NCBI RefSeq assembly: GCF_006539865.1
Contig: NZ_BJNV01000032.1
Location: 1 to 51,187 of the forward strand
Length of the DNA stretch: 51,187 nt
Reading direction: 5' to 3'
From: Zoogloea ramigera
GTDB lineage: Bacteria; Pseudomonadota; Gammaproteobacteria; Burkholderiales; Rhodocyclaceae
Shown here: positions 1-51,187 of the stretch, in pieces
Position numbering within the stretch: position 1 is the first letter of the stretch
Layout: every line of letters starts with the position of its first letter
Translations under genes and position numbers: made by a program
The notes under the pieces: model-generated
Database searches by the model: none
What the model was told of the DNA's origin: nothing
The model's input: the letters and a program-made list of their open reading frames with translations, nothing else

Positions 1-39
1 AGGAAACTTGGGGGCGGCCCTGCGTTTCCTTGAGAGCCC
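1..39. repeat. Dispersed three-hairpin repeat, copy A (cut by window edge)
   Basis: This is the third hairpin and tail of a repeat that recurs at 9649-9731 and 48378-48455. The stem AGGAAAC (1-7) pairs perfectly with GTTTCCT (24-30) around a G/C-rich loop and is followed by TGAGAG. It abuts the 3' end of acpH, so it could end acpH transcription. The other two hairpins would lie left of the window. Confidence 0.75.
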
Positions 40-642
40 TCAGCCGCCGCGCTGCCGCACAACCGAGAGGGCAAAGGCCCGCGCGTCGGGCAGGAACTCG
101 AAGAAATCCGCCTCCAGCCCCGCGTAGGCGGCCAGCAGCTCCTCACCGGCACCGGCCAGCGGATTGGGCCGGCGCAGGCGTAACTCGGCCATCCGGTCGA
201 GGGCCAGCGCCACCACGGCCACGTCCCGGTAGCTCGCCAGCCAGTCGTGGGCCCGCATCCGCTCGAACACCGGCCCGAAGGACGGCGGCAGCGGCTCCGG
301 GTGCGCGGCGATCATCCGGTAGGTGTCGGCCGTGAAATCGCCCAGCGCCTGCTCGCTGAACTGCGCCCAGTGCCGCGCCAGGAAATGGTCGTAGAACATG
401 TCGACCATGACACCCGCGACCCGCCGCCGCGCCGCGCTCACCCGCCCGCGGCTGCGCAGGAAGGCCGGATGGGTGTCGGCAAAGCTGTCGATGCGCCGGT
501 GCAGCATCACCCCCGCCGCCAGCCCGGGGCCGAGGCCGGCAGGCAGCGGATCGAGGGGCCCCTTCACGAAATCGCCGATCACGCCGCCGATCCGGTCGGC
601 CGGGTGATCGCCCGCCAGCAGGGCATGGGCCAGGTAGTTCAT
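40..642 (-). CDS. acpH: Acyl carrier protein phosphodiesterase (AcpH family)
   Basis: A 200-residue protein that opens with MNYLAHALLAG and carries the HRRIDSFADTHP block and a conserved Asp/His set (VDMFYDHFLARHW) typical of the ACP phosphodiesterase/DUF479 family, an all-helical HD-related fold. Family members remove the 4'-phosphopantetheine group from holo-ACP in the cytoplasm. The length matches the family (about 190-200). The start ATG overlaps the stop of the upstream MFS gene (ATGA), so the two are probably translated together. A dispersed hairpin repeat lies directly after its stop. The family call is firm; the physiological role of this enzyme is poorly understood generally. Confidence 0.9.
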   Translation of the reverse strand: MNYLAHALLAGDHPADRIGGVIGDFVKGPLDPLPAGLGPGLAAGVMLHRRIDSFADTHPAFLRSRGRVSAARRRVAGVMVDMFYDHFLARHWAQFSEQALGDFTADTYRMIAAHPEPLPPSFGPVFERMRAHDWLASYRDVAVVALALDRMAELRLRRPNPLAGAGEELLAAYAGLEADFFEFLPDARAFALSVVRQRGG

Positions 643-1847
643 TGCGCCCGCCCCCCCTCAACAGGCCTGCCGCGCCACAGCAGCCCGACCAGCGCCAGCC
701 CGGCCAGCCCGGCGCCGGCGAGGAAAGTCGCCCGGGCCCCGAAGGCATCCCACAGGGCGCCAGCCAGCACGCTCGCCACCAGCAGCGCCACTCCGCCCAC
801 CAGGTTGAAGACGCCGAAGGCCGTGCCGCGCAGCTCGGCCGGCGCCGCATCGGCCACCAGCGCCGCCAGCAGGCCCTGGGTCATGCCCATGTGCAGCCCC
901 CACAGCACGACGCCAACGGCGAGCCCGGTCAGCCCATCAAACAGCGCGATGACCAGGTCGGCCGCCACCAGCACCGCAAAGCCGGCGGCCAGCAGCGCGC
1001 CGCGGGGCAGCCGGTCGGCGAGCCGGCCGACCGGGTAGGACGACAGGGAATACACCACGTTCATCAGCACCAGCACCGCCGGCACCCACATCAGGCCGAG
1101 GCCCAGCGCCTGGGCGCGCAGCACCAGGAAGGCCTCGCTGAAGCGGGCCAGCGTGAACACCGCCGCGATGCCCACCACCCACCAGTAGGCGGGCGGCAAC
1201 CGGGCCAGCTCACGGCGCGACAGGGGCGAGCGGTGCCGGGCGGTGGCGGCGGGCAGCGGGTCATGCACCGCCAGCACGATCAACGCGAAGGCGCCGAAAG
1301 CCGGCAGCACGGCCACCCAGAAGACCAGCCGGAAGTCGTTGCCGGACAGCGCCATCAGCCCGATCGCCAGCAGCGGGCCGATGAAGGCGCCGGCCGTGTC
1401 CAGCGACTGGCGCAGCCCGAAGGCCGCCCCACGCAGCCCCGGCGGCGCCAGGTCGGCGATCAGGGCGTCCCGCGGCGCACCGCGGATGCCCTTGCCGATG
1501 CGGTCGATGAAGCGCGCGGCGACCACCCAGCCGAGCGTAGTCGCCAGCGGAAAGACCGGCTTGGTGCACGCTGCCAGCCCGTAGCCGATGGCCGCCAGCA
1601 GCTTGCGCCGGCCAAGCCAGTCGGACAGCGCACCCGAAAACACCTTGACGATGGCCGCCGTCGCCTCGGCGATGCCCTCGATGAGGCCCACCGCCAGCGT
1701 CGACGCGCCGAGCAGCACCAGATAGGCCGGCAAGAGGGCGTGGATCATCTCGGAGGAGATATCCATCAACATCGAGACGAAACCCAGGGCCCAGATGCCC
1801 CGCGGCAGGCCGGCCCGGCCAGCGGATGTGGCGGCGTGTTGGTTCAT
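639..1847 (-). CDS. Major facilitator superfamily transporter
   Basis: A 402-residue polytopic inner-membrane protein with about 12 hydrophobic segments and the MFS loop signature between helices 2 and 3 (GALSDWLGRRK) and a second half-signature (VGRLADRLPRG). The start at 1847 is chosen because AAGGAG lies a few bases upstream and the helix-1 region (GIWALGFVSMLMDISSEMIHALLPAYL) follows at a normal distance; a longer frame to 1931 adds only a basic, non-conserved leader. The SMLMDISSEM-type N-terminus is seen in a group of uncharacterised MFS exporters. The substrate is unknown. It is co-directional with and overlaps acpH by 4 bp. Confidence 0.85.
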   Translation of the reverse strand: MNQHAATSAGRAGLPRGIWALGFVSMLMDISSEMIHALLPAYLVLLGASTLAVGLIEGIAEATAAIVKVFSGALSDWLGRRKLLAAIGYGLAACTKPVFPLATTLGWVVAARFIDRIGKGIRGAPRDALIADLAPPGLRGAAFGLRQSLDTAGAFIGPLLAIGLMALSGNDFRLVFWVAVLPAFGAFALIVLAVHDPLPAATARHRSPLSRRELARLPPAYWWVVGIAAVFTLARFSEAFLVLRAQALGLGLMWVPAVLVLMNVVYSLSSYPVGRLADRLPRGALLAAGFAVLVAADLVIALFDGLTGLAVGVVLWGLHMGMTQGLLAALVADAAPAELRGTAFGVFNLVGGVALLVASVLAGALWDAFGARATFLAGAGLAGLALVGLLWRGRPVEGGRAQ

Positions 1848-1980
1848 GGCGCTCCTTGGCGGTGCTTTGCGGCGGCGTTTTGCCGCGTCCCGGAGTATCC
1901 TTGCGGGCGGGCTGCAATGGTGGAAAATCACCCGCGCGCCTGCCAGTATTTAAGAACGACACCCCAGGAGCAGCAAGAAA

Positions 1981-2424
1981 ATGACCGAAACCCAAGGTTT
2001 GCAGTGGACCGACGCCTTTCTGCTCGGTTACGAGCCGATGGACGACACCCACCGGGAGTTCGTCGAGATCGTCGACAAGCTGCTGACCTGCCCCGACGCC
2101 GAAATGGCCGGCCTGCTACAGGCCTTCATCACCCACGCCGAGGCGCATTTTGGCCTCGAAAACACCTGGATGGAGGAAACCGGCTTTCCACCGCGCGATT
2201 GCCACATCTCCGAACACAAGGCGGTGATGGAATCTGCCGTGCAGGTGGAAGACCTGGTGCGCTCTGGCGACTTCGCCACCGGGCGCGAGTTTGCTGCAGA
2301 GCTGGCCAACTGGTTCCCCGGCCACGCCGACTACCTCGATTCGGCGCTCGCCCAGTGGATGGCCAAGCGCAAGCTCGGCGGCGTGCCGGTGGTGTTGCGC
2401 CGCAACCTGCAGTTCGAGCGCTGA
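1981..2424 (+). CDS. Bacteriohemerythrin
   Basis: A 147-residue single-domain hemerythrin. All seven di-iron ligands of the family can be placed: His24, His56, Glu60, His75, His79, His115 and Asp120 (HAEAHFGLE, HISEH, HADYLD). Such proteins bind O2 reversibly in the cytoplasm and are thought to store, deliver or buffer oxygen in microaerophiles and denitrifiers. AGGAG at 1966-1970 serves as ribosome binding site, somewhat far (10 bases) from ATG. The HD-domain gene follows after 19 bp, suggesting an operon. A second hemerythrin domain heads the kinase at 3031-4833, so oxygen or redox sensing appears to be a local theme. Confidence 0.95.
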   Translation: MTETQGLQWTDAFLLGYEPMDDTHREFVEIVDKLLTCPDAEMAGLLQAFITHAEAHFGLENTWMEETGFPPRDCHISEHKAVMESAVQVEDLVRSGDFATGREFAAELANWFPGHADYLDSALAQWMAKRKLGGVPVVLRRNLQFER

Positions 2425-2443
2425 GGCGCCGGGCGTCGCGGCC

Positions 2444-2983
2444 ATGGACGGCGCCACCGGCATCCTGCTGCGGGCCCTGGCCTTCGCCGCCGAACGCCAC
2501 AGCGGGCAGCGCCGCAAGGACGCCGCCGCCTCGCCCTACATCAACCACCCGATCGCCCTGGCCGACGTGCTGGCCAACGAGGGCCGCGTGCTCGACGTGG
2601 TGGTGCTGAGCGCGGCGATGCTCCACGACACCATCGAAGACACCGCCACCACCGCTGGCGAGATCGAGGCACGCTTTGGCACCCGCATCGCCACCGTCGT
2701 CGTCGAGGTGAGCGACGATTGCAGCCTCGACAAGGCCACCCGCAAGCTGCGCCAGGTCGAGCACGCACCCCATCTCTCTCCCGAGGCCAAGCTGGTCAAG
2801 CTGGCCGACAAGATCTGCAACCTGCGCGACATCCTGGCCTCGCCGCCGGTGCATTGGCCGCTCCAGCGCCAGCAGGCGTATTTCGACTGGTCCGCCCAGG
2901 TGATCGCCGGCGTGCGTGGCGTTCACCCGCAGCTCGAGGCCGTCTTCGACACGCTCTACGCGCGCCGCCCTGGCCAGGGCTAG
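2444..2983 (+). CDS. Small HD-domain phosphohydrolase, SpoT/MESH1-like
   Basis: A 179-residue protein with the metal-binding HD pattern of the SpoT hydrolase domain: HSGQRRKD, YINHP, LHDTIEDT, and KLADKICNLRDI near residue 120. It lacks synthetase, TGS and ACT domains, so it resembles the stand-alone small alarmone hydrolases (MESH1-like) that hydrolyse (p)ppGpp. ATG 2444 is preferred because homology starts at once (ILLRALAFAAERH); a longer frame to 2291 runs over the hemerythrin gene in another frame. It lies 19 bp after the bacteriohemerythrin gene and converges on the kinase at 3031. Substrate is inferred from motifs only. Confidence 0.85.
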   Translation: MDGATGILLRALAFAAERHSGQRRKDAAASPYINHPIALADVLANEGRVLDVVVLSAAMLHDTIEDTATTAGEIEARFGTRIATVVVEVSDDCSLDKATRKLRQVEHAPHLSPEAKLVKLADKICNLRDILASPPVHWPLQRQQAYFDWSAQVIAGVRGVHPQLEAVFDTLYARRPGQG

Positions 2984-3030
2984 CCGTCCGTCGTGCGGTT
3001 CAGCCGGTTTCGTTTGAGTCGGTCAGGCGC

Positions 3031-4833
3031 TTAGGCCCGCCCCGCCCGCAACCAGCGCAGGAGCATCGCAAACAGCACGTCCGGGTCGACGGGCTTGGCG
3101 ATGAAATCGTCCATCCCCGCCTCGATGCAGTTGGCCTTGTCGTCGGCGAAGGCATTGGCGGTCATCGCCACGATGGGAGTGTGCTGCTGGCCCGGCAGCT
3201 GCCGGATGCAGCGAGTCGCCTCGAGGCCGTCCATGCGCGGCATCTGCATGTCCATCAGGATCACGTCGTAGGTGTTGGCCCTGGCCTTTTCGACGGCCTC
3301 GACGCCATCCGCGGCGGTGTCCACCGACAGCGCCACATCCTCCAGCAGATCCACGGCGATCTCGCTGTTGATCTCGTTGTCCTCCACCACGAGCACCGAC
3401 GCACCGGCGTAATCGCGCCGCAGGGCCTCCTCGGGGTTGGCGTCGTCCGCCGCCCCGGCCGCCGGGCGGGCAGATGGCTCGGTGGCCGGCGCGGCTTTCC
3501 GGAGCCGCACCGTGAGCCAGAAGGTGCTGCCGACGCCGGGCCGGCTTTCGGCCCCCGCCTGGCCGCCCATCAGCTCGGCGAGCCGGCGGGTGATCACCAG
3601 CCCCAGCCCGCTGCCCCCGTAGCGCCGGGTGGTGTCCATCCCGGCCTGCTCGAAACGCGAGAAAAGGCGCGGCAGGGTCTCCGGCGCGATCCCGATCCCG
3701 GTGTCCACCACCTCAAAGCGCAGCAGCACGCTGTCGGCGGTCTCCTCCTCGAGGGCGGCGCGCAGGGTCACGCTGCCGCTCGCGGTGAACTTGAGCGCGT
3801 TGCTCAGGTAGTTGAGCAAGGCCTGCTTGAGCCGCGTGGCGTCGCCGGCGAGGCTCGTCTGCATCAGCGAGTGGATCCCGGCAACATCGACCCGCAGGGC
3901 GAGGCCCTTGGCGCGAGCCTGGTTCTCGACCATCGAGACGACGCTGCCGAGCACCTCCGACACCCTCAGCGCGGACTCTTCGAGATGCAGCTTGTCGGCC
4001 TCGATCTTCGACATGTCGAGGATGTCGTTGATCATCGCCAGGAGGTGCTGGGAGGCCTCCTGCAGCCTGTGCAGGTTTTCGGCCTGGCGCGGCGAGAGCG
4101 GCTCGCGGCGCATCAGCTCGATGATGCCGGTGATGGCGTTCATCGGCGTGCGGATCTCGTGGCTCATGCTGGCCAGAAAGTCGGACTTGGCCAGGCTCGC
4201 CGCCTCGGCGGCATCGCGGCTGCGGAGCAGCGCGACCTGCGCCTCCTGGGCGCTCTTCTCGGCCTGCTGGCGGCGGTTGATCTCGCGGGTGAGCTGGACG
4301 GTGCGGTTGGCCAGCTTGTCGTACATCGTCATCACGGTGTCTATCATCGCCCGCGTCGCCCCGGACATCTGCTCGTCGGCGATCTGCTTGGCCTGCGCCA
4401 GGGTCGCGCCCTCGCGCAGGGCCAGCACGGCCTTGGCCATGCGCTTGTCCGACTCGATGATGTGCAGCGCCAGCCAGTGGGTCAGGAAGCTGACGATGTC
4501 CTCGATGACATCCTCGAGGGGCTTGACGCCCTCCTCGGCCCGCAGGCGCAGCACCTCGTCGATGAAGCCCGTATGGCTGTCGTGGTGCTGCAACGCCCAC
4601 GCGTCGTCGCCGAAGGCCTCCTGCCAGATCTGCTCCTCGCTCGCGAAGTGATTCACCGCGTAGTCGCTCAACTCATCGAAGATGGCATTCAGGGTCGGCG
4701 CGTCAGCCTGCACGGTGAGATGGCTGACCAGCGTGTTGAGCAGGGTAACCAGCCGGCGATGCTGGGCATCCACCTCGGCGATCCCGGTCTCGAAGTTGCG
4801 GTTCCAGGGGAAGATCTCGATCGTGTTGAGCAT
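3031..4833 (-). CDS. Hemerythrin-headed hybrid sensor histidine kinase (Hr-HisKA-HATPase-REC)
   Basis: A 600-residue kinase with no evident membrane segment. Residues about 10-135 form a hemerythrin domain with the full ligand set (His25, His62, Glu66, His83, His87, His124, Asp129). A coiled linker (about 160-215) leads to HisKA with phospho-acceptor His225 (SHEIRTP), a HATPase with DTGIGI and GGSGLGL boxes, and a C-terminal receiver with Asp528 (LMDMQMP) and the Lys of IAKPV. This suggests a cytoplasmic oxygen/redox sensor passing phosphate to its own receiver. ATG 4833 is chosen because [11 protein letters not shown] starts the domain. It lies 82 bp after the lipoprotein gene, possibly in one transcript. 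Confidence 0.92.
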
Positions 4834-4915
4834 GGTCTGTCGGTGTTCCTCGCCAGGCTGCCCGGCGCACCTCGAGTCGGTGCGCGGCGCAGGCCGGCTG
4901 CGATGCATCACTTCA

Positions 4916-6019
4916 TCACTTGAGCGCCACGAAGCGCCCGTCACGAATTTCGGTAAAGAAGACCTTGCGCTGGGTGTCGCCCGTGGCGTCGAAGCTGATC
5001 TGCTGCTGCAGGCCCTGATAGGGGCCGTATTTCAGCACGGCCGCCTTGACCGTCTCGCCCTCGGCGCGCTTTTCGAGCGCGGCGAAGAGCACCAGCGCCG
5101 CGTCGTACGCCGAGACCGAACTGTAACCGGGATTCTTCTGGAAACGCCTGAAGTAGGCTTCCCTGAACTCCCGAAAGCGGGCCGAGTCGTCGTTGCGGTC
5201 GTAGTTCAGGACGATGTTCAGGCCCTCGACCACCTTGCCGCCCAGCTCGATCAGTTGCTCGGACGCAGCCCACTCGGAGGCGCCGATGGGCAGCGACGGG
5301 GCCAGCCGGCGTGAATGCTGGGCGAGCCGCGCCACGTCGATGGCGCCGGAGATGTAGAACAGCCCATCCGGCCGGCTCTTCAGCATCGCTTCCACCACCG
5401 CGCCAAAATCCACGTCGGGGCTGGATTCATAGGGCACCTCCGCGCTCACCGTGCCGCCGATGGCGGTGAAGGCGCGACGGAACTCCTCGAGCCACGACTC
5501 GGTGAAGTTGCGGTTGCGCACATCGTAAGCGACGGCAATCCGGTGCTGGCCCCGGTCGTACAGCACCCGCGCGTAGTCGCCGGCGTTGTCGCGGGTGCTG
5601 CGGTTGATGCGGACGAGGTTGTCATCCTTGCCGTAGAAGGCCATCGAGGTGAGGGTCGGGCTGATGGCGAGGGTCTGGCTCTGGGCCAGCACCGGCACCA
5701 CCGCCGCCGCAACACCGCTGGTGAAGGGCCCGATCACCGCATCCACCTTGGCCGCCGCCAGCTCCCGGGCCGACTTCTCGGCCGTCGCGGGGTTCTGGGC
5801 GTCGTCGCGGGAGATCAGCTCGACCTGCCGGCCACGGATGCCGCCCGCGCGGTTGATCTGCTCGACGGCCAGCACGACACCGTTGTTTCCCGCCTGCCCC
5901 ACGTCGGAGTTCCGGTCGGACAAGCCACCGATGAACCCGACCCGCAGGGGCTCCGCCGGCCCACAGCCGAGGAGCAAGGCACAGCTCGCCAACGCCACCA
6001 CACTTCGTCTGCCAAACAT
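4916..6019 (-). CDS. Periplasmic Leu/Ile/Val-type substrate-binding lipoprotein
   Basis: A 367-residue type I periplasmic binding protein. The N-terminus has a lipoprotein signal with lipobox LLGC (Cys19). The body shows the branched-chain amino acid/urea binding pattern ([75 protein letters not shown]). GGAGGG upstream supports ATG 6019. No permease or ATPase gene lies nearby; the neighbours are signalling kinases. It may therefore deliver ligand to a sensor rather than a transporter, which is inference. The following kinase is on the same strand; another large sensor kinase starts divergently at 6267. Confidence 0.88.
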
Positions 6020-6266
6020 GACTCACTCACCCTCCGCCCTGCCTGCGGCCGGACATTGCAAGCACACCGCGCGTCGACGCGATGCTGGATAACCAACGGG
6101 AAGCTACAACGGCAGCCGAAGCCATGAACTTGAGCCCCGCTCCCGATCCAGGCGCGCCCGGCGCCGGAGCAGACTCAAGACCGGGCCGACCCTGCCGTAA
6201 AACAAAATCGACACTGGCGTAGTTCTCTCCAAGCTCCCGGCACACGCTGCCCACCTTACAGGCCCT

Positions 6267-9200
6267 ATGTTTCTCCGCTCCCGGCGCAACGCGCTGCCGA
6301 TCACTTGGCGTTCGTCACTGCACCTGCGACTGATGGCCCTGGGCTTGACGCCGCTGCTGGTGGCGTTCCCGCTGATCATGGGCATCCTGGTGTTCATCGG
6401 TGGCGAACGCATCGACGCCATGCTGCAGGACCGGACCCGCGCCAACCTGGCCAGCGCCCAGAACTACCTGGCCCATGTCCGCATCCAGGCGCTGCAGCAC
6501 ATCGAGGAAACCGCCCACTCCGAGCGCATCACCCAGCAACTCGCCACCCACGGGGACAAGGCCTCCCGGGAAGCCAACCCCCACCTCGACCAGATCCTCA
6601 CCGCCCGCGCCGACGCCGCCCGCCTCGACTACCTGATCATCGCCACCCCGGACGGGCGGGTCATCGCCTCGAGCACCGGTCTCGCCCCGGGCAGCCGGCT
6701 GCCTTCCAGCTTCACGCTGCGGCAGGCCGCCACCGGCGTCGCCACGGTGGGTTACGAACGCCTCGACTCGGCCGCCCTGCTGGCCCGCTCTCCCGCGCTG
6801 CCCGCCCAGGCGCGGCTCGAGACGCAGGCCGGCGACGCGGCGCAACCGCCCGTGACCGAGACCCGCGGGCTGGTCATCAGCGCAGCCACCCACTTCCCGC
6901 TGACCAACACCCACCCGGACGCCTTGCTCATCGGCGGCATCCTGCTCAACAACAACCTGCCGACCATCGACCGCATCCGCGACGTGGTCTTCCCCGTCAA
7001 GCTGCAGCTCGGCCAGAGCGTGGGCTTCACCAGCATCTTCCTCGACGACCTGCGGATCGCCACCACCGCAACGAACCCCGCCGGACAACGCGCCACCGGC
7101 ACCCACGCCCCCGCCGGGATCGGCGCCCAGGTGCTGGCCAGCGGCGGCTCCTGGACCGGACGCACCGAATTCCTCGGCGAATGGCAGATCTCCGGCTACG
7201 AGGCCCTCCTCGACGGCGCGGGCCAGCCGATCGGGATGGTCGGCGTGAGCTTCCCGGAGGCCGACTTCACCCGCCAGAAATGGCTGCTAACCGGCAGCGT
7301 GGGCGCCCTGCTGGCCCTCAGCATGCTGGCCCTGTCCCTGTCCTTCCTGCATGGCGCCCGGCACATCACCCGCCGGCTGGCCCGCATCTCCGACACCATG
7401 ACGGCGATCCACCATGGGGATGACCGGGCCCGCGTCCCGCAGGACGACGAGAGCGACGAGATCGCCCGCCTGGCCCACCACTTCAACGAGCTCCTCGACG
7501 CCCTCGCCACCCAGAACCGCGCCCGCCTGGCCGCCCAGAAGGAAGTGGCCGAAGAGGCCTCGCGGCGGCGTGCGCTGTTCTCGATGGACCGGGACGGCAT
7601 CGTCGTGCTCAACCCCGACTGCAGCGTCTTCGAGGCCAACCCCCGCTTCGCCGAGATGCTCGGCTACACACCCGAAGAGATCACCCACATGCACATCTGG
7701 GACTGGGAACGCAACTTCACGCCCACCCAGCTGCAGAAGATGGCGAGCTCCGTCAGCCCCGAGGGCGAGATCTTCGAGACCACCCAGCGCCGCCGGGATG
7801 GCACCACCTACCCGGCGGAGGTCCTCTCCAGCCGCGTCGAATGGGGCGGCCAGACCTACATCATGTGCTCTGTGCGCGACATCACCGAGCGCAAGCAGCT
7901 CTCCGAAGAACTCGAGAGGCACCGTCACCACCTCACCGAGCTGGTGGACCAGCGCACCCGCGAGCTGGCCGCCGCCCGCGACGAGGCCGAGAGCGCCAAC
8001 CGCGCCAAGAGCACCTTCCTGGCCACCATGAGCCACGAGATCCGCACCCCGATGAACGCCATCATCGGCCTGGCGCACCTGCTCGAACGGGAAGTCACCA
8101 CCCCCCGCCAGCGCGAACGGATCGACAAGATCACCACCGCGGCGCGCCACCTGCTGCGCATCATCAACGACATTCTCGACCTCTCGAAGATCGAGGCGGA
8201 CAAGACCGCCCTCGAGCTCATCGACTTCCCGCTTGCCGCCACCTGCGAGCGGGCCGTCAGCCTGGTGCGCGACACGGCCGCCCAGAACGGCCTGGCGCTC
8301 ACCACCGAGATCGACCCGCGGCTGCCGCCCACGCTGCGCGGCGACCCGGGGCGCATCGAGCAGATCCTGGTCAACTTCCTGTCGAACGCGGTCAAGTTCT
8401 CAAACCACGGCACGATCACCCTCCGTGCCCTGCGTCTCGACGACCCCGCCGCCGGCAACGACGAGCCTGTCCGGCTGCGCCTCGAGGTCGAGGACTGCGG
8501 CATCGGCCTCAGCCCGGCCCAGCAGGAAAAGCTCTTCAAACCCTTCGAACAGGCCGACAACTCGACGACCCGCAAATATGGCGGCACCGGCCTGGGCCTC
8601 GCCATCAGCCGCGGGCTGGTCGAGCTGATGGGTGGGCAGATCGGCGCCGACAGCCTGCTCGGCCAGGGCAGCCGCTTCTGGGCCGTGCTGCCCCTGGCCC
8701 CCGGCCGGGCGCCGGACGAACGGTGCGCCCTCCTCCCTCCCTCGCCCCAGGCCGTGCCAGACACCGACGCGCTGCGCGCCAGCCATGCCGGGCGCCATGT
8801 GCTGCTGGCCGAGGACAACCCCCTCAACCAGGAGATCGCCAGAGAGCTGCTGGAAAGCGTCGGCCTCAAGGTGAGCATCGCCCAGAACGGCCGTGAGGCC
8901 GTCGAGATGGCCGGGCAGGCCCACTACGACCTGATACTGATGGATCTCAGCATGCCCGTGATGGGCGGCCTTGAAGCCGCCACCGCCATCCGCGCCCTGC
9001 CCGCTTATTCCACCTGTCCCATCCTGGCGCTCACCGCCAACGCCTTCGCCGAAGATCGCCAACGCTGCCTCGAGGCCGGCATGAACGACCACCTCGCCAA
9101 GCCCGTCACGCCGACCACCCTTTACCAGGCGCTGGCCCGCTGGATGCCCGCGCAGGGCGCCCCGACGCCCCGCGCCGAGACACCTGCCGACACGCCCCGA

Positions 9201-9449
9201 CCCACCCCGGCCCTGCGGCACTTCGTTGCCGAGCTAGGCAAGCTTCTCGACGAGAACGACGTCCGCGCCGGCCCGCTGTGGCGCGAACAGGGGCACCAGC
9301 TGGAAGCACTCGCCGGCCCCGACGCAGGCCAGATCAGCCAGGCCATCGAGCTCTTCGAGTTCGAAGAAGCCGCCGCCCTCCTTTCCGGCATCGTCGCCAC
9401 CCACCCGGAGCTGGGCGAGCAGGACGAGGCGGCCCCGCCCGGCGCCTGA
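6267..9449 (+). CDS. Membrane hybrid sensor histidine kinase (periplasmic sensor-HAMP-PAS-HisKA-HATPase-REC)
   Basis: A 1060-residue inner-membrane kinase. TM1 is about residues 22-44, a large periplasmic sensor (CACHE-like in layout) spans about 45-335, TM2 about 339-361, HAMP about 362-415, PAS about 435-545 (ending MCSVRDITERK). HisKA has His590 (MSHEIRTP), the HATPase carries DCGIGLS and GGTGLGL, and the receiver has Asp893 (LMDLSMP) with Lys in LAKPV. After the receiver comes an unnamed tail module (about 990-1045; LGKLLDENDVRAGPLW ... ELFEFEEAAALL) shared with the kinase at 9777. No clear ribosome binding site is seen at ATG 6267. The ligand is unknown; the divergent binding lipoprotein is a candidate partner. 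Confidence 0.92.
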   Translation: MFLRSRRNALPITWRSSLHLRLMALGLTPLLVAFPLIMGILVFIGGERIDAMLQDRTRANLASAQNYLAHVRIQALQHIEETAHSERITQQLATHGDKASREANPHLDQILTARADAARLDYLIIATPDGRVIASSTGLAPGSRLPSSFTLRQAATGVATVGYERLDSAALLARSPALPAQARLETQAGDAAQPPVTETRGLVISAATHFPLTNTHPDALLIGGILLNNNLPTIDRIRDVVFPVKLQLGQSVGFTSIFLDDLRIATTATNPAGQRATGTHAPAGIGAQVLASGGSWTGRTEFLGEWQISGYEALLDGAGQPIGMVGVSFPEADFTRQKWLLTGSVGALLALSMLALSLSFLHGARHITRRLARISDTMTAIHHGDDRARVPQDDESDEIARLAHHFNELLDALATQNRARLAAQKEVAEEASRRRALFSMDRDGIVVLNPDCSVFEANPRFAEMLGYTPEEITHMHIWDWERNFTPTQLQKMASSVSPEGEIFETTQRRRDGTTYPAEVLSSRVEWGGQTYIMCSVRDITERKQLSEELERHRHHLTELVDQRTRELAAARDEAESANRAKSTFLATMSHEIRTPMNAIIGLAHLLEREVTTPRQRERIDKITTAARHLLRIINDILDLSKIEADKTALELIDFPLAATCERAVSLVRDTAAQNGLALTTEIDPRLPPTLRGDPGRIEQILVNFLSNAVKFSNHGTITLRALRLDDPAAGNDEPVRLRLEVEDCGIGLSPAQQEKLFKPFEQADNSTTRKYGGTGLGLAISRGLVELMGGQIGADSLLGQGSRFWAVLPLAPGRAPDERCALLPPSPQAVPDTDALRASHAGRHVLLAEDNPLNQEIARELLESVGLKVSIAQNGREAVEMAGQAHYDLILMDLSMPVMGGLEAATAIRALPAYSTCPILALTANAFAEDRQRCLEAGMNDHLAKPVTPTTLYQALARWMPAQGAPTPRAETPADTPRPTPALRHFVAELGKLLDENDVRAGPLWREQGHQLEALAGPDAGQISQAIELFEFEEAAALLSGIVATHPELGEQDEAAPPGA

Positions 9450-9648
9450 CGCTCCCCGAGGCCACGGCACCAAGCGCTTTACCGGCTCTCAACGGGGCGC
9501 ACGGGAGACGGCGCGGGGGAAGAACGTGATGGAGACAGCCGCCGAGGTCCACTGGCCGGCAACAACATGCAGCCAGGCAGGTGGCGTGTCGGCACTTCGG
9601 GAGCCGATGCGGCGTCGGGCGTACCACCTGCCGCAGGGCGCGCCGGCG
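9450..9648. other. Non-coding convergent spacer, left part
   Basis: Spacer between the convergent kinase genes at 6267-9449 and 9777-12710. The first 200 bases hold no gene I can support and no clear promoter or terminator; the rest (9649-9731) is dispersed repeat copy B. Confidence 0.6.
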
Positions 9649-9731
9649 CCCTCTCAAGGAAACGCAGGGCCGCCCCAAGTTTCCGTGCCCCCACGGGGGG
9701 CGGGCTGGGCGGAGCCCGGCCCTGGGGGCGC
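9649..9731. repeat. Dispersed three-hairpin repeat, copy B (reverse orientation)
   Basis: The best complete copy. Read on the + strand it has CTCTCAA, then stem GGAAAC (9658-9663)/GTTTCC (9679-9684), stem CCCCC/GGGGG (from 9688 to about 9699) and stem CGGGCT (9701-9706)/AGCCCG (9713-9718), ending in CTGGGGGCGC. Its reverse complement aligns nearly base for base with 48378-48455, and its inner half with 1-39. It lies between two convergent kinase genes. A bidirectional terminator or REP-like role is inferred. Confidence 0.85.
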
Positions 9732-9776
9732 TAAATAAGCCCCAGACACCTTCAGCCCTTCGGCCCTTCAAGCCCC

Positions 9777-12710
9777 TCAGCTCCCTAACCCCAGGCTCTC
9801 CATCGCCTCCTGCAGAACCTCCAGGGCTTGCTCGAAGTTGAAGCTTCGCGCCGCCTCGGCAATCAGCGGGAAGCGGTGGCCCAGCCCCGCCCGCAGGAGC
9901 GCTTCATGGGTTTCGAGGAGGGGGCCGCTGGCAAAGTCATCCGCCGCCAGGGCCTGGGCGAGCCGCGCGCAGACGGCCTTCAGTTCGGCCACATCGACGC
10001 AGGCCTGCGTCGGCGCGGCGGGTGTCGGGGCTGGCAGTGCCGCCTCGAGGGCGGCCAAGAGAGCCGTGAGCCGGCGGGTCACGTCGGCCTGCAGGGGCAC
10101 CAGGACGACGGCCTCCGCGCGGATTCGCACGGCGCTCTCCAGTTGCTCGGCGAGCTCACCCAGGGTGTGGGCGCCGATCTGCGCAGCGAGCCCCTTGAGG
10201 GTGTGGGCGAAGCGTTCGGCGGAGACCAGATCGGATTCGGCGAGGGCGGTGGCGAAATGCGCGGAAAAATCCCGCTGGCCGGCAACGAAGCGGGCCAGCA
10301 GCGCGAGATAAAGGGATTCCTTGCCCAGCGCGTTGCGCACGCCGTCCCGCACGTTCAGATCGGGCACGTCCGCCAGCGGGGCAAGATCGGCCGGCACTTC
10401 GCCGCCCCCGGCAGGTGCCGGAGCGGGCTGCACCACATGGGCCACCGGCTCGGTCTTCGGGGTGAGCCAGCGGCGCAGGCAGGCCCACAGCCGGGCGGGC
10501 TCGATGGGCTTGCTCACGTGGTCCTGCATGCCGGCGGCGAGGCAGCGCTCCCGGTCACCGGCCATGGCGTTGGCGGTCATCGCCACGATGGGCAGCCCGC
10601 CCCGCCCGGGCAGGCGGCGGATCTCGCGGGTGGCGGTGAGGCCGTCCATCACCGGCATCTGCAGGTCCATCAGCACGATGTCGTAGGGCTGGATGCGCAC
10701 CCGGTCGACGGCCACGGCGCCGTTTTCCGCCACATCGACCCGCATCCCGGCCTGGCGCAGGAGCTCCAGCGCCACCTGCTGATTGAGGTCGTTGTCCTCG
10801 ACGAGGAGCACCCGCGAGCCGGCCAGCCGGGACAGCTCCAGCCCCGGGGGTGCCACCAGCGCCGGCATCACCTCGCCGGCGGGCGCGTGGCCGAGCAGGC
10901 GCACCACGGTGTCGAAGAGCAGCGACGCGGTGACGGGCTTGATAAGCACGTCCTGGATGCCGATGCTGCGCGCCGCAGCGAGCAGCTCGTCACGCCCGTG
11001 GGCGCTCACCATCACGATGTGCGGCGGCTCTGCGAGCGGCAGAGCGCGGATCTCCCGGGCGGTGGAGATGCCATCCTTGCAAGGCATCTGCCAGTCGAGC
11101 AGCACCAGCGCGTAGGGCCTGCCGGCAGCCTCGGCGCTGCGGACTTCGTCGAGCGCGGCGGCGCCGGATTCAAGCGCCATCACCTCGAACCCCATCCGCC
11201 GCAGCATCTCGCCGAGCACCTCGCGGGCGTGGGCGTTGTCGTCCACCACCAGAATCGGGCGCCCGACGAGCTCGGCGTGGGGGACGAAGCGCGAGGGCTG
11301 GGCCGGGCCGTAGCCCAGCCGCGCGGTGAACCAGAAGGTCGAGCCGACCCCGGGGGTGCTGTTCAGCCCCACCTCGCCCTCCATCAGCGCGGCCAGCCGC
11401 CGCGAGATCACCAGCCCCAGGCCGCTGCCGCCGTAGTGGCGGGTGGTCGAGCTGTCGGCCTGCTCGAAGCTGCTGAACAGCCGGGCCTGCACGTCGTGGT
11501 CGATACCGATGCCAGTGTCGCGCACCTCGAAATACAGCTCGACCTGCCCGTCCCCGGCCTCACGCCGGCGGACGCGGATGGCCACTTCGCCGCGCTCGGT
11601 GAACTTCACCGCGTTGTTGGCGTAGTTGATCAGCACCTGGCCGAGGCGCAGCGGGTCGCCCACCAGCTCGTTGGGCACGTCGTCGGCCACGTCCACGATC
11701 AGTTCGAGGCCCTTGGCGGCGGTTTTCTCGGCCAGCAGGGCGGTGACGTTGACGATCATCCGCTCCAGCGAGAAGGGGATGTGCTCGACCACCAGCTTGC
11801 CGGCCTCGATGCGGGACAGGTCGAGGATGTCGTTGATGATGCCCAGCAGATGCTGGCCGGCGCCCTGGATCTTCTCGAGGTAGTCGCGCTGCCGCGCGGT
11901 CAGGTCGGTGCGCAGGGCCAGGTAGGCCATGCCGACGATGGCGTTCATCGGGGTGCGGATTTCGTGGCTCATGTTGGCCAGGAAGTCAGACTTCATGCGG
12001 GCGCCGTCCTCGGCCATCGCCCGCGCCCGCTGGGCCTCCTCGAGCATCTCCCGCTCCCGGGTGATGTCCTCGATGATGCCCACCAGGCCCCGCTCCGGGT
12101 GGGCCAGATCGAGCGCCCGCCCGGACATCCGCACCCACACTGGGCTGCCGTCCTTGCGCCGGACCTGCGCCTCGCGCTGGTGGTTCTCACCCTGCCAGAT
12201 CTTGCGATAGACCTCCTCGCCGATCCTCGCCCACTCCTCGTCGCTGGCATACCAGATGCGCGTCGGCTGCCCGATCTGCTCACCGGGCGCGTAGCCGAAG
12301 ATCTCGTCCATCCGCCGGTTGCAGTGCACGATGTGGCGATCGCGCATGAGCACGATGCCGGAGCTGGCGGCTTCGACGATGGCGCGGAACTCGGCCGCGG
12401 TGTCGTCCAGTTCGCGGATGCGCCCGGCCGTTTCGGCGTCCAGCCGGAGGCGGGCCTCCTCGCCCGCCGCGCGGAGCCCTTCGAGTTCGGCGCGGGCCGC
12501 CTGCAGCGCCTGCGTGCGCGCCGCCACGCGTCGGCGCAGCACGAGGCTCCAGACCAGCAGCCCGGCAGCCAGCAGCGCCAGCCCCACCAGGCCGTAGCCT
12601 GCCCCGCCCGGCAACAGGGCGACCGCCGTGTGCTCGGCGGCGGCCGGGGCGGGCCCTGGCACGACGCCCACAAGCCCGGCAATCGAAAAGGGTGACAACG
12701 ACCGCCTCAT
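9777..12710 (-). CDS. Hybrid sensor histidine kinase (TM-PAS-HisKA-HATPase-REC-REC-Hpt)
   Basis: A 977-residue kinase. A signal-like segment and one clear TM (about 37-58) are followed by a coiled coil (about 62-105), PAS about 105-220, HisKA with His249, HATPase (DTGIGI, GGSGLGL), receiver 1 with Asp539 (LLDWQMPCKDG), receiver 2 with Asp682 (LMDLQMPVMDG), and an Hpt domain with His836 (FAHTLKGLAAQIGA). This allows an internal His-Asp-His relay. The last about 65 residues (LKAVCARLAQALAADDFASGPL ... SFNFEQALEVL) repeat the tail module of the kinase at 6267. It lies 45 bp after the HD-GYP regulator gene on the same strand, so the pair is likely a cognate kinase-regulator operon controlling cyclic-di-GMP. 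Confidence 0.93.
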   Translation of the reverse strand: MRRSLSPFSIAGLVGVVPGPAPAAAEHTAVALLPGGAGYGLVGLALLAAGLLVWSLVLRRRVAARTQALQAARAELEGLRAAGEEARLRLDAETAGRIRELDDTAAEFRAIVEAASSGIVLMRDRHIVHCNRRMDEIFGYAPGEQIGQPTRIWYASDEEWARIGEEVYRKIWQGENHQREAQVRRKDGSPVWVRMSGRALDLAHPERGLVGIIEDITREREMLEEAQRARAMAEDGARMKSDFLANMSHEIRTPMNAIVGMAYLALRTDLTARQRDYLEKIQGAGQHLLGIINDILDLSRIEAGKLVVEHIPFSLERMIVNVTALLAEKTAAKGLELIVDVADDVPNELVGDPLRLGQVLINYANNAVKFTERGEVAIRVRRREAGDGQVELYFEVRDTGIGIDHDVQARLFSSFEQADSSTTRHYGGSGLGLVISRRLAALMEGEVGLNSTPGVGSTFWFTARLGYGPAQPSRFVPHAELVGRPILVVDDNAHAREVLGEMLRRMGFEVMALESGAAALDEVRSAEAAGRPYALVLLDWQMPCKDGISTAREIRALPLAEPPHIVMVSAHGRDELLAAARSIGIQDVLIKPVTASLLFDTVVRLLGHAPAGEVMPALVAPPGLELSRLAGSRVLLVEDNDLNQQVALELLRQAGMRVDVAENGAVAVDRVRIQPYDIVLMDLQMPVMDGLTATREIRRLPGRGGLPIVAMTANAMAGDRERCLAAGMQDHVSKPIEPARLWACLRRWLTPKTEPVAHVVQPAPAPAGGGEVPADLAPLADVPDLNVRDGVRNALGKESLYLALLARFVAGQRDFSAHFATALAESDLVSAERFAHTLKGLAAQIGAHTLGELAEQLESAVRIRAEAVVLVPLQADVTRRLTALLAALEAALPAPTPAAPTQACVDVAELKAVCARLAQALAADDFASGPLLETHEALLRAGLGHRFPLIAEAARSFNFEQALEVLQEAMESLGLGS

Positions 12711-12755
12711 GGGGACGCTCCCTGAACAGTCAGCGCCCGGCCACGGCGCGGTTAT

Positions 12756-13937
12756 CTACGCAGCCTCACCACCGGCGGGTTCAGGGTCGGCGAGGCGCGC
12801 GGCGATGTCGGCGAACTCGTCACGCCGGGCCATGAAGGCATCGACCACGGCCGGGTCGAAATGGCTGCCGCGCCCCTCGCAGATGATGCGGGTCGTCTCC
12901 TCGAGGCTGAAGGCGGGCTTGTATACCCGCCGCGTCATCAGCGCATCGAAGACGTCGGCCAGCGCCATCAGGCGCGCGGAAACAGGGATGGCCTCGCCGG
13001 CCAGCCGGGCCGGGTAGCCACTGCCGTCCCATTTTTCGTGATGGCCCAGCGAAATCTCGCGGGCGATCTCCAGGAAGCTGAAGGCGCCACTGGCCTGCGC
13101 CGCGACGCCCGCCGCCGCCCCGGAGAGCGACTGCTCCATGGCCTTGGTGATGGCGTCCGCACCGATCACCGGGTGGGCCTTCATGATGGCGAACTCTTCC
13201 GGGGTCAGGCGCCCGGGCTTGAGCAGGATGCTGTCGGGCACGCCGACCTTGCCGATGTCGTGGAGCGGCGCGGCTTTCACCACCATCTGCAGGCGCCCGT
13301 TGTCGAAGGCCGGCCGGAAGGCTTCGTTGCCCTGCAGGTGCTGGGCCAGGAGCTCGACGTAGGTCTGGGTGCGCACGATGTGCAGGCCCGTCTCGTTGTC
13401 GCGGGCCTCGCTCAGACAGGCCAGCGCGCGCACGCTGAGCTCCTGGATCAGCAGGTTCTCGCTCATCCGGCGGGCCACCTCCCGTTCGAGCCACTCGTTC
13501 TCGAGGGCCAGGCGGTCGCGGGCGTGCTTGAGCTCCAGGTGGGTACGCACCCGGGCCAGCACGACGGCCGGGTTGATCGGCTTGGTGATGTAATCCACCG
13601 CGCCCAGCTCGAGGCCCCGCTCTTCGTTCTCGACGCCGTTCATGGCGGTCACGAAGATCACCGGCACATGGGCGGTACGCGGCTCGGCCCGCAGGTGCTC
13701 GAGCACCGCGTAGCCGTCCATCCCGGGCATCATCACATCGAGCAGGATGAGATCGGGCGGCGGCTCGAGGCCGGCGGCCCGCAGCGCCCGCTCGCCCGAG
13801 TTCGCGGCCCGGACCCGGTAGTAGGGCTGCAGCAGCTCACCGAGGATGGTGAGGTTCTGCGGCGTATCGTCGACGATCAACACGGTTTGCCGGGCCGGCG
13901 CATCCGATGACCTCGCGTGACTTGGAATGGGGTTCAT
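12756..13937 (-). CDS. Response regulator with HD-GYP cyclic-di-GMP phosphodiesterase domain
   Basis: A 393-residue protein: receiver domain (residues about 18-135, Asp67 in LLDVMMPGMDG, Lys in ITKPI), a coiled linker, and an HD-GYP domain (about 170-375) with LHDIGKVGVPD, KAHPVIGAD and the diagnostic HHEKWDGSGYP. The intact HD and GYP elements predict an active phosphodiesterase that degrades cyclic-di-GMP when the receiver is phosphorylated. AAAGGTAGG precedes ATG 13937. It is the first gene of a leftward pair with the hybrid kinase at 9777-12710, the probable phosphodonor. Confidence 0.94.
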   Translation of the reverse strand: MNPIPSHARSSDAPARQTVLIVDDTPQNLTILGELLQPYYRVRAANSGERALRAAGLEPPPDLILLDVMMPGMDGYAVLEHLRAEPRTAHVPVIFVTAMNGVENEERGLELGAVDYITKPINPAVVLARVRTHLELKHARDRLALENEWLEREVARRMSENLLIQELSVRALACLSEARDNETGLHIVRTQTYVELLAQHLQGNEAFRPAFDNGRLQMVVKAAPLHDIGKVGVPDSILLKPGRLTPEEFAIMKAHPVIGADAITKAMEQSLSGAAAGVAAQASGAFSFLEIAREISLGHHEKWDGSGYPARLAGEAIPVSARLMALADVFDALMTRRVYKPAFSLEETTRIICEGRGSHFDPAVVDAFMARRDEFADIAARLADPEPAGGEAA

Positions 13938-14251
13938 TACCTACCTTTGTTAGCGGATGAAGCCGATGTCCGCACACTCGGACGCGGCGCGGCAATGCGG
14001 CACGCCCCCGATGATCGGCCCACCCGAGACGCCCATGACGCCCCGTGATTATCCTGGAAACCACCGCCGGATGCCGGCCCGCGCGCCCGAACCGCCGCCC
14101 CCCGCTACCGCACTGGTGCGCGGCCCTGCGGGCCTCTCGCTTTCACTGCATTACGCTACTTATCGACAAGCTGCGCGCAGGCTTTACCCGGGCCGTGCAG
14201 ATTGCCCGCCGTGCGACCATTCACGCAGCCGCCGTGGAACCAATCAGCCCC
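13938..14251. other. Divergent spacer between HD-GYP regulator and rpoH
   Basis: About 310 bases that should contain promoters for both the leftward regulator operon and rpoH. I see no coding sequence and no convincing -35/-10 pair; the only clear element is the CIRCE at its right end. Confidence 0.5.
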
Positions 14252-14278
14252 TTAGCACTCACAGGCTGGGAGTGCTAA
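14252..14278 (+). promoter_or_regulatory. CIRCE operator (HrcA binding site) upstream of rpoH
   Basis: A perfect match to the CIRCE consensus: TTAGCACTC (14252-14260), 9-base spacer, GAGTGCTAA (14270-14278). It ends 25 bases before the rpoH start and just ahead of the ribosome binding site. CIRCE is the operator of the heat-shock repressor HrcA, usually found before groESL or hrcA-dnaK. A TAATAT -10-like hexamer overlaps its right end (14276-14281). Confidence 0.95.
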
Positions 14279-14303
14279 TATTGGCTTAAGGAGGTTTAGC
14301 TAT

Positions 14304-15158
14304 ATGTCCCATGCCTTGACGTTTCCTGTTCCGTCCGCGGTCGGCAGCCTGGATCAATACATCCAGAGCGTGAATCGCATCCCCCTGCTGACCGAGAAGG
14401 AAGAATCCGATCTCGCCCGCAGCCTGAGGGACGAGGGCGATGTGGAAGCGGCGCGCAAGCTCGTGCTGTCCCATCTGCGGGTGGTGGTGGCCATTGCACG
14501 TGGATACCTGGGTTACGGGCTCCCCCACTCCGACCTCATCCAGGAAGGCAACGTAGGCCTGATGAAGGCCGTCAAGCGTTTCGACCCCGACCGGGGCGTG
14601 CGCTTGGTGTCGTTCGCGATCCACTGGATCAAGGCCGAGATCCACGAGTACATCGTCAAGAACTGGCGGCTGGTCAAGATCGCCACCACCAAGGCCCAGC
14701 GCAAGCTTTTCTTCAATCTGCGCAGCATGCGGCGCAGCAGCAACACGCTGCAGGGCGATGAGGTCATCGCCATGGCGGAGCACCTCGGCGTCAAACCCGA
14801 AGAAGTCCGCGAGATGGAAACCCGCCTGTCGGGCGGCGACGTGGCCCTCGAAGCCGGCCCGGACGACGACGAGGAGCGCTTCGCCCCCATCGCCTACCTG
14901 GCCGACCCCCACGCCGAGCCGTCCGAGGTGATCGCCCAGCGCCAGTACGCGCACCTGCAGGACGAAGGCCTGCACACCGCGCTGGCCAAGCTCGACGACC
15001 GCAGCCGCACCATCGTCCAGCGCCGCTGGCTGGCCGACGGCGAAGCCGCCACGCTGCACGAGCTGGCCGCCGAATACGGCGTGTCGGCCGAACGCATCCG
15101 CCAGATCGAAGCCAAGGCGATGCAGAAGATGCGCAGCCAGCTCGCCGAACTGGCCTGA
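14304..15158 (+). CDS. rpoH: RNA polymerase sigma factor RpoH (sigma-32)
   Basis: A 284-residue heat-shock sigma factor. Region 1.2 starts near SLDQYIQSVNRIPLLT, region 2 has DLIQEGNVGLMKAVKRFDP and the WIKAEIHEYI core contact, and the RpoH box QRKLFFNLR is at residues 132-140, which separates it from other sigma-70 members. Region 4 ends with a helix-turn-helix (TLHELAAEYGVSAERIRQIEAKA). The usual length is about 285. A strong ribosome binding site AAGGAGGT (14288-14295) precedes ATG 14304. A perfect CIRCE lies directly upstream and an intrinsic terminator follows, so it is a monocistronic unit probably repressed by HrcA. Confidence 0.97.
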   Translation: MSHALTFPVPSAVGSLDQYIQSVNRIPLLTEKEESDLARSLRDEGDVEAARKLVLSHLRVVVAIARGYLGYGLPHSDLIQEGNVGLMKAVKRFDPDRGVRLVSFAIHWIKAEIHEYIVKNWRLVKIATTKAQRKLFFNLRSMRRSSNTLQGDEVIAMAEHLGVKPEEVREMETRLSGGDVALEAGPDDDEERFAPIAYLADPHAEPSEVIAQRQYAHLQDEGLHTALAKLDDRSRTIVQRRWLADGEAATLHELAAEYGVSAERIRQIEAKAMQKMRSQLAELA

Positions 15159-15176
15159 TCGGTACCAGCACGACAC

Positions 15177-15209
15177 AAAGGGGGAGCCTTCGCGGGCTGC
15201 CCCTTTTTT
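15177..15209 (+). terminator. Rho-independent terminator of rpoH
   Basis: The stem AAAGGGG-G-AGCC pairs with GGCT-G-CCCCTTT around a short TTCGC-type loop, followed by a run of T. It starts about 18 bases after the rpoH stop. On the other strand it could also help to end the convergent sco transcript, with a weaker T tract. Confidence 0.85.
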
Positions 15210-15221
15210 ATGCCTCCAGGC

Positions 15222-15824
15222 CTACTGCCCGGCGATCAGCTTGCGGATGTCGGCGGCGATCAGATCGGGCTTCTCCCCGTGCTTCACATACAGCCGCAGC
15301 CGCCCCTGGGGGTCGAACACGTAGGTGCCGGTGGAATGATCCACCGTGTACGCCGTGCCCTTAACGTCGCCCTGCTTCTGGTAGAAGACCTTGAAATCCT
15401 TGGCCACCGCCTGGGTCGTGGGCAGGTCGGCATGGAGCCCGATGAAGCGCGGATCGAAGGCCGGCACATATTCTGCCAGCAGGGCCTGGGTATCGCGCTC
15501 CGGGTCGATGGTCATGAACAGCACCTGCACCTTGTCGGCATCCGGGCCGAGCTGCTTCATGACCTCGACCATGTTGAGCAGGTTGGTCGGGCACACGTCG
15601 GGGCACTGCACGTAGCCAAAAAACAGCGTGACGACCTTGCCCCGATAGTCGGCCAGGCTGCGTGCCGCGCCGGTGTGGTCGGTGAGGCGGAAATCCTTGC
15701 CGTAGCTCGCGCCGGTGATGTCGGTATTGACGAAGCTGGCCCCGCTCCCGCCGCCGGGAGAGCAGGCTGCCAGCAAGCTGATCAGCACCGGAGCAAGGAT
15801 GCTGCGTCGCAGCATTGAAATCAT
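15222..15824 (-). CDS. SCO1/SenC/PrrC-type copper chaperone lipoprotein
   Basis: A 200-residue thioredoxin-fold protein with a lipoprotein signal (lipobox LAAC, Cys21). The copper-binding CxxxC motif is at Cys74/Cys78 (QCPDVCP) and the third ligand His lies in TVDHSTGTY. SCO proteins deliver copper to the CuA centre of oxidase subunit II from the periplasmic face. It is divergent from the oxidase operon that starts with coxB and shares its control region, which contains an FNR-type box. AAGGGG precedes ATG 15824; an internal ATG three codons on is possible. Confidence 0.93.
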   Translation of the reverse strand: MISMLRRSILAPVLISLLAACSPGGGSGASFVNTDITGASYGKDFRLTDHTGAARSLADYRGKVVTLFFGYVQCPDVCPTNLLNMVEVMKQLGPDADKVQVLFMTIDPERDTQALLAEYVPAFDPRFIGLHADLPTTQAVAKDFKVFYQKQGDVKGTAYTVDHSTGTYVFDPQGRLRLYVKHGEKPDLIAADIRKLIAGQ

Positions 15825-15909
15825 TGAAAACCCCTTTTATTTTCAAGCGCTTAAAAGCACATTCAGTGCAGTGCAAAACCTGCCGCCGATGCTACACTGA
15901 AGCCACAAT

Positions 15910-15923
15910 TTGATCTGCGTCAA
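15910..15923. promoter_or_regulatory. FNR/ANR/DNR-type binding site
   Basis: TTGAT-CTGC-GTCAA matches the FNR-family consensus TTGAT-N4-ATCAA at 9 of 10 positions. It sits in the divergent region between sco (start 15824) and the oxidase genes. A TACACT -10-like hexamer at 15893-15898 would put the box just downstream of a rightward start site, a repressing position. The promoter placement is tentative; the box itself is clear. Confidence 0.75.
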
Positions 15924-15954
15924 ATAGTCGCAGGCAGGGCCTGGAGGAGACGCC

Positions 15955-16329
15955 ATGGCTAGCACCGCAATGAAGACGGTGGAAGGGCATCAAGGGGCAA
16001 CACGCCCAGACTGCACACCAGCGCCCGGCGCCAACCGGGCGCTGGCATGTGCGGCGCTGGCCGCGGGCTTTGCGCTGGCACTTGCCTGGCTGGCGCAGTC
16101 CTCCGCCGGCCCTGGATTTGCTCTTCTTTTTCTCGCCCCTCTTTTCCTTGCACTCCACAGGCTGCGCCAGCGCGCTGCCCGTCGATCCGCGTCAAGACGT
16201 TCAGCTGGCCGTCGCCGCCACCCGGCCGGGCGCCGAGGCCCGACCAGGCATTCGGCTTGCCCGGGCCCGCGGCAAGCGCCGCAGCACGCGTCTGATGACA
16301 CCCCGGCAGCACCGCCGGCTTGCATCTGA
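15955..16329 (+). CDS. Hypothetical small membrane protein, doubtful C-terminus
   Basis: An open frame of 124 codons opening with an excellent ribosome binding site (GGAGGA, 6 bases before ATG). Residues about 28-68 form one or two hydrophobic segments (ALACAALAAGFALALAWLA, GFALLFLAPLFLALH). After residue 70 the translation becomes Arg/Pro-rich and looks like non-coding sequence, so the true protein may be shorter or the frame may be broken. It lies between the FNR-type box and coxB on the same strand. I do not recognise a family; it could also be a leader with no functional product. Confidence 0.35.
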   Translation: MASTAMKTVEGHQGATRPDCTPAPGANRALACAALAAGFALALAWLAQSSAGPGFALLFLAPLFLALHRLRQRAARRSASRRSAGRRRHPAGRRGPTRHSACPGPRQAPQHASDDTPAAPPACI

Positions 16330-16391
16330 CCCGACTAGCCGGCCACAGCAGCAAGCCCGTTGATCATCCCGGAAAAGGGAGAGGTGGAGCC

Positions 16392-17591
16392 TTGACGATA
16401 CTCAACCCCAGCCGCCGGAACGCCTCAAGCTCCGCCTCCTTTTCCCGCCTGGCACTCGGCACCGGCCTGACCCTGGGTGCCAGCGCCGCCCTGGCCGATT
16501 ACACCTGGAACTTCCCCAAGCCCGTCACCCCCATCGGCCGCGACACCCTGTCGATGCACAACCAGTTCATGGTGGTGATCACCGTGCTGTTCGTGGTGGT
16601 GTTCGCCATCATGCTGTATTCGATGATCCGCCACCGCAAGAGCGTGGGCGCCCAGCCGGCCGGCTTCAGCGGGCCAACCGGCGCGCTGCAGTGGTTCTGG
16701 GTACTGGTGCCCTTCGCGATCCTGCTCTTCATCGACTTCGTGCTGATGGGCATCCCGGCCTTCCACGCGGTGATCGAGATGGAAGACACCCGCACCAAGG
16801 CCGACATGGTGCTCAAGGTCACCGGCCTGCAGTGGAAATGGAAGTACGAATACCCCGACTCCGGCATCGGCTTCGTGAGCGCCCTGTCCACGCCCCGCGA
16901 GCAGATCGAGGGCCAGGCGGCCAAGGGCGAAAACTACCTGCTGGAGGTCGACAACGAAGTGGTGCTGCCGGTGGGCCGCAAGGTGCGCATCCTGCTCACC
17001 TCCACCGACGTGATCCACACCTGGTGGGTGCCCCAGTTCGGCGTGAAACGCGACGCGATCCCCGGCTTCCTGCGCGAAACCTGGGTCCGCATCGAGGAGC
17101 CCGGCGTCTATCGCGGCCAGTGCGCCGAGCTGTGCGGCAAGGACCACGGCTTCATGCCAGTGGTCGTGCGGGCGGTGCCCGAGCCCGAATACGCCGCCTG
17201 GGTCGCCGGCAAGAAGGCCGAGATGGCCGCCGCAGCGGCCGGCAGCGACAAGGCCTGGAGCAAGGACGAGCTGATGGCCGCCGGCAAGGCCGCCTACGAG
17301 AAAAACTGCGCCGCCTGCCACCAGCCCGAAGGCCAGGGCATCCCGCCGGCCTTCCCGGCCCTGGCGGGCAGCAAGATCGTCACCGGCCCGCTGCTCTCGC
17401 CTGAAGGCCGGCTGATCCCCGACAGCCACGTCGACCGCGTGCTCAACGGCAAGGCCGGCACCGCGATGCAGGCCTTCAAGGCGACGCTGTCCGATGCCGA
17501 CCTGGCCGCCATCATCACCTACGAGCGCAACGCCTTCGGCAACAACAAGGGCGACATGATCCAGCCCGCCCAGATCAAGGCCCTGCGATGA
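16392..17591 (+). CDS. coxB: Cytochrome c oxidase subunit II with fused cytochrome c domain (caa3 type)
   Basis: A 399-residue subunit: signal segment, two TM helices (about 59-78 and 100-121), the aromatic cluster GLQWKWKYEYP, and a CuA cupredoxin domain with ligands His209, Cys244, Cys248, His252 and Met255 (CAELCGKDHGFM). A C-terminal c-type cytochrome carries CAACH (Cys306, Cys309, His310). The subunit takes electrons from cytochrome c and passes them to heme a. No ATG fits; TTG 16392 preceded by GGGAGAGG is the best start, as the signal peptide follows directly. Its stop overlaps the ATG of a 27-codon bridge frame leading into coxA. Confidence 0.95.
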   Translation: MTILNPSRRNASSSASFSRLALGTGLTLGASAALADYTWNFPKPVTPIGRDTLSMHNQFMVVITVLFVVVFAIMLYSMIRHRKSVGAQPAGFSGPTGALQWFWVLVPFAILLFIDFVLMGIPAFHAVIEMEDTRTKADMVLKVTGLQWKWKYEYPDSGIGFVSALSTPREQIEGQAAKGENYLLEVDNEVVLPVGRKVRILLTSTDVIHTWWVPQFGVKRDAIPGFLRETWVRIEEPGVYRGQCAELCGKDHGFMPVVVRAVPEPEYAAWVAGKKAEMAAAAAGSDKAWSKDELMAAGKAAYEKNCAACHQPEGQGIPPAFPALAGSKIVTGPLLSPEGRLIPDSHVDRVLNGKAGTAMQAFKATLSDADLAAIITYERNAFGNNKGDMIQPAQIKALR

Positions 17592-17671
17592 GCCCCCACG
17601 CCGCAGCCGATTCCAGCCGGCGCCCCAGCCCGGCCGCCGCCCAGGCATTCCCCCAGAGGAGCCGCCGATGA
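17588..17671 (+). CDS. 27-codon bridging frame between coxB and coxA
   Basis: This short frame starts at an ATG overlapping the coxB stop (ATGA, 17588-17591) and ends at a TGA overlapping the coxA start (ATGA, 17668-17671). The product (MSPHAAADSS..., rich in Ala, Pro, Ser, Arg) has no recognisable fold. The coxA ribosome binding site (AGAGGAG) lies inside it. Its likely role, if any, is to couple coxA translation to coxB, not to make a functional peptide. Confidence 0.4.
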   Translation: MSPHAAADSSRRPSPAAAQAFPQRSRR

Positions 17672-19269
17672 ACACCGCCACCCACACCCTCGACGGCCAC
17701 GGCGGCCACGCCCATCAGCCGGGCGGCCTGCTGCGCTGGCTCACCACCACCAACCACAAGGACATCGGCACGATGTACCTCAGCTTCTCGCTGCTGATGT
17801 TCTTCGTCGGCGGCGCGATGATCCTGGCGGTGCGGGCCGAGCTCTTCCAGCCCGGGCTGCAGCTCATGAAGCCGGAGTTCTTCAACCAGCTGATCGGCGT
17901 GCACGCGCTGGTGATGATCTTCGCGGCGCTCATGCCGGCCGCCACCGGCTTCGCCAACTGGATGATCCCGCTGATGATAGGCGCCCCCGACATGGCCCTG
18001 CCGCGTCTCAACAACTGGGGTTTCTGGCTGCTGCCGCCGGCGGCGATCCTGCTCACGCTGCCTTTTGTGCTGGCCCTGTTCGGCATCGGCGACGGCGCGG
18101 TGGCCACCGGCTGGACGCTCTACGCGCCGCTGTCGGTGCAGGGCGGCATCGGTGTGGACTTTGCGATCTTCGCGATCCACATCCTCGGCATCAGCTCGAT
18201 CATGGGCTCGATCAACATCATCGCCACCATCCTCAACATGCGTGCCCCGGGCATGACGCTGATGAAGATGCCGCTCTTCTGCTGGGGCTGGCTGGTGACC
18301 GCGGTGCTCTTGATCGTCACCCTGCCGGTGCTGGCCGGCGGGGTGACGATGCTGCTCACCGACCGCCACTTCGGCACCCACTTCTTCGACGCCGCCGGCG
18401 GTGGCGACCCGATCCTCTTCCAGCACCTGTTCTGGTTCTTCGGCCACCCCGAGGTGTACATCCTGCTGCTGCCGGTGTGGGGGTTGATGCCCCACGTGCT
18501 GTCCACCTTCAGCCGCAAGCCGGTGTATGGCCACACCGGCCAGGTGTGGTCCTTCGTCGCCATCGGCGTGCTCGGGCTGGTGGTGTGGGGCCACCACTTC
18601 ATGACTGCCGGCCTGCCGGTGCCGGCGCTGCTGTATTTCATGTACAGCACCATGTCGATCTCGCTGCCGCTGGCGGTGCTGTTCTTCTGCTGGATCGCCA
18701 CCATGTGGCGCGGCGCCATGAGCTTCGAGACGCCGATGCTGTTCGCGGTCGGCTTCATCGTGCTGTTCGGCATCGCCGGCCTCACCGGGCTGGTGCTGGC
18801 CGACGTGGCAGCCGACGCCCAGTATCACCACAGCTACTTCGTGGTCGCCCACTTCCATTACGCGCTGTTCGCCGGCGGCATCATGGGGGTGATGACCGGC
18901 GTTTACTACTGGCTGCCCAAATGGACGGGCCACATGTACAGCGAGCGGCTCGGCAAGCTGCACTTCTGGCTCACGGTGATCAGCTTCAACCTCACCTTCA
19001 TGCCCCAGTTCTTCCTGGGCCTCGCCGGCATGCCGCGGCGCATCCCCGACTACGCGCTGCAGTTTGCCGAGTTCAACGCCATCTCCACCGTCGGTTCCTT
19101 CGTGCTGGGCCTCTCGCAGCTGCTGTTCGCCTACAACATCTGGCGCTGCATCAAGGGGGGCGAAAAAGCCAGCAACGGCGTGTGGGAAGGCACCCACGGC
19201 CTCGAATGGGAGCTCAGCTCGCCGCCGCCCCACCATTCGTGGGAAACCCAACCCGTCATCAAGGATTGA
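17668..19269 (+). CDS. coxA: Cytochrome c oxidase subunit I (aa3 type)
   Basis: A 533-residue, 12-helix heme-copper oxidase core. Low-spin heme a ligands are His79 (GVHALVM) and His397, the heme a3 ligand is His395 (VVAHFHYAL), and the CuB ligands are His260 (cross-linked to Tyr264 in HPEVYI), His309 and His310 (WGHHFMTAG). These are the A-type oxidase signatures. It reduces O2 to water and pumps protons. AGAGGAG lies upstream of ATG 17668, and the start overlaps the stop of a small bridge frame after coxB. The small assembly protein follows after 17 bp. Confidence 0.98.
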   Translation: MNTATHTLDGHGGHAHQPGGLLRWLTTTNHKDIGTMYLSFSLLMFFVGGAMILAVRAELFQPGLQLMKPEFFNQLIGVHALVMIFAALMPAATGFANWMIPLMIGAPDMALPRLNNWGFWLLPPAAILLTLPFVLALFGIGDGAVATGWTLYAPLSVQGGIGVDFAIFAIHILGISSIMGSINIIATILNMRAPGMTLMKMPLFCWGWLVTAVLLIVTLPVLAGGVTMLLTDRHFGTHFFDAAGGGDPILFQHLFWFFGHPEVYILLLPVWGLMPHVLSTFSRKPVYGHTGQVWSFVAIGVLGLVVWGHHFMTAGLPVPALLYFMYSTMSISLPLAVLFFCWIATMWRGAMSFETPMLFAVGFIVLFGIAGLTGLVLADVAADAQYHHSYFVVAHFHYALFAGGIMGVMTGVYYWLPKWTGHMYSERLGKLHFWLTVISFNLTFMPQFFLGLAGMPRRIPDYALQFAEFNAISTVGSFVLGLSQLLFAYNIWRCIKGGEKASNGVWEGTHGLEWELSSPPPHHSWETQPVIKD

Positions 19270-19286
19270 TCCGGAGGATCGCCACC

Positions 19287-19403
19287 ATGCATCTCACCGA
19301 AACCGATCTCGCCCAGCGCCGCAAGGCATCCACCCGCTTCGCCTGGGTGCTCGGCATCCTGGCGGTCGGGCTGTATGTGGTCGGCTTCTTCATCGAACGC
19401 TAG
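19287..19403 (+). CDS. Cytochrome oxidase small assembly protein
   Basis: A 38-residue single-pass membrane protein (MHLTETDLAQRRKASTR then one helix, FAWVLGILAVGLYVVGFF). GGAGG lies ahead of ATG 19287. A tiny gene of this design between coxA and ctaG is typical of beta-proteobacterial aa3 operons, where it is annotated as an oxidase assembly protein. It is too short for most gene finders. The next gene, ctaG, starts 5 bases after its stop. Confidence 0.85.
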   Translation: MHLTETDLAQRRKASTRFAWVLGILAVGLYVVGFFIER

Positions 19404-19408
19404 CTGCC

Positions 19409-19966
19409 ATGCAGGGCGCCTCCCTACCCCCGCCCCGCCGGCATGGCCGGCTGGTGGCGCGGCTGATCGTGCTGGCGGGCTTCTTCTTTGCCTTCGGTTT
19501 TGCGCTGGTGCCGCTCTACGACACCTTCTGCGAAGCCGTCGGCTTCAACGGCAAGACGCTCAAGGACGCCCTCGCCGCCAAGGATGCCCCGCCCAGCGCC
19601 ATCAATTACAGCCGCAAGCTGGGCGTGCAGTTCACCGCCACCCTGATGCCCGGGCTACCCTGGGAGATCCGCCCCCTCGAGCCCGCCATCGAGCTGCACC
19701 CGGGCGAGCTGCGCACCACCCGCTTCCTGGTGCGCAACCTCTCCGACCAGACCATCGTCGGCCAGGCCGTGCCCAGCGTCTCGCCCACCGTGGCGGCCCG
19801 CCACTTTCGCAAGCTCGACTGCTTCTGCTTCACCCAGCAGACCCTGGCGCCCGGCGAAAGCCGCGAGATGGCGCTGACCTTCATCATAGACGGCGACATC
19901 GGCGACGAGATCAGCGAACTCACGCTGGCCTACGCCTTCTTCCTGGCGCCGAAAGACCCTGCCTGA
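19409..19966 (+). CDS. ctaG: Cytochrome c oxidase assembly protein CtaG (Cox11)
   Basis: A 185-residue Cox11-type protein: one N-terminal TM (about 15-35), the VPLYDTFCEAVGFNG motif, then a periplasmic immunoglobulin-like domain with the paired copper-binding cysteines (LDCFCFTQQ) and the GDEISELTLAYAFF end. It inserts CuB into subunit I. ATG 19409 follows the small assembly gene by 5 bases with no clear ribosome binding site, so translation is probably coupled. The length matches the family. Confidence 0.95.
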   Translation: MQGASLPPPRRHGRLVARLIVLAGFFFAFGFALVPLYDTFCEAVGFNGKTLKDALAAKDAPPSAINYSRKLGVQFTATLMPGLPWEIRPLEPAIELHPGELRTTRFLVRNLSDQTIVGQAVPSVSPTVAARHFRKLDCFCFTQQTLAPGESREMALTFIIDGDIGDEISELTLAYAFFLAPKDPA

Positions 19967-19976
19967 GGAGTCCGTC

Positions 19977-20843
19977 TTGAACAGCGCCCACGCCTCCGCC
20001 CCCCACACCGGGCACTACTACGTGCCCCAGCCCAGCCTCTACCCCTTCTTTCTGTCGGGGGGCATGTTCCTGCTGGCCCTGGGCTTCATCCTGCAGATGA
20101 ACAAGTTCGCACCGGGGCCATGGGTGATGGCGGCCGGCGCCGGGGTGATCGGCTTCGTGCTGTACCGCTGGTTCGGCGCGGTGATCGCCGAAAACCAGCG
20201 CGGCGACTACACCGGCTGGGAGGACCAATCCTTCCGCCAGGGCATGGTGTGGTTCATCGGCTCGGAGGTGATGTTCTTCGCCGCCTTCTTTGCCGCCCTC
20301 TTTTACTGCCGCCACATCTCTGTGCCCGCGCTGGCCGGCATGGACCCGGCCTTCACGCTTTACAAGGACTTCACCGTTGCCTGGCCCAGCGCCGGCCCCA
20401 AGGGCGCCAGCTTCACGCCGATGGGCGCCTGGGGCATTCCGGCCATCAACACCGCGCTGCTGCTGAGCTCCGGCGTCACGCTCACCTGGGCCCACTGGGG
20501 GCTGATGAAAGGGCGGCGCGCCCAACTCAACCTGGGGCTCATCCTGACGGTGCTGCTGGGGGTCGTCTTCCTGGGTTTCCAGGCCTACGAATACCACCAC
20601 GCCTACACCGAGCTCGGCCTCACGATGGGCGCCGGCGTGTATGGCGCCACCTTCTTCATGCTCACCGGCTTCCACGGTTTCCATGTAGCGCTGGGCACGA
20701 TCATGCTGGCAGTGGTGGCAGGGCGCTGCCTGGCCGGGCATTTCGATGCAAAACGCCACTTCGCCTTCGAGGCGGTGGCCTGGTACTGGCACTTCGTGGA
20801 CGTGGTGTGGCTGCTGCTCTTCGTGGTGGTTTACTGGCTGTAG
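19977..20843 (+). CDS. coxC: Cytochrome c oxidase subunit III
   Basis: A 288-residue polytopic subunit with the family features: a short N-terminal segment (HYYVPQPSLYPFF), the GMVWFIGSEVMFFAAFF helix with its conserved Glu, LTGFHGFHVALGT and the terminal AWYWHFVDVVWLLLFVVVYWL. Subunit III stabilises the oxidase and supports proton uptake. The start is TTG 19977, backed by GAGGAG a few bases upstream; no ATG fits. Its 3' end overlaps the antisense twin-TM gene by 13 bp. Confidence 0.96.
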   Translation: MNSAHASAPHTGHYYVPQPSLYPFFLSGGMFLLALGFILQMNKFAPGPWVMAAGAGVIGFVLYRWFGAVIAENQRGDYTGWEDQSFRQGMVWFIGSEVMFFAAFFAALFYCRHISVPALAGMDPAFTLYKDFTVAWPSAGPKGASFTPMGAWGIPAINTALLLSSGVTLTWAHWGLMKGRRAQLNLGLILTVLLGVVFLGFQAYEYHHAYTELGLTMGAGVYGATFFMLTGFHGFHVALGTIMLAVVAGRCLAGHFDAKRHFAFEAVAWYWHFVDVVWLLLFVVVYWL

Positions 20844-21043
20844 CCCCCGAAACGCCAGGCCAGCAGCAGGCCCACGAACAGCACCAGCGACAAGGACACC
20901 CGCAGCGTCAGCGCCCGCAGCACCCGCTCGCCGTCGCCCTTGTCCCGATACAAAAAGAACAGCCCCGAAAAGAGACTGACCAACACCAGCACCAGCATGA
21001 GCACCACCGCCAACTTGAACAGCACCGCCCGCTCCCCGAACAT
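20831..21043 (-). CDS. Twin transmembrane protein (DUF2909 family), antisense in the cox operon
   Basis: A 70-residue protein with two TM helices (residues about 9-31 and 48-65) joined by a short charged loop (YRDKGDGERVLR), as in the DUF2909/twin-TM family that accompanies oxidase genes in betaproteobacteria. It runs against the operon: its start codon overlaps the surf1 ATG on the other strand (CATG at 21041-21044), and its stop lies inside the coxC 3' end. It completely fills the coxC-surf1 interval. Function unknown; a role in oxidase assembly is inferred from position. Confidence 0.8.
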   Translation of the reverse strand: MFGERAVLFKLAVVLMLVLVLVSLFSGLFFLYRDKGDGERVLRALTLRVSLSLVLFVGLLLAWRFGGYSQ

Positions 21044-21788
21044 GGTCGGCCGATTGTGCGCCCGCCTCCGGCACGCCACAAGCGGCCGGCGCTTCCGCCC
21101 CTCGCTGGCGGGCGCCGTGGTGGCGCTGGTGGTGGCCGGCGGCTGCATCGCGCTCGGCAACTGGCAGTACGCCAAGTTCGAACGCAAGGAGGCAGCCCAG
21201 GCCCAGCTCGACCGCCGCGCGGCCGACGCCCCGATCGCCCTCGGCGGCGCACCGGTGAGCGCCGAAACCCTGCGCGCCCGGCCGGTGGTGGCCCGCGGCC
21301 ACTTCGAAGCCGGGCGGCAGTTTCTGGTGGATAACCGCATCCACCGCGAGCAGGCCGGCTACCACGTCGTCACACCGCTACGCATCGCAGGCAGCGAGAT
21401 GCGGGTGCTGGTCAACCGCGGCTGGGTTCCGGCCCTCGCCCGCCACAGCGACGTGCCGGCCGTCGCCACACCCGCCGGCACAGTCGAACTCCACGGCGTC
21501 GCGGTGGTGCCCGGCAGCCGCTTCTTCACCCTTGGCAACGAGGCCGACAGCGGCTGGCAGCCGGTCTGGCAGAACCTCGACCTGGCCCGCTTCTCCCGCC
21601 TCGCCGGCTACCCAGTGCAGCCCGTGGTGCTGCAGCTGGCCGCCGACGCCCCCGCCGGCTTCGTGCGCGACTGGCCGCGGCCGGACGATCGCAAGGAGCG
21701 CCACCTCTCCTACGCGCTGCAGTGGTACGGCTTCGCCGCCTCGGCCGTGCTGATCTGGCTGGCGCTGGCCTGGAGGCGCCCCGCATGA
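21042..21788 (+). CDS. SURF1 family cytochrome oxidase assembly protein
   Basis: A 248-residue protein with TM helices at both ends (about 22-40 and 228-243) and a periplasmic middle containing ALGNWQYAKFERKEA, ARGHFEAGRQFLVDNR and VLVNRGWVP, the SURF1 signature. It helps heme a insertion into subunit I. ATG 21042 is used; a TTG four codons later is an alternative, and neither has a clear ribosome binding site. The stop overlaps the next ATG (ATGA). Upstream of it the operon is occupied by an antisense gene. Confidence 0.9.
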   Translation: MVGRLCARLRHATSGRRFRPSLAGAVVALVVAGGCIALGNWQYAKFERKEAAQAQLDRRAADAPIALGGAPVSAETLRARPVVARGHFEAGRQFLVDNRIHREQAGYHVVTPLRIAGSEMRVLVNRGWVPALARHSDVPAVATPAGTVELHGVAVVPGSRFFTLGNEADSGWQPVWQNLDLARFSRLAGYPVQPVVLQLAADAPAGFVRDWPRPDDRKERHLSYALQWYGFAASAVLIWLALAWRRPA

Positions 21789-22336
21789 GCCGCTACCGCC
21801 CGCTGCTGCTGGTGCTCGCGCTGCTCGTGCTGCCCTTCGCGGTGGGCGGTGGCCTGTATGCCTGGGGCTGGCGGCCGGCCGGCGGCGCCTACGGCGAGCT
21901 CCTTGACCCGCCGCGTGCCCTGCCGCCCCTCGCCGACGCCAGCGGCCAGCCCATCCCCCAGGCCGAGTTCGACGGCCACTGGAGCCTGGTCGTCGCCGGC
22001 AGTGGCCCCTGCGACGCCGCCTGCCGGCGGTGGGTGGTAGCCACCCGCCAGATCCACGTGGCCCTCTACAAGCAGATGCCCCGCGTGCAGCGCGCCTGGC
22101 TGTCCGACCAGCGCCCGCCCGACGACGCCCCGCTGCTGGCCCTCCAGCCCGACCTTCACACCGCCGTCGCCACCAGCGACGCCGCCCGCCGCGCCTTCGA
22201 CCTCGGCCAGGCCGGGCACCGTGTGTATGTGCTCGACCCGGCCGGCCGGATCATCCTCCGCTACGCCCCCGACGCCGACCCGCGCGGCATCCTCAAAGAC
22301 ATGGAACGCCTGCTCCGCTACGCCTGGGCCGGCTGA
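21785..22336 (+). CDS. Membrane-anchored Sco-like thioredoxin-fold protein
   Basis: A 183-residue protein with one N-terminal TM (about 6-27) and a periplasmic domain with a CxxxC pair (SGPCDAACRRW), the same spacing as the copper site of SCO proteins. The end (GHRVYVLDPAGRIILRYAPDADPRGILKDMERLLRY) looks like the last strands of a thioredoxin fold. Such genes are common between surf1 and ctaA/ctaB in betaproteobacteria. It is likely to take part in oxidase copper or thiol chemistry, an inference. Its ATG overlaps the surf1 stop. Confidence 0.75.
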   Translation: MSRYRPLLLVLALLVLPFAVGGGLYAWGWRPAGGAYGELLDPPRALPPLADASGQPIPQAEFDGHWSLVVAGSGPCDAACRRWVVATRQIHVALYKQMPRVQRAWLSDQRPPDDAPLLALQPDLHTAVATSDAARRAFDLGQAGHRVYVLDPAGRIILRYAPDADPRGILKDMERLLRYAWAG

Positions 22337-22362
22337 GCCCGCAACAACGCCCGGAGACCCCG

Positions 22363-23262
22363 ATGCCGACGACCCTCCGCCCCACCGCCCTGCGTGCGCC
22401 CCTGGGCCTGCGCCTGTCCGCCTTCGTCACCCAGTGCAAGCCGCGGGTGAACAGCCTGATCGTGTTCACCGCGGTGATCGGCATGTTCCTCGCCCAGCCC
22501 GGCTGGCCGCCCGCCGGCCTGATGCTGGCCGCCACCGTTGGCATCGCCCTGGTGGCCGGCGCAGCGGCGGCGATCAACTGTCTGGTCGAACGCACGATCG
22601 ACGCCCGCATGGCCCGCACCCGCGCCCGCCCGCTGCCCCTGGGCCTGATCAGCCCCGCCGAGACCCTCGGCCTTGCCTGCCTCACCGGCGGCGCCGGGCT
22701 GTGGCTGCTGCACATGGCGGTCAATCCGCTCACCATGTGGCTCACGCTGGCCACCTTCCTGGGCTATGCCATCGTCTACACCGTCATCCTCAAGCCCGCC
22801 ACGCCCATGAACATCGTCATCGGCGGCGCCTCGGGGGCGATGCCGCCGGTGCTCGGCTGGGCAGCGATGACCGACAGCATCGGCCTGCCGGCCCTGGCCC
22901 TGTTCCTCATCATCTTTTTATGGACGCCACCCCACTTCTGGGCGCTGGCCTGCTACCGGCGCGACGAATACGCCCGCGCCGGCCTGCCCATGCTGCCGGT
23001 GAGCCACGGCGTGCCACTCACCTGCCTGCACATCCTGCTCTACACCGTGCTGCTGGCCGCCGTGTCCTACCTGCCCGCCACGCTGGGCCTGTCGGGCGGC
23101 GTTTACGTCGGCCTGGTCAGCCTGCTCAACCTGGGCTACCTGCGCGAGGCCTGGCGGTTGTGGCGCGATTATTCCGACACCCGCGCCCGCCACGCCTTCC
23201 GCTACTCGCTGATCTACCTCACCGGCCTCTTCGCGGCCCTCTTCCTGGACCGGCTGGCATGA
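22363..23262 (+). CDS. ctaB: Protoheme IX farnesyltransferase (heme O synthase)
   Basis: A 299-residue polytopic UbiA-superfamily prenyltransferase. It has KPRVNSLIVFTAVIGMFLA at the N-terminus, the first Asp-rich motif NCLVERTIDARMARTRARPLP, IVIGGASGAMPPVLGWAA, and WTPPHFWALACYRRDEYARAGLPMLP with the second motif, all typical of CtaB/CyoE. It farnesylates heme b to heme o, the substrate of CtaA. GGAG lies ahead of ATG 22363. Its stop overlaps the ctaA start (ATGA). Confidence 0.96.
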   Translation: MPTTLRPTALRAPLGLRLSAFVTQCKPRVNSLIVFTAVIGMFLAQPGWPPAGLMLAATVGIALVAGAAAAINCLVERTIDARMARTRARPLPLGLISPAETLGLACLTGGAGLWLLHMAVNPLTMWLTLATFLGYAIVYTVILKPATPMNIVIGGASGAMPPVLGWAAMTDSIGLPALALFLIIFLWTPPHFWALACYRRDEYARAGLPMLPVSHGVPLTCLHILLYTVLLAAVSYLPATLGLSGGVYVGLVSLLNLGYLREAWRLWRDYSDTRARHAFRYSLIYLTGLFAALFLDRLA

Positions 23263-24296
23263 TCCGCACCCATCGCCGCCTGACCGCGGCTGCCCTCGCC
23301 CTGGCGCTGGTCGTCGTCTCCCTGGGCGCCTGGGTGCGCCTGTCGGATGCCGGGCTCGGTTGCCCCGACTGGCCCGGCTGCTACGGCCACCTGGTCGGCG
23401 TGCCGGACCAGGCCCACGAGATCGCCGCCGCCCAGGCCGCCTTTCCGGGCAAGCCGGTGGAAGCCCCCAAGGCCTGGAAGGAGATGATCCACCGCTACGC
23501 CGCCGGCGCCCTCGGCCTGGTGATCGCCGCTCTCGCCGTGATGGCCTGGCGCCAGCGGGCCCACCGCAGCCCTTGGCTGGAGCTCGGCCTGCTGGCGGTG
23601 GTCAGCGCCCAGGCCCTGCTGGGCATGCTCACCGTCACCCGGCTGCTCAAACCCCTCATCGTCACCAGCCACCTGCTGGGCGGCATGACAACCCTGGCCC
23701 TGCTGGTGCTGCTATGGCGGCGGCAACGGCCGGCCGGACCGGCACCGGCCGTCTCCGCCCCGCTGCGCCTGCTGGCCGGGACGGCCCTGGCGACGGTGGT
23801 GGTGCAGATCGCCCTCGGCGGCTGGGTCAGCAGCAACTACGCTGCGGCGATCTGCGCCGACTTTCCCACCTGCCAGGGCAGCTGGTGGCCCACCATGGAT
23901 GTCCACCACGCCTTCACCCTCGACCGTGAGCTCGGCGCCACCGCCAGCGGCGCCCTACTGCCCGCCGCCGCGCTAACCGCCATCCACTGGGCGCACCGCC
24001 TGTTCGCCTGTGTGGTGCTGGTGGTGGTCGGCAGCTTCGGTATCCAGCTGCTCGGCCAGCGCCGCCTGAGCGGCCATGGCCTGGTGGTGCTGGCAGCCCT
24101 GGCCGGGCAGATCAGCCTTGGCATCGCCAACGTACTGCTGCAGCTGCCCCTGCCGCTGGCGGTCGCCCACAACACGGGGGCTGCGCTCCTGCTGTGCGCG
24201 GTGCTGGCGGCCTGCGCCCGGGTCTTCCAATGCAGCGAAGCCCGCGGCCGGATTCCAGCGGCGGGCTTCCCAAGGCGCTTCGAGGCGGTGCGCTGA
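23259..24296 (+). CDS. ctaA: Heme A synthase
   Basis: A 345-residue, eight-helix protein with two similar halves. Each half has a periplasmic cysteine pair (CPDWPGC; CADFPTCQG), and histidines in MIHRYAAG, VTSHLLGG, AIHWAHRLFA and AVAHNTGAA fit the two heme sites. It oxidises heme o to heme a for the oxidase. The start overlaps the ctaB stop. The last about 18 residues (after ARVFQ) are encoded by a perfect 9-bp hairpin and look non-conserved, as if an older stop had been lost. It is the last gene of the operon and converges on the GNAT gene. Confidence 0.95.
   Translation: MIRTHRRLTAAALALALVVVSLGAWVRLSDAGLGCPDWPGCYGHLVGVPDQAHEIAAAQAAFPGKPVEAPKAWKEMIHRYAAGALGLVIAALAVMAWRQRAHRSPWLELGLLAVVSAQALLGMLTVTRLLKPLIVTSHLLGGMTTLALLVLLWRRQRPAGPAPAVSAPLRLLAGTALATVVVQIALGGWVSSNYAAAICADFPTCQGSWWPTMDVHHAFTLDRELGATASGALLPAAALTAIHWAHRLFACVVLVVVGSFGIQLLGQRRLSGHGLVVLAALAGQISLGIANVLLQLPLPLAVAHNTGAALLLCAVLAACARVFQCSEARGRIPAAGFPRRFEAVR
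24237..24269 (+). terminator. Terminator-like hairpin inside the 3' end of ctaA
   Basis: GAAGCCCGC (24237-24245) and GCGGGCTTC (24261-24269) form a perfect 9-bp stem with a 15-base loop. It lies within the last codons of ctaA and has only two T residues after the stem (TTCCC), so it is at best a weak intrinsic terminator. Confidence 0.5.
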
Positions 24297-24320
24297 GGGG
24301 TGGAGCTGTGGGGCAGCCGC

Positions 24321-24842
24321 TCAGGCCTCCTTGACGAGGGTCTCCAGCTGCAGGCCGGGCACCCGTGGCACGCCGGCGCCGGCATCGTCAGGAAAGCCCT
24401 CGAGCCGCCCCGAACGCAGGTAACCACGCCGAAGGTAAAACGCGATCAGTTCGGTGCGCGACACCAGCACCGACATGCGGAACACCCGCGCGCCCAGCTC
24501 GTCCGCCGCGTAACGCTCGGCCGAGGCCAGCATCCGCTTGCCGAGCCCGCCGGCCTGCTCGGCCGGCTCGGTGGCGAGCATCCCGATGTAGGCTGCGCGC
24601 TCCAGGTGGATGGCCTCGACATGCACGCAGGCAACGATGCCGTCGCCCCGACACAGCACCAGCACCGCCGACCCCGGCCGCAGCAAAGCCCGCACCATCT
24701 CGCCCGAAGCCCGCGCGCCGGCCACCAGCTCCGCCTCGTGGGTCCAGCCGCGCAGCCCGCTGCCCGGGCGATAGGCGCGATTCACCAGGCCGGCGATCGC
24801 CTCCGCGTCGCCGCTGGTGGCCAGGCGCAGCGCGATCTCCAT
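24321..24842 (-). CDS. GNAT family N-acetyltransferase
   Basis: A 173-residue single GNAT domain. The N-terminus (LRLATSGDAEAIAGLVNRAYRPG) is the usual first strand and helix; the acetyl-CoA loop is AEQAGGLGKRML near residue 100 and the C-terminal part has the FYLRRGYLRSGR element. The substrate is unknown. It starts 8 bp after the mpl stop on the same strand and is probably co-transcribed with mpl; its end faces ctaA with a 24-bp gap that has no terminator of its own. Confidence 0.88.
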   Translation of the reverse strand: MEIALRLATSGDAEAIAGLVNRAYRPGSGLRGWTHEAELVAGARASGEMVRALLRPGSAVLVLCRGDGIVACVHVEAIHLERAAYIGMLATEPAEQAGGLGKRMLASAERYAADELGARVFRMSVLVSRTELIAFYLRRGYLRSGRLEGFPDDAGAGVPRVPGLQLETLVKEA

Positions 24843-24850
24843 CGCGCCGC

Positions 24851-26197
24851 TCAGCCCGCCAGCGCGGCCAGCAGCTTGCCGTGGATGCCGCCGAAGCCGC
24901 CGTTGCTCATCACCAGGATGCGGTCGCCGTCGCGGGCTTCGGCGACGATGGCCGCCACCAGCGCGTCCAGGTCGTCCTCGACCACCGTTTTGGCGGCGAT
25001 CGGCGCCAGCGCGCCGCGGGCGTCCCAGCCCAGGTTGGCGGCGTAGCAGAAGACCTTGTCGGCCTGGGTGAGGCTGGCAGCCAGCTGATCCTTCATCACG
25101 CCGAGCTTCATGGTGTTGGAGCGCGGCTCCAGCACCGCCAGGATGCGCGCCTCGCCCACCTGCCGGCGCAGGCCCTCGACGGTCAGGGTGATCGCGGTCG
25201 GGTGGTGGGCGAAGTCATCGAACACCGCCACGCCGCGCACCGTGCCGCGCAGCTCGAGCCGGCGCTTGACGCCCTCGAAGCGGGTCAGCGCGTCCAGCGC
25301 CACCTCGGGCGTCACCCCCACGTGGCGCGCCGCGGCGATGGCCGCCAGCGCGTTGGCCCGGTTGTGGCGGCCCGACAGGGGCAGACGGCGACGGCCGATT
25401 TCCCGGCCCTCGAAGCGCAGCACCACTTCATCTTCACTCGCCCCCTCGGCCACCGACCAGCCGGCCGCATCGTTGAACCACTCCAGCTCCGACCAGCAGC
25501 CGCGGCCAATCACCCGCTGCAGCGATTCCTCCTCGGCGTTGGCGACGATCCGCCCCGATTTCGGCACGATGCGTACCAGATGGTGGAATTGCGTCTCGAT
25601 CGCCGGCAAATCGGCGAAGATATCGGCGTGATCGAACTCCAGGTTGTTGAGGATCGCGGTGCGCGGGCGGTAATGGACAAACTTGGAGCGCTTGTCGCAG
25701 AAGGCCGTGTCGTACTCGTCGGCCTCGATCACGAAGAACGGCGTCTCACCGAGCCGCGCCGACACGCCAAAGTTCTTGGGCACGCCGCCGACCAGAAAAC
25801 CCGGCTTCAGGCCGGCATCTTCGAGGATCCAGGCCAGCAGCGAGGTGGTCGTCGTCTTGCCGTGGGTGCCCGCGACGGCCAGCACCCAACGCCCCTGCAG
25901 CACGTTCTCGGCTAGCCACTGGGGGCCCGACACATAAGGCAGACCCTGATCGAGGATCGCCTCGAGGAGCGGATTGCCGCGGGAGATCGCATTGCCGACG
26001 ACAAACACGTCGGGCTTCAGCCCCAGCTGCTCAACCCCGTAACCCTCGACGAGACCGATGCCCTGCTCCTCGAGCTGGGTGCTCATGGGCGGATAGACAT
26101 TGGCGTCGCAGCCCGTCACCTTGTGGCCGGCAGCCCGCGCCAGCAATGCCACGCCACCCATGAAGGTGCCGCAAATCCCGAGAATATGAATGTGCAT
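24851..26197 (-). CDS. mpl: UDP-N-acetylmuramate:L-alanyl-gamma-D-glutamyl-meso-diaminopimelate ligase
   Basis: A 448-residue Mur ligase. MHIHILGICGTFMGGVA is the N-terminal Rossmann start characteristic of Mpl, AVAGTHGKTTTTSLL is the ATP-binding loop, and EADEYDTAFCDKRSKF, DDFAHHPTAI and LEPRSNTMKLGV complete the family pattern. Mpl recycles cell-wall tripeptide onto UDP-MurNAc in the cytoplasm. ATG 26197 begins exactly at the conserved start; open sequence further upstream runs over the divergent gene. The control region shared with 26285 contains an inverted repeat of TAGAAT hexamers. Confidence 0.96.
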   Translation of the reverse strand: MHIHILGICGTFMGGVALLARAAGHKVTGCDANVYPPMSTQLEEQGIGLVEGYGVEQLGLKPDVFVVGNAISRGNPLLEAILDQGLPYVSGPQWLAENVLQGRWVLAVAGTHGKTTTTSLLAWILEDAGLKPGFLVGGVPKNFGVSARLGETPFFVIEADEYDTAFCDKRSKFVHYRPRTAILNNLEFDHADIFADLPAIETQFHHLVRIVPKSGRIVANAEEESLQRVIGRGCWSELEWFNDAAGWSVAEGASEDEVVLRFEGREIGRRRLPLSGRHNRANALAAIAAARHVGVTPEVALDALTRFEGVKRRLELRGTVRGVAVFDDFAHHPTAITLTVEGLRRQVGEARILAVLEPRSNTMKLGVMKDQLAASLTQADKVFCYAANLGWDARGALAPIAAKTVVEDDLDALVAAIVAEARDGDRILVMSNGGFGGIHGKLLAALAG

Positions 26198-26240
26198 GAG
26201 ATCCCAAGCGCGGCGAAAACAGCGCCGCAACAGTCGTGTG

Positions 26241-26259
26241 TAGAATGGGCGCCATTCTA
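26241..26259. promoter_or_regulatory. Inverted repeat between divergent mpl and the 26285 gene
   Basis: TAGAATGG and CCATTCTA form an 8-bp inverted repeat with a 3-base centre. Each arm holds a TAGAAT hexamer, a fair -10 element, one per strand, so it may be two face-to-face promoters, one for mpl and one for the rightward operon, or an operator. Good -35 boxes are not evident. Confidence 0.5.
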
Positions 26260-26284
26260 ATCGAACGGGGAGCTCCGACCGCCC

Positions 26285-26914
26285 ATGACGCGCCCTGCCG
26301 TTCCACACCGCAGCAACCTGCGCCGTGAGATCGCCGCCCTGGCGGCCCGCATGATCGCCGAAGATGGCATCTCCGATTACGGTTTTGCCAAGCGCAAGGC
26401 CGCCCGCCAGCTGGGCGCCGTGAACGCCGACGAACTCCCCAACAACGCCGAGATAGACGCCGAAGTCCGCACCTACCTGTCGGTTTTTCAGGACGAGGAA
26501 CACCTCGAACGTCAGCAGTTCATGCGCGTTGCCGCGGCCGAGATCATGCGCGAACTTGAAGCCTTCCGCCCCTACCTCACCGGCGCCGTGCTCGAAGGCA
26601 CCGCCGGGCGCTACGCCGAAGTAGAGATCGATCTGTTTCCCGAAAGCGCCAAGGAAGTCGAGATCTTCTTCCTCAACCACGCGGTCAACTACGAGCACCG
26701 GGAGCCGCGCCGCAATCAGCCCGACGCCCCCGAGGCGATCCTCGTCTTCGACTGGGGCGACGTGCCGGTCAAGCTGCGCATCTATTCGCCCGACGTCGAG
26801 CGCCTCACCCGCCGCGGCCCCCACGGCGCACGGCAGATGGAACGGGCCCGCCTCGCCACCGTGGAAACCCTCATCAAGCAGGGCCCCGCCGAAAGCATTG
26901 ACATCCAGCCATGA
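26285..26914 (+). CDS. Conserved hypothetical protein adjacent to mpl
   Basis: A 209-residue soluble protein. The N-terminal segment (LRREIAALAARMIAEDGISDYGFAKRKAARQLG) is a helical block followed by a long alpha/beta region (VEIDLFPESAKEVEIFFLNHAVNYEHRE). I recognise it as a betaproteobacterial conserved family often found next to mpl and sometimes labelled as a MurC-type ligase, but nothing in the sequence supports a ligase: there is no ATP loop. It is divergent from mpl; its stop overlaps the ATG of the thioredoxin gene. Function unknown. Confidence 0.75.
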   Translation: MTRPAVPHRSNLRREIAALAARMIAEDGISDYGFAKRKAARQLGAVNADELPNNAEIDAEVRTYLSVFQDEEHLERQQFMRVAAAEIMRELEAFRPYLTGAVLEGTAGRYAEVEIDLFPESAKEVEIFFLNHAVNYEHREPRRNQPDAPEAILVFDWGDVPVKLRIYSPDVERLTRRGPHGARQMERARLATVETLIKQGPAESIDIQP

Positions 26915-27474
26915 AGAACAAGCTCCCCATCATCCTGGCGCTCGTCGCAGCCCTCGCCGCGGCCGCCGCCGGCATGTACACCGCCCGCCAGCAGGCAGCC
27001 ACCGCCCCGAGCGCCGCCCCCGCCACCGCCACCCAGGCTCAGCACGCAGCGCTCAACACTCTGCTGGGCCTCGAGCTCGCCGACACGAGCGGCACCCGGC
27101 AGCCCCTGGCCCAATGGAAGGGCAAGATCCTGGTGCTCAACTTCTGGGCCACCTGGTGCCCCCCGTGCCGCAAGGAGATCCCGGCCTTTTCGGCCATGAG
27201 CGGCAAATACCGGGACAAAGGCGTGCAATTTGTCGGCATCAGCATCGACACGCCCACCAATGTGCGCGACTTCCAGCGCGAGCACCGGGTCGACTACCCC
27301 CTGCTGATCGCAGAGCCCTCCGTCGTGCAGCTCACCGAAAGCCTGGGCAATGCCGCCCAGGGGCTGCCATTTACCGTGATCGTCGACAAAACAGGCGTGA
27401 TCAGCCGCGTAAAGGTGGGCATGCTGTCCGAAGACGATCTCGACACCACATTGGGCCGCCTGACTCGCCCGTGA
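26911..27474 (+). CDS. TlpA/ResA-type thiol-disulfide oxidoreductase
   Basis: A 187-residue protein with an N-terminal signal anchor (about 5-22), an Ala-rich linker, and a thioredoxin domain with the active-site WCPPC (Cys83, Cys86) in FWATWCPPCRKEIP. The cis-Pro loop is GLPFTVIVDKTG. Such periplasmic reductases keep cytochrome c or other apoprotein thiols reduced. It overlaps the upstream hypothetical gene (ATGA), so the two form an operon; aroQ follows after 60 bp. Confidence 0.9.
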   Translation: MKNKLPIILALVAALAAAAAGMYTARQQAATAPSAAPATATQAQHAALNTLLGLELADTSGTRQPLAQWKGKILVLNFWATWCPPCRKEIPAFSAMSGKYRDKGVQFVGISIDTPTNVRDFQREHRVDYPLLIAEPSVVQLTESLGNAAQGLPFTVIVDKTGVISRVKVGMLSEDDLDTTLGRLTRP

Positions 27475-27534
27475 GGCCCTGACAGGCGCCCTCGCGGTGG
27501 ACAATTTGCGCCGAATTGCGGCAAACTTGCACAC

Positions 27535-28032
27535 ATGACGCGGAAAACTCGCACCCAGGAAGCCCGCACCGAGAGCCTGCCGCAGCGTCGCGTACTGGTT
27601 CTGCATGGGCCTAACCTCAACCTCCTCAGCAGCCGGGACCCCATCTCCGGCGAGCAGCTCACGCTCGCCGACGTCCACGGCGCCATGGAGAGCCGGGCCC
27701 GGGCCGACGGGGTGCTGCTCGAATCCTTCCAGAGCAACCACGAAGGCGAGCTCATCGACCGGGTTCAGGCCGCCGGCAGCGAGGGTGCCGACTTCATCAT
27801 CATCAACCCGGCGGGCTACACCCACACCAGCGTCGCGCTGCGCGACGCCCTCTGCGAAGTCGGGATTCCCTTCGTCGAGGTGCATCTGGCCAACATCCAC
27901 GCCCGCGAGCCCTTCCGCAAGCATTCCTATTTCTCCGACAAGGCTGTCGGAGTGATCTCCGGGCTGGGCGCCCAGGGCTATCAACTCGCCCTCGAGTTCG
28001 CCCTCGCCCGCCTCCGCGCCTCCGGCGCCTGA
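27535..28032 (+). CDS. aroQ: Type II 3-dehydroquinate dehydratase, lid tyrosine missing
   Basis: A 165-residue AroQ with the expected [33 protein letters not shown] and [21 protein letters not shown] blocks. It should convert 3-dehydroquinate to 3-dehydroshikimate. However, the flexible lid reads [14 protein letters not shown]: the catalytic Arg (Arg34) is present but the catalytic Tyr five residues on is Gly39, and no Tyr lies in the loop. The enzyme may be inactive or altered. It has a 16-residue leader compared with the usual about 147 residues and no clear ribosome binding site. The position before accB-accC is the normal one for aroQ. Confidence 0.88.
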
Positions 28033-28089
28033 CACAGACATCCGCGGCCCCTCGCCCGAGCGGCCGCCATACATATCAAGGGGAACACT

Positions 28090-28545
28090 ATGGACCTTCG
28101 CAAACTCAAGAAACTGATCGACCTGGTTCAGGAATCCGGCATCTCCGAACTCGAAGTCACCGAAGGCGAAGAAAAGGTGCGCATCGCCAAACACTCCACC
28201 GGCCCGGCACCGATGAGCTACGCCCCCCAGGCCCCGGTCATGCACGCAGCCCCGGCCGCTGCTGCGCCGGCCGCCGTTGCCCCCGCCGCCAGCGAGCCCA
28301 CCCTGCCCGACGGCCACGTGGTCAAGTCGCCGATGGTCGGCACCTTCTACCGGGCCAGCGCCCCGGGCGCCAAGCCCATCGTCGAAGTCGGCCAGACCGT
28401 CGCCGTGGGCGACATCCTGTGCATCATCGAAGCCATGAAGCTCATGAACGAGATCGAAGCCGATGCCGCCGGCACCATCAAGGCGATCCTGGTGGAAAAC
28501 GGTGAGCCGCTCGAATACGGCGAGCCCCTCTTCATCATCGGCTGA
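28090..28545 (+). CDS. accB: Biotin carboxyl carrier protein of acetyl-CoA carboxylase
   Basis: A 151-residue protein: an N-terminal helical part ([30 protein letters not shown]), an Ala/Pro-rich linker (about 40-72), and the biotinyl domain with the biotin-accepting Lys117 in [12 protein letters not shown]. It carries carboxybiotin between AccC and the transferase in fatty acid synthesis. AAGGGG precedes ATG 28090. accC begins 3 bp after the stop. Confidence 0.97.
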
Positions 28546-28548
28546 CCC

Positions 28549-29916
28549 ATGGCCATGTTCGAGAAGATCCTCATCGCCAACCGCGGCGAAATCGCCCTGC
28601 GGGTGCTGCGCGCCTGCCGTGAGCTGGGCATCAAGACGGTCGCCGTGCACTCCGAGCCGGACGCCGAAGCCAAGTACGTGAAGCTGGCCGACGAATCCGT
28701 CTGCATCGGGCCGGCCTCCTCGACCCTGAGCTACCTCAACATCCCCGCGCTGATCTCCGCCGCCGAGGTCACCGACGCCGAGGCCATCCACCCGGGCTAC
28801 GGCTTCCTGTCCGAGAACGCCGACTTCGCCGAGCGGGTCGAGCAGTCCGGCTTCGTGTTCATTGGCCCCCGCGCCGAGACCATCCGCCTGATGGGCGACA
28901 AGGTCTCCGCCAAGGACGCCATGAAGGCTGCCGGCGTGCCCTGCGTGCCGGGCTCCGAAGGCGCCCTGCCGGACGACCCGAAAGAGATCGTCAAGATCGC
29001 CCGCGCCATCGGCTACCCGGTGATCATCAAGGCGGCTGGCGGCGGCGGCGGGCGCGGCATGCGCGTGGTGCACACCGAGGCCGCGCTGCTCAACGCCGTC
29101 ACCACCACCCGCTCCGAGGCCGGCGCCTTCTTCGGCAACCCCATGGTTTACATGGAGAAGTTCCTGGAAAACCCGCGCCACGTGGAAATCCAGATCCTCG
29201 CCGACCAGCACGGCAACGCCATCCACCTGGGCGAGCGCGACTGCTCCATGCAGCGCCGCCACCAGAAGGTCATCGAGGAAGCCCCCGCGCCCGGCATCGA
29301 GCGTCGCCACATCCTGCGCATCGGCGAACGCTGCGCCGAGGCCTGCCGCAAGATCGGCTACCGGGGCGCCGGCACCTTCGAGTTCCTCTACGAGAACGGC
29401 GAGTTCTACTTCATCGAGATGAACACCCGGGTCCAGGTCGAGCACCCGGTCACCGAGCTCATCACCGGCGTCGACATCGTCCAGGAACAGATCCGCGTCG
29501 CCGCCGGCCAGAAGCTGCGCTACCGGCAAAAAGACATCGAGTTCCGCGGCCACGCGGTTGAGTGCCGCATCAACGCCGAAGACCCGTTCAAGTTCACCCC
29601 CTGCCCGGGCAAGATCGGCAACTGGCATGTCCCCGGCGGCCCCGGCATCCGCGTCGACTCCCACGTGTACAACGGCTACACGGTGCCCCAGCACTACGAC
29701 TCGATGATCGGCAAGCTGATCGCCTACGGTGACACCCGCGACCAGGCCATCCGCCGCATGCGCATCGCCCTGTCCGAGATGCTCGTCGAGGGCATCAAGA
29801 CCAACATCCCGCTGCACCAGGAACTGATGCTTGACGCCCGCTTCGTCGAAGGTGGCACCAGCATCCATTACCTCGAGCACAAGCTGGCCGGGCGCAACGA
29901 GGTCAATAAAAACTGA
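28549..29916 (+). CDS. accC: Biotin carboxylase subunit of acetyl-CoA carboxylase
   Basis: A 455-residue ATP-grasp enzyme. It opens with [25 protein letters not shown], has the Gly-rich lid [37 protein letters not shown], and the metal and catalytic region [16 protein letters not shown]. It carboxylates the biotin of AccB using ATP and bicarbonate. It lies 3 bp after accB, and its stop shares one base with the prmA start (TGATG), making accB-accC-prmA a tightly coupled unit. Confidence 0.98.
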
Positions 29917-30818
29917 TGTGGATCTCCGTCATCCTGCAAGCTGACGCGACGCGCGCCGAAGCCCTCTCCGAAGCGCTGATGGAGCACGGCGCCCTGTCGG
30001 TCAGCATCGACGACGCCGACGCCGGCACCGACGCCGAAAAACCCCAGTTCGGCGAGCCGGGCATGCACCCGGCCAGCCTGTGGGACCACAGCCGCGTCGT
30101 CGCCCTCTTCGACACCGACATCGACCTGGCCCAGGCCCTAGCCACCGCCTCCGCCGCGGCCGGCCTGGCTGCCGTGCCGCCCTTCACCATCGAGGAAGTC
30201 GAGGAGCAGAACTGGGTGCAACTCACCCAGAGCCAGTTCGACCCGATCCGCATCACCGACCGGCTCTGGATCGTGCCCACCTGGCACACCGCCCCCGACG
30301 CCAGCGCGATCAACCTCGTCCTCGACCCCGGCATGGCCTTCGGCACCGGCTCCCACCCCACCACCCGGCTGTGCCTCGAATGGCTCACCGAGGTCGTCAC
30401 GCCGGGCGTCTCGGTGCTCGACTACGGCTGCGGCTCCGGCATCCTGGCGATCGCCGCGGTGAAGCTCGGGGCGGGTGAGGTCACCGGCGTCGACATCGAC
30501 GAGAAAGCCGTCTCCACCGCCGCCGACAACGCCGCCAACAACGGCGTCAGCCTGCACCTGCAGGTTTCGGCCAAGCCGCTCGACGGCACCTTCCAGCGGG
30601 TCGTGGCCAACATCCTGACCAACCCGCTCAAGATGCTCGCGCCGCTGCTCGCCGCCCGGGTCGCCCCCGGCGGCAAGCTCGCCCTCTCCGGCGTGCTCGA
30701 AGCCCAGGCCGCCGAGGTCATCGCCGCCTACGCACCCTACATTGCCCTGCGCGTCGGCGCGACCCACGAAGGCTGGGTCCGCCTCGAAGGCGAGCACCCG
30801 GCACCGGCCGTGCCATGA
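29916..30818 (+). CDS. prmA: Ribosomal protein L11 methyltransferase
   Basis: A 300-residue PrmA. The N-terminal L11-recognition domain ends in EEQNWVQLTQSQFDPI; the catalytic domain has LDPGMAFGTGSHPTTRLCLEWL, the SAM-binding VLDYGCGSGILAIAA and the acceptor motif VANILTNPL (NxxxxPL). It trimethylates ribosomal protein L11. The start shares a base with the accC stop, and its stop overlaps the next ATG. Confidence 0.96.
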   Translation: MWISVILQADATRAEALSEALMEHGALSVSIDDADAGTDAEKPQFGEPGMHPASLWDHSRVVALFDTDIDLAQALATASAAAGLAAVPPFTIEEVEEQNWVQLTQSQFDPIRITDRLWIVPTWHTAPDASAINLVLDPGMAFGTGSHPTTRLCLEWLTEVVTPGVSVLDYGCGSGILAIAAVKLGAGEVTGVDIDEKAVSTAADNAANNGVSLHLQVSAKPLDGTFQRVVANILTNPLKMLAPLLAARVAPGGKLALSGVLEAQAAEVIAAYAPYIALRVGATHEGWVRLEGEHPAPAVP

Positions 30819-32251
30819 TCCTGGCCCGCTGCCCCGCGTGCGCCACCACCTTCCGGGTGCGCCCGGAGCAGCTGCGCGCCCGCCAGGGGCGGGTGCGCTG
30901 CGGCCATTGCCAGCACGCCTTCAACGCCCTCGAAACCCTCGTCGACGAAGGCTCGGCCGACGAGGCTCTGGCGCTGGCCCACGCCGAGCCACCCCCCGCC
31001 AAGAGCCCGGCGGCGCCACTCTTCGTTCTCGAAGAGAAGACCGAGACCGAGCCCTTCCCGCCCATCGAGCCCTCCCCCGACGAAGCGCCTGCAGAAACCG
31101 TCCAGGACGCCCGCCCGGAGCCTGAGGCGCCCCTCGAGTCCCCGGACTTCGTGTTCGACGAGGCCCCTCCTGCGGCCCCCGGCCCCGACGAAGCCATGGA
31201 GCCGGGCTCTGCAGACTTCGAACTCCCGCCCCCGGACGAGGCCCTCCCATCCGACGCCGAACGCATCGAGCCCCACGGCGAGGTCGAACTCGCCGCCGAG
31301 TGGCCGGCCGTCGAGATCGAGGTCGGCGAACTCCCGCCGCCCGACGAGCCCGCCGAAACGCAAGCGGCAAGGCCCTCCGACGACGCGCCCGAGGGCGAAC
31401 TCGCGATCGAGCTCCCGCCAGCCACCGATCCCGAAGCCGACACCGAGTCCGACACCGCCTCGCTCCACATCGAAGCCGGCCCGCCGTTTGCGCCGCCGTT
31501 CCGGCCCGAGTGGCCCGACGCCTCCGAACTCGAGCTCAAGGCCGAGCCAACCGCGGCCCCCCTCGACTTCGACTCCCTGCTGCATCGCCAGGACAGCGGT
31601 GACACCGGCAGCGCCCCGACACCGGAAGCCATCGACACGGCCCCGTTCGCAGCGCCGCTCACCGCCCCGCCCCCCCGCAAGGACGAAGACGAAAGCCCCG
31701 ACGCCTGGCCAAGCCAGGCCGCGATCGACGACAACGAAACCGAAGCCGAAGCCACCGAAGAAAAGCCCTCAGGCATGCTGCGCCAGGCGGCATGGGCTGC
31801 CGGCGCCACGCTGCTGGCCCTCGCGCTGCTGGCCCAGGGCGTACTGGTCTTCCGCAACCAGATCGTCCAGTCCTCGCCCCACATGCGGCCCCTCATGGAG
31901 AACCTGTGCGCCGGCATCGGCTGCGACCTGCCACTGCCCCGTGACGCCACGCTGATCGCCATCGAAAGCTCCGACATCCAGCCCGATGCGAGCCGCGAAG
32001 CCTTCTTCACGCTCCACGTCACCCTGCGCAACCGCGCAGAGTTCGCCCAGGCCCACCCCCACCTCGAAGTCACCCTCACCGACGCCCGCGACAAGGCCCT
32101 CGTCCGGCGCGTGCTGGAGCCCGCCCAGTGGCTGCCCGCCGACGCCCCCAAAGACGCCTTCCCGGCCCACCGGGAGATCGCCGCCCAGGTCGCCTTCGAG
32201 GCGCCGATGGTGGCTGCCGCCGGATACCGTGTGTGGGTCTTCTATCCCTGA
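30815..32251 (+). CDS. Zinc-ribbon (MJ0042) and DUF3426 membrane protein
   Basis: A 478-residue protein. The N-terminus is an MJ0042-type zinc ribbon with Cys6, Cys9, Cys29 and Cys32 (CPACATTFRV, CGHC). Residues about 45-315 are a long acidic, Pro/Glu/Ala-rich, low-complexity tract. One TM helix (about 325-345) leads to a C-terminal DUF3426 domain (about 350-478) outside the cytoplasm. This layout is common after prmA in betaproteobacteria; the function is unknown. The start overlaps the prmA stop (ATGA). Confidence 0.85.
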   Translation: MILARCPACATTFRVRPEQLRARQGRVRCGHCQHAFNALETLVDEGSADEALALAHAEPPPAKSPAAPLFVLEEKTETEPFPPIEPSPDEAPAETVQDARPEPEAPLESPDFVFDEAPPAAPGPDEAMEPGSADFELPPPDEALPSDAERIEPHGEVELAAEWPAVEIEVGELPPPDEPAETQAARPSDDAPEGELAIELPPATDPEADTESDTASLHIEAGPPFAPPFRPEWPDASELELKAEPTAAPLDFDSLLHRQDSGDTGSAPTPEAIDTAPFAAPLTAPPPRKDEDESPDAWPSQAAIDDNETEAEATEEKPSGMLRQAAWAAGATLLALALLAQGVLVFRNQIVQSSPHMRPLMENLCAGIGCDLPLPRDATLIAIESSDIQPDASREAFFTLHVTLRNRAEFAQAHPHLEVTLTDARDKALVRRVLEPAQWLPADAPKDAFPAHREIAAQVAFEAPMVAAAGYRVWVFYP

Positions 32252-32273
32252 CCCCTTCCAGAACGCCACGCCA

Positions 32274-33209
32274 ATGTCCACGCTCATCTGCGGCTCCATC
32301 GCCTTCGATTCGATCATGGTGTTCCATGACCGCTTCCGCAATCACATCCTGCCCGAGCAGCTCCACATCCTGAACGTCTCGTTCTTCGTGCCCGAGATGC
32401 GGCGCGAGTTCGGCGGCTGCGCCGGCAACATCGCCTACAGCCTCAAGCTGCTGGGCGGCGCGCCGCTGATCATGGCCACCGTCGGCGACGACGCGGCGCC
32501 CTACCTCGAGCGCCTCGACCGCCTCGGCCTGCCCCGCAGCCACGTCACCACCGTGCCGGGCAGCTTCACCGCCCAGGCCTTCATCACCACCGACCTCGAC
32601 GACAACCAGATCACCGCCTTCCACCCGGGCGCGATGATGATGTCCCACCTCAACAAGGTGGGCGACGCCAGCGGCGTGCGCCTAGGCATCGTGTCGCCCG
32701 ACGGCCGCGACGGCATGCTCGAGCACACCCGCCAGTTCGCCGAGGCCGGCATCCCCTTCATCTTCGACCCGGGCCAGGGCCTGCCGATGTTCAACGGCGA
32801 CGAACTGCTGGCCTGCCTGCAACTGGCCGACTACTGTACGGTCAACGACTACGAAGCCCGCCTGCTGTGCGACCGCACGGGGCGCAGCATCGAATCCCTG
32901 GCCACCGAGGTGAAGGCGCTGATCGTCACCCGCGGCGGCGAGGGCTCCGAGATCCACACCGGCGGCCGCCGCATCGACATCCCGACGGCCAGCCCCACCG
33001 CGGTCCAGGACCCGACCGGCTGCGGCGATGCCTACCGGGCGGGTCTGCTGTACGGTATCGACAACGGAATGGACTGGGACCAGACTGGCCGCCTCGCCTC
33101 CCTGATGGGCGCCATCAAGATCGCCAGCCGCGGCGGGCAGAACCACACCCCCAGCCGTGACGACATCGCCGAGGCCTATCGCGCAGCCTTCGGCGCCACA
33201 CTTTGGTGA
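32274..33209 (+). CDS. PfkB family carbohydrate/nucleoside kinase
   Basis: A 311-residue ribokinase-fold enzyme. It starts with the family pattern STLICGSIAFDSIM, has GGCAGNIAYSLKLLGG, and the C-terminal signature DPTGCGDAYRAGLLYG that holds the catalytic Asp and the anion hole. Members resembling this one are often called adenosine kinase-like, but the substrate cannot be told from sequence. ATG 32274 is preferred as the conserved start; it lies 22 bp after the DUF3426 gene and may be in the same transcript. Confidence 0.88.
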   Translation: MSTLICGSIAFDSIMVFHDRFRNHILPEQLHILNVSFFVPEMRREFGGCAGNIAYSLKLLGGAPLIMATVGDDAAPYLERLDRLGLPRSHVTTVPGSFTAQAFITTDLDDNQITAFHPGAMMMSHLNKVGDASGVRLGIVSPDGRDGMLEHTRQFAEAGIPFIFDPGQGLPMFNGDELLACLQLADYCTVNDYEARLLCDRTGRSIESLATEVKALIVTRGGEGSEIHTGGRRIDIPTASPTAVQDPTGCGDAYRAGLLYGIDNGMDWDQTGRLASLMGAIKIASRGGQNHTPSRDDIAEAYRAAFGATLW

Positions 33210-33220
33210 AAGGAAAAACC

Positions 33221-33676
33221 ATGCGAATCCTCAATCTGACCATCGCCCTGCTTGCCACCGTCACCCTCGCCGGCTGCGCCAGCGGCCTCGGCGGCGGCGA
33301 CTACCAGCGCGCCGAGGCCCGCCGGGTGATCAGCGTACGGATGGGCGTCGTCGAGAGCGTGCGCCCGGTCAAGCTCGAAGGCACCAAGTCGCCGGTGGGC
33401 AGCCTGGGCGGCGCGGCGATCGGCGGCATCGCCGGCAGCACCGTCGGCCAGGGCAAGGGCGCAGCCATCGCCGCCGTCATCGGCGCGGTGGCGGGCGGCC
33501 TGGCCGGTGCGGCCGCCGAAGAGGGCGTCACCCGCAAGCAGGGCGTCGAGGTCACCCTCAAGATGGACAACGGCGAGCTGCTGGCGGTCACCCAGGAAGA
33601 CGGCGGTGAGAACTTCCAGCCGGGCGAGCGCGTCCGCCTGCTGCAGGACGGCGGCACCACCCGCGTCACCCGCTGA
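33221..33676 (+). CDS. Outer-membrane lipoprotein, SlyB/Pcp-like glycine-zipper
   Basis: A 151-residue lipoprotein with lipobox LAGC (Cys19). The middle carries the glycine-zipper 2TM pattern (GGAAIGGIAGSTVGQGKGAAIAAVIGAVAGGLAGAAAEE), followed by a small beta domain (VEVTLKMDNGELLAVTQE) as in SlyB/Pcp. Such proteins sit in the outer membrane and support envelope integrity. AAAGGA is placed before ATG 33221. It lies 11 bp after the PfkB kinase gene and ends in an intrinsic terminator. Confidence 0.9.
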   Translation: MRILNLTIALLATVTLAGCASGLGGGDYQRAEARRVISVRMGVVESVRPVKLEGTKSPVGSLGGAAIGGIAGSTVGQGKGAAIAAVIGAVAGGLAGAAAEEGVTRKQGVEVTLKMDNGELLAVTQEDGGENFQPGERVRLLQDGGTTRVTR

Positions 33677-33698
33677 AGCCGGTCTGCCTGAGCAAGAC

Positions 33699-33723
33699 AA
33701 AGGGGGCTGCGGCCCCCTTTGTT
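33699..33723 (+). terminator. Rho-independent terminator after the SlyB-like gene
   Basis: AAAGGGGG and CCCCCTTT form an 8-9-bp stem with a CTGCGG loop, followed by GTT. It starts 22 bases after the lipoprotein stop and separates it from the ornithine-lipid genes. The T tract after the stem is short. Confidence 0.75.
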
Positions 33724-33808
33724 ACGTTCATATGCCGGTAACGCCGCCTTCAAGGCCGTGCAATGCAGCATTCCCACAATGCGCGAAAACCCCACGAGGA
33801 TTCTCGCC

Positions 33809-34567
33809 ATGCTGCAAAAGCAACAACAAAGCGCCCAGCGCCCCGGCCGCAACCTGCACGTCGGCCTCGCCACCAGCCAGACCGAAGTGCTGGAAGCCCA
33901 GAAGCTGCGCTACCGGGTCTTCGCCGACGAGATGGGCGCCCGCCTGACCACGCGCAGCCCGGGGGTTGACCGCGACCTCTACGACGCCTTCTGCGAACAC
34001 CTCATCGTGCGCGACGAAGACGCCGGGCGCATCGTCGGCACCTACCGCATCCTCTCGCCGAGCGCCGCCCGCGAAGTGGGCAACTACTACTCCGAGACCG
34101 AGTTCGACATCACCCGCCTGCGCCACCTGAAGAGCCGCATGGTGGAGATCGGCCGCTCCTGCATCGACGCCGATTACCGCTCCGGCGCGGTGATCACCCT
34201 GCTGTGGTCCGGCCTCGCCCGCTACATGCTCGAGAACAAGTACGACTACCTGATCGGCTGCGCTTCGGTGAGCATGGCCGACGGCGGGCACACCGCGGCC
34301 AGTCTGTATAATCGGCTCAAGGACGAGCATCTGTGCCCGCTCGAGTACCGGGTCTTCCCGCGCACGCCGCTGCCCCTGCAGGCCCTGCGCCAGGACATCG
34401 AGGCCGACACGCCGCCGCTCATCAAGGGCTACCTGCGGGCCGGCGCCTGGATCTGCGGCGAGCCGGCCTGGGACCCCGACTTCAACACGGCCGACCTGCC
34501 GGTGCTGCTGCCGGTTTCCCGGCTCGATGCCCGCTACGCCAAACATTTCATGGGACGCAAGGACTGA
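33809..34567 (+). CDS. olsB: L-ornithine N(alpha)-acyltransferase
   Basis: A 252-residue GNAT-like acyltransferase of the OlsB (hemolysin-like) family. It has NLHVGLATSQTEVLEAQKLRYRVFADEMGA, DRDLYDAFCEHLIVRD, GTYRILSP, EIGRSCIDADYRSGAVITLLWSG and PPLIKGYLRAGAWICGEPAWDPDFNTAD, all typical. It moves a 3-hydroxyacyl chain from ACP to ornithine, the first step in phosphorus-free ornithine lipid. ATG 33809 is chosen because GAGGA lies 8 bases upstream; ATG 33779 is possible. It is followed directly by olsA. Confidence 0.92.
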   Translation: MLQKQQQSAQRPGRNLHVGLATSQTEVLEAQKLRYRVFADEMGARLTTRSPGVDRDLYDAFCEHLIVRDEDAGRIVGTYRILSPSAAREVGNYYSETEFDITRLRHLKSRMVEIGRSCIDADYRSGAVITLLWSGLARYMLENKYDYLIGCASVSMADGGHTAASLYNRLKDEHLCPLEYRVFPRTPLPLQALRQDIEADTPPLIKGYLRAGAWICGEPAWDPDFNTADLPVLLPVSRLDARYAKHFMGRKD

Positions 34568-35319
34568 AACCCGCCAGCCCCACCCCAACCGCCGTCCGCC
34601 TGCTCCGCTACGCCCGCCTCGCCGCACATCTGCTGCGCGGCACGGCGATCGCGGCCATTGGCTTTCCGTTCCTCCGCCCCGCACGGCAGATCCGCCTCAG
34701 GCAGCGCTGGTCGGCCCACCTGCTGAAGATCCTCGGCATCCGCCTCGAGAAGGACGAGCCCTTCGTCGCCCCCGGCAGCCTGCTGGTCGCCAACCATGTG
34801 TCGTGGCTGGACATCTTCGTGATCAACGCCGCCTATCCGGCCGCCTTCATCTCGAAGGCCGAGGTGCGCGAGTGGCCGCTGATCGGCTGGCTGGCCGCCA
34901 AAAACGAGACGGTCTTCCTGCGCCGCGGCAGCCGCGGCCATGCGCGCATCGTGAACGCTGAGATCGCCAGCCTCCTGGGCCGCGGGCGCCAGGTGGCCTT
35001 GTTTCCGGAGGGCACCACCACCGACGGCAGCCAGGTGCACCCCTTCCATGCGGCGCTGCTGCAGCCGGCCATCGAGGCCGGCGCGCCGATCCAGCCCCTC
35101 GCCCTGTGCTATCGCCTGCCGGACGGCCGTTTCACTCGCGCCCCGGCCTACGACGGCGACGTGAGCCTGCTGGATTGCCTGAAAGCCATCGTGGCCGAGA
35201 GGGAGATCGTTGCACGCATCCACGTGCTGCCCCAGCTGGCGACCACGGAACTGCCCGACCGCAAGCGCCTGTCCCAGCGCGCCCGCGACGCGATCGTCGA
35301 GCGGATCGCCAACTGTTGA
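34564..35319 (+). CDS. olsA: Lyso-ornithine lipid O-acyltransferase (PlsC family), CTG start
   Basis: A 251-residue PlsC-type acyltransferase with one N-terminal hydrophobic segment, the NHVSWLD active site (His78, Asp83), and FPEGTTTDG. Behind olsB it should add the second acyl chain to make ornithine lipid. No ATG, GTG or TTG exists in frame between 34333 and the NHVSWLD motif. CTG 34564 overlaps the olsB stop (CTGA), just where an ATGA overlap would be expected, with AAGGA right before it. The start is therefore probably non-canonical, or the sequence has an A-to-C change. Confidence 0.88.
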   Translation: MKPASPTPTAVRLLRYARLAAHLLRGTAIAAIGFPFLRPARQIRLRQRWSAHLLKILGIRLEKDEPFVAPGSLLVANHVSWLDIFVINAAYPAAFISKAEVREWPLIGWLAAKNETVFLRRGSRGHARIVNAEIASLLGRGRQVALFPEGTTTDGSQVHPFHAALLQPAIEAGAPIQPLALCYRLPDGRFTRAPAYDGDVSLLDCLKAIVAEREIVARIHVLPQLATTELPDRKRLSQRARDAIVERIANC

Positions 35320-35405
35320 GCGCCCCCGGGCGCCCGGCTTTATCCAGCTCGCCCCGCGAGGGCTAAGGAACCCTGAGGCGACCCCGCGCCTCGTTGAGAA
35401 GCCGC
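35320..35405. repeat. Diverged copy D of the three-hairpin repeat
   Basis: It starts GCGCCCCCGGG right after the olsA stop, as copy C starts right after its gene. It keeps three stems in the same order but with other bases: GGCT...AGC, GCCC...GGGC and GAGGCG...CGCCTC, and ends GTTGAGAAG where the others have TTGAGAG. It fills the convergent olsA-apaH gap. Relationship inferred from layout and edges, not from high identity. Confidence 0.5.
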
Positions 35406-35429
35406 TGCCCCCGGCGCCGGCCTCGCGGC

Positions 35430-36263
35430 CTACGAGGGCTTGACCTTGCCGTGGCTGAGCCCGGGGCAGGCCACCTGGAACACCGCCCTGTCCTCCAGCC
35501 GCACCGCGCTCAGCTCGCGCCCCCACAGGCAGCCCGAATCCAGCGCCAGCAGCCGGGGCTCGACCCGTAACCCCAAAGCCGACCAGTGGCCGAACACCAG
35601 CGTGGTGTCGGCGCTCTTCCGCCCGGGCACCTCGAACCAGGGCACATAGCCCTTGGGGGCCTTGATCACCTCGCCCTTCACCTTGAAGTCCATCTGCCCG
35701 TCGAGGGTGCAGAAACGCATGCGGGTCATCGCGTTGACGATCACCCGCATCCGCGCATAGTCGCGCAGGTCGGGGTGCCAGGCGGCCGGCTCACTGCCCC
35801 ACATGTTGTGGAGCAGGTCGGCATGGTAGGGGCCGGCCAGCGCGCCCTCGACCTCCCGGGCCAGAGCCCGCGCCTGGGGCACGCTCCAGCTGGGCAGGAG
35901 GCCCGCATGCACCATCGCGAAGCCGTTCTCCACGTGCATCAGCGGCCGCGTGCGCAGCCAGCCGAGCAGGGCATCGCGGTCGGGGGCGTCGAGCACGGCC
36001 TGGATGGTGTCGTCCTTGGCCCGGCTGCGCACCGCGCCATAGGCCACCATCAGCAGGTAGAGATCGTGGTTGCCCAGCACCGTCACCGCCGCCGGCCCCA
36101 GGTCGCGGACGAAGCGCAGGGTGTGCAGCGAATCCGGCCCCCGGTTGACGAGGTCGCCCACCAGCCACAGGCGGTCGTGGGCCGGGTCGAAGGCGACCCG
36201 CTTGAGCAGGGCCATGAGTGAGGTGAAACACCCCTGGATGTCGCCGATCGCGTAAGTTGCCAT
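35430..36263 (-). CDS. apaH: Symmetrical diadenosine tetraphosphatase
   Basis: A 277-residue calcineurin-like phosphoesterase with the ApaH start MATYAIGDIQGCFTSL, the metal motifs LVGDLVNRGPDSL and VTVLGNHDLYLL, and MVHAGLLPSW near residue 115. It cleaves Ap4A to two ADP. ATG 36263 lies 3 bp after the stop of the polysaccharide dehydratase gene, so apaH is the last gene of the leftward surface-polysaccharide operon. A diverged hairpin repeat lies behind it. Confidence 0.96.
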   Translation of the reverse strand: MATYAIGDIQGCFTSLMALLKRVAFDPAHDRLWLVGDLVNRGPDSLHTLRFVRDLGPAAVTVLGNHDLYLLMVAYGAVRSRAKDDTIQAVLDAPDRDALLGWLRTRPLMHVENGFAMVHAGLLPSWSVPQARALAREVEGALAGPYHADLLHNMWGSEPAAWHPDLRDYARMRVIVNAMTRMRFCTLDGQMDFKVKGEVIKAPKGYVPWFEVPGRKSADTTLVFGHWSALGLRVEPRLLALDSGCLWGRELSAVRLEDRAVFQVACPGLSHGKVKPS

Positions 36264-36266
36264 GGT

Positions 36267-38141
36267 TTAGGCTCTCTGGGCGGTGGCGTCCACCGCTTTC
36301 AATTGGGGAGCGGCCGGGCTGGGGGCATATTCGGGCACCCAGTGGCGCAGCTCGCGCCGCACTTCGGCCGCGCCGACCGCACGCCGCTGGCGCAGCCAGG
36401 CCAGCAGCACGTCAAGCCAGCCGTCGGTGGCGGGCTCGGCCCGGGCGATACGCAGCTTGGGGTGGTGGGTGGGGAGGGTGAGCTCGGAGTCGGCGAGCAG
36501 CTCTTCATAGAGCTTCTCGCCGGGGCGCAGGCCGCTGAACACGATGCGGATGTCCGATTCGGAATGGCCGGAGAGGCGGATCATGTCCTGGGCCAGGTCG
36601 GCGATGCGCACCGGCTTGCCCATGTCGAGCACGAAGATCTCGCCGCCGTGGCCCATCGAGCCGGCCTGGAGGACCAGCTGGGCCGCCTCACGGATCGACA
36701 TGAAATAACGGGTGATCTCCGGGTGCGTGACGGTGACGGGCCCGCCGGCGGCGATCTGCTCGGCAAACTTCGGAATCACGCTGCCGGCACTGCCCAGCAC
36801 GTTGCCGAAGCGCACGATCTCGAACTGGGTCTTGCCCTGCAGCGCCAGCGCCTGGCACACCCGCTCGGCGAGGCGCTTGGTGGCGCCCATCACGTTGGTC
36901 GGGTTAACAGCCTTGTCGGTGGACACCAGCACGAAGCGCGGCACGCCGAAGGCCACCGCGCTGCGCGCGACCTGCCAGGTGCCCAGCACGTTGTTGCGCA
37001 CCGCCTGCCAGGCGTTGTCGTCCTCCATCAGGGGCACGTGCTTGTAGGCCGCGGCGTGAAAGATCACGTGGGGCCGGAAACGGCCGATGATCTCGTCCAC
37101 GCGGATCGAGTCCTTCACGTCGCCAGCGATCGCCACCACCTGAACGGTGGGGAAATGCACCGCGAACTCTTCGGTCAGCCGATACAGGGCAAATTCGTTC
37201 AGCTCGAAACAGACCAGCACAGAGGGCTCGAAACGGGCGATCTGCCGGCACAGCTCGGAGCCGATCGACCCACCCGCCCCGGTCACCATCACCGCCTTGC
37301 CGCGCAGGTATTCCCGCACCTCGGCGGTATGGATGCGCACAGGATCGCGGCCGAGGAGGTCTTCCACGTCAACCTGGCGCACCTGGCTCAGGTTGACCCG
37401 GCCAGTCATCACATCCTCGATCCCCGGCAGGATCAAGGCCTTGACCCCGGCCCGCACGCAGGCGCTGGCCGCCACGCGGCGCTTTTCGTGGCCTTCGCTG
37501 GGCATCGCGATGATCGCGTGGCCAACCTTCATCTCTTCCGCCAGCCAGTCGAGCTCGGCGATGCCGCCCAGCACCTCGCACCCATGGATCTCGCGCCCCC
37601 GGTGCCCCGGCGTATCGTCGAGCACCCCGACCACCCGCCACTCGGCTGAGCGGGACAGGTCGCGCACCAGATTGACGGCCGCCTCGCCGCCCCCCAGCAC
37701 CAGCACCGGCTGCCCCTGGGCGCGCAGCCCGCCGTAGAGCCGGAACTCCTTCCAGGTGCGGTAGAGGGCCCGACTGCCGCCCATGTAGATCGCCAGGAGC
37801 ATCGGCTGCAGCAGATACACCAAGCGCGGCACCTCGGGGGCGTAGCGCACCGCCACCACCACCACCAGCGGCGTGAGCACCGCCGCCACCACCACCGCCC
37901 GGGCGATGCAGAGGAGATCCGGCAGGCTGGCGAAGAGCCACAGGCTGCGGTACAGGCCGAAGGCCCGCAGCAGCCCGCCCTGGAGGGCGATCACGACGAT
38001 CAACCCCAGCTGGAACCCCGGGATGAACTCCGCCGGGATGCTGAAATTGAAGCGGATCAGGTACGCCCCCCACCACGCGAGGGCAACGCCGATCACGTCG
38101 GAGAGATAAACCAGGAGGGGGTGGTGGATTCGCTTGATCAA
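36267..38141 (-). CDS. Membrane nucleotide-sugar 4,6-dehydratase (WbpM/CapD family)
   Basis: A 624-residue protein: four N-terminal TM helices (about 10-120), a first Rossmann-like domain (VLVLGGGEAAVNLVRDL at about 146), and a C-terminal SDR dehydratase with VTGAGGSIG (286-294), LVSTDKAVNPTNVMGATK where Met418 takes the usual Tyr place before Lys422, as is normal in the WbpM family. It likely makes a 4-keto-6-deoxy UDP-sugar for surface glycan. The start is TTG 38141, overlapping the stop of the glycosyl-phosphate transferase gene (TTGA). Confidence 0.92.
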   Translation of the reverse strand: MIKRIHHPLLVYLSDVIGVALAWWGAYLIRFNFSIPAEFIPGFQLGLIVVIALQGGLLRAFGLYRSLWLFASLPDLLCIARAVVVAAVLTPLVVVVAVRYAPEVPRLVYLLQPMLLAIYMGGSRALYRTWKEFRLYGGLRAQGQPVLVLGGGEAAVNLVRDLSRSAEWRVVGVLDDTPGHRGREIHGCEVLGGIAELDWLAEEMKVGHAIIAMPSEGHEKRRVAASACVRAGVKALILPGIEDVMTGRVNLSQVRQVDVEDLLGRDPVRIHTAEVREYLRGKAVMVTGAGGSIGSELCRQIARFEPSVLVCFELNEFALYRLTEEFAVHFPTVQVVAIAGDVKDSIRVDEIIGRFRPHVIFHAAAYKHVPLMEDDNAWQAVRNNVLGTWQVARSAVAFGVPRFVLVSTDKAVNPTNVMGATKRLAERVCQALALQGKTQFEIVRFGNVLGSAGSVIPKFAEQIAAGGPVTVTHPEITRYFMSIREAAQLVLQAGSMGHGGEIFVLDMGKPVRIADLAQDMIRLSGHSESDIRIVFSGLRPGEKLYEELLADSELTLPTHHPKLRIARAEPATDGWLDVLLAWLRQRRAVGAAEVRRELRHWVPEYAPSPAAPQLKAVDATAQRA

Positions 38142-39151
38142 GGCTTCTCAGGCTCGCCAGCCCGGTGACTGCGCCACGCGCGGTCGATCCGGTAGCCGAC
38201 GATAAGGTGTGCAGTAATGCACATTGTAATGATGGCGCACTGCAGCGAGAACCCCACCCGCAACCCCGCAACTGCCGCCACCCCGCACAGCGCCATCAGC
38301 CCGTAGGCACGCAGGGCCGTCCCCCGGTGGCCCAGGCCCATCTGCACCATGCGCTGATAATAGTGACTGCGGTGCGCCTGCCAGACCTTCTCGCCCCGCA
38401 ACGCTCGCCTCAGCAGGGTCACCGTCGCGTCCAGGATGAAGGGCGCGAAGACCAGCAAGGGAAACCACAGGGGCCAGGCGCCGCTCCGCCAGCCCACCAG
38501 GCCCAGCGCACCGGCCGTGAAGCCCAGCGGCACCGAGCCGACATCCCCCATGAAGATGCGCGCCGGGTGGAAATTGAAGCACAGAAAGCCCGCCGCCGCC
38601 GCCGCCACACCCGCACACACTGCCGCCAGTGCCGGCTCGCCGCCCTGCCCGGCAGCCCAGGCAAAGGCCCCGAAGCCGAACACCGCCATGCCGCCGGCGA
38701 GCCCGTCGGAGCCGTCCATGAAGTTGTACAGATTGCCCATCCACACCAGCCCGAGCAGCAACAGCAGCGCAACGCCCCAGCCACCGGCCACCCCGGCCAG
38801 CGCCACAAAAGCCCCGGCCACCAGCACCTGGGCCAGCAAACGCAGCCGTGCCGACAAACCGGCCCGGTCATCCGCCAGCCCCAGTGCCGCCAGCACGAAG
38901 GCCCCGCCCAGCGCCACCAGCAGGGCTCGCCCGGGGCTCGCCACCACGATCGTCACCACAACCGCCGCGGCGATGCCCGCCATCACCCCCACCCCGCCGG
39001 TGCGGGGCGTCGGCCGCACATGCAGCGAGCGGGCGTTGGGATGGTCCAGAAAATACAGCCACGACCCCGGGCGGCAGCACAGCCAGGTCACCCCCCAGGC
39101 CACGGCGAAGGCCGCCACGGCAACCGCCGGCAACACGCTGTCAAACCCCAC
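38138..39151 (-). CDS. Undecaprenyl-phosphate glycosyl-1-phosphate transferase (WecA/WbpL-like, MraY family)
   Basis: A 337-residue polytopic protein of the MraY/WecA family. It has SLHVRPTPRTGGVGVMAG near the N-terminus, the catalytic Asp regions ALGLADDRAG and NLYNFMDGSDGLAGG, FMGDVGSVPLG, and the cytoplasmic loop HRSHYYQRMVQMGLGH. It starts glycan synthesis on lipid carrier in the inner membrane. The start is GTG 39151, with GGGAG upstream, and overlaps the end of the epimerase gene by 11 bp. Confidence 0.93.
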   Translation of the reverse strand: MGFDSVLPAVAVAAFAVAWGVTWLCCRPGSWLYFLDHPNARSLHVRPTPRTGGVGVMAGIAAAVVVTIVVASPGRALLVALGGAFVLAALGLADDRAGLSARLRLLAQVLVAGAFVALAGVAGGWGVALLLLLGLVWMGNLYNFMDGSDGLAGGMAVFGFGAFAWAAGQGGEPALAAVCAGVAAAAAGFLCFNFHPARIFMGDVGSVPLGFTAGALGLVGWRSGAWPLWFPLLVFAPFILDATVTLLRRALRGEKVWQAHRSHYYQRMVQMGLGHRGTALRAYGLMALCGVAAVAGLRVGFSLQCAIITMCITAHLIVGYRIDRAWRSHRAGEPEKP

Positions 39152-40106
39152 CGAGCATCTCCCGCAGACCTTCGGCCAGCCCCACCCGGGCCCGCCAGCC
39201 GAGCTCCCGCTCGATGCGGGCCGGCGAATAACAGGCCGAGCCGAGTAGCCGCCCGAGCGCCTCGCTGTCGAGCGGGACGCGCCGCGAGAGCAACCGCTCG
39301 ACCCCGTCGCCCAGCCGGGCCGCTGCCGTCAATACCCCCCGCGGCACCGACCACCTGACCGGCGCCAGCCCCTGGGCCGCCCGCAGCGCATCGAAGAGCT
39401 GGCGCCCGGAATGGGTTTCAGGATGGGCGACGATGTAGCTGCGGCCTGCCGCGCGGGGGTCGAGGGCCACCCGGCGGATCGCCGCCACCACGTCCGACAC
39501 ATGCACCAGCGAGCGCCGGTTGCCGGTCTCCGGCAGCGGCGGAAAGATACCCCGCCGCACCAGCGCCGCCATGCGCTCCAGGTTGCCGCGCCCACCCGCG
39601 CCATACACCATCGCCAGGCGCAGGCTCACGGCGTGCATCCCGTAATCCCCGGCGGCCGCCTGCAGGGCGTCTTCGGCGGCGCGCTTGGCCTGGCCGTAGG
39701 CGCCCGTCGGCGGCGCGGGCCAGTCTTCGTCGATGCACGCATCCAGCGGCTCGCCCATCGCCTTGACGCTGGAAAGAAACACGAAACGCCGCACCCCGGC
39801 GCGCCCCGCCGCCTCGGCCAGCGCCCGCGTACCCTCGAAGTTGACCTGCCGGTGGCGGGCCGCCTCATCGGCACTGAGCGCCCCGAAGGCATGGGCGTGG
39901 CCGGCGCAGTGGAACACCGTGTCGACGCCCTCGCAGGCCCGCGCCAGGCTGTCCGGGTCGGCCAGCTCGCCGCGGACTTCGTCGGGCCCCGGCACATCAC
40001 CCCGGGTCAGCACCCGCAGCGTGACACCATCCGCCCGCAACGCGGCGACCAGCCGGGCGCCGATGAAGCCGCGCCCACCGGTGACGAGGCAGCGGCCGAG
40101 CGTCAA
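39141..40106 (-). CDS. NAD-dependent sugar epimerase/reductase (WbpV/GalE-like SDR)
   Basis: A 321-residue extended SDR with the NAD loop VTGGRGFIG, FLSSVKAMG and the YGQAK catalytic pair, plus SLVHVSDVVAAI. Together with the neighbouring transferase and dehydratase it resembles the WbpV-WbpL-WbpM trio that makes and loads the first O-antigen sugar. No ATG fits: TTG 40106 with GGGAGG just upstream overlaps the ligase stop (TTGA); another TTG seven codons upstream lacks a ribosome binding site. Exact substrate unknown. Confidence 0.88.
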   Translation of the reverse strand: MTLGRCLVTGGRGFIGARLVAALRADGVTLRVLTRGDVPGPDEVRGELADPDSLARACEGVDTVFHCAGHAHAFGALSADEAARHRQVNFEGTRALAEAAGRAGVRRFVFLSSVKAMGEPLDACIDEDWPAPPTGAYGQAKRAAEDALQAAAGDYGMHAVSLRLAMVYGAGGRGNLERMAALVRRGIFPPLPETGNRRSLVHVSDVVAAIRRVALDPRAAGRSYIVAHPETHSGRQLFDALRAAQGLAPVRWSVPRGVLTAAARLGDGVERLLSRRVPLDSEALGRLLGSACYSPARIERELGWRARVGLAEGLREMLGGV

Positions 40107-40969
40107 AACGCCTCCCGCCGCCGCCAATAGCTGGCGAAGCGCGGCACCCCGTCGCGGGTCAGCTCACGGTACACAAAAGTGACCTGGGCGCCCACCGGCG
40201 GCGGCTCACGCCGCTCGGCGTCGGTGAAGCCGGTGCCCAGCTGAAAGCGCACGCCGGAAGGCGTCTCGACCAGCAGCGCGCCCATCATGCCGGCCAGCCG
40301 CCCGCGCCCGGGCAGATGCGCGAGGACGGTCGCCTCGGCGTCGAGCCGCGGCTTGAGCTTGAGGAGCGCGTCGCTGCGCCCGGTGACATAGGGCGCGTCG
40401 GCCCGGTGCAGCATCAGGCCCTCGCCGCCGCCGGCCACGACCGCGTCGAGGCGGGCCTGCAGCGCCGCCCGGTCGGCCACCCGGAACTGCTCCACCACCT
40501 GTAACCAGGGCACGCCAGCCCGGGCCACGATGGCCTTCAGGCGTTCGGCGCGCTCGGTGAAGCTGCCGGCGCCATCGGGCTGCTCGAACACCATGAAGCG
40601 CACCTGCCGCCATTCGTCGTCGCGGGGCTGCTGGCGGCGCACGATGCCGGACAGCTCGGCAAAGCGCCCGCGGCCGATCCACAGCTCACCGTCGAGGGGC
40701 TCGGGCGGCAGCCCGGCGACGAACCACTCCGGCGCCGGCACCGGCCGGCCGCTGCGAAAGCGCAGGCGCTGACCGTCCCACAGGGCACGGGCGCCGTCGA
40801 GCTTTTCGCTGACCCAGTAGTCGGCCAGCGCCACGTCACCGCGCAGCACCTCGGCGAGCAGCAGCGGCGGCGCCACCGGCGCGGCCAGCGCGGAGGGTAG
40901 GCCGCTTGCGAGGGCCAGGGCCAGCGCGACGGCGCGCAGGCAGGGAGCAATACGTGTGTTGGTCGCCAT
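40103..40969 (-). CDS. Periplasmic ATP-dependent DNA ligase (Lig E type)
   Basis: A 288-residue minimal ligase. A typical Sec signal peptide (residues about 1-30, cleavage after ALA) precedes the nucleotidyltransferase core with motif I SEKLDGARALWDG (Lys56 nucleophile), LDGELW (motif III-like), GEGLMLHR (motif IV) and LLKLKPRLDAEATVL (motif V), followed by a short OB domain. Signal-bearing Lig E enzymes are known in Neisseria, Haemophilus and other competent Gram-negatives and act outside the cytoplasm. Here it lies inside a polysaccharide operon, 3 bp after the glycosyltransferase gene and overlapping the epimerase gene. Confidence 0.92.
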   Translation of the reverse strand: MATNTRIAPCLRAVALALALASGLPSALAAPVAPPLLLAEVLRGDVALADYWVSEKLDGARALWDGQRLRFRSGRPVPAPEWFVAGLPPEPLDGELWIGRGRFAELSGIVRRQQPRDDEWRQVRFMVFEQPDGAGSFTERAERLKAIVARAGVPWLQVVEQFRVADRAALQARLDAVVAGGGEGLMLHRADAPYVTGRSDALLKLKPRLDAEATVLAHLPGRGRLAGMMGALLVETPSGVRFQLGTGFTDAERREPPPVGAQVTFVYRELTRDGVPRFASYWRRREAF

Positions 40970-40972
40970 GGG

Positions 40973-41761
40973 TCAGAACCACCGCCATCCGTGCTTGTTG
41001 AAGAATCGCGCGGCGCCGCTCACGAAGAGCCGGATGTGGTGCAAGCCCTTGCGCGCCGCATGGCCGCCATGATGCACCACCTTGACCGCCGGCACATATG
41101 CGATTCGCGTCAGGCGCGCCGCCCGCAGGCTCAGGTCGTAGTCTTCGAAGTACAGGAAGAAGTCGGGGTCGAAGCCCCCAAGGCGGCGCAGCACGCCGGT
41201 GCGGAACAGCATGAAGGCGCCGCTGACGAGGGGCGGGTCCCACACCACCTGCTCGCCGATGAGGTCCTGCATCTCGTAGCGGGCCATGCGGCGGGCGTTG
41301 AGGCGGCGCAGCCAGCCCGGTGCGAAGCCGCGCAGGAAGAGGTCGAAGACCGAGGGCACCCGCTTGCACAGATACTGGATGCGCCCGTCGTCCCAGTGGG
41401 CAGCCGGCGCCAGGAGGCCGCATTCGGGGTGGGCGGCCATGAAGGCCCGCGCCTCGACGAGGGCGTCGGGCGCCAGCTCGAGATCGGGGTTGAGGATCAG
41501 GTGGAAATCGCCGGCGCCGTCGAGGCTGAGGTTGTGGCCACAGCCGAAACCCACGTTACCGTGGCCTGCGATGTGGTGCACCGTCCAGCCGGCGGGCAGC
41601 TCGAGGCCAGCCAGCGCTTCGGCGCTGCCGCCGTTGTCGATCAGGAAGAGGTCAGGCTGCAGATCGGCCCGCCGGCTGGCCACCTCGAGGGCGGCCAGGG
41701 TGGCCCGCAGCAGGGCGGACTCGGGGCGGTACAGCACGAGGCTGACGGTCAGGGGCGCCAT
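40973..41761 (-). CDS. Family 2 glycosyltransferase (rhamnosyltransferase-like)
   Basis: A 262-residue GT-A fold enzyme: SLVLYRPESALLRATLAAL at the N-terminus, FLIDNGGS, GNVGFGCGHN, the nucleotide-sugar LILNPDLEL, and VSGAFMLFRTGVLRRLGGFDPDFFLYFEDYDLSLR, the pattern of WbbL-like rhamnosyltransferases. It likely extends the surface glycan on its lipid carrier in the cytoplasm. The ATG at 41761 comes 54 bp after the upstream epimerase. The actual sugar is unknown. Confidence 0.92.
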   Translation of the reverse strand: MAPLTVSLVLYRPESALLRATLAALEVASRRADLQPDLFLIDNGGSAEALAGLELPAGWTVHHIAGHGNVGFGCGHNLSLDGAGDFHLILNPDLELAPDALVEARAFMAAHPECGLLAPAAHWDDGRIQYLCKRVPSVFDLFLRGFAPGWLRRLNARRMARYEMQDLIGEQVVWDPPLVSGAFMLFRTGVLRRLGGFDPDFFLYFEDYDLSLRAARLTRIAYVPAVKVVHHGGHAARKGLHHIRLFVSGAARFFNKHGWRWF

Positions 41762-41815
41762 GCTTGCCCCCCGCGGCCGGGCGGCGGGAGCGGCGCCGGG
41801 CGCCCCCGGCGGAAA

Positions 41816-42823
41816 TCAGAGCTTGTAGTAGCTCCGGTACCACTCGACGAAACGCCCGACCCCTTCGCGTACCGGGGTTTCCGGCTTGAAGCCGGTCCAG
41901 GCATTGAGTTCGTCGGTGTTGGCATAGGTGGCCGGCACGTCGCCGTCCTGCAGGGGCATGAAGTTCTTTTCGGCCTTGACACCCACGGCATCCTCGATGG
42001 CTTCGATGAAGCTCATCAGCTCGACCGGGTTGTTGTTGCCGATGTTGAACACACGGAAGGGCACATTGCTGCGCCCCGGATCGGGCAGGTCGGCATTGTA
42101 AGCGGGATCGGGCTCGGCGACACGGTCCATGGTGCGCACGACGCCCTGCACGATGTCATCGACGAAGGTGAAGTCGCGCTTCATCTTGCCGTGGTTGAAC
42201 ACGTCGATCGGGCGGCCTTCGAGGATCGCCTTGGTGAACAGGAACAGCGCCATGTCGGGGCGGCCCCACGGGCCATACACCGTGAAGAAGCGCAGCCCGG
42301 TGGTCGGCAGGCCAAAGAGGTGGCTGTAGGTGTGGGCCATCAGCTCGTTGGCCTTCTTGGTGGCGGCGTAGATGCTGACCGGATGGTCGACGCTGTCGTG
42401 CTCGGAGAACGGCATCCGGGTGTTGCCGCCGTACACGCTGGAGCTGCTGGCATACACCAGGTGCTGCACCTTGCTGTGGCGGCAGCCCTCGAGGATGTTC
42501 ATGAAACCCGCCACGTTGCTCTCGACGTAGGAATGCGGGTTGACCAGCGAGTAACGCACGCCGGCCTGCGCCGCCAGGTGGATGACCCGGTCGAACTTCT
42601 CCTCGGCGAAGAGCCTCTCCATGCCCTCCCGGTCGGCCACATCGAGCTTGATGAAGCGGAAGTTCGCGTGGGGCGTGAGGCGCGCCAGGCGATCGAGCTT
42701 GAGCTGGACGTCGTAGTAATCGTTGAGATTGTCGATGCCGACGACTTGATCGCCGCGGGCCAGCAGAACCTGGCTGGTGTGCATGCCGATAAAACCGGCA
42801 GCACCGGTGACGAGGATTTTCAT
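41816..42823 (-). CDS. UDP-glucuronate 4-epimerase (NAD-dependent)
   Basis: A 335-residue extended SDR with [84 protein letters not shown] (Tyr and Lys catalytic pair) and [17 protein letters not shown]. These match the UDP-GlcA to UDP-GalA epimerases in length and sequence. It is the first gene of the seven-gene leftward operon. ATG 42823 is chosen at the conserved start; further upstream sequence is non-conserved. Confidence 0.93.
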
Positions 42824-42919
42824 GAGCGTGGGGACGATCCGGATTGTTGGGTTCGGGACAGCCGGAGCAGAGAGCGGACCACGGGGGCGGAACAAGCGGC
42901 TGTCAGGCCGCTGATTTTC

Positions 42920-42934
42920 GCATGAGGCTCATGC
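42920..42934. promoter_or_regulatory. Perfect palindrome in the waaA/epimerase divergent region
   Basis: GCATGAG and CTCATGC flank a single G, a 7-1-7 perfect dyad. A second dyad, AGCGGC/GCCGCT with a 6-base centre, lies at 42895-42912. A TATACT -10-like hexamer is at 42983-42988 on the waaA side without a good -35. The pair lies between the polysaccharide operon and waaA and could be an operator for both; no regulator is recognised. Confidence 0.45.
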
Positions 42935-43017
42935 AGGGTAAATCCTAGAAACAACTTGTCCGTGTCTTCTGTAACGACCCGTTATACTTTGCACTCTCGA
43001 TCAACGATGCCAATGCC

Positions 43018-44313
43018 TTGATTCTGCGCAGCCTTTACACCCTCGTCTGGCTTATCGCCCTACCCTTCGTGCTGCTGCGCCTGGTGTGGCGCGCGCGGCG
43101 CCAGCCCGACTACCTGCGGCATATCCCCGAGCGCTTCGGTTTCTACCGCACCCGCCTCAACAATCCGGTGATCTGGCTGCATGCCGTGTCGGTAGGCGAG
43201 ACCCGGGCCTGCGCGCCGCTGCTCCACGCCCTGCTCGACACCTACCCCGACCACCGGGTGCTCCTCACCCACATGACCCCCACCGGCCGCGCCACCGCCG
43301 CCGAGCTGTATGGCAAGCTCGCCCCCCGGGTGCAGAGCGCCTACCTGCCCTACGACATCCCGTGGGCGATCTCGGGCTTCCTGCGGCATTTCCACCCCCG
43401 CATCGGCATCCTGATGGAAACCGAGCTGTGGCCCAACCTGGTGCGCGCCTGCCACCACACCGGCACCCCGCTGGCGATGGTCAACGCCCGCCTGTCGGCC
43501 CGCTCGGCCAAGGGTTACAGCCGCATCGGCGGCCTTGCCCGCGAAGCCTTCGCCCACCTGTCGGCGATCGGTGCCCAGACCGAGGCCGACGGCCAGCGCA
43601 TGGCCGACCTGGGCGCCCGCTACGTGATGATCACCGGCAACATCAAGTTCGACATCGCCCCGCCGCCGGCCATGCAGGCGCTGGCCGCCGACTTCCGCAA
43701 CCGCTTCGGGCCCCAGCGCGAGATCCTGCTCGCGGCGAGCACCCGCGAGGGCGAGGAGGGCCCGCTGCTCGAAGCCTTTGCGCGGATGTGCCCGCCCGAG
43801 GTGCTGCTGGTGCTGGTGCCCCGCCACCCCGACCGCTTCGACGAGGTCGCCAAACTGGTCAAGCGCGCCGGCCTCAAGATGCAGAAGCGCTCGAAGGGCG
43901 TGCCGGTGATGGCCGACACCCGGGTCTGGCTGGGGGATTCGATGGGCGAGATGCACGCCTACTACGGCGCCGCCGACGTGGCGATCATCGGCGGCTCGTG
44001 GGCCCGGCTGGGTGGCCAGAACCCGATCGAGGCCAGCGCAGTCGGCTGCCCGGTGATCGTCGGCCCCCACACCTTCAACTTCAAGGCGGTCTGCGAGCAG
44101 GCCATCGAGGTGGGTGCCGCGGTGCGCGCCGACGACATCGCCGACGCGCTGCAGGTGGCCCTCGAGATCATCGCCGACCCGATCCGCCGCAAGACCATGA
44201 GCGCCGCTGGCAGCCTGTTTGCCCATTCCCACCGGGGCGCCACAGGTCGCACCATGGACCTGATCACTCCGCTGCTGCGCACCGCCCGGCCACGCCGGCC
44301 CGGCGAGCGCTGA
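43018..44313 (+). CDS. waaA: 3-deoxy-D-manno-octulosonic acid (Kdo) transferase
   Basis: A 431-residue GT-B enzyme anchored by one N-terminal helix (LYTLVWLIALPFVLLRLVW). It has VIWLHAVSVGETRA, LLTHMTPTGR, YLPYDIPWAISGFLRHFHP, the ETELWPNLV block, ASTREGEE and WARLGGQNPIEASAVGCPVIVGPHTFNF, all WaaA/KdtA signatures. It adds Kdo to lipid A precursor at the inner membrane. No ATG fits; TTG 43018 starts the anchor helix. It converges on ubiA with 12 bp between stops. Confidence 0.96.
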   Translation: MILRSLYTLVWLIALPFVLLRLVWRARRQPDYLRHIPERFGFYRTRLNNPVIWLHAVSVGETRACAPLLHALLDTYPDHRVLLTHMTPTGRATAAELYGKLAPRVQSAYLPYDIPWAISGFLRHFHPRIGILMETELWPNLVRACHHTGTPLAMVNARLSARSAKGYSRIGGLAREAFAHLSAIGAQTEADGQRMADLGARYVMITGNIKFDIAPPPAMQALAADFRNRFGPQREILLAASTREGEEGPLLEAFARMCPPEVLLVLVPRHPDRFDEVAKLVKRAGLKMQKRSKGVPVMADTRVWLGDSMGEMHAYYGAADVAIIGGSWARLGGQNPIEASAVGCPVIVGPHTFNFKAVCEQAIEVGAAVRADDIADALQVALEIIADPIRRKTMSAAGSLFAHSHRGATGRTMDLITPLLRTARPRRPGER

Positions 44314-44325
44314 AACCGCCCACCC

Positions 44326-45207
44326 TCAGCGCAGCAGGTAATCCGCCACCCAGCCGGCGAAGATCGCCCCACCCACCCAGTTGTTGTGCAAAAACGCCTT
44401 GAAGCACCGCGGGCGGTCGCGCTCGCGGATCAGGGTGTAGTGGTAGGCCATCAGCCCGGCGGCCACCACCAGCCCGGCCAGAAAGGGCGCCCCGGCGCCG
44501 GTGGCGAGCCCGGCCCAGCCGAGCAGCAGCAGGGTCATCGCGTAGCAGATCATGATGGCCGCGACCTCGAAGCGGCCGAAGGTGATCGCCGAGGTCTTGA
44601 TGCCGATCTTCAAGTCGTCGGGCCGGTCCACCATCGCGTACTCGGTGTCGTAGGCCACCGCCCAGAACACGTTGGCGAGCAGCATCACCCAGGCCACCAG
44701 CGGGATGTCGTTCTGGAAGGCCGCGAAGGCCATCGGGATGCCGAAGCCGAAGGCGATGCCCAGGTAGGCCTGGGGAATCGCCAGAAAACGCTTGGTGTAG
44801 GGGTAGCTGCCGGCCAGGAAGACCGCCGGCACGCTCATCGCGATGGTCAGGCCGTTGAGCGGCAGCACCAGCAGGAACGACAGCACCGACAAGCCCGCCG
44901 CCAGCCCCAGGGCCTCCTTCGGGCTGATCCGGCGGGCCGCCAGCGGGCGGTTGCGGGTGCGCTCCACGTGGCCGTCGAAGTCCTTGTCGGCGTAGTCGTT
45001 GATCACGCAGCCGGCCGAGCGCATCAGCACCGTACCGACCACGAAGATCGCCACCACCCACGCCGCCGGCCGGCCGTCGCTGGCCACCCACAGGGCCCAC
45101 AGGGTTGGCCACAGCAGCAGCAGGATGCCGATGGGTTTGTCGAGGCGCATCAGCTTTTCGTATTCGGACAGGCGCTGACGCAGGCTGAGGGTGCTCATGG
45201 TCGTCAT
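44326..45207 (-). CDS. ubiA: 4-hydroxybenzoate polyprenyltransferase
   Basis: A 293-residue polytopic prenyltransferase. It has [24 protein letters not shown], the first Asp motif [53 protein letters not shown] and the second Asp motif [22 protein letters not shown], all UbiA-type. It prenylates 4-hydroxybenzoate in ubiquinone synthesis at the inner membrane. ATG 45207 overlaps the ubiC stop (ATGA), so ubiC-ubiA are coupled. Confidence 0.97.
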
Positions 45208-45758
45208 GGGTTCAGGTTCCGGATCGCCGGCAGGAAGATTTCGGTAACGAGGAGCGGCACGCCGTGGCGCCGGAAGGCCGAGCGGCGCGCCCACAGCGCC
45301 GGCAGCGCGGGCTGGCCGAGGGCCTGCACGGCCCGATGCCAGCGGAAATCGCGGGCATCGAGGCGGGCCGCCTCGAGGGCCGAACGGCGCACCCGCGGAT
45401 CGTCGAACAGCACCGCCGCCAGCGGCCGCCCACCGAGGCCATGGAGCAGGTGCCAGGCGGCGGGGATCGTGGTGGCCGCCACCAGCGAGCGGGCGAACAC
45501 CACCGGCTCACCGTCGGCAACCAGCAGCACCTCCCGCTGCCACAGGGCCCCGTGGCGCTGCACGCCGAGGGCCGCCAGCTCGTCCGGCAGCACGCAGCCC
45601 TTGCCCTGGCGCACCAGCTGCAACGAGAAGCGCCCACAGCGGGAACGGATGCGCGCGGTGAGCGAGCTGTCGTCGGTGAGCCAGCCGCGCATCCCGCGTG
45701 GGGCCTGCCAGGCCGCCATCCGGAAGGGGTCGCGACCGGGGAAATGAGCGAGGGTCAT
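45204..45758 (-). CDS. ubiC: Chorismate pyruvate-lyase
   Basis: A 184-residue soluble enzyme with the UbiC pattern: [67 protein letters not shown] and the C-terminal [20 protein letters not shown]. It converts chorismate to 4-hydroxybenzoate and pyruvate, the first committed step of ubiquinone synthesis, supplying UbiA encoded directly downstream. ATG 45758 begins the conserved region. Confidence 0.92.
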
Positions 45759-46331
45759 GAACTACGAGAAACAGGGTCGGCACAAGCGCCGCAATTGTAG
45801 GGGGTTTTCGCTCGCCAGAGCGGAGCTATTCAGCTTGACGGTGAATCGGCCGTGGCGCCGCGCCCCAGGCCGACGCCGGAGTAGATCATCGACGAGCTGC
45901 GGGCTGGCCCCCGTCGCCGGCCCGGGTGCGGCGAACGCCAGACGTCAAGCCAAGCCCACCGACACCGCACAGGCGATCACAATCGGGCGCGGCCCCCATA
46001 TCGTTTTTAACCACAGATCACAAAATCTGCCAGAATCTTCATAAAGCACATGAAAACGCCTGATTCTGCCAATCGTCCTGAAGACGGCTGTCTGGCGCGC
46101 CCGATGGTGCGACTGCCCCCCGACGGGGCAGCAGGGCGGAGCGACAACGCCGGGCCCAGGTACGAGCCTGCGAGCGTGTAGCGCCGCCACCCTCGGAGTG
46201 AGCGCTGGCGAAGGCACGACAGAGAGTGCTCATGCGGCGCTTGAGCCCGCCGATGGCGGTGAGGCGCCGTTTCCAGGACCCTGCCAAAGGGTTCGACTTT
46301 GCCTCAACCGGCGCCCAGGAATGGAGCCGCA
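45759..46331. other. Long spacer with an AT-rich island before the DUF362 gene
   Basis: About 570 bases without a gene I can support; the short open frames here have Arg/Pro-rich, unlikely products. Positions about 46005-46075 are strikingly AT-rich for this genome and hold CAGAATC (46031-46037) and GATTCTG (46062-46068), a 7-bp inverted repeat, so this is the likely promoter region. The 240 bases between it and the gene look like a long leader or decayed sequence. Confidence 0.5.
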
Positions 46332-48377
46332 ATGCAAACCTCAGTCGTTGCCCTGGTCCGCAACACCTCCTACCAGGCGGAAGCCCTCCGGCAATCGGTC
46401 GAACAGGCCCTGGCCCTGATCGAACAGCCACTTTCGCGGCTGGTTCGCCCGGGCGACCGGGTGCTCGTCAAGCCCTACCTGCGCCACGGCCCGATGCGCG
46501 CACCAGAGACCCGCATGGTGTCCCACCCGGCCCTGATCGAGACGATGATAGGCATGGTTCGCGACTGCGGCGGGCGCCCGACCCTGGGCGACGAAGGCTC
46601 GCGGCACCTGCGCCGAACCCAGCCACCCCCCGACGAGATGTGGCTCCACCTGCTGGCCGAACGGGCCGGCGCCGAGCTCGTCAGTTTTGCCAAGGCCGGC
46701 GGGCGCCTCGTTCCTAGCGGCATCCCGCGCCCCCGTCAATACCTGCTCAGCCGGGCCGTGCTGGATGCCGACGTGGTGATCAATCTGGCCAACGCCGTCC
46801 TCCACCCGACCTTCATCTGGAGCGGTGCCCTCAAGAACATGTTCAACGCCGTGGTCGGTGCCGGCAACGCGCAGTTGTTCGAGCTGCTGCGCGATCACGA
46901 CGCCCTGAACGCCGCCGTCGCCGACCTGTGCCGGCAGTCCCGCCCCACCCTGTCGCTGTCCGACATGACCACCGTCTGCCCCGACTCGAAGGCCGACCTG
47001 TGGCGCGTGGGCCTGATCGGCGCCTCCACCGACCCGGTCGCCCTCGACAGCGTATCGGTCCAGGCCCTCGGCTGGGACCCGGGTCAGATCGGCAGCCTGG
47101 TGTGGGGGCAGCGCCTCGGGCTCGGGCAATGGGCGCGGCAGGACATCGACCTGCGCGGCCTGTCCTGGGCCGACCTGCCGGTCTTCGCGCAGGCCCAGCG
47201 CAAGGCCACCGCCATCACCCCCGAGAGCCGCCTGCAGCGCACGCTCCGAGTCGTCCACAAGACCACCCTGCGCCAGCGCCCCATCATCGACGCCGCACGC
47301 TGCACCGGCTGTGGCGACTGCATCCAGATCTGCCCGATCGGGCTCATCACCGCCGGCCCCCAAGGCAAGCCGCTCATCGACTACGCCCGCTGCGTCGACT
47401 GCATGGTGTGCGCCGACGCCTGTGGGGAGCAGGCCATCAAGCCGGGCATGCGCGGCTGGCCGGCGGCGGCCCTGTGGCCCTTGAATCTGGCCCGGCGGGC
47501 CTGGTGCCGCAGCAAGACGGGCTACGTCTGGCATGTCGGAAACGTATCCATACGCTGGCAACTGAAGAAGACCAAGCCGGTGCGCAAACCGCGCGCCCCG
47601 GCCCCGCCCGGCACTCCCCGAAAGGAAGGCATCATGCAACACTTGAGCAGCGCGCAGGGCGCGGCCCCCGGCGCGGGGGGCGTCGCGCTCATCGTCGGGG
47701 TCGGCCCCGGGCTGGGCGCCTCGCTGGCCCGCCGCTTTGCCCGCGAGGGGATGGACATCGCCCTCGTCGCACGGGACGGCCAGCGCCTCGAGGCCCTCGT
47801 GGATGAACTGCAGGGCCTCGGGGTGACAGCCCGCATCTACCCCTGCGACATCACCGAAGACCCCGCCGTCACCGGGATGGTCCGCGCCGTGTGCAGCGAG
47901 CTCGACGTGCCCAGGCTCGCGGTGTATTGCACCGAGCACTACGGCCCCGGCCACGTGGTCGACATCGAGACCGCGGCCTTCATCGATTGCTGGGAGGTGA
48001 ATTGCCTGGGCGCCTTTCTGGTCGGCCGCGAGGTGGCGCGGGCGATGCTGACCCGCGGTGCCGGCACCCTCATCTTCACCGGTGCCACCGCCGCCATGCG
48101 CGGCCGCGAGGGCTACGCCAACATGGCCGTCGGCAAGTGGGGCCAGCGGGCCCTGGCCCAGTGCATGGCGCGCGAGCTCGGCCCGAAGGGCATCCACGTG
48201 GCCCATGTGATCATCGACGGCGGCATCCTCAAGGACGGCAGCTCGGCGCTGCAGTGGGAGCGCATGGCCGGCCTCTACCCCGACGAGATCGCCGAGAACT
48301 ACCTGGCCCTGCACCGCCAGCACCCGAGCACCTGGACCCAGGAGCTCGACCTGCGCCCGTGGATCGAGAAGTTCTGA
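46332..48377 (+). CDS. DUF362/two-[4Fe-4S] ferredoxin protein fused in frame to a short-chain dehydrogenase
   Basis: A 681-codon frame. Residues about 1-290 form a DUF362 domain (RVLVKPYL, MVSHPALIE, FIWSGALKNMFNAVVG). Two [4Fe-4S] motifs follow: Cys324, 327, 330, 334 and Cys354, 357, 360, 364. After a basic Pro-rich linker (about 411-434) comes a complete SDR of about 247 residues with Rossmann loop GVGPGLGASLARR; the usual SDR Tyr and Ser are replaced. An ATG at 47634 starts the SDR exactly, with AAAGGAAGG upstream, and Arg codon CGA at 47619-47621 is one transition from TGA. ATG 46332 is preceded by GGAG. It may be a true fusion, or two genes joined by stop loss or a sequencing error. Confidence 0.85.
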   Translation: MQTSVVALVRNTSYQAEALRQSVEQALALIEQPLSRLVRPGDRVLVKPYLRHGPMRAPETRMVSHPALIETMIGMVRDCGGRPTLGDEGSRHLRRTQPPPDEMWLHLLAERAGAELVSFAKAGGRLVPSGIPRPRQYLLSRAVLDADVVINLANAVLHPTFIWSGALKNMFNAVVGAGNAQLFELLRDHDALNAAVADLCRQSRPTLSLSDMTTVCPDSKADLWRVGLIGASTDPVALDSVSVQALGWDPGQIGSLVWGQRLGLGQWARQDIDLRGLSWADLPVFAQAQRKATAITPESRLQRTLRVVHKTTLRQRPIIDAARCTGCGDCIQICPIGLITAGPQGKPLIDYARCVDCMVCADACGEQAIKPGMRGWPAAALWPLNLARRAWCRSKTGYVWHVGNVSIRWQLKKTKPVRKPRAPAPPGTPRKEGIMQHLSSAQGAAPGAGGVALIVGVGPGLGASLARRFAREGMDIALVARDGQRLEALVDELQGLGVTARIYPCDITEDPAVTGMVRAVCSELDVPRLAVYCTEHYGPGHVVDIETAAFIDCWEVNCLGAFLVGREVARAMLTRGAGTLIFTGATAAMRGREGYANMAVGKWGQRALAQCMARELGPKGIHVAHVIIDGGILKDGSSALQWERMAGLYPDEIAENYLALHRQHPSTWTQELDLRPWIEKF

Positions 48378-48455
48378 GCGCCCCCGGGGCCGGGCTCCGC
48401 CCAGCCCGCCCCCCGTGGGGGTGCAAGGAAACCTGCCTGCGTCTCCTTGAGAGCC
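48378..48455. repeat. Dispersed three-hairpin repeat, copy C
   Basis: A complete forward copy filling the gap between the convergent SDR-fusion gene and recG. Stems in order: CGGGCT/AGCCCG, CCCCC/GGGGG, and AAGGAAAC (48425-48432)/GTCTCCTT (48441-48448, one mismatch), then GAGAG. It starts immediately after the SDR stop codon. Nearly identical to the reverse complement of copy B. Confidence 0.85.
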
Positions 48456-48461
48456 CCGCCC

Positions 48462-50570
48462 TCAGGCCTTCAGCAGGTTGGCCCGCCCCCCGAACCAGCG
48501 GGCAGTGATCGCGTCGGCCACCCGCGGGGCGTCACGCAGGATCTCTTCGGCGAGGCCGCGGGCGATGTCCACCAGCGCCGCGTCTTCCTCAAGGTCGGCG
48601 TAGCGCAGCAGCGGCACGCCGCTCTGGCGGGCGCCGATGAACTCGCCGGGGCCGCGGATGCGCAGGTCTTCGCGGGCGATCACGAAGCCGTCGGTGTGCT
48701 CGTAGATGGCCTTGAGGCGCTCGCGGCCGGCCTGGGACAGGGGCTGCGCGAAGATCAGGATGCACGCCGACTGGTGCGCGCCGCGCCCCACCCGCCCGCG
48801 CAGCTGGTGCAGCTGGGCGAGGCCGAAGCGCTCGGCGTGCTCGATGACCATCAGGCTGGCGTTGGGCACGTCCACGCCCACCTCGATCACCGTGGTGGCC
48901 ACCAGCACCTTCAGCTGGCCGCTCACGAAGGCATCCATCATCGCCGACTTGACGTCGTTCTTGAGCCGCCCGTGCACCAGCCCCACCGGCAGGTCGGGCA
49001 GCGCGGCGGAGAGCATCTCGTAGGTCTCCTCGGCGGTCTTCAGCTGCAGCGCCTCGGACTCCTCGATCAGCGGGCACACCCAGTAGGCCTGGCGGCCCTC
49101 GATGCAGGCGTCGTGGACGCGGCGGATCACCTCCTCGCGGCGCGCCTCGGCCACCAGCTTGGTGACGATGGGCGTGCGGCCCGGCGGCAGCTCGTCGAGC
49201 ACCGACACGTCGAGGTCGGCGTAGTAGCTCATCGCCAGCGTGCGCGGGATCGGCGTGGCCGACATCATCAGCATGTGGGGCGACTCGCCGGCCTGGCCCT
49301 TCTCGCGCAGGGCCAGGCGCTGGCGCACGCCGAAGCGGTGCTGCTCGTCGACCACCGCCAGGGCCAGGCCAGGCAGCGTCACCGGGTCTTCGATCAGCGC
49401 GTGGGTGCCCACCGCCAGCAATATCTCGCCGGCGGCAAGGCGCGCCAGGGTGGCCTCGCGCTCCTTCTTCTTGCGGCTGCCGGACAGCCAGGCCACCTCC
49501 AGCCCGAGCGGCGTGAGCCAGTCGGTGAGCTTGCGGAAGTGCTGCTCGGCGAGGATCTCGGTGGGCGCCATCAGCACCGCCTGGCGGCCGTTCTCGGCGG
49601 CCTGCAGCATCGCCAGCGCCGCTACGCAGGTCTTGCCGCTGCCCACGTCGCCCTGCAGCAGGCGCTGCATCGGGTGGTCGGAGGCGAGATCACGGGCGAT
49701 CTCGGCAAAGGCGCGGGCCTGGGCACCGGTGAGGGCGAAGGGCAGCTGGCCGAGCAGATCGCGTGTCAGCGTGTCCCGCAACGGCAGCCCCGGCGCGTTC
49801 TTGGCGCGGCGGGCGGCGTAGGCGCGGCGCAGGGAGATCTGCTGGGCGAGCAGCTCGTCGAGCTTGATGCGCTGCCAGGCCGGGTGGCCGCGGTCTTCGA
49901 TGTCGATGAGCGCCACCGACGGCGGCGGCGCGTGGAGCAGGTGCAGCGCCTCGGGCAGCGCGGGCAGGTTGAGGTTGCGGCGCAGGGCCTCGGGCAGCTC
50001 GTCGCGCACGCCGTTGTGGCGCATGGCGCCGGCAATGAGCTTGCGCAGCGCCGACTGGGCGAGGCCGGCGGTGGTCGGGTAAACCGGCGTGAGGCTCTCG
50101 GGCAGCGGCTCGCCGGCCGCCACCGGCTTGAGGCGCGGGTGGATCATCTCGGCGCCGAAGAAACCGTCGCGCAGCTCGCCAAAGATGCGCAGCCGGCTGC
50201 CGGCGGCCAGCTGCTTCTGCTGCTGCGGGTAGAAATGCACGAAGCGCAGCATCACCTCGCCGCTGGCGTCCCGCGCCCGGGCCACCAGCTGGCGGCGCGG
50301 CGGCGGCGTGACCTCGCAGGAGAGCACCTCGACCTCGCACTGGGCCGGCACGCCGGGGCGCACGTCGGCCAGCATGGTGAGGCGGGTCTCGTCCTCGTAG
50401 CGCAGCGGCAGGTGGAGGATCAGGTCGGCCGGCGAGAAGACGTCGATCTTCGCCAGCCGCTCGGCGAGCTGCGGCCCCACCCCGGGCCAGCCGCGGTGGG
50501 CCGGCTTTTTCGGAGCGGCGGGCGCAGGTTCGGCGGGCGCAGTGCCGGCCGGCTCGACGAGTTCGGACAA
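48462..50570 (-). CDS. recG: ATP-dependent DNA helicase RecG
   Basis: A 702-residue helicase. The wedge/OB domain spans about residues 35-200 (HLPLRYEDETRLTML), then come helicase motifs: LTGAQARAFAEIARDL, Walker A GDVGSGKT, DEQH in VVDEQHRFGVRQR, MSATPIPRTLAMSYYADLDVS, VCPLIEESEALQ, VATTVIEVGVDVPNASLMVIEHAERFGLAQLHQLRGRVGRG. It reverses stalled replication forks and acts in recombination. The start appears to be TTG 50570, 3 bp after the ridA stop, so translation is likely coupled to ridA. Confidence 0.97.
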   Translation of the reverse strand: MSELVEPAGTAPAEPAPAAPKKPAHRGWPGVGPQLAERLAKIDVFSPADLILHLPLRYEDETRLTMLADVRPGVPAQCEVEVLSCEVTPPPRRQLVARARDASGEVMLRFVHFYPQQQKQLAAGSRLRIFGELRDGFFGAEMIHPRLKPVAAGEPLPESLTPVYPTTAGLAQSALRKLIAGAMRHNGVRDELPEALRRNLNLPALPEALHLLHAPPPSVALIDIEDRGHPAWQRIKLDELLAQQISLRRAYAARRAKNAPGLPLRDTLTRDLLGQLPFALTGAQARAFAEIARDLASDHPMQRLLQGDVGSGKTCVAALAMLQAAENGRQAVLMAPTEILAEQHFRKLTDWLTPLGLEVAWLSGSRKKKEREATLARLAAGEILLAVGTHALIEDPVTLPGLALAVVDEQHRFGVRQRLALREKGQAGESPHMLMMSATPIPRTLAMSYYADLDVSVLDELPPGRTPIVTKLVAEARREEVIRRVHDACIEGRQAYWVCPLIEESEALQLKTAEETYEMLSAALPDLPVGLVHGRLKNDVKSAMMDAFVSGQLKVLVATTVIEVGVDVPNASLMVIEHAERFGLAQLHQLRGRVGRGAHQSACILIFAQPLSQAGRERLKAIYEHTDGFVIAREDLRIRGPGEFIGARQSGVPLLRYADLEEDAALVDIARGLAEEILRDAPRVADAITARWFGGRANLLKA

Positions 50571-50573
50571 GGT

Positions 50574-50954
50574 TCAGCCGATGACGAGGATCGCGTCGGC
50601 CTCGACCACCGCACCGCGGGGCAGCTCCTTGACGCCGACGGCGGCGCGGGCCGGGTAGGGCTCGCTGAAGTAACGCGCCATCACCTCATTCACCTTGGCG
50701 AAGTTGGCCAGGTCGGTGAGGTAGATGTTGAGCTTGACCGCGTCGGCCAGCGAACCGCCGGCGGCCTCGGCCACCGCCTTGAGGTTCTCGAACACGCGCA
50801 CGGTCTGGGCCTCGAAGCCCTCGACCATCTGCATGGTGGCCGGGTCGAGCCCGATCTGGCCCGACAAATACACGGTGTTGCCGGCCTTGACAGCCTGGGA
50901 GTAGGTGCCGATGGCGGCGGGGGCGCTGGTGGTGGCGATGATCTGCTTGGACAT
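50574..50954 (-). CDS. ridA: RidA family reactive enamine/imine deaminase
   Basis: A 126-residue YjgF/YER057c/UK114 protein. It shows [28 protein letters not shown], the [35 protein letters not shown] block, and the signature [23 protein letters not shown] with the catalytic Arg. It hydrolyses reactive enamines left by pyridoxal enzymes in the cytoplasm. GGAG lies ahead of ATG 50954. It heads a ridA-recG operon. Confidence 0.95.
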
Positions 50955-51014
50955 GGGGTGACTCCGTGGGGTTGGACTGACTAATTTTACAGGGGGAATG
51001 GGAAGTGGGGGGGC

Positions 51015-51048
51015 GTAGGTCGGGTTAGCCCGACGGGCGTAACCCGAC
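51015..51048. repeat. REP element with GTAG foot
   Basis: GTAG (51015-51018) is followed by a perfect 9-bp stem, GTCGGGTTA (51019-51027) with TAACCCGAC (51040-51048). This is the form of REP sequences moved by RAYT (TnpA-REP) transposases. It lies upstream of ridA. Confidence 0.8.
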
Positions 51049-51060
51049 ACCGGGCGACCA

Positions 51061-51098
51061 CCCCACACGGATCGGAACACCCCACACGGATCGGAACA
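51061..51098. repeat. 19-bp perfect tandem duplication
   Basis: Two identical 19-base units (51061-51079 and 51080-51098; each CCCCACACGGATCGGAACA) in direct tandem, located between the REP and its inverted partner. Confidence 0.9.
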
Positions 51099-51129
51099 CC
51101 CCGCGCAGGAGCGGCGACCCGGAGGGGAC

Positions 51130-51150
51130 GTCGGTTTACGCTGCGCCGAC
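51130..51150. repeat. Inverted partner REP-like hairpin
   Basis: GTCGG (51130-51134) and CCGAC (51146-51150) flank a TTTACGCTGCG loop. On the opposite strand it reads like the GGTCGG...AACCGAC class, so with 51015-51048 it forms an inverted REP pair (BIME-like). Confidence 0.6.
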
Positions 51151-51187
51151 CCGACCCGACCCGACCCGACCCGACCCGACCCGACCC
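51146..51187. repeat. CCGAC pentanucleotide microsatellite (runs off the window)
   Basis: Eight perfect CCGAC units plus two bases reach the window end. The first unit is the right arm of the inverted REP, so the array probably grew by slippage from that arm. Its full length cannot be seen here. Confidence 0.95.

Follow-up and report, generated by a model that had tools for sequence, protein, structure and literature searches.

Why should one short, hairpin-forming sequence stand at the 3′ ends of several neighbouring genes, and is it there as a mobile element, as a device of the host for ending or protecting its transcripts, or by accident? The question arises from the window, the whole stretch of Zoogloea ramigera DNA analysed here (51,187 nucleotides), which is all of contig C32 in a genome of 4.6 Mb and 207 contigs. 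A preliminary description made from the sequence alone had reported several copies of a three-hairpin element in it. Blast and profile searches confirmed four, and by these comparisons sites A, B, C and D are homologous copies of one repeat family. The copies and their neighbours are as follows.

1..35, + strand: copy A, last 35 nt of the repeat (profile positions 51-84, E 5.7e-6)
40..642, − strand: acpH-like gene (ACP phosphodiesterase), 3′ end toward copy A (Pfam ACP_PD, E 4e-61)
6267..9449, + strand: hybrid histidine kinase gene, convergent neighbour of copy B (Pfam HisKA, HATPase_c, Response_reg)
9651..9734, − strand: copy B, full length, between convergent genes (blast with copy C; profile positions 1-85)
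9777..12710, − strand: hybrid histidine kinase gene, upstream of copy B in the orientation of the repeat (Pfam Response_reg, HATPase_c, HisKA, Hpt)
34333..35319, + strand: acyltransferase gene, its TGA stop codon being the start of copy D (Pfam Acyltransferase, E 1.7e-24)
35317..35400, + strand: copy D, full length, diverged (profile match 35317-35399, E 4.7e-8; covariance model E 2.3e-4)
35430..36263, − strand: metallophosphoesterase gene, convergent to copy D (Pfam Metallophos, E 4e-13)
46299..48377, + strand: DUF362/ferredoxin/short-chain dehydrogenase gene, its TGA stop codon being the start of copy C (Pfam)
48375..48453, + strand: copy C, full length, with a short stem III loop (blast, profile, gene context)
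48462..50570, − strand: recG-like helicase gene, convergent to copy C (Pfam DEAD, Helicase_C, RecG_wedge)

With copy C as the query, blast recovered copy B at 85% identity (E 3.2e-20). The profile was built from 27 copies of the window genome, including B and C and without A or D, and was run over 783 kb; no fifth copy was found in the window at E 1e-3. Copy A consists of the last 35 nt only because the contig begins inside it, and copy B is inverted relative to the other three. The copies had been picked out correctly at the outset, while their boundaries shift by 2-3 nt, with the start now placed at the TGA of TGAGCGCC. This TGA is itself the stop codon of the upstream gene at copies C and D, and copy B lies 42 nt past the upstream stop codon. 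The Pfam-checked flanking genes bear out the reported setting: at B, C and D the two neighbouring genes converge on the repeat, and A adjoins acpH at its 3′ end. Ahead of copy C, a single 692-aa frame combines domains of three kinds, DUF362, ferredoxin-type 4Fe-4S and short-chain dehydrogenase (Pfam), and this frame has long matches in six relatives of the genus.

The idea that the element had been amplified was upheld well beyond the window. A covariance model built from 108 copies gave 97 matches at E<=0.01 in the window genome, where 150 of 5307 candidates were scored, so that the copy number can be put at roughly a hundred. Profile search returned 36 matches at E<1e-3 in a 1.79-Mb sample of the same genome, a sample that was not blind since copies had earlier been found on C4, C5, C6, C9, C12 and the window contig, the remaining contigs being picked by contig number. 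Contigs C4, C9, C12, C32, C103 and C107 start within a copy, and counts taken from the draft are therefore probably low.

Among 40 genomes searched by blast with the consensus (at most 22 candidates scored per genome), 14 matched: the window genome, 12 of 22 other members of the genus and the single other family member drawn. None of the 16 genomes from other families matched at this depth of scoring. An order-wide draw of 120 genomes, with 37 candidates per genome and stricter filters, gave three matches at E<=1e-6, the window genome included. An exact 24-nt pattern was present in at least 104 stretches of named records, the titles of which name at least 11 genera (Thiomonas, Zoogloea, Verticiella, Trinickia, Rhizobacter, Piscinibacter, Rubrivivax, Ideonella, Methylibium, Thauera and Denitromonas), all of them presumably betaproteobacteria. 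The genera count is a lower bound, as copies from named hosts were retrieved by matching the 3′ half of the repeat exactly. The matches listed also include MAGs with no finer name than Burkholderiaceae, Zoogloeaceae or Proteobacteria, as well as one under the title Halothiobacillus neapolitanus that belongs to a cave series shared with Thiomonas MAGs. Blast of plasmid records found copies on two plasmids of uncultured bacteria (92.6% identity over 63% of the query) and on a Burkholderia arboris replicon (78% over 99%). On plasmid pAKD16, typed IncP, the copy (L278:2999-3076) begins at the TAA stop codon of sdpA; it adjoins mercury-resistance genes. No copy was found in phage records (blastn with the consensus) or in viral contigs (exact pattern). 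As far as these samples reach, the repeat is distributed patchily among betaproteobacteria, with copies on some of the plasmids they carry.

The unit is about 82 nt long, reads CGCCCCC...CCTTGAG(AG) and is preceded by YTGAG; its consensus is TGAGCGCCCCCAGGGCCGGGCTnCGCCCAGCCCGCCCCCCGnGGGGGTCAAGGAAACTTGGGGCGGCCCTGCGTTTCCTTGAGAG, from an alignment of 108 rows made up of 107 of 130 non-redundant copies plus copy D. Information content rises at the pyrimidine and TGAG, and falls past TTGAG(A)(G). Its two consensus ends, TGAGCGCC.. and ..CCTTGAGAG, do not form an inverted pair, and terminal inverted repeats are thus absent. Folded as a single strand, the unit can form stem I, a GC-rich hairpin of variable sequence, stem II (CCCCC/GGGGG), which can pair either locally or around stem I (91.3% versus 83.3% of cells), and stem III, a strongly conserved hairpin CAAGGAAAC...GTTTCCTTG. 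Three structures were written by hand and each was counted; the one used for the model was chosen after the count, as that with the most two-sided pairs in stem I. Two-sided changes occur at 7 of 9 pairs of stem I. The whole structure has 37 two-sided cells, compared with a shuffle mean of 12.4 (none of 500 shuffles as high) and with 10-20 in controls in which the partner was slid, whereas the number of pairs with a two-sided change, 9, lies within the slid-control range of 7-13. At the level of the family, the alignment shows compensatory changes in stem I. In stem III 1 of 10 pairs has a two-sided change, a figure limited by the way in which copies were obtained: those from named hosts were fetched by a match to the 3′ half and are conserved there by construction. 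RNAalifold gave a poor consensus structure on the 108-row alignment. The pAKD16 copy, which is outside the alignment, reads CAAGCAAA..TTTGCTTG and has an apparent compensated change in stem III. Individual copies differed in how they folded as RNA relative to shuffles: copy C folds better (z -2.5), copy B not clearly so (-1.4) and copy D no better (-0.4). Copy D had been read as a case of structure kept while sequence drifts, a reading that did not survive; it retains 17 of the 26 pairs of the family, the smallest number among the 108 aligned copies, and its fold stands at z -0.43 against shuffles.

A longer form was also seen. In 9 copies in 2.06 Mb of the window genome (C31:24241-24301, C6:128006-128065, C19:22803-22864 and six more), a further hairpin module, CATTCCAAGGCC..GTTTCTCAAGAG and about 60 nt long, lies directly 3′ of the repeat. 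The module was never found alone in the 2.06 Mb, nor at E 1e-3 in the fetched loci of relatives, which suggests that the composite spread within the window genome. Separately, the window genome holds at C6:25841-26193 a tandem array with a period of about 90 bp, the unit of which is related to the repeat and distinct from it; tandem units like these are present in two relatives (G005:C42 and G007:C114).

That the element is mobile was borne out by clean pairs of filled and empty sites in relatives. At the first site, relative G005 is filled and reads C-TGAG-(CGCC..CCTTGAGAG)-CGGCAG, and the window genome is empty and reads C-TGAG-CGGCAG, with flank identities of 93.6% (297 nt) and 95% (40 nt). 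At the second, G007 reads TAAG-(unit)-CATCGC and G005, empty, reads TGAG-CGTCGC. A third site, filled in G005 and empty in the window genome, fits the same ends, with its four target bases differing. Two clean empty sites and an imprecise one show insertion directly after TGAG, and tandem copies are joined as CCTTGAG(AG)|CGCCCCC. The copy C locus is filled in G007 too and empty in G018-G021. The gene before it ends in ..EKF and a stop codon at the same place in four relatives that lack the repeat, and the filled G007 has the same ending with a TAG stop; the upstream gene has therefore not been shortened by the repeat.

The pyrimidine before the TGA belongs to the target word. Of the 36 stop copies, 33 open with TGA, as do 16 of the 25 remaining copies. 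In these, the preceding base is a pyrimidine in 33 of 33 stop copies compared with 291 of 415 background sites, and in 16 of 16 non-stop copies compared with 623 of 1164. Altogether 47 of 61 left edges read YTGAG and about a quarter do not. GAG at the left and right edges varies independently (52 joint occurrences, 48 expected), and this appears to speak against a 3-nt target duplication, the clean empty sites being compatible with either. In 14 chosen orthologous pairs, some of which share members, the repeat is 87% identical and its flanks, which are partly coding, are 93% and 90% identical; such drift would argue against a strong function of single copies.

We then compared the positions of the copies with those of genes, called with a codon model trained on Pfam-confirmed genes of the window genome. 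The set, drawn from 2.06 Mb at E<=1e-4, comprised 87 copies, starts within about 80 nt being merged except in one array; 74 had a called gene on both sides, 5 were inside called genes and 8 were at edges. The 74 copies fall into 33 convergent, 30 tandem codirectional, 7 tandem opposed and 4 divergent contexts, and in 63 of them the upstream gene is on the strand of the repeat. The start of the repeat overlaps the upstream stop codon in 42 (exactly in 35) and does not in 32; the overlapped stop codons are 39 TGA, 2 TAA and 1 TAG. This tie to gene ends, proposed from the window alone, exceeds what the target word would give: in 1.79 Mb, of the 1512 TGAG sites that carry no copy and either form a stop or lie outside genes, 348 are stops (p 4e-10), and when the word is YTGAG or one of two longer motifs the share of stops among free sites is 31-35% (p from 3e-6 to 1e-4). 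Enrichment in convergent gaps was found as well, with 25 of 42 stop copies convergent compared with 110 of 348 free TGAG sites (p 2e-4, and at most 0.001 with the other motifs). Among 17 tandem stop copies a single one ends 30 nt or less before the next start; gaps this short account for 48% of the full set of 1080 tandem gaps and, once overlapping ones are removed, for 33% of the remaining 838 (p 0.01). The 32 non-stop copies (13, 8, 7 and 4 by class) showed no clear pattern relative to free sites. Elsewhere the stop codon is overlapped in 30 of 40 evaluable copies of genus relatives and in 18 of 36 of other named genera, the gene caller being less sure in distant genera; copies of Thiomonas are rarely on stops (5/31).

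Together, these results lead us to favour, with a probability of about 0.6, a non-autonomous mobile repeat that would insert in one orientation directly 3′ of YTGAG, most often at a TGA stop codon followed by G. The inserted repeat would become the start of the 3′ UTR of the upstream gene, bringing hairpins with it and leaving the protein unchanged. Because the unit has hairpins and lacks inverted termini, we infer that it may move as folded single-stranded DNA, carried by an enzyme that would read a short target word. This logic resembles that of the IS200/IS605 family. IS608 has hairpins near both ends, inserts 3′ of a short word and has no inverted termini, and the repeat shares these three features; unlike such elements, it has no transposase gene in or near the copies examined. 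Translations between close pairs of copies, judged by eye as possible autonomous genes bracketed by them, look like ordinary genes. With less assurance than for this mode of movement, we suggest that the RNA hairpins might end, process or protect the upstream transcript, and that copies in tight operons might be lost; the avoidance of tight operon gaps and the changes in stem I point to such a role, and the latter would also be explained by recognition of the stem as DNA. The wider picture is one that we hold more tentatively, at somewhat under even odds: a mobile element that seeks stop codons at YTGAG, leaves the protein intact while adding a hairpin 3′ UTR, is moved by an enzyme yet to be found, and is patchy in betaproteobacteria and plasmids. 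Several observations sit uneasily with a mobile repeat of this kind, among them the lack of a candidate enzyme, with PF01797 missing from the window genome, the imprecise third empty site, the quarter of left edges that are not YTGAG, the copies off stops (32 of 74 in the window genome, and all but 5 of 31 in Thiomonas), the drift of orthologous copies below both flanks (87% compared with 93% and 90%), the number of two-sided pairs, which unlike that of cells does not exceed the slid controls (9; 7-13), and a missing terminator pattern at C and D.

A different account, that the repeat is a terminator or RNA stabiliser whose use to the host at gene ends led to its amplification, with mobility incidental, is in our view unlikely, even though the bias to gene ends and convergent gaps beyond target availability, the compensatory changes in stem I and the single copy among 17 tandem stop copies within 30 nt of the next gene (compared with 33% of non-overlapping tandem gaps, p 0.01) are what it would lead one to expect. 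The same bias can be explained by the purging of harmful insertions, and the patchy distribution, the largely lost fold of copy D and orthologous copies that drift at least as fast as their flanks all run counter to it. The element had been proposed as a bidirectional terminator, for which we find no support: it is one-directional, with the upstream gene on its strand in 63 of 74 copies, and an intrinsic-terminator scan of 35000-51187 gave no terminator-like site at copies C and D. Like intrinsic terminators the repeat has a GC-rich hairpin just after a stop codon, and unlike them it has no T-run after either hairpin; the sequence of copy B has none after its hairpins on either strand. The repeat may still have an RNA-stabilising or 3′-end role.

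We consider it distinctly unlikely that the repeat is a REP family proper, moved by TnpA-REP (RAYT) that has since been lost from the copy-rich genomes. According to the available text of one source, REPs are palindromes of 20-50 nt that follow a tetranucleotide, most often GTAG (PMC8266576, which also describes a guide-tetranucleotide model), and they are reported to affect transcription ends (PMC2817692, PMC8266576). The likeness to REP/BIME, as far as these accounts describe them, is considerable: many extragenic palindromic copies, a conserved tetranucleotide ahead of the hairpins, insertion with no inverted termini and apparent movement in trans. The differences are that the repeat is about 82 nt long with two to three hairpins, has TGAG in place of the mostly GTAG of REPs and targets stop codons. 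As for the enzyme, 9 of 23 genus genomes carry PF01797 (RAYT/Y1_Tnp), with G012 (13 repeat matches), G021 (7) and G011 (5) among them, and in 14 named hosts it has a match in 7, over the cut-off in 6. Against this, it is absent from the window genome (G000) and from G005, G007, G019 and G020, which have 11-23 repeat matches each, as well as from 7 of the named hosts, and none of 16 Y1_Tnp loci of the genus carries the repeat. Judged from these genomes, this obvious enzyme family does not fit well as the mover. A Y2_Tnp search gave no match, and its controls were silent too. The Thauera RAYT has no counterpart in other betaproteobacteria, as stated in the accessible part of PMC2817692.

Chance hairpins or an assembly artefact are scarcely credible: several draft contigs do start within a copy, as breaks caused by such repeats would have it, while E-values reach 1e-24, copies occur in records titled as isolates, and sister genomes hold orthologous copies.

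The repeat was said at first to belong to no named family, and this holds among the known families tested. Rfam gave 0 matches in the window at gathering score, and at loose E-values around copies C and B the best sub-threshold hits were microRNA models (E 0.13-0.15). In the literature searched, which lies mostly outside the subscription journals, we recognised no description of the repeat; a survey of stem-loop families covers Bordetella and Neisseria among betaproteobacteria in its available text (PMC2267715). In the accessible text of a review, most small mobile repeats are said to have terminal inverted repeats and a target duplication, and ERIC and NEMIS to affect neighbouring mRNAs (PMC2229807). 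Like the MITE-like repeats (NEMIS/Correia, RUP, ERIC, YPAL), the present one is small, non-autonomous and structured; unlike them, by their descriptions and without comparison of sequences, it lacks terminal inverted repeats, TA ends, A+T-richness and a demonstrated target duplication. YPAL, with internal inverted repeats and no A+T-richness, is by description the nearest. Since it fails a defining feature of each, we file the repeat under neither REP nor MITE. On its features it would belong among small non-autonomous structured repeats, and it is REP-like in several respects.

Insertion at stop codons in hosts that lack the REP transposase family would point to a mobilising enzyme that is as yet unrecognised or has been lost. 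The sister species provide naturally occurring genes that carry the repeat and others that lack it, in which the effect of a new 3′ UTR on transcript ends, on mRNA level and on the convergent neighbour could be measured.
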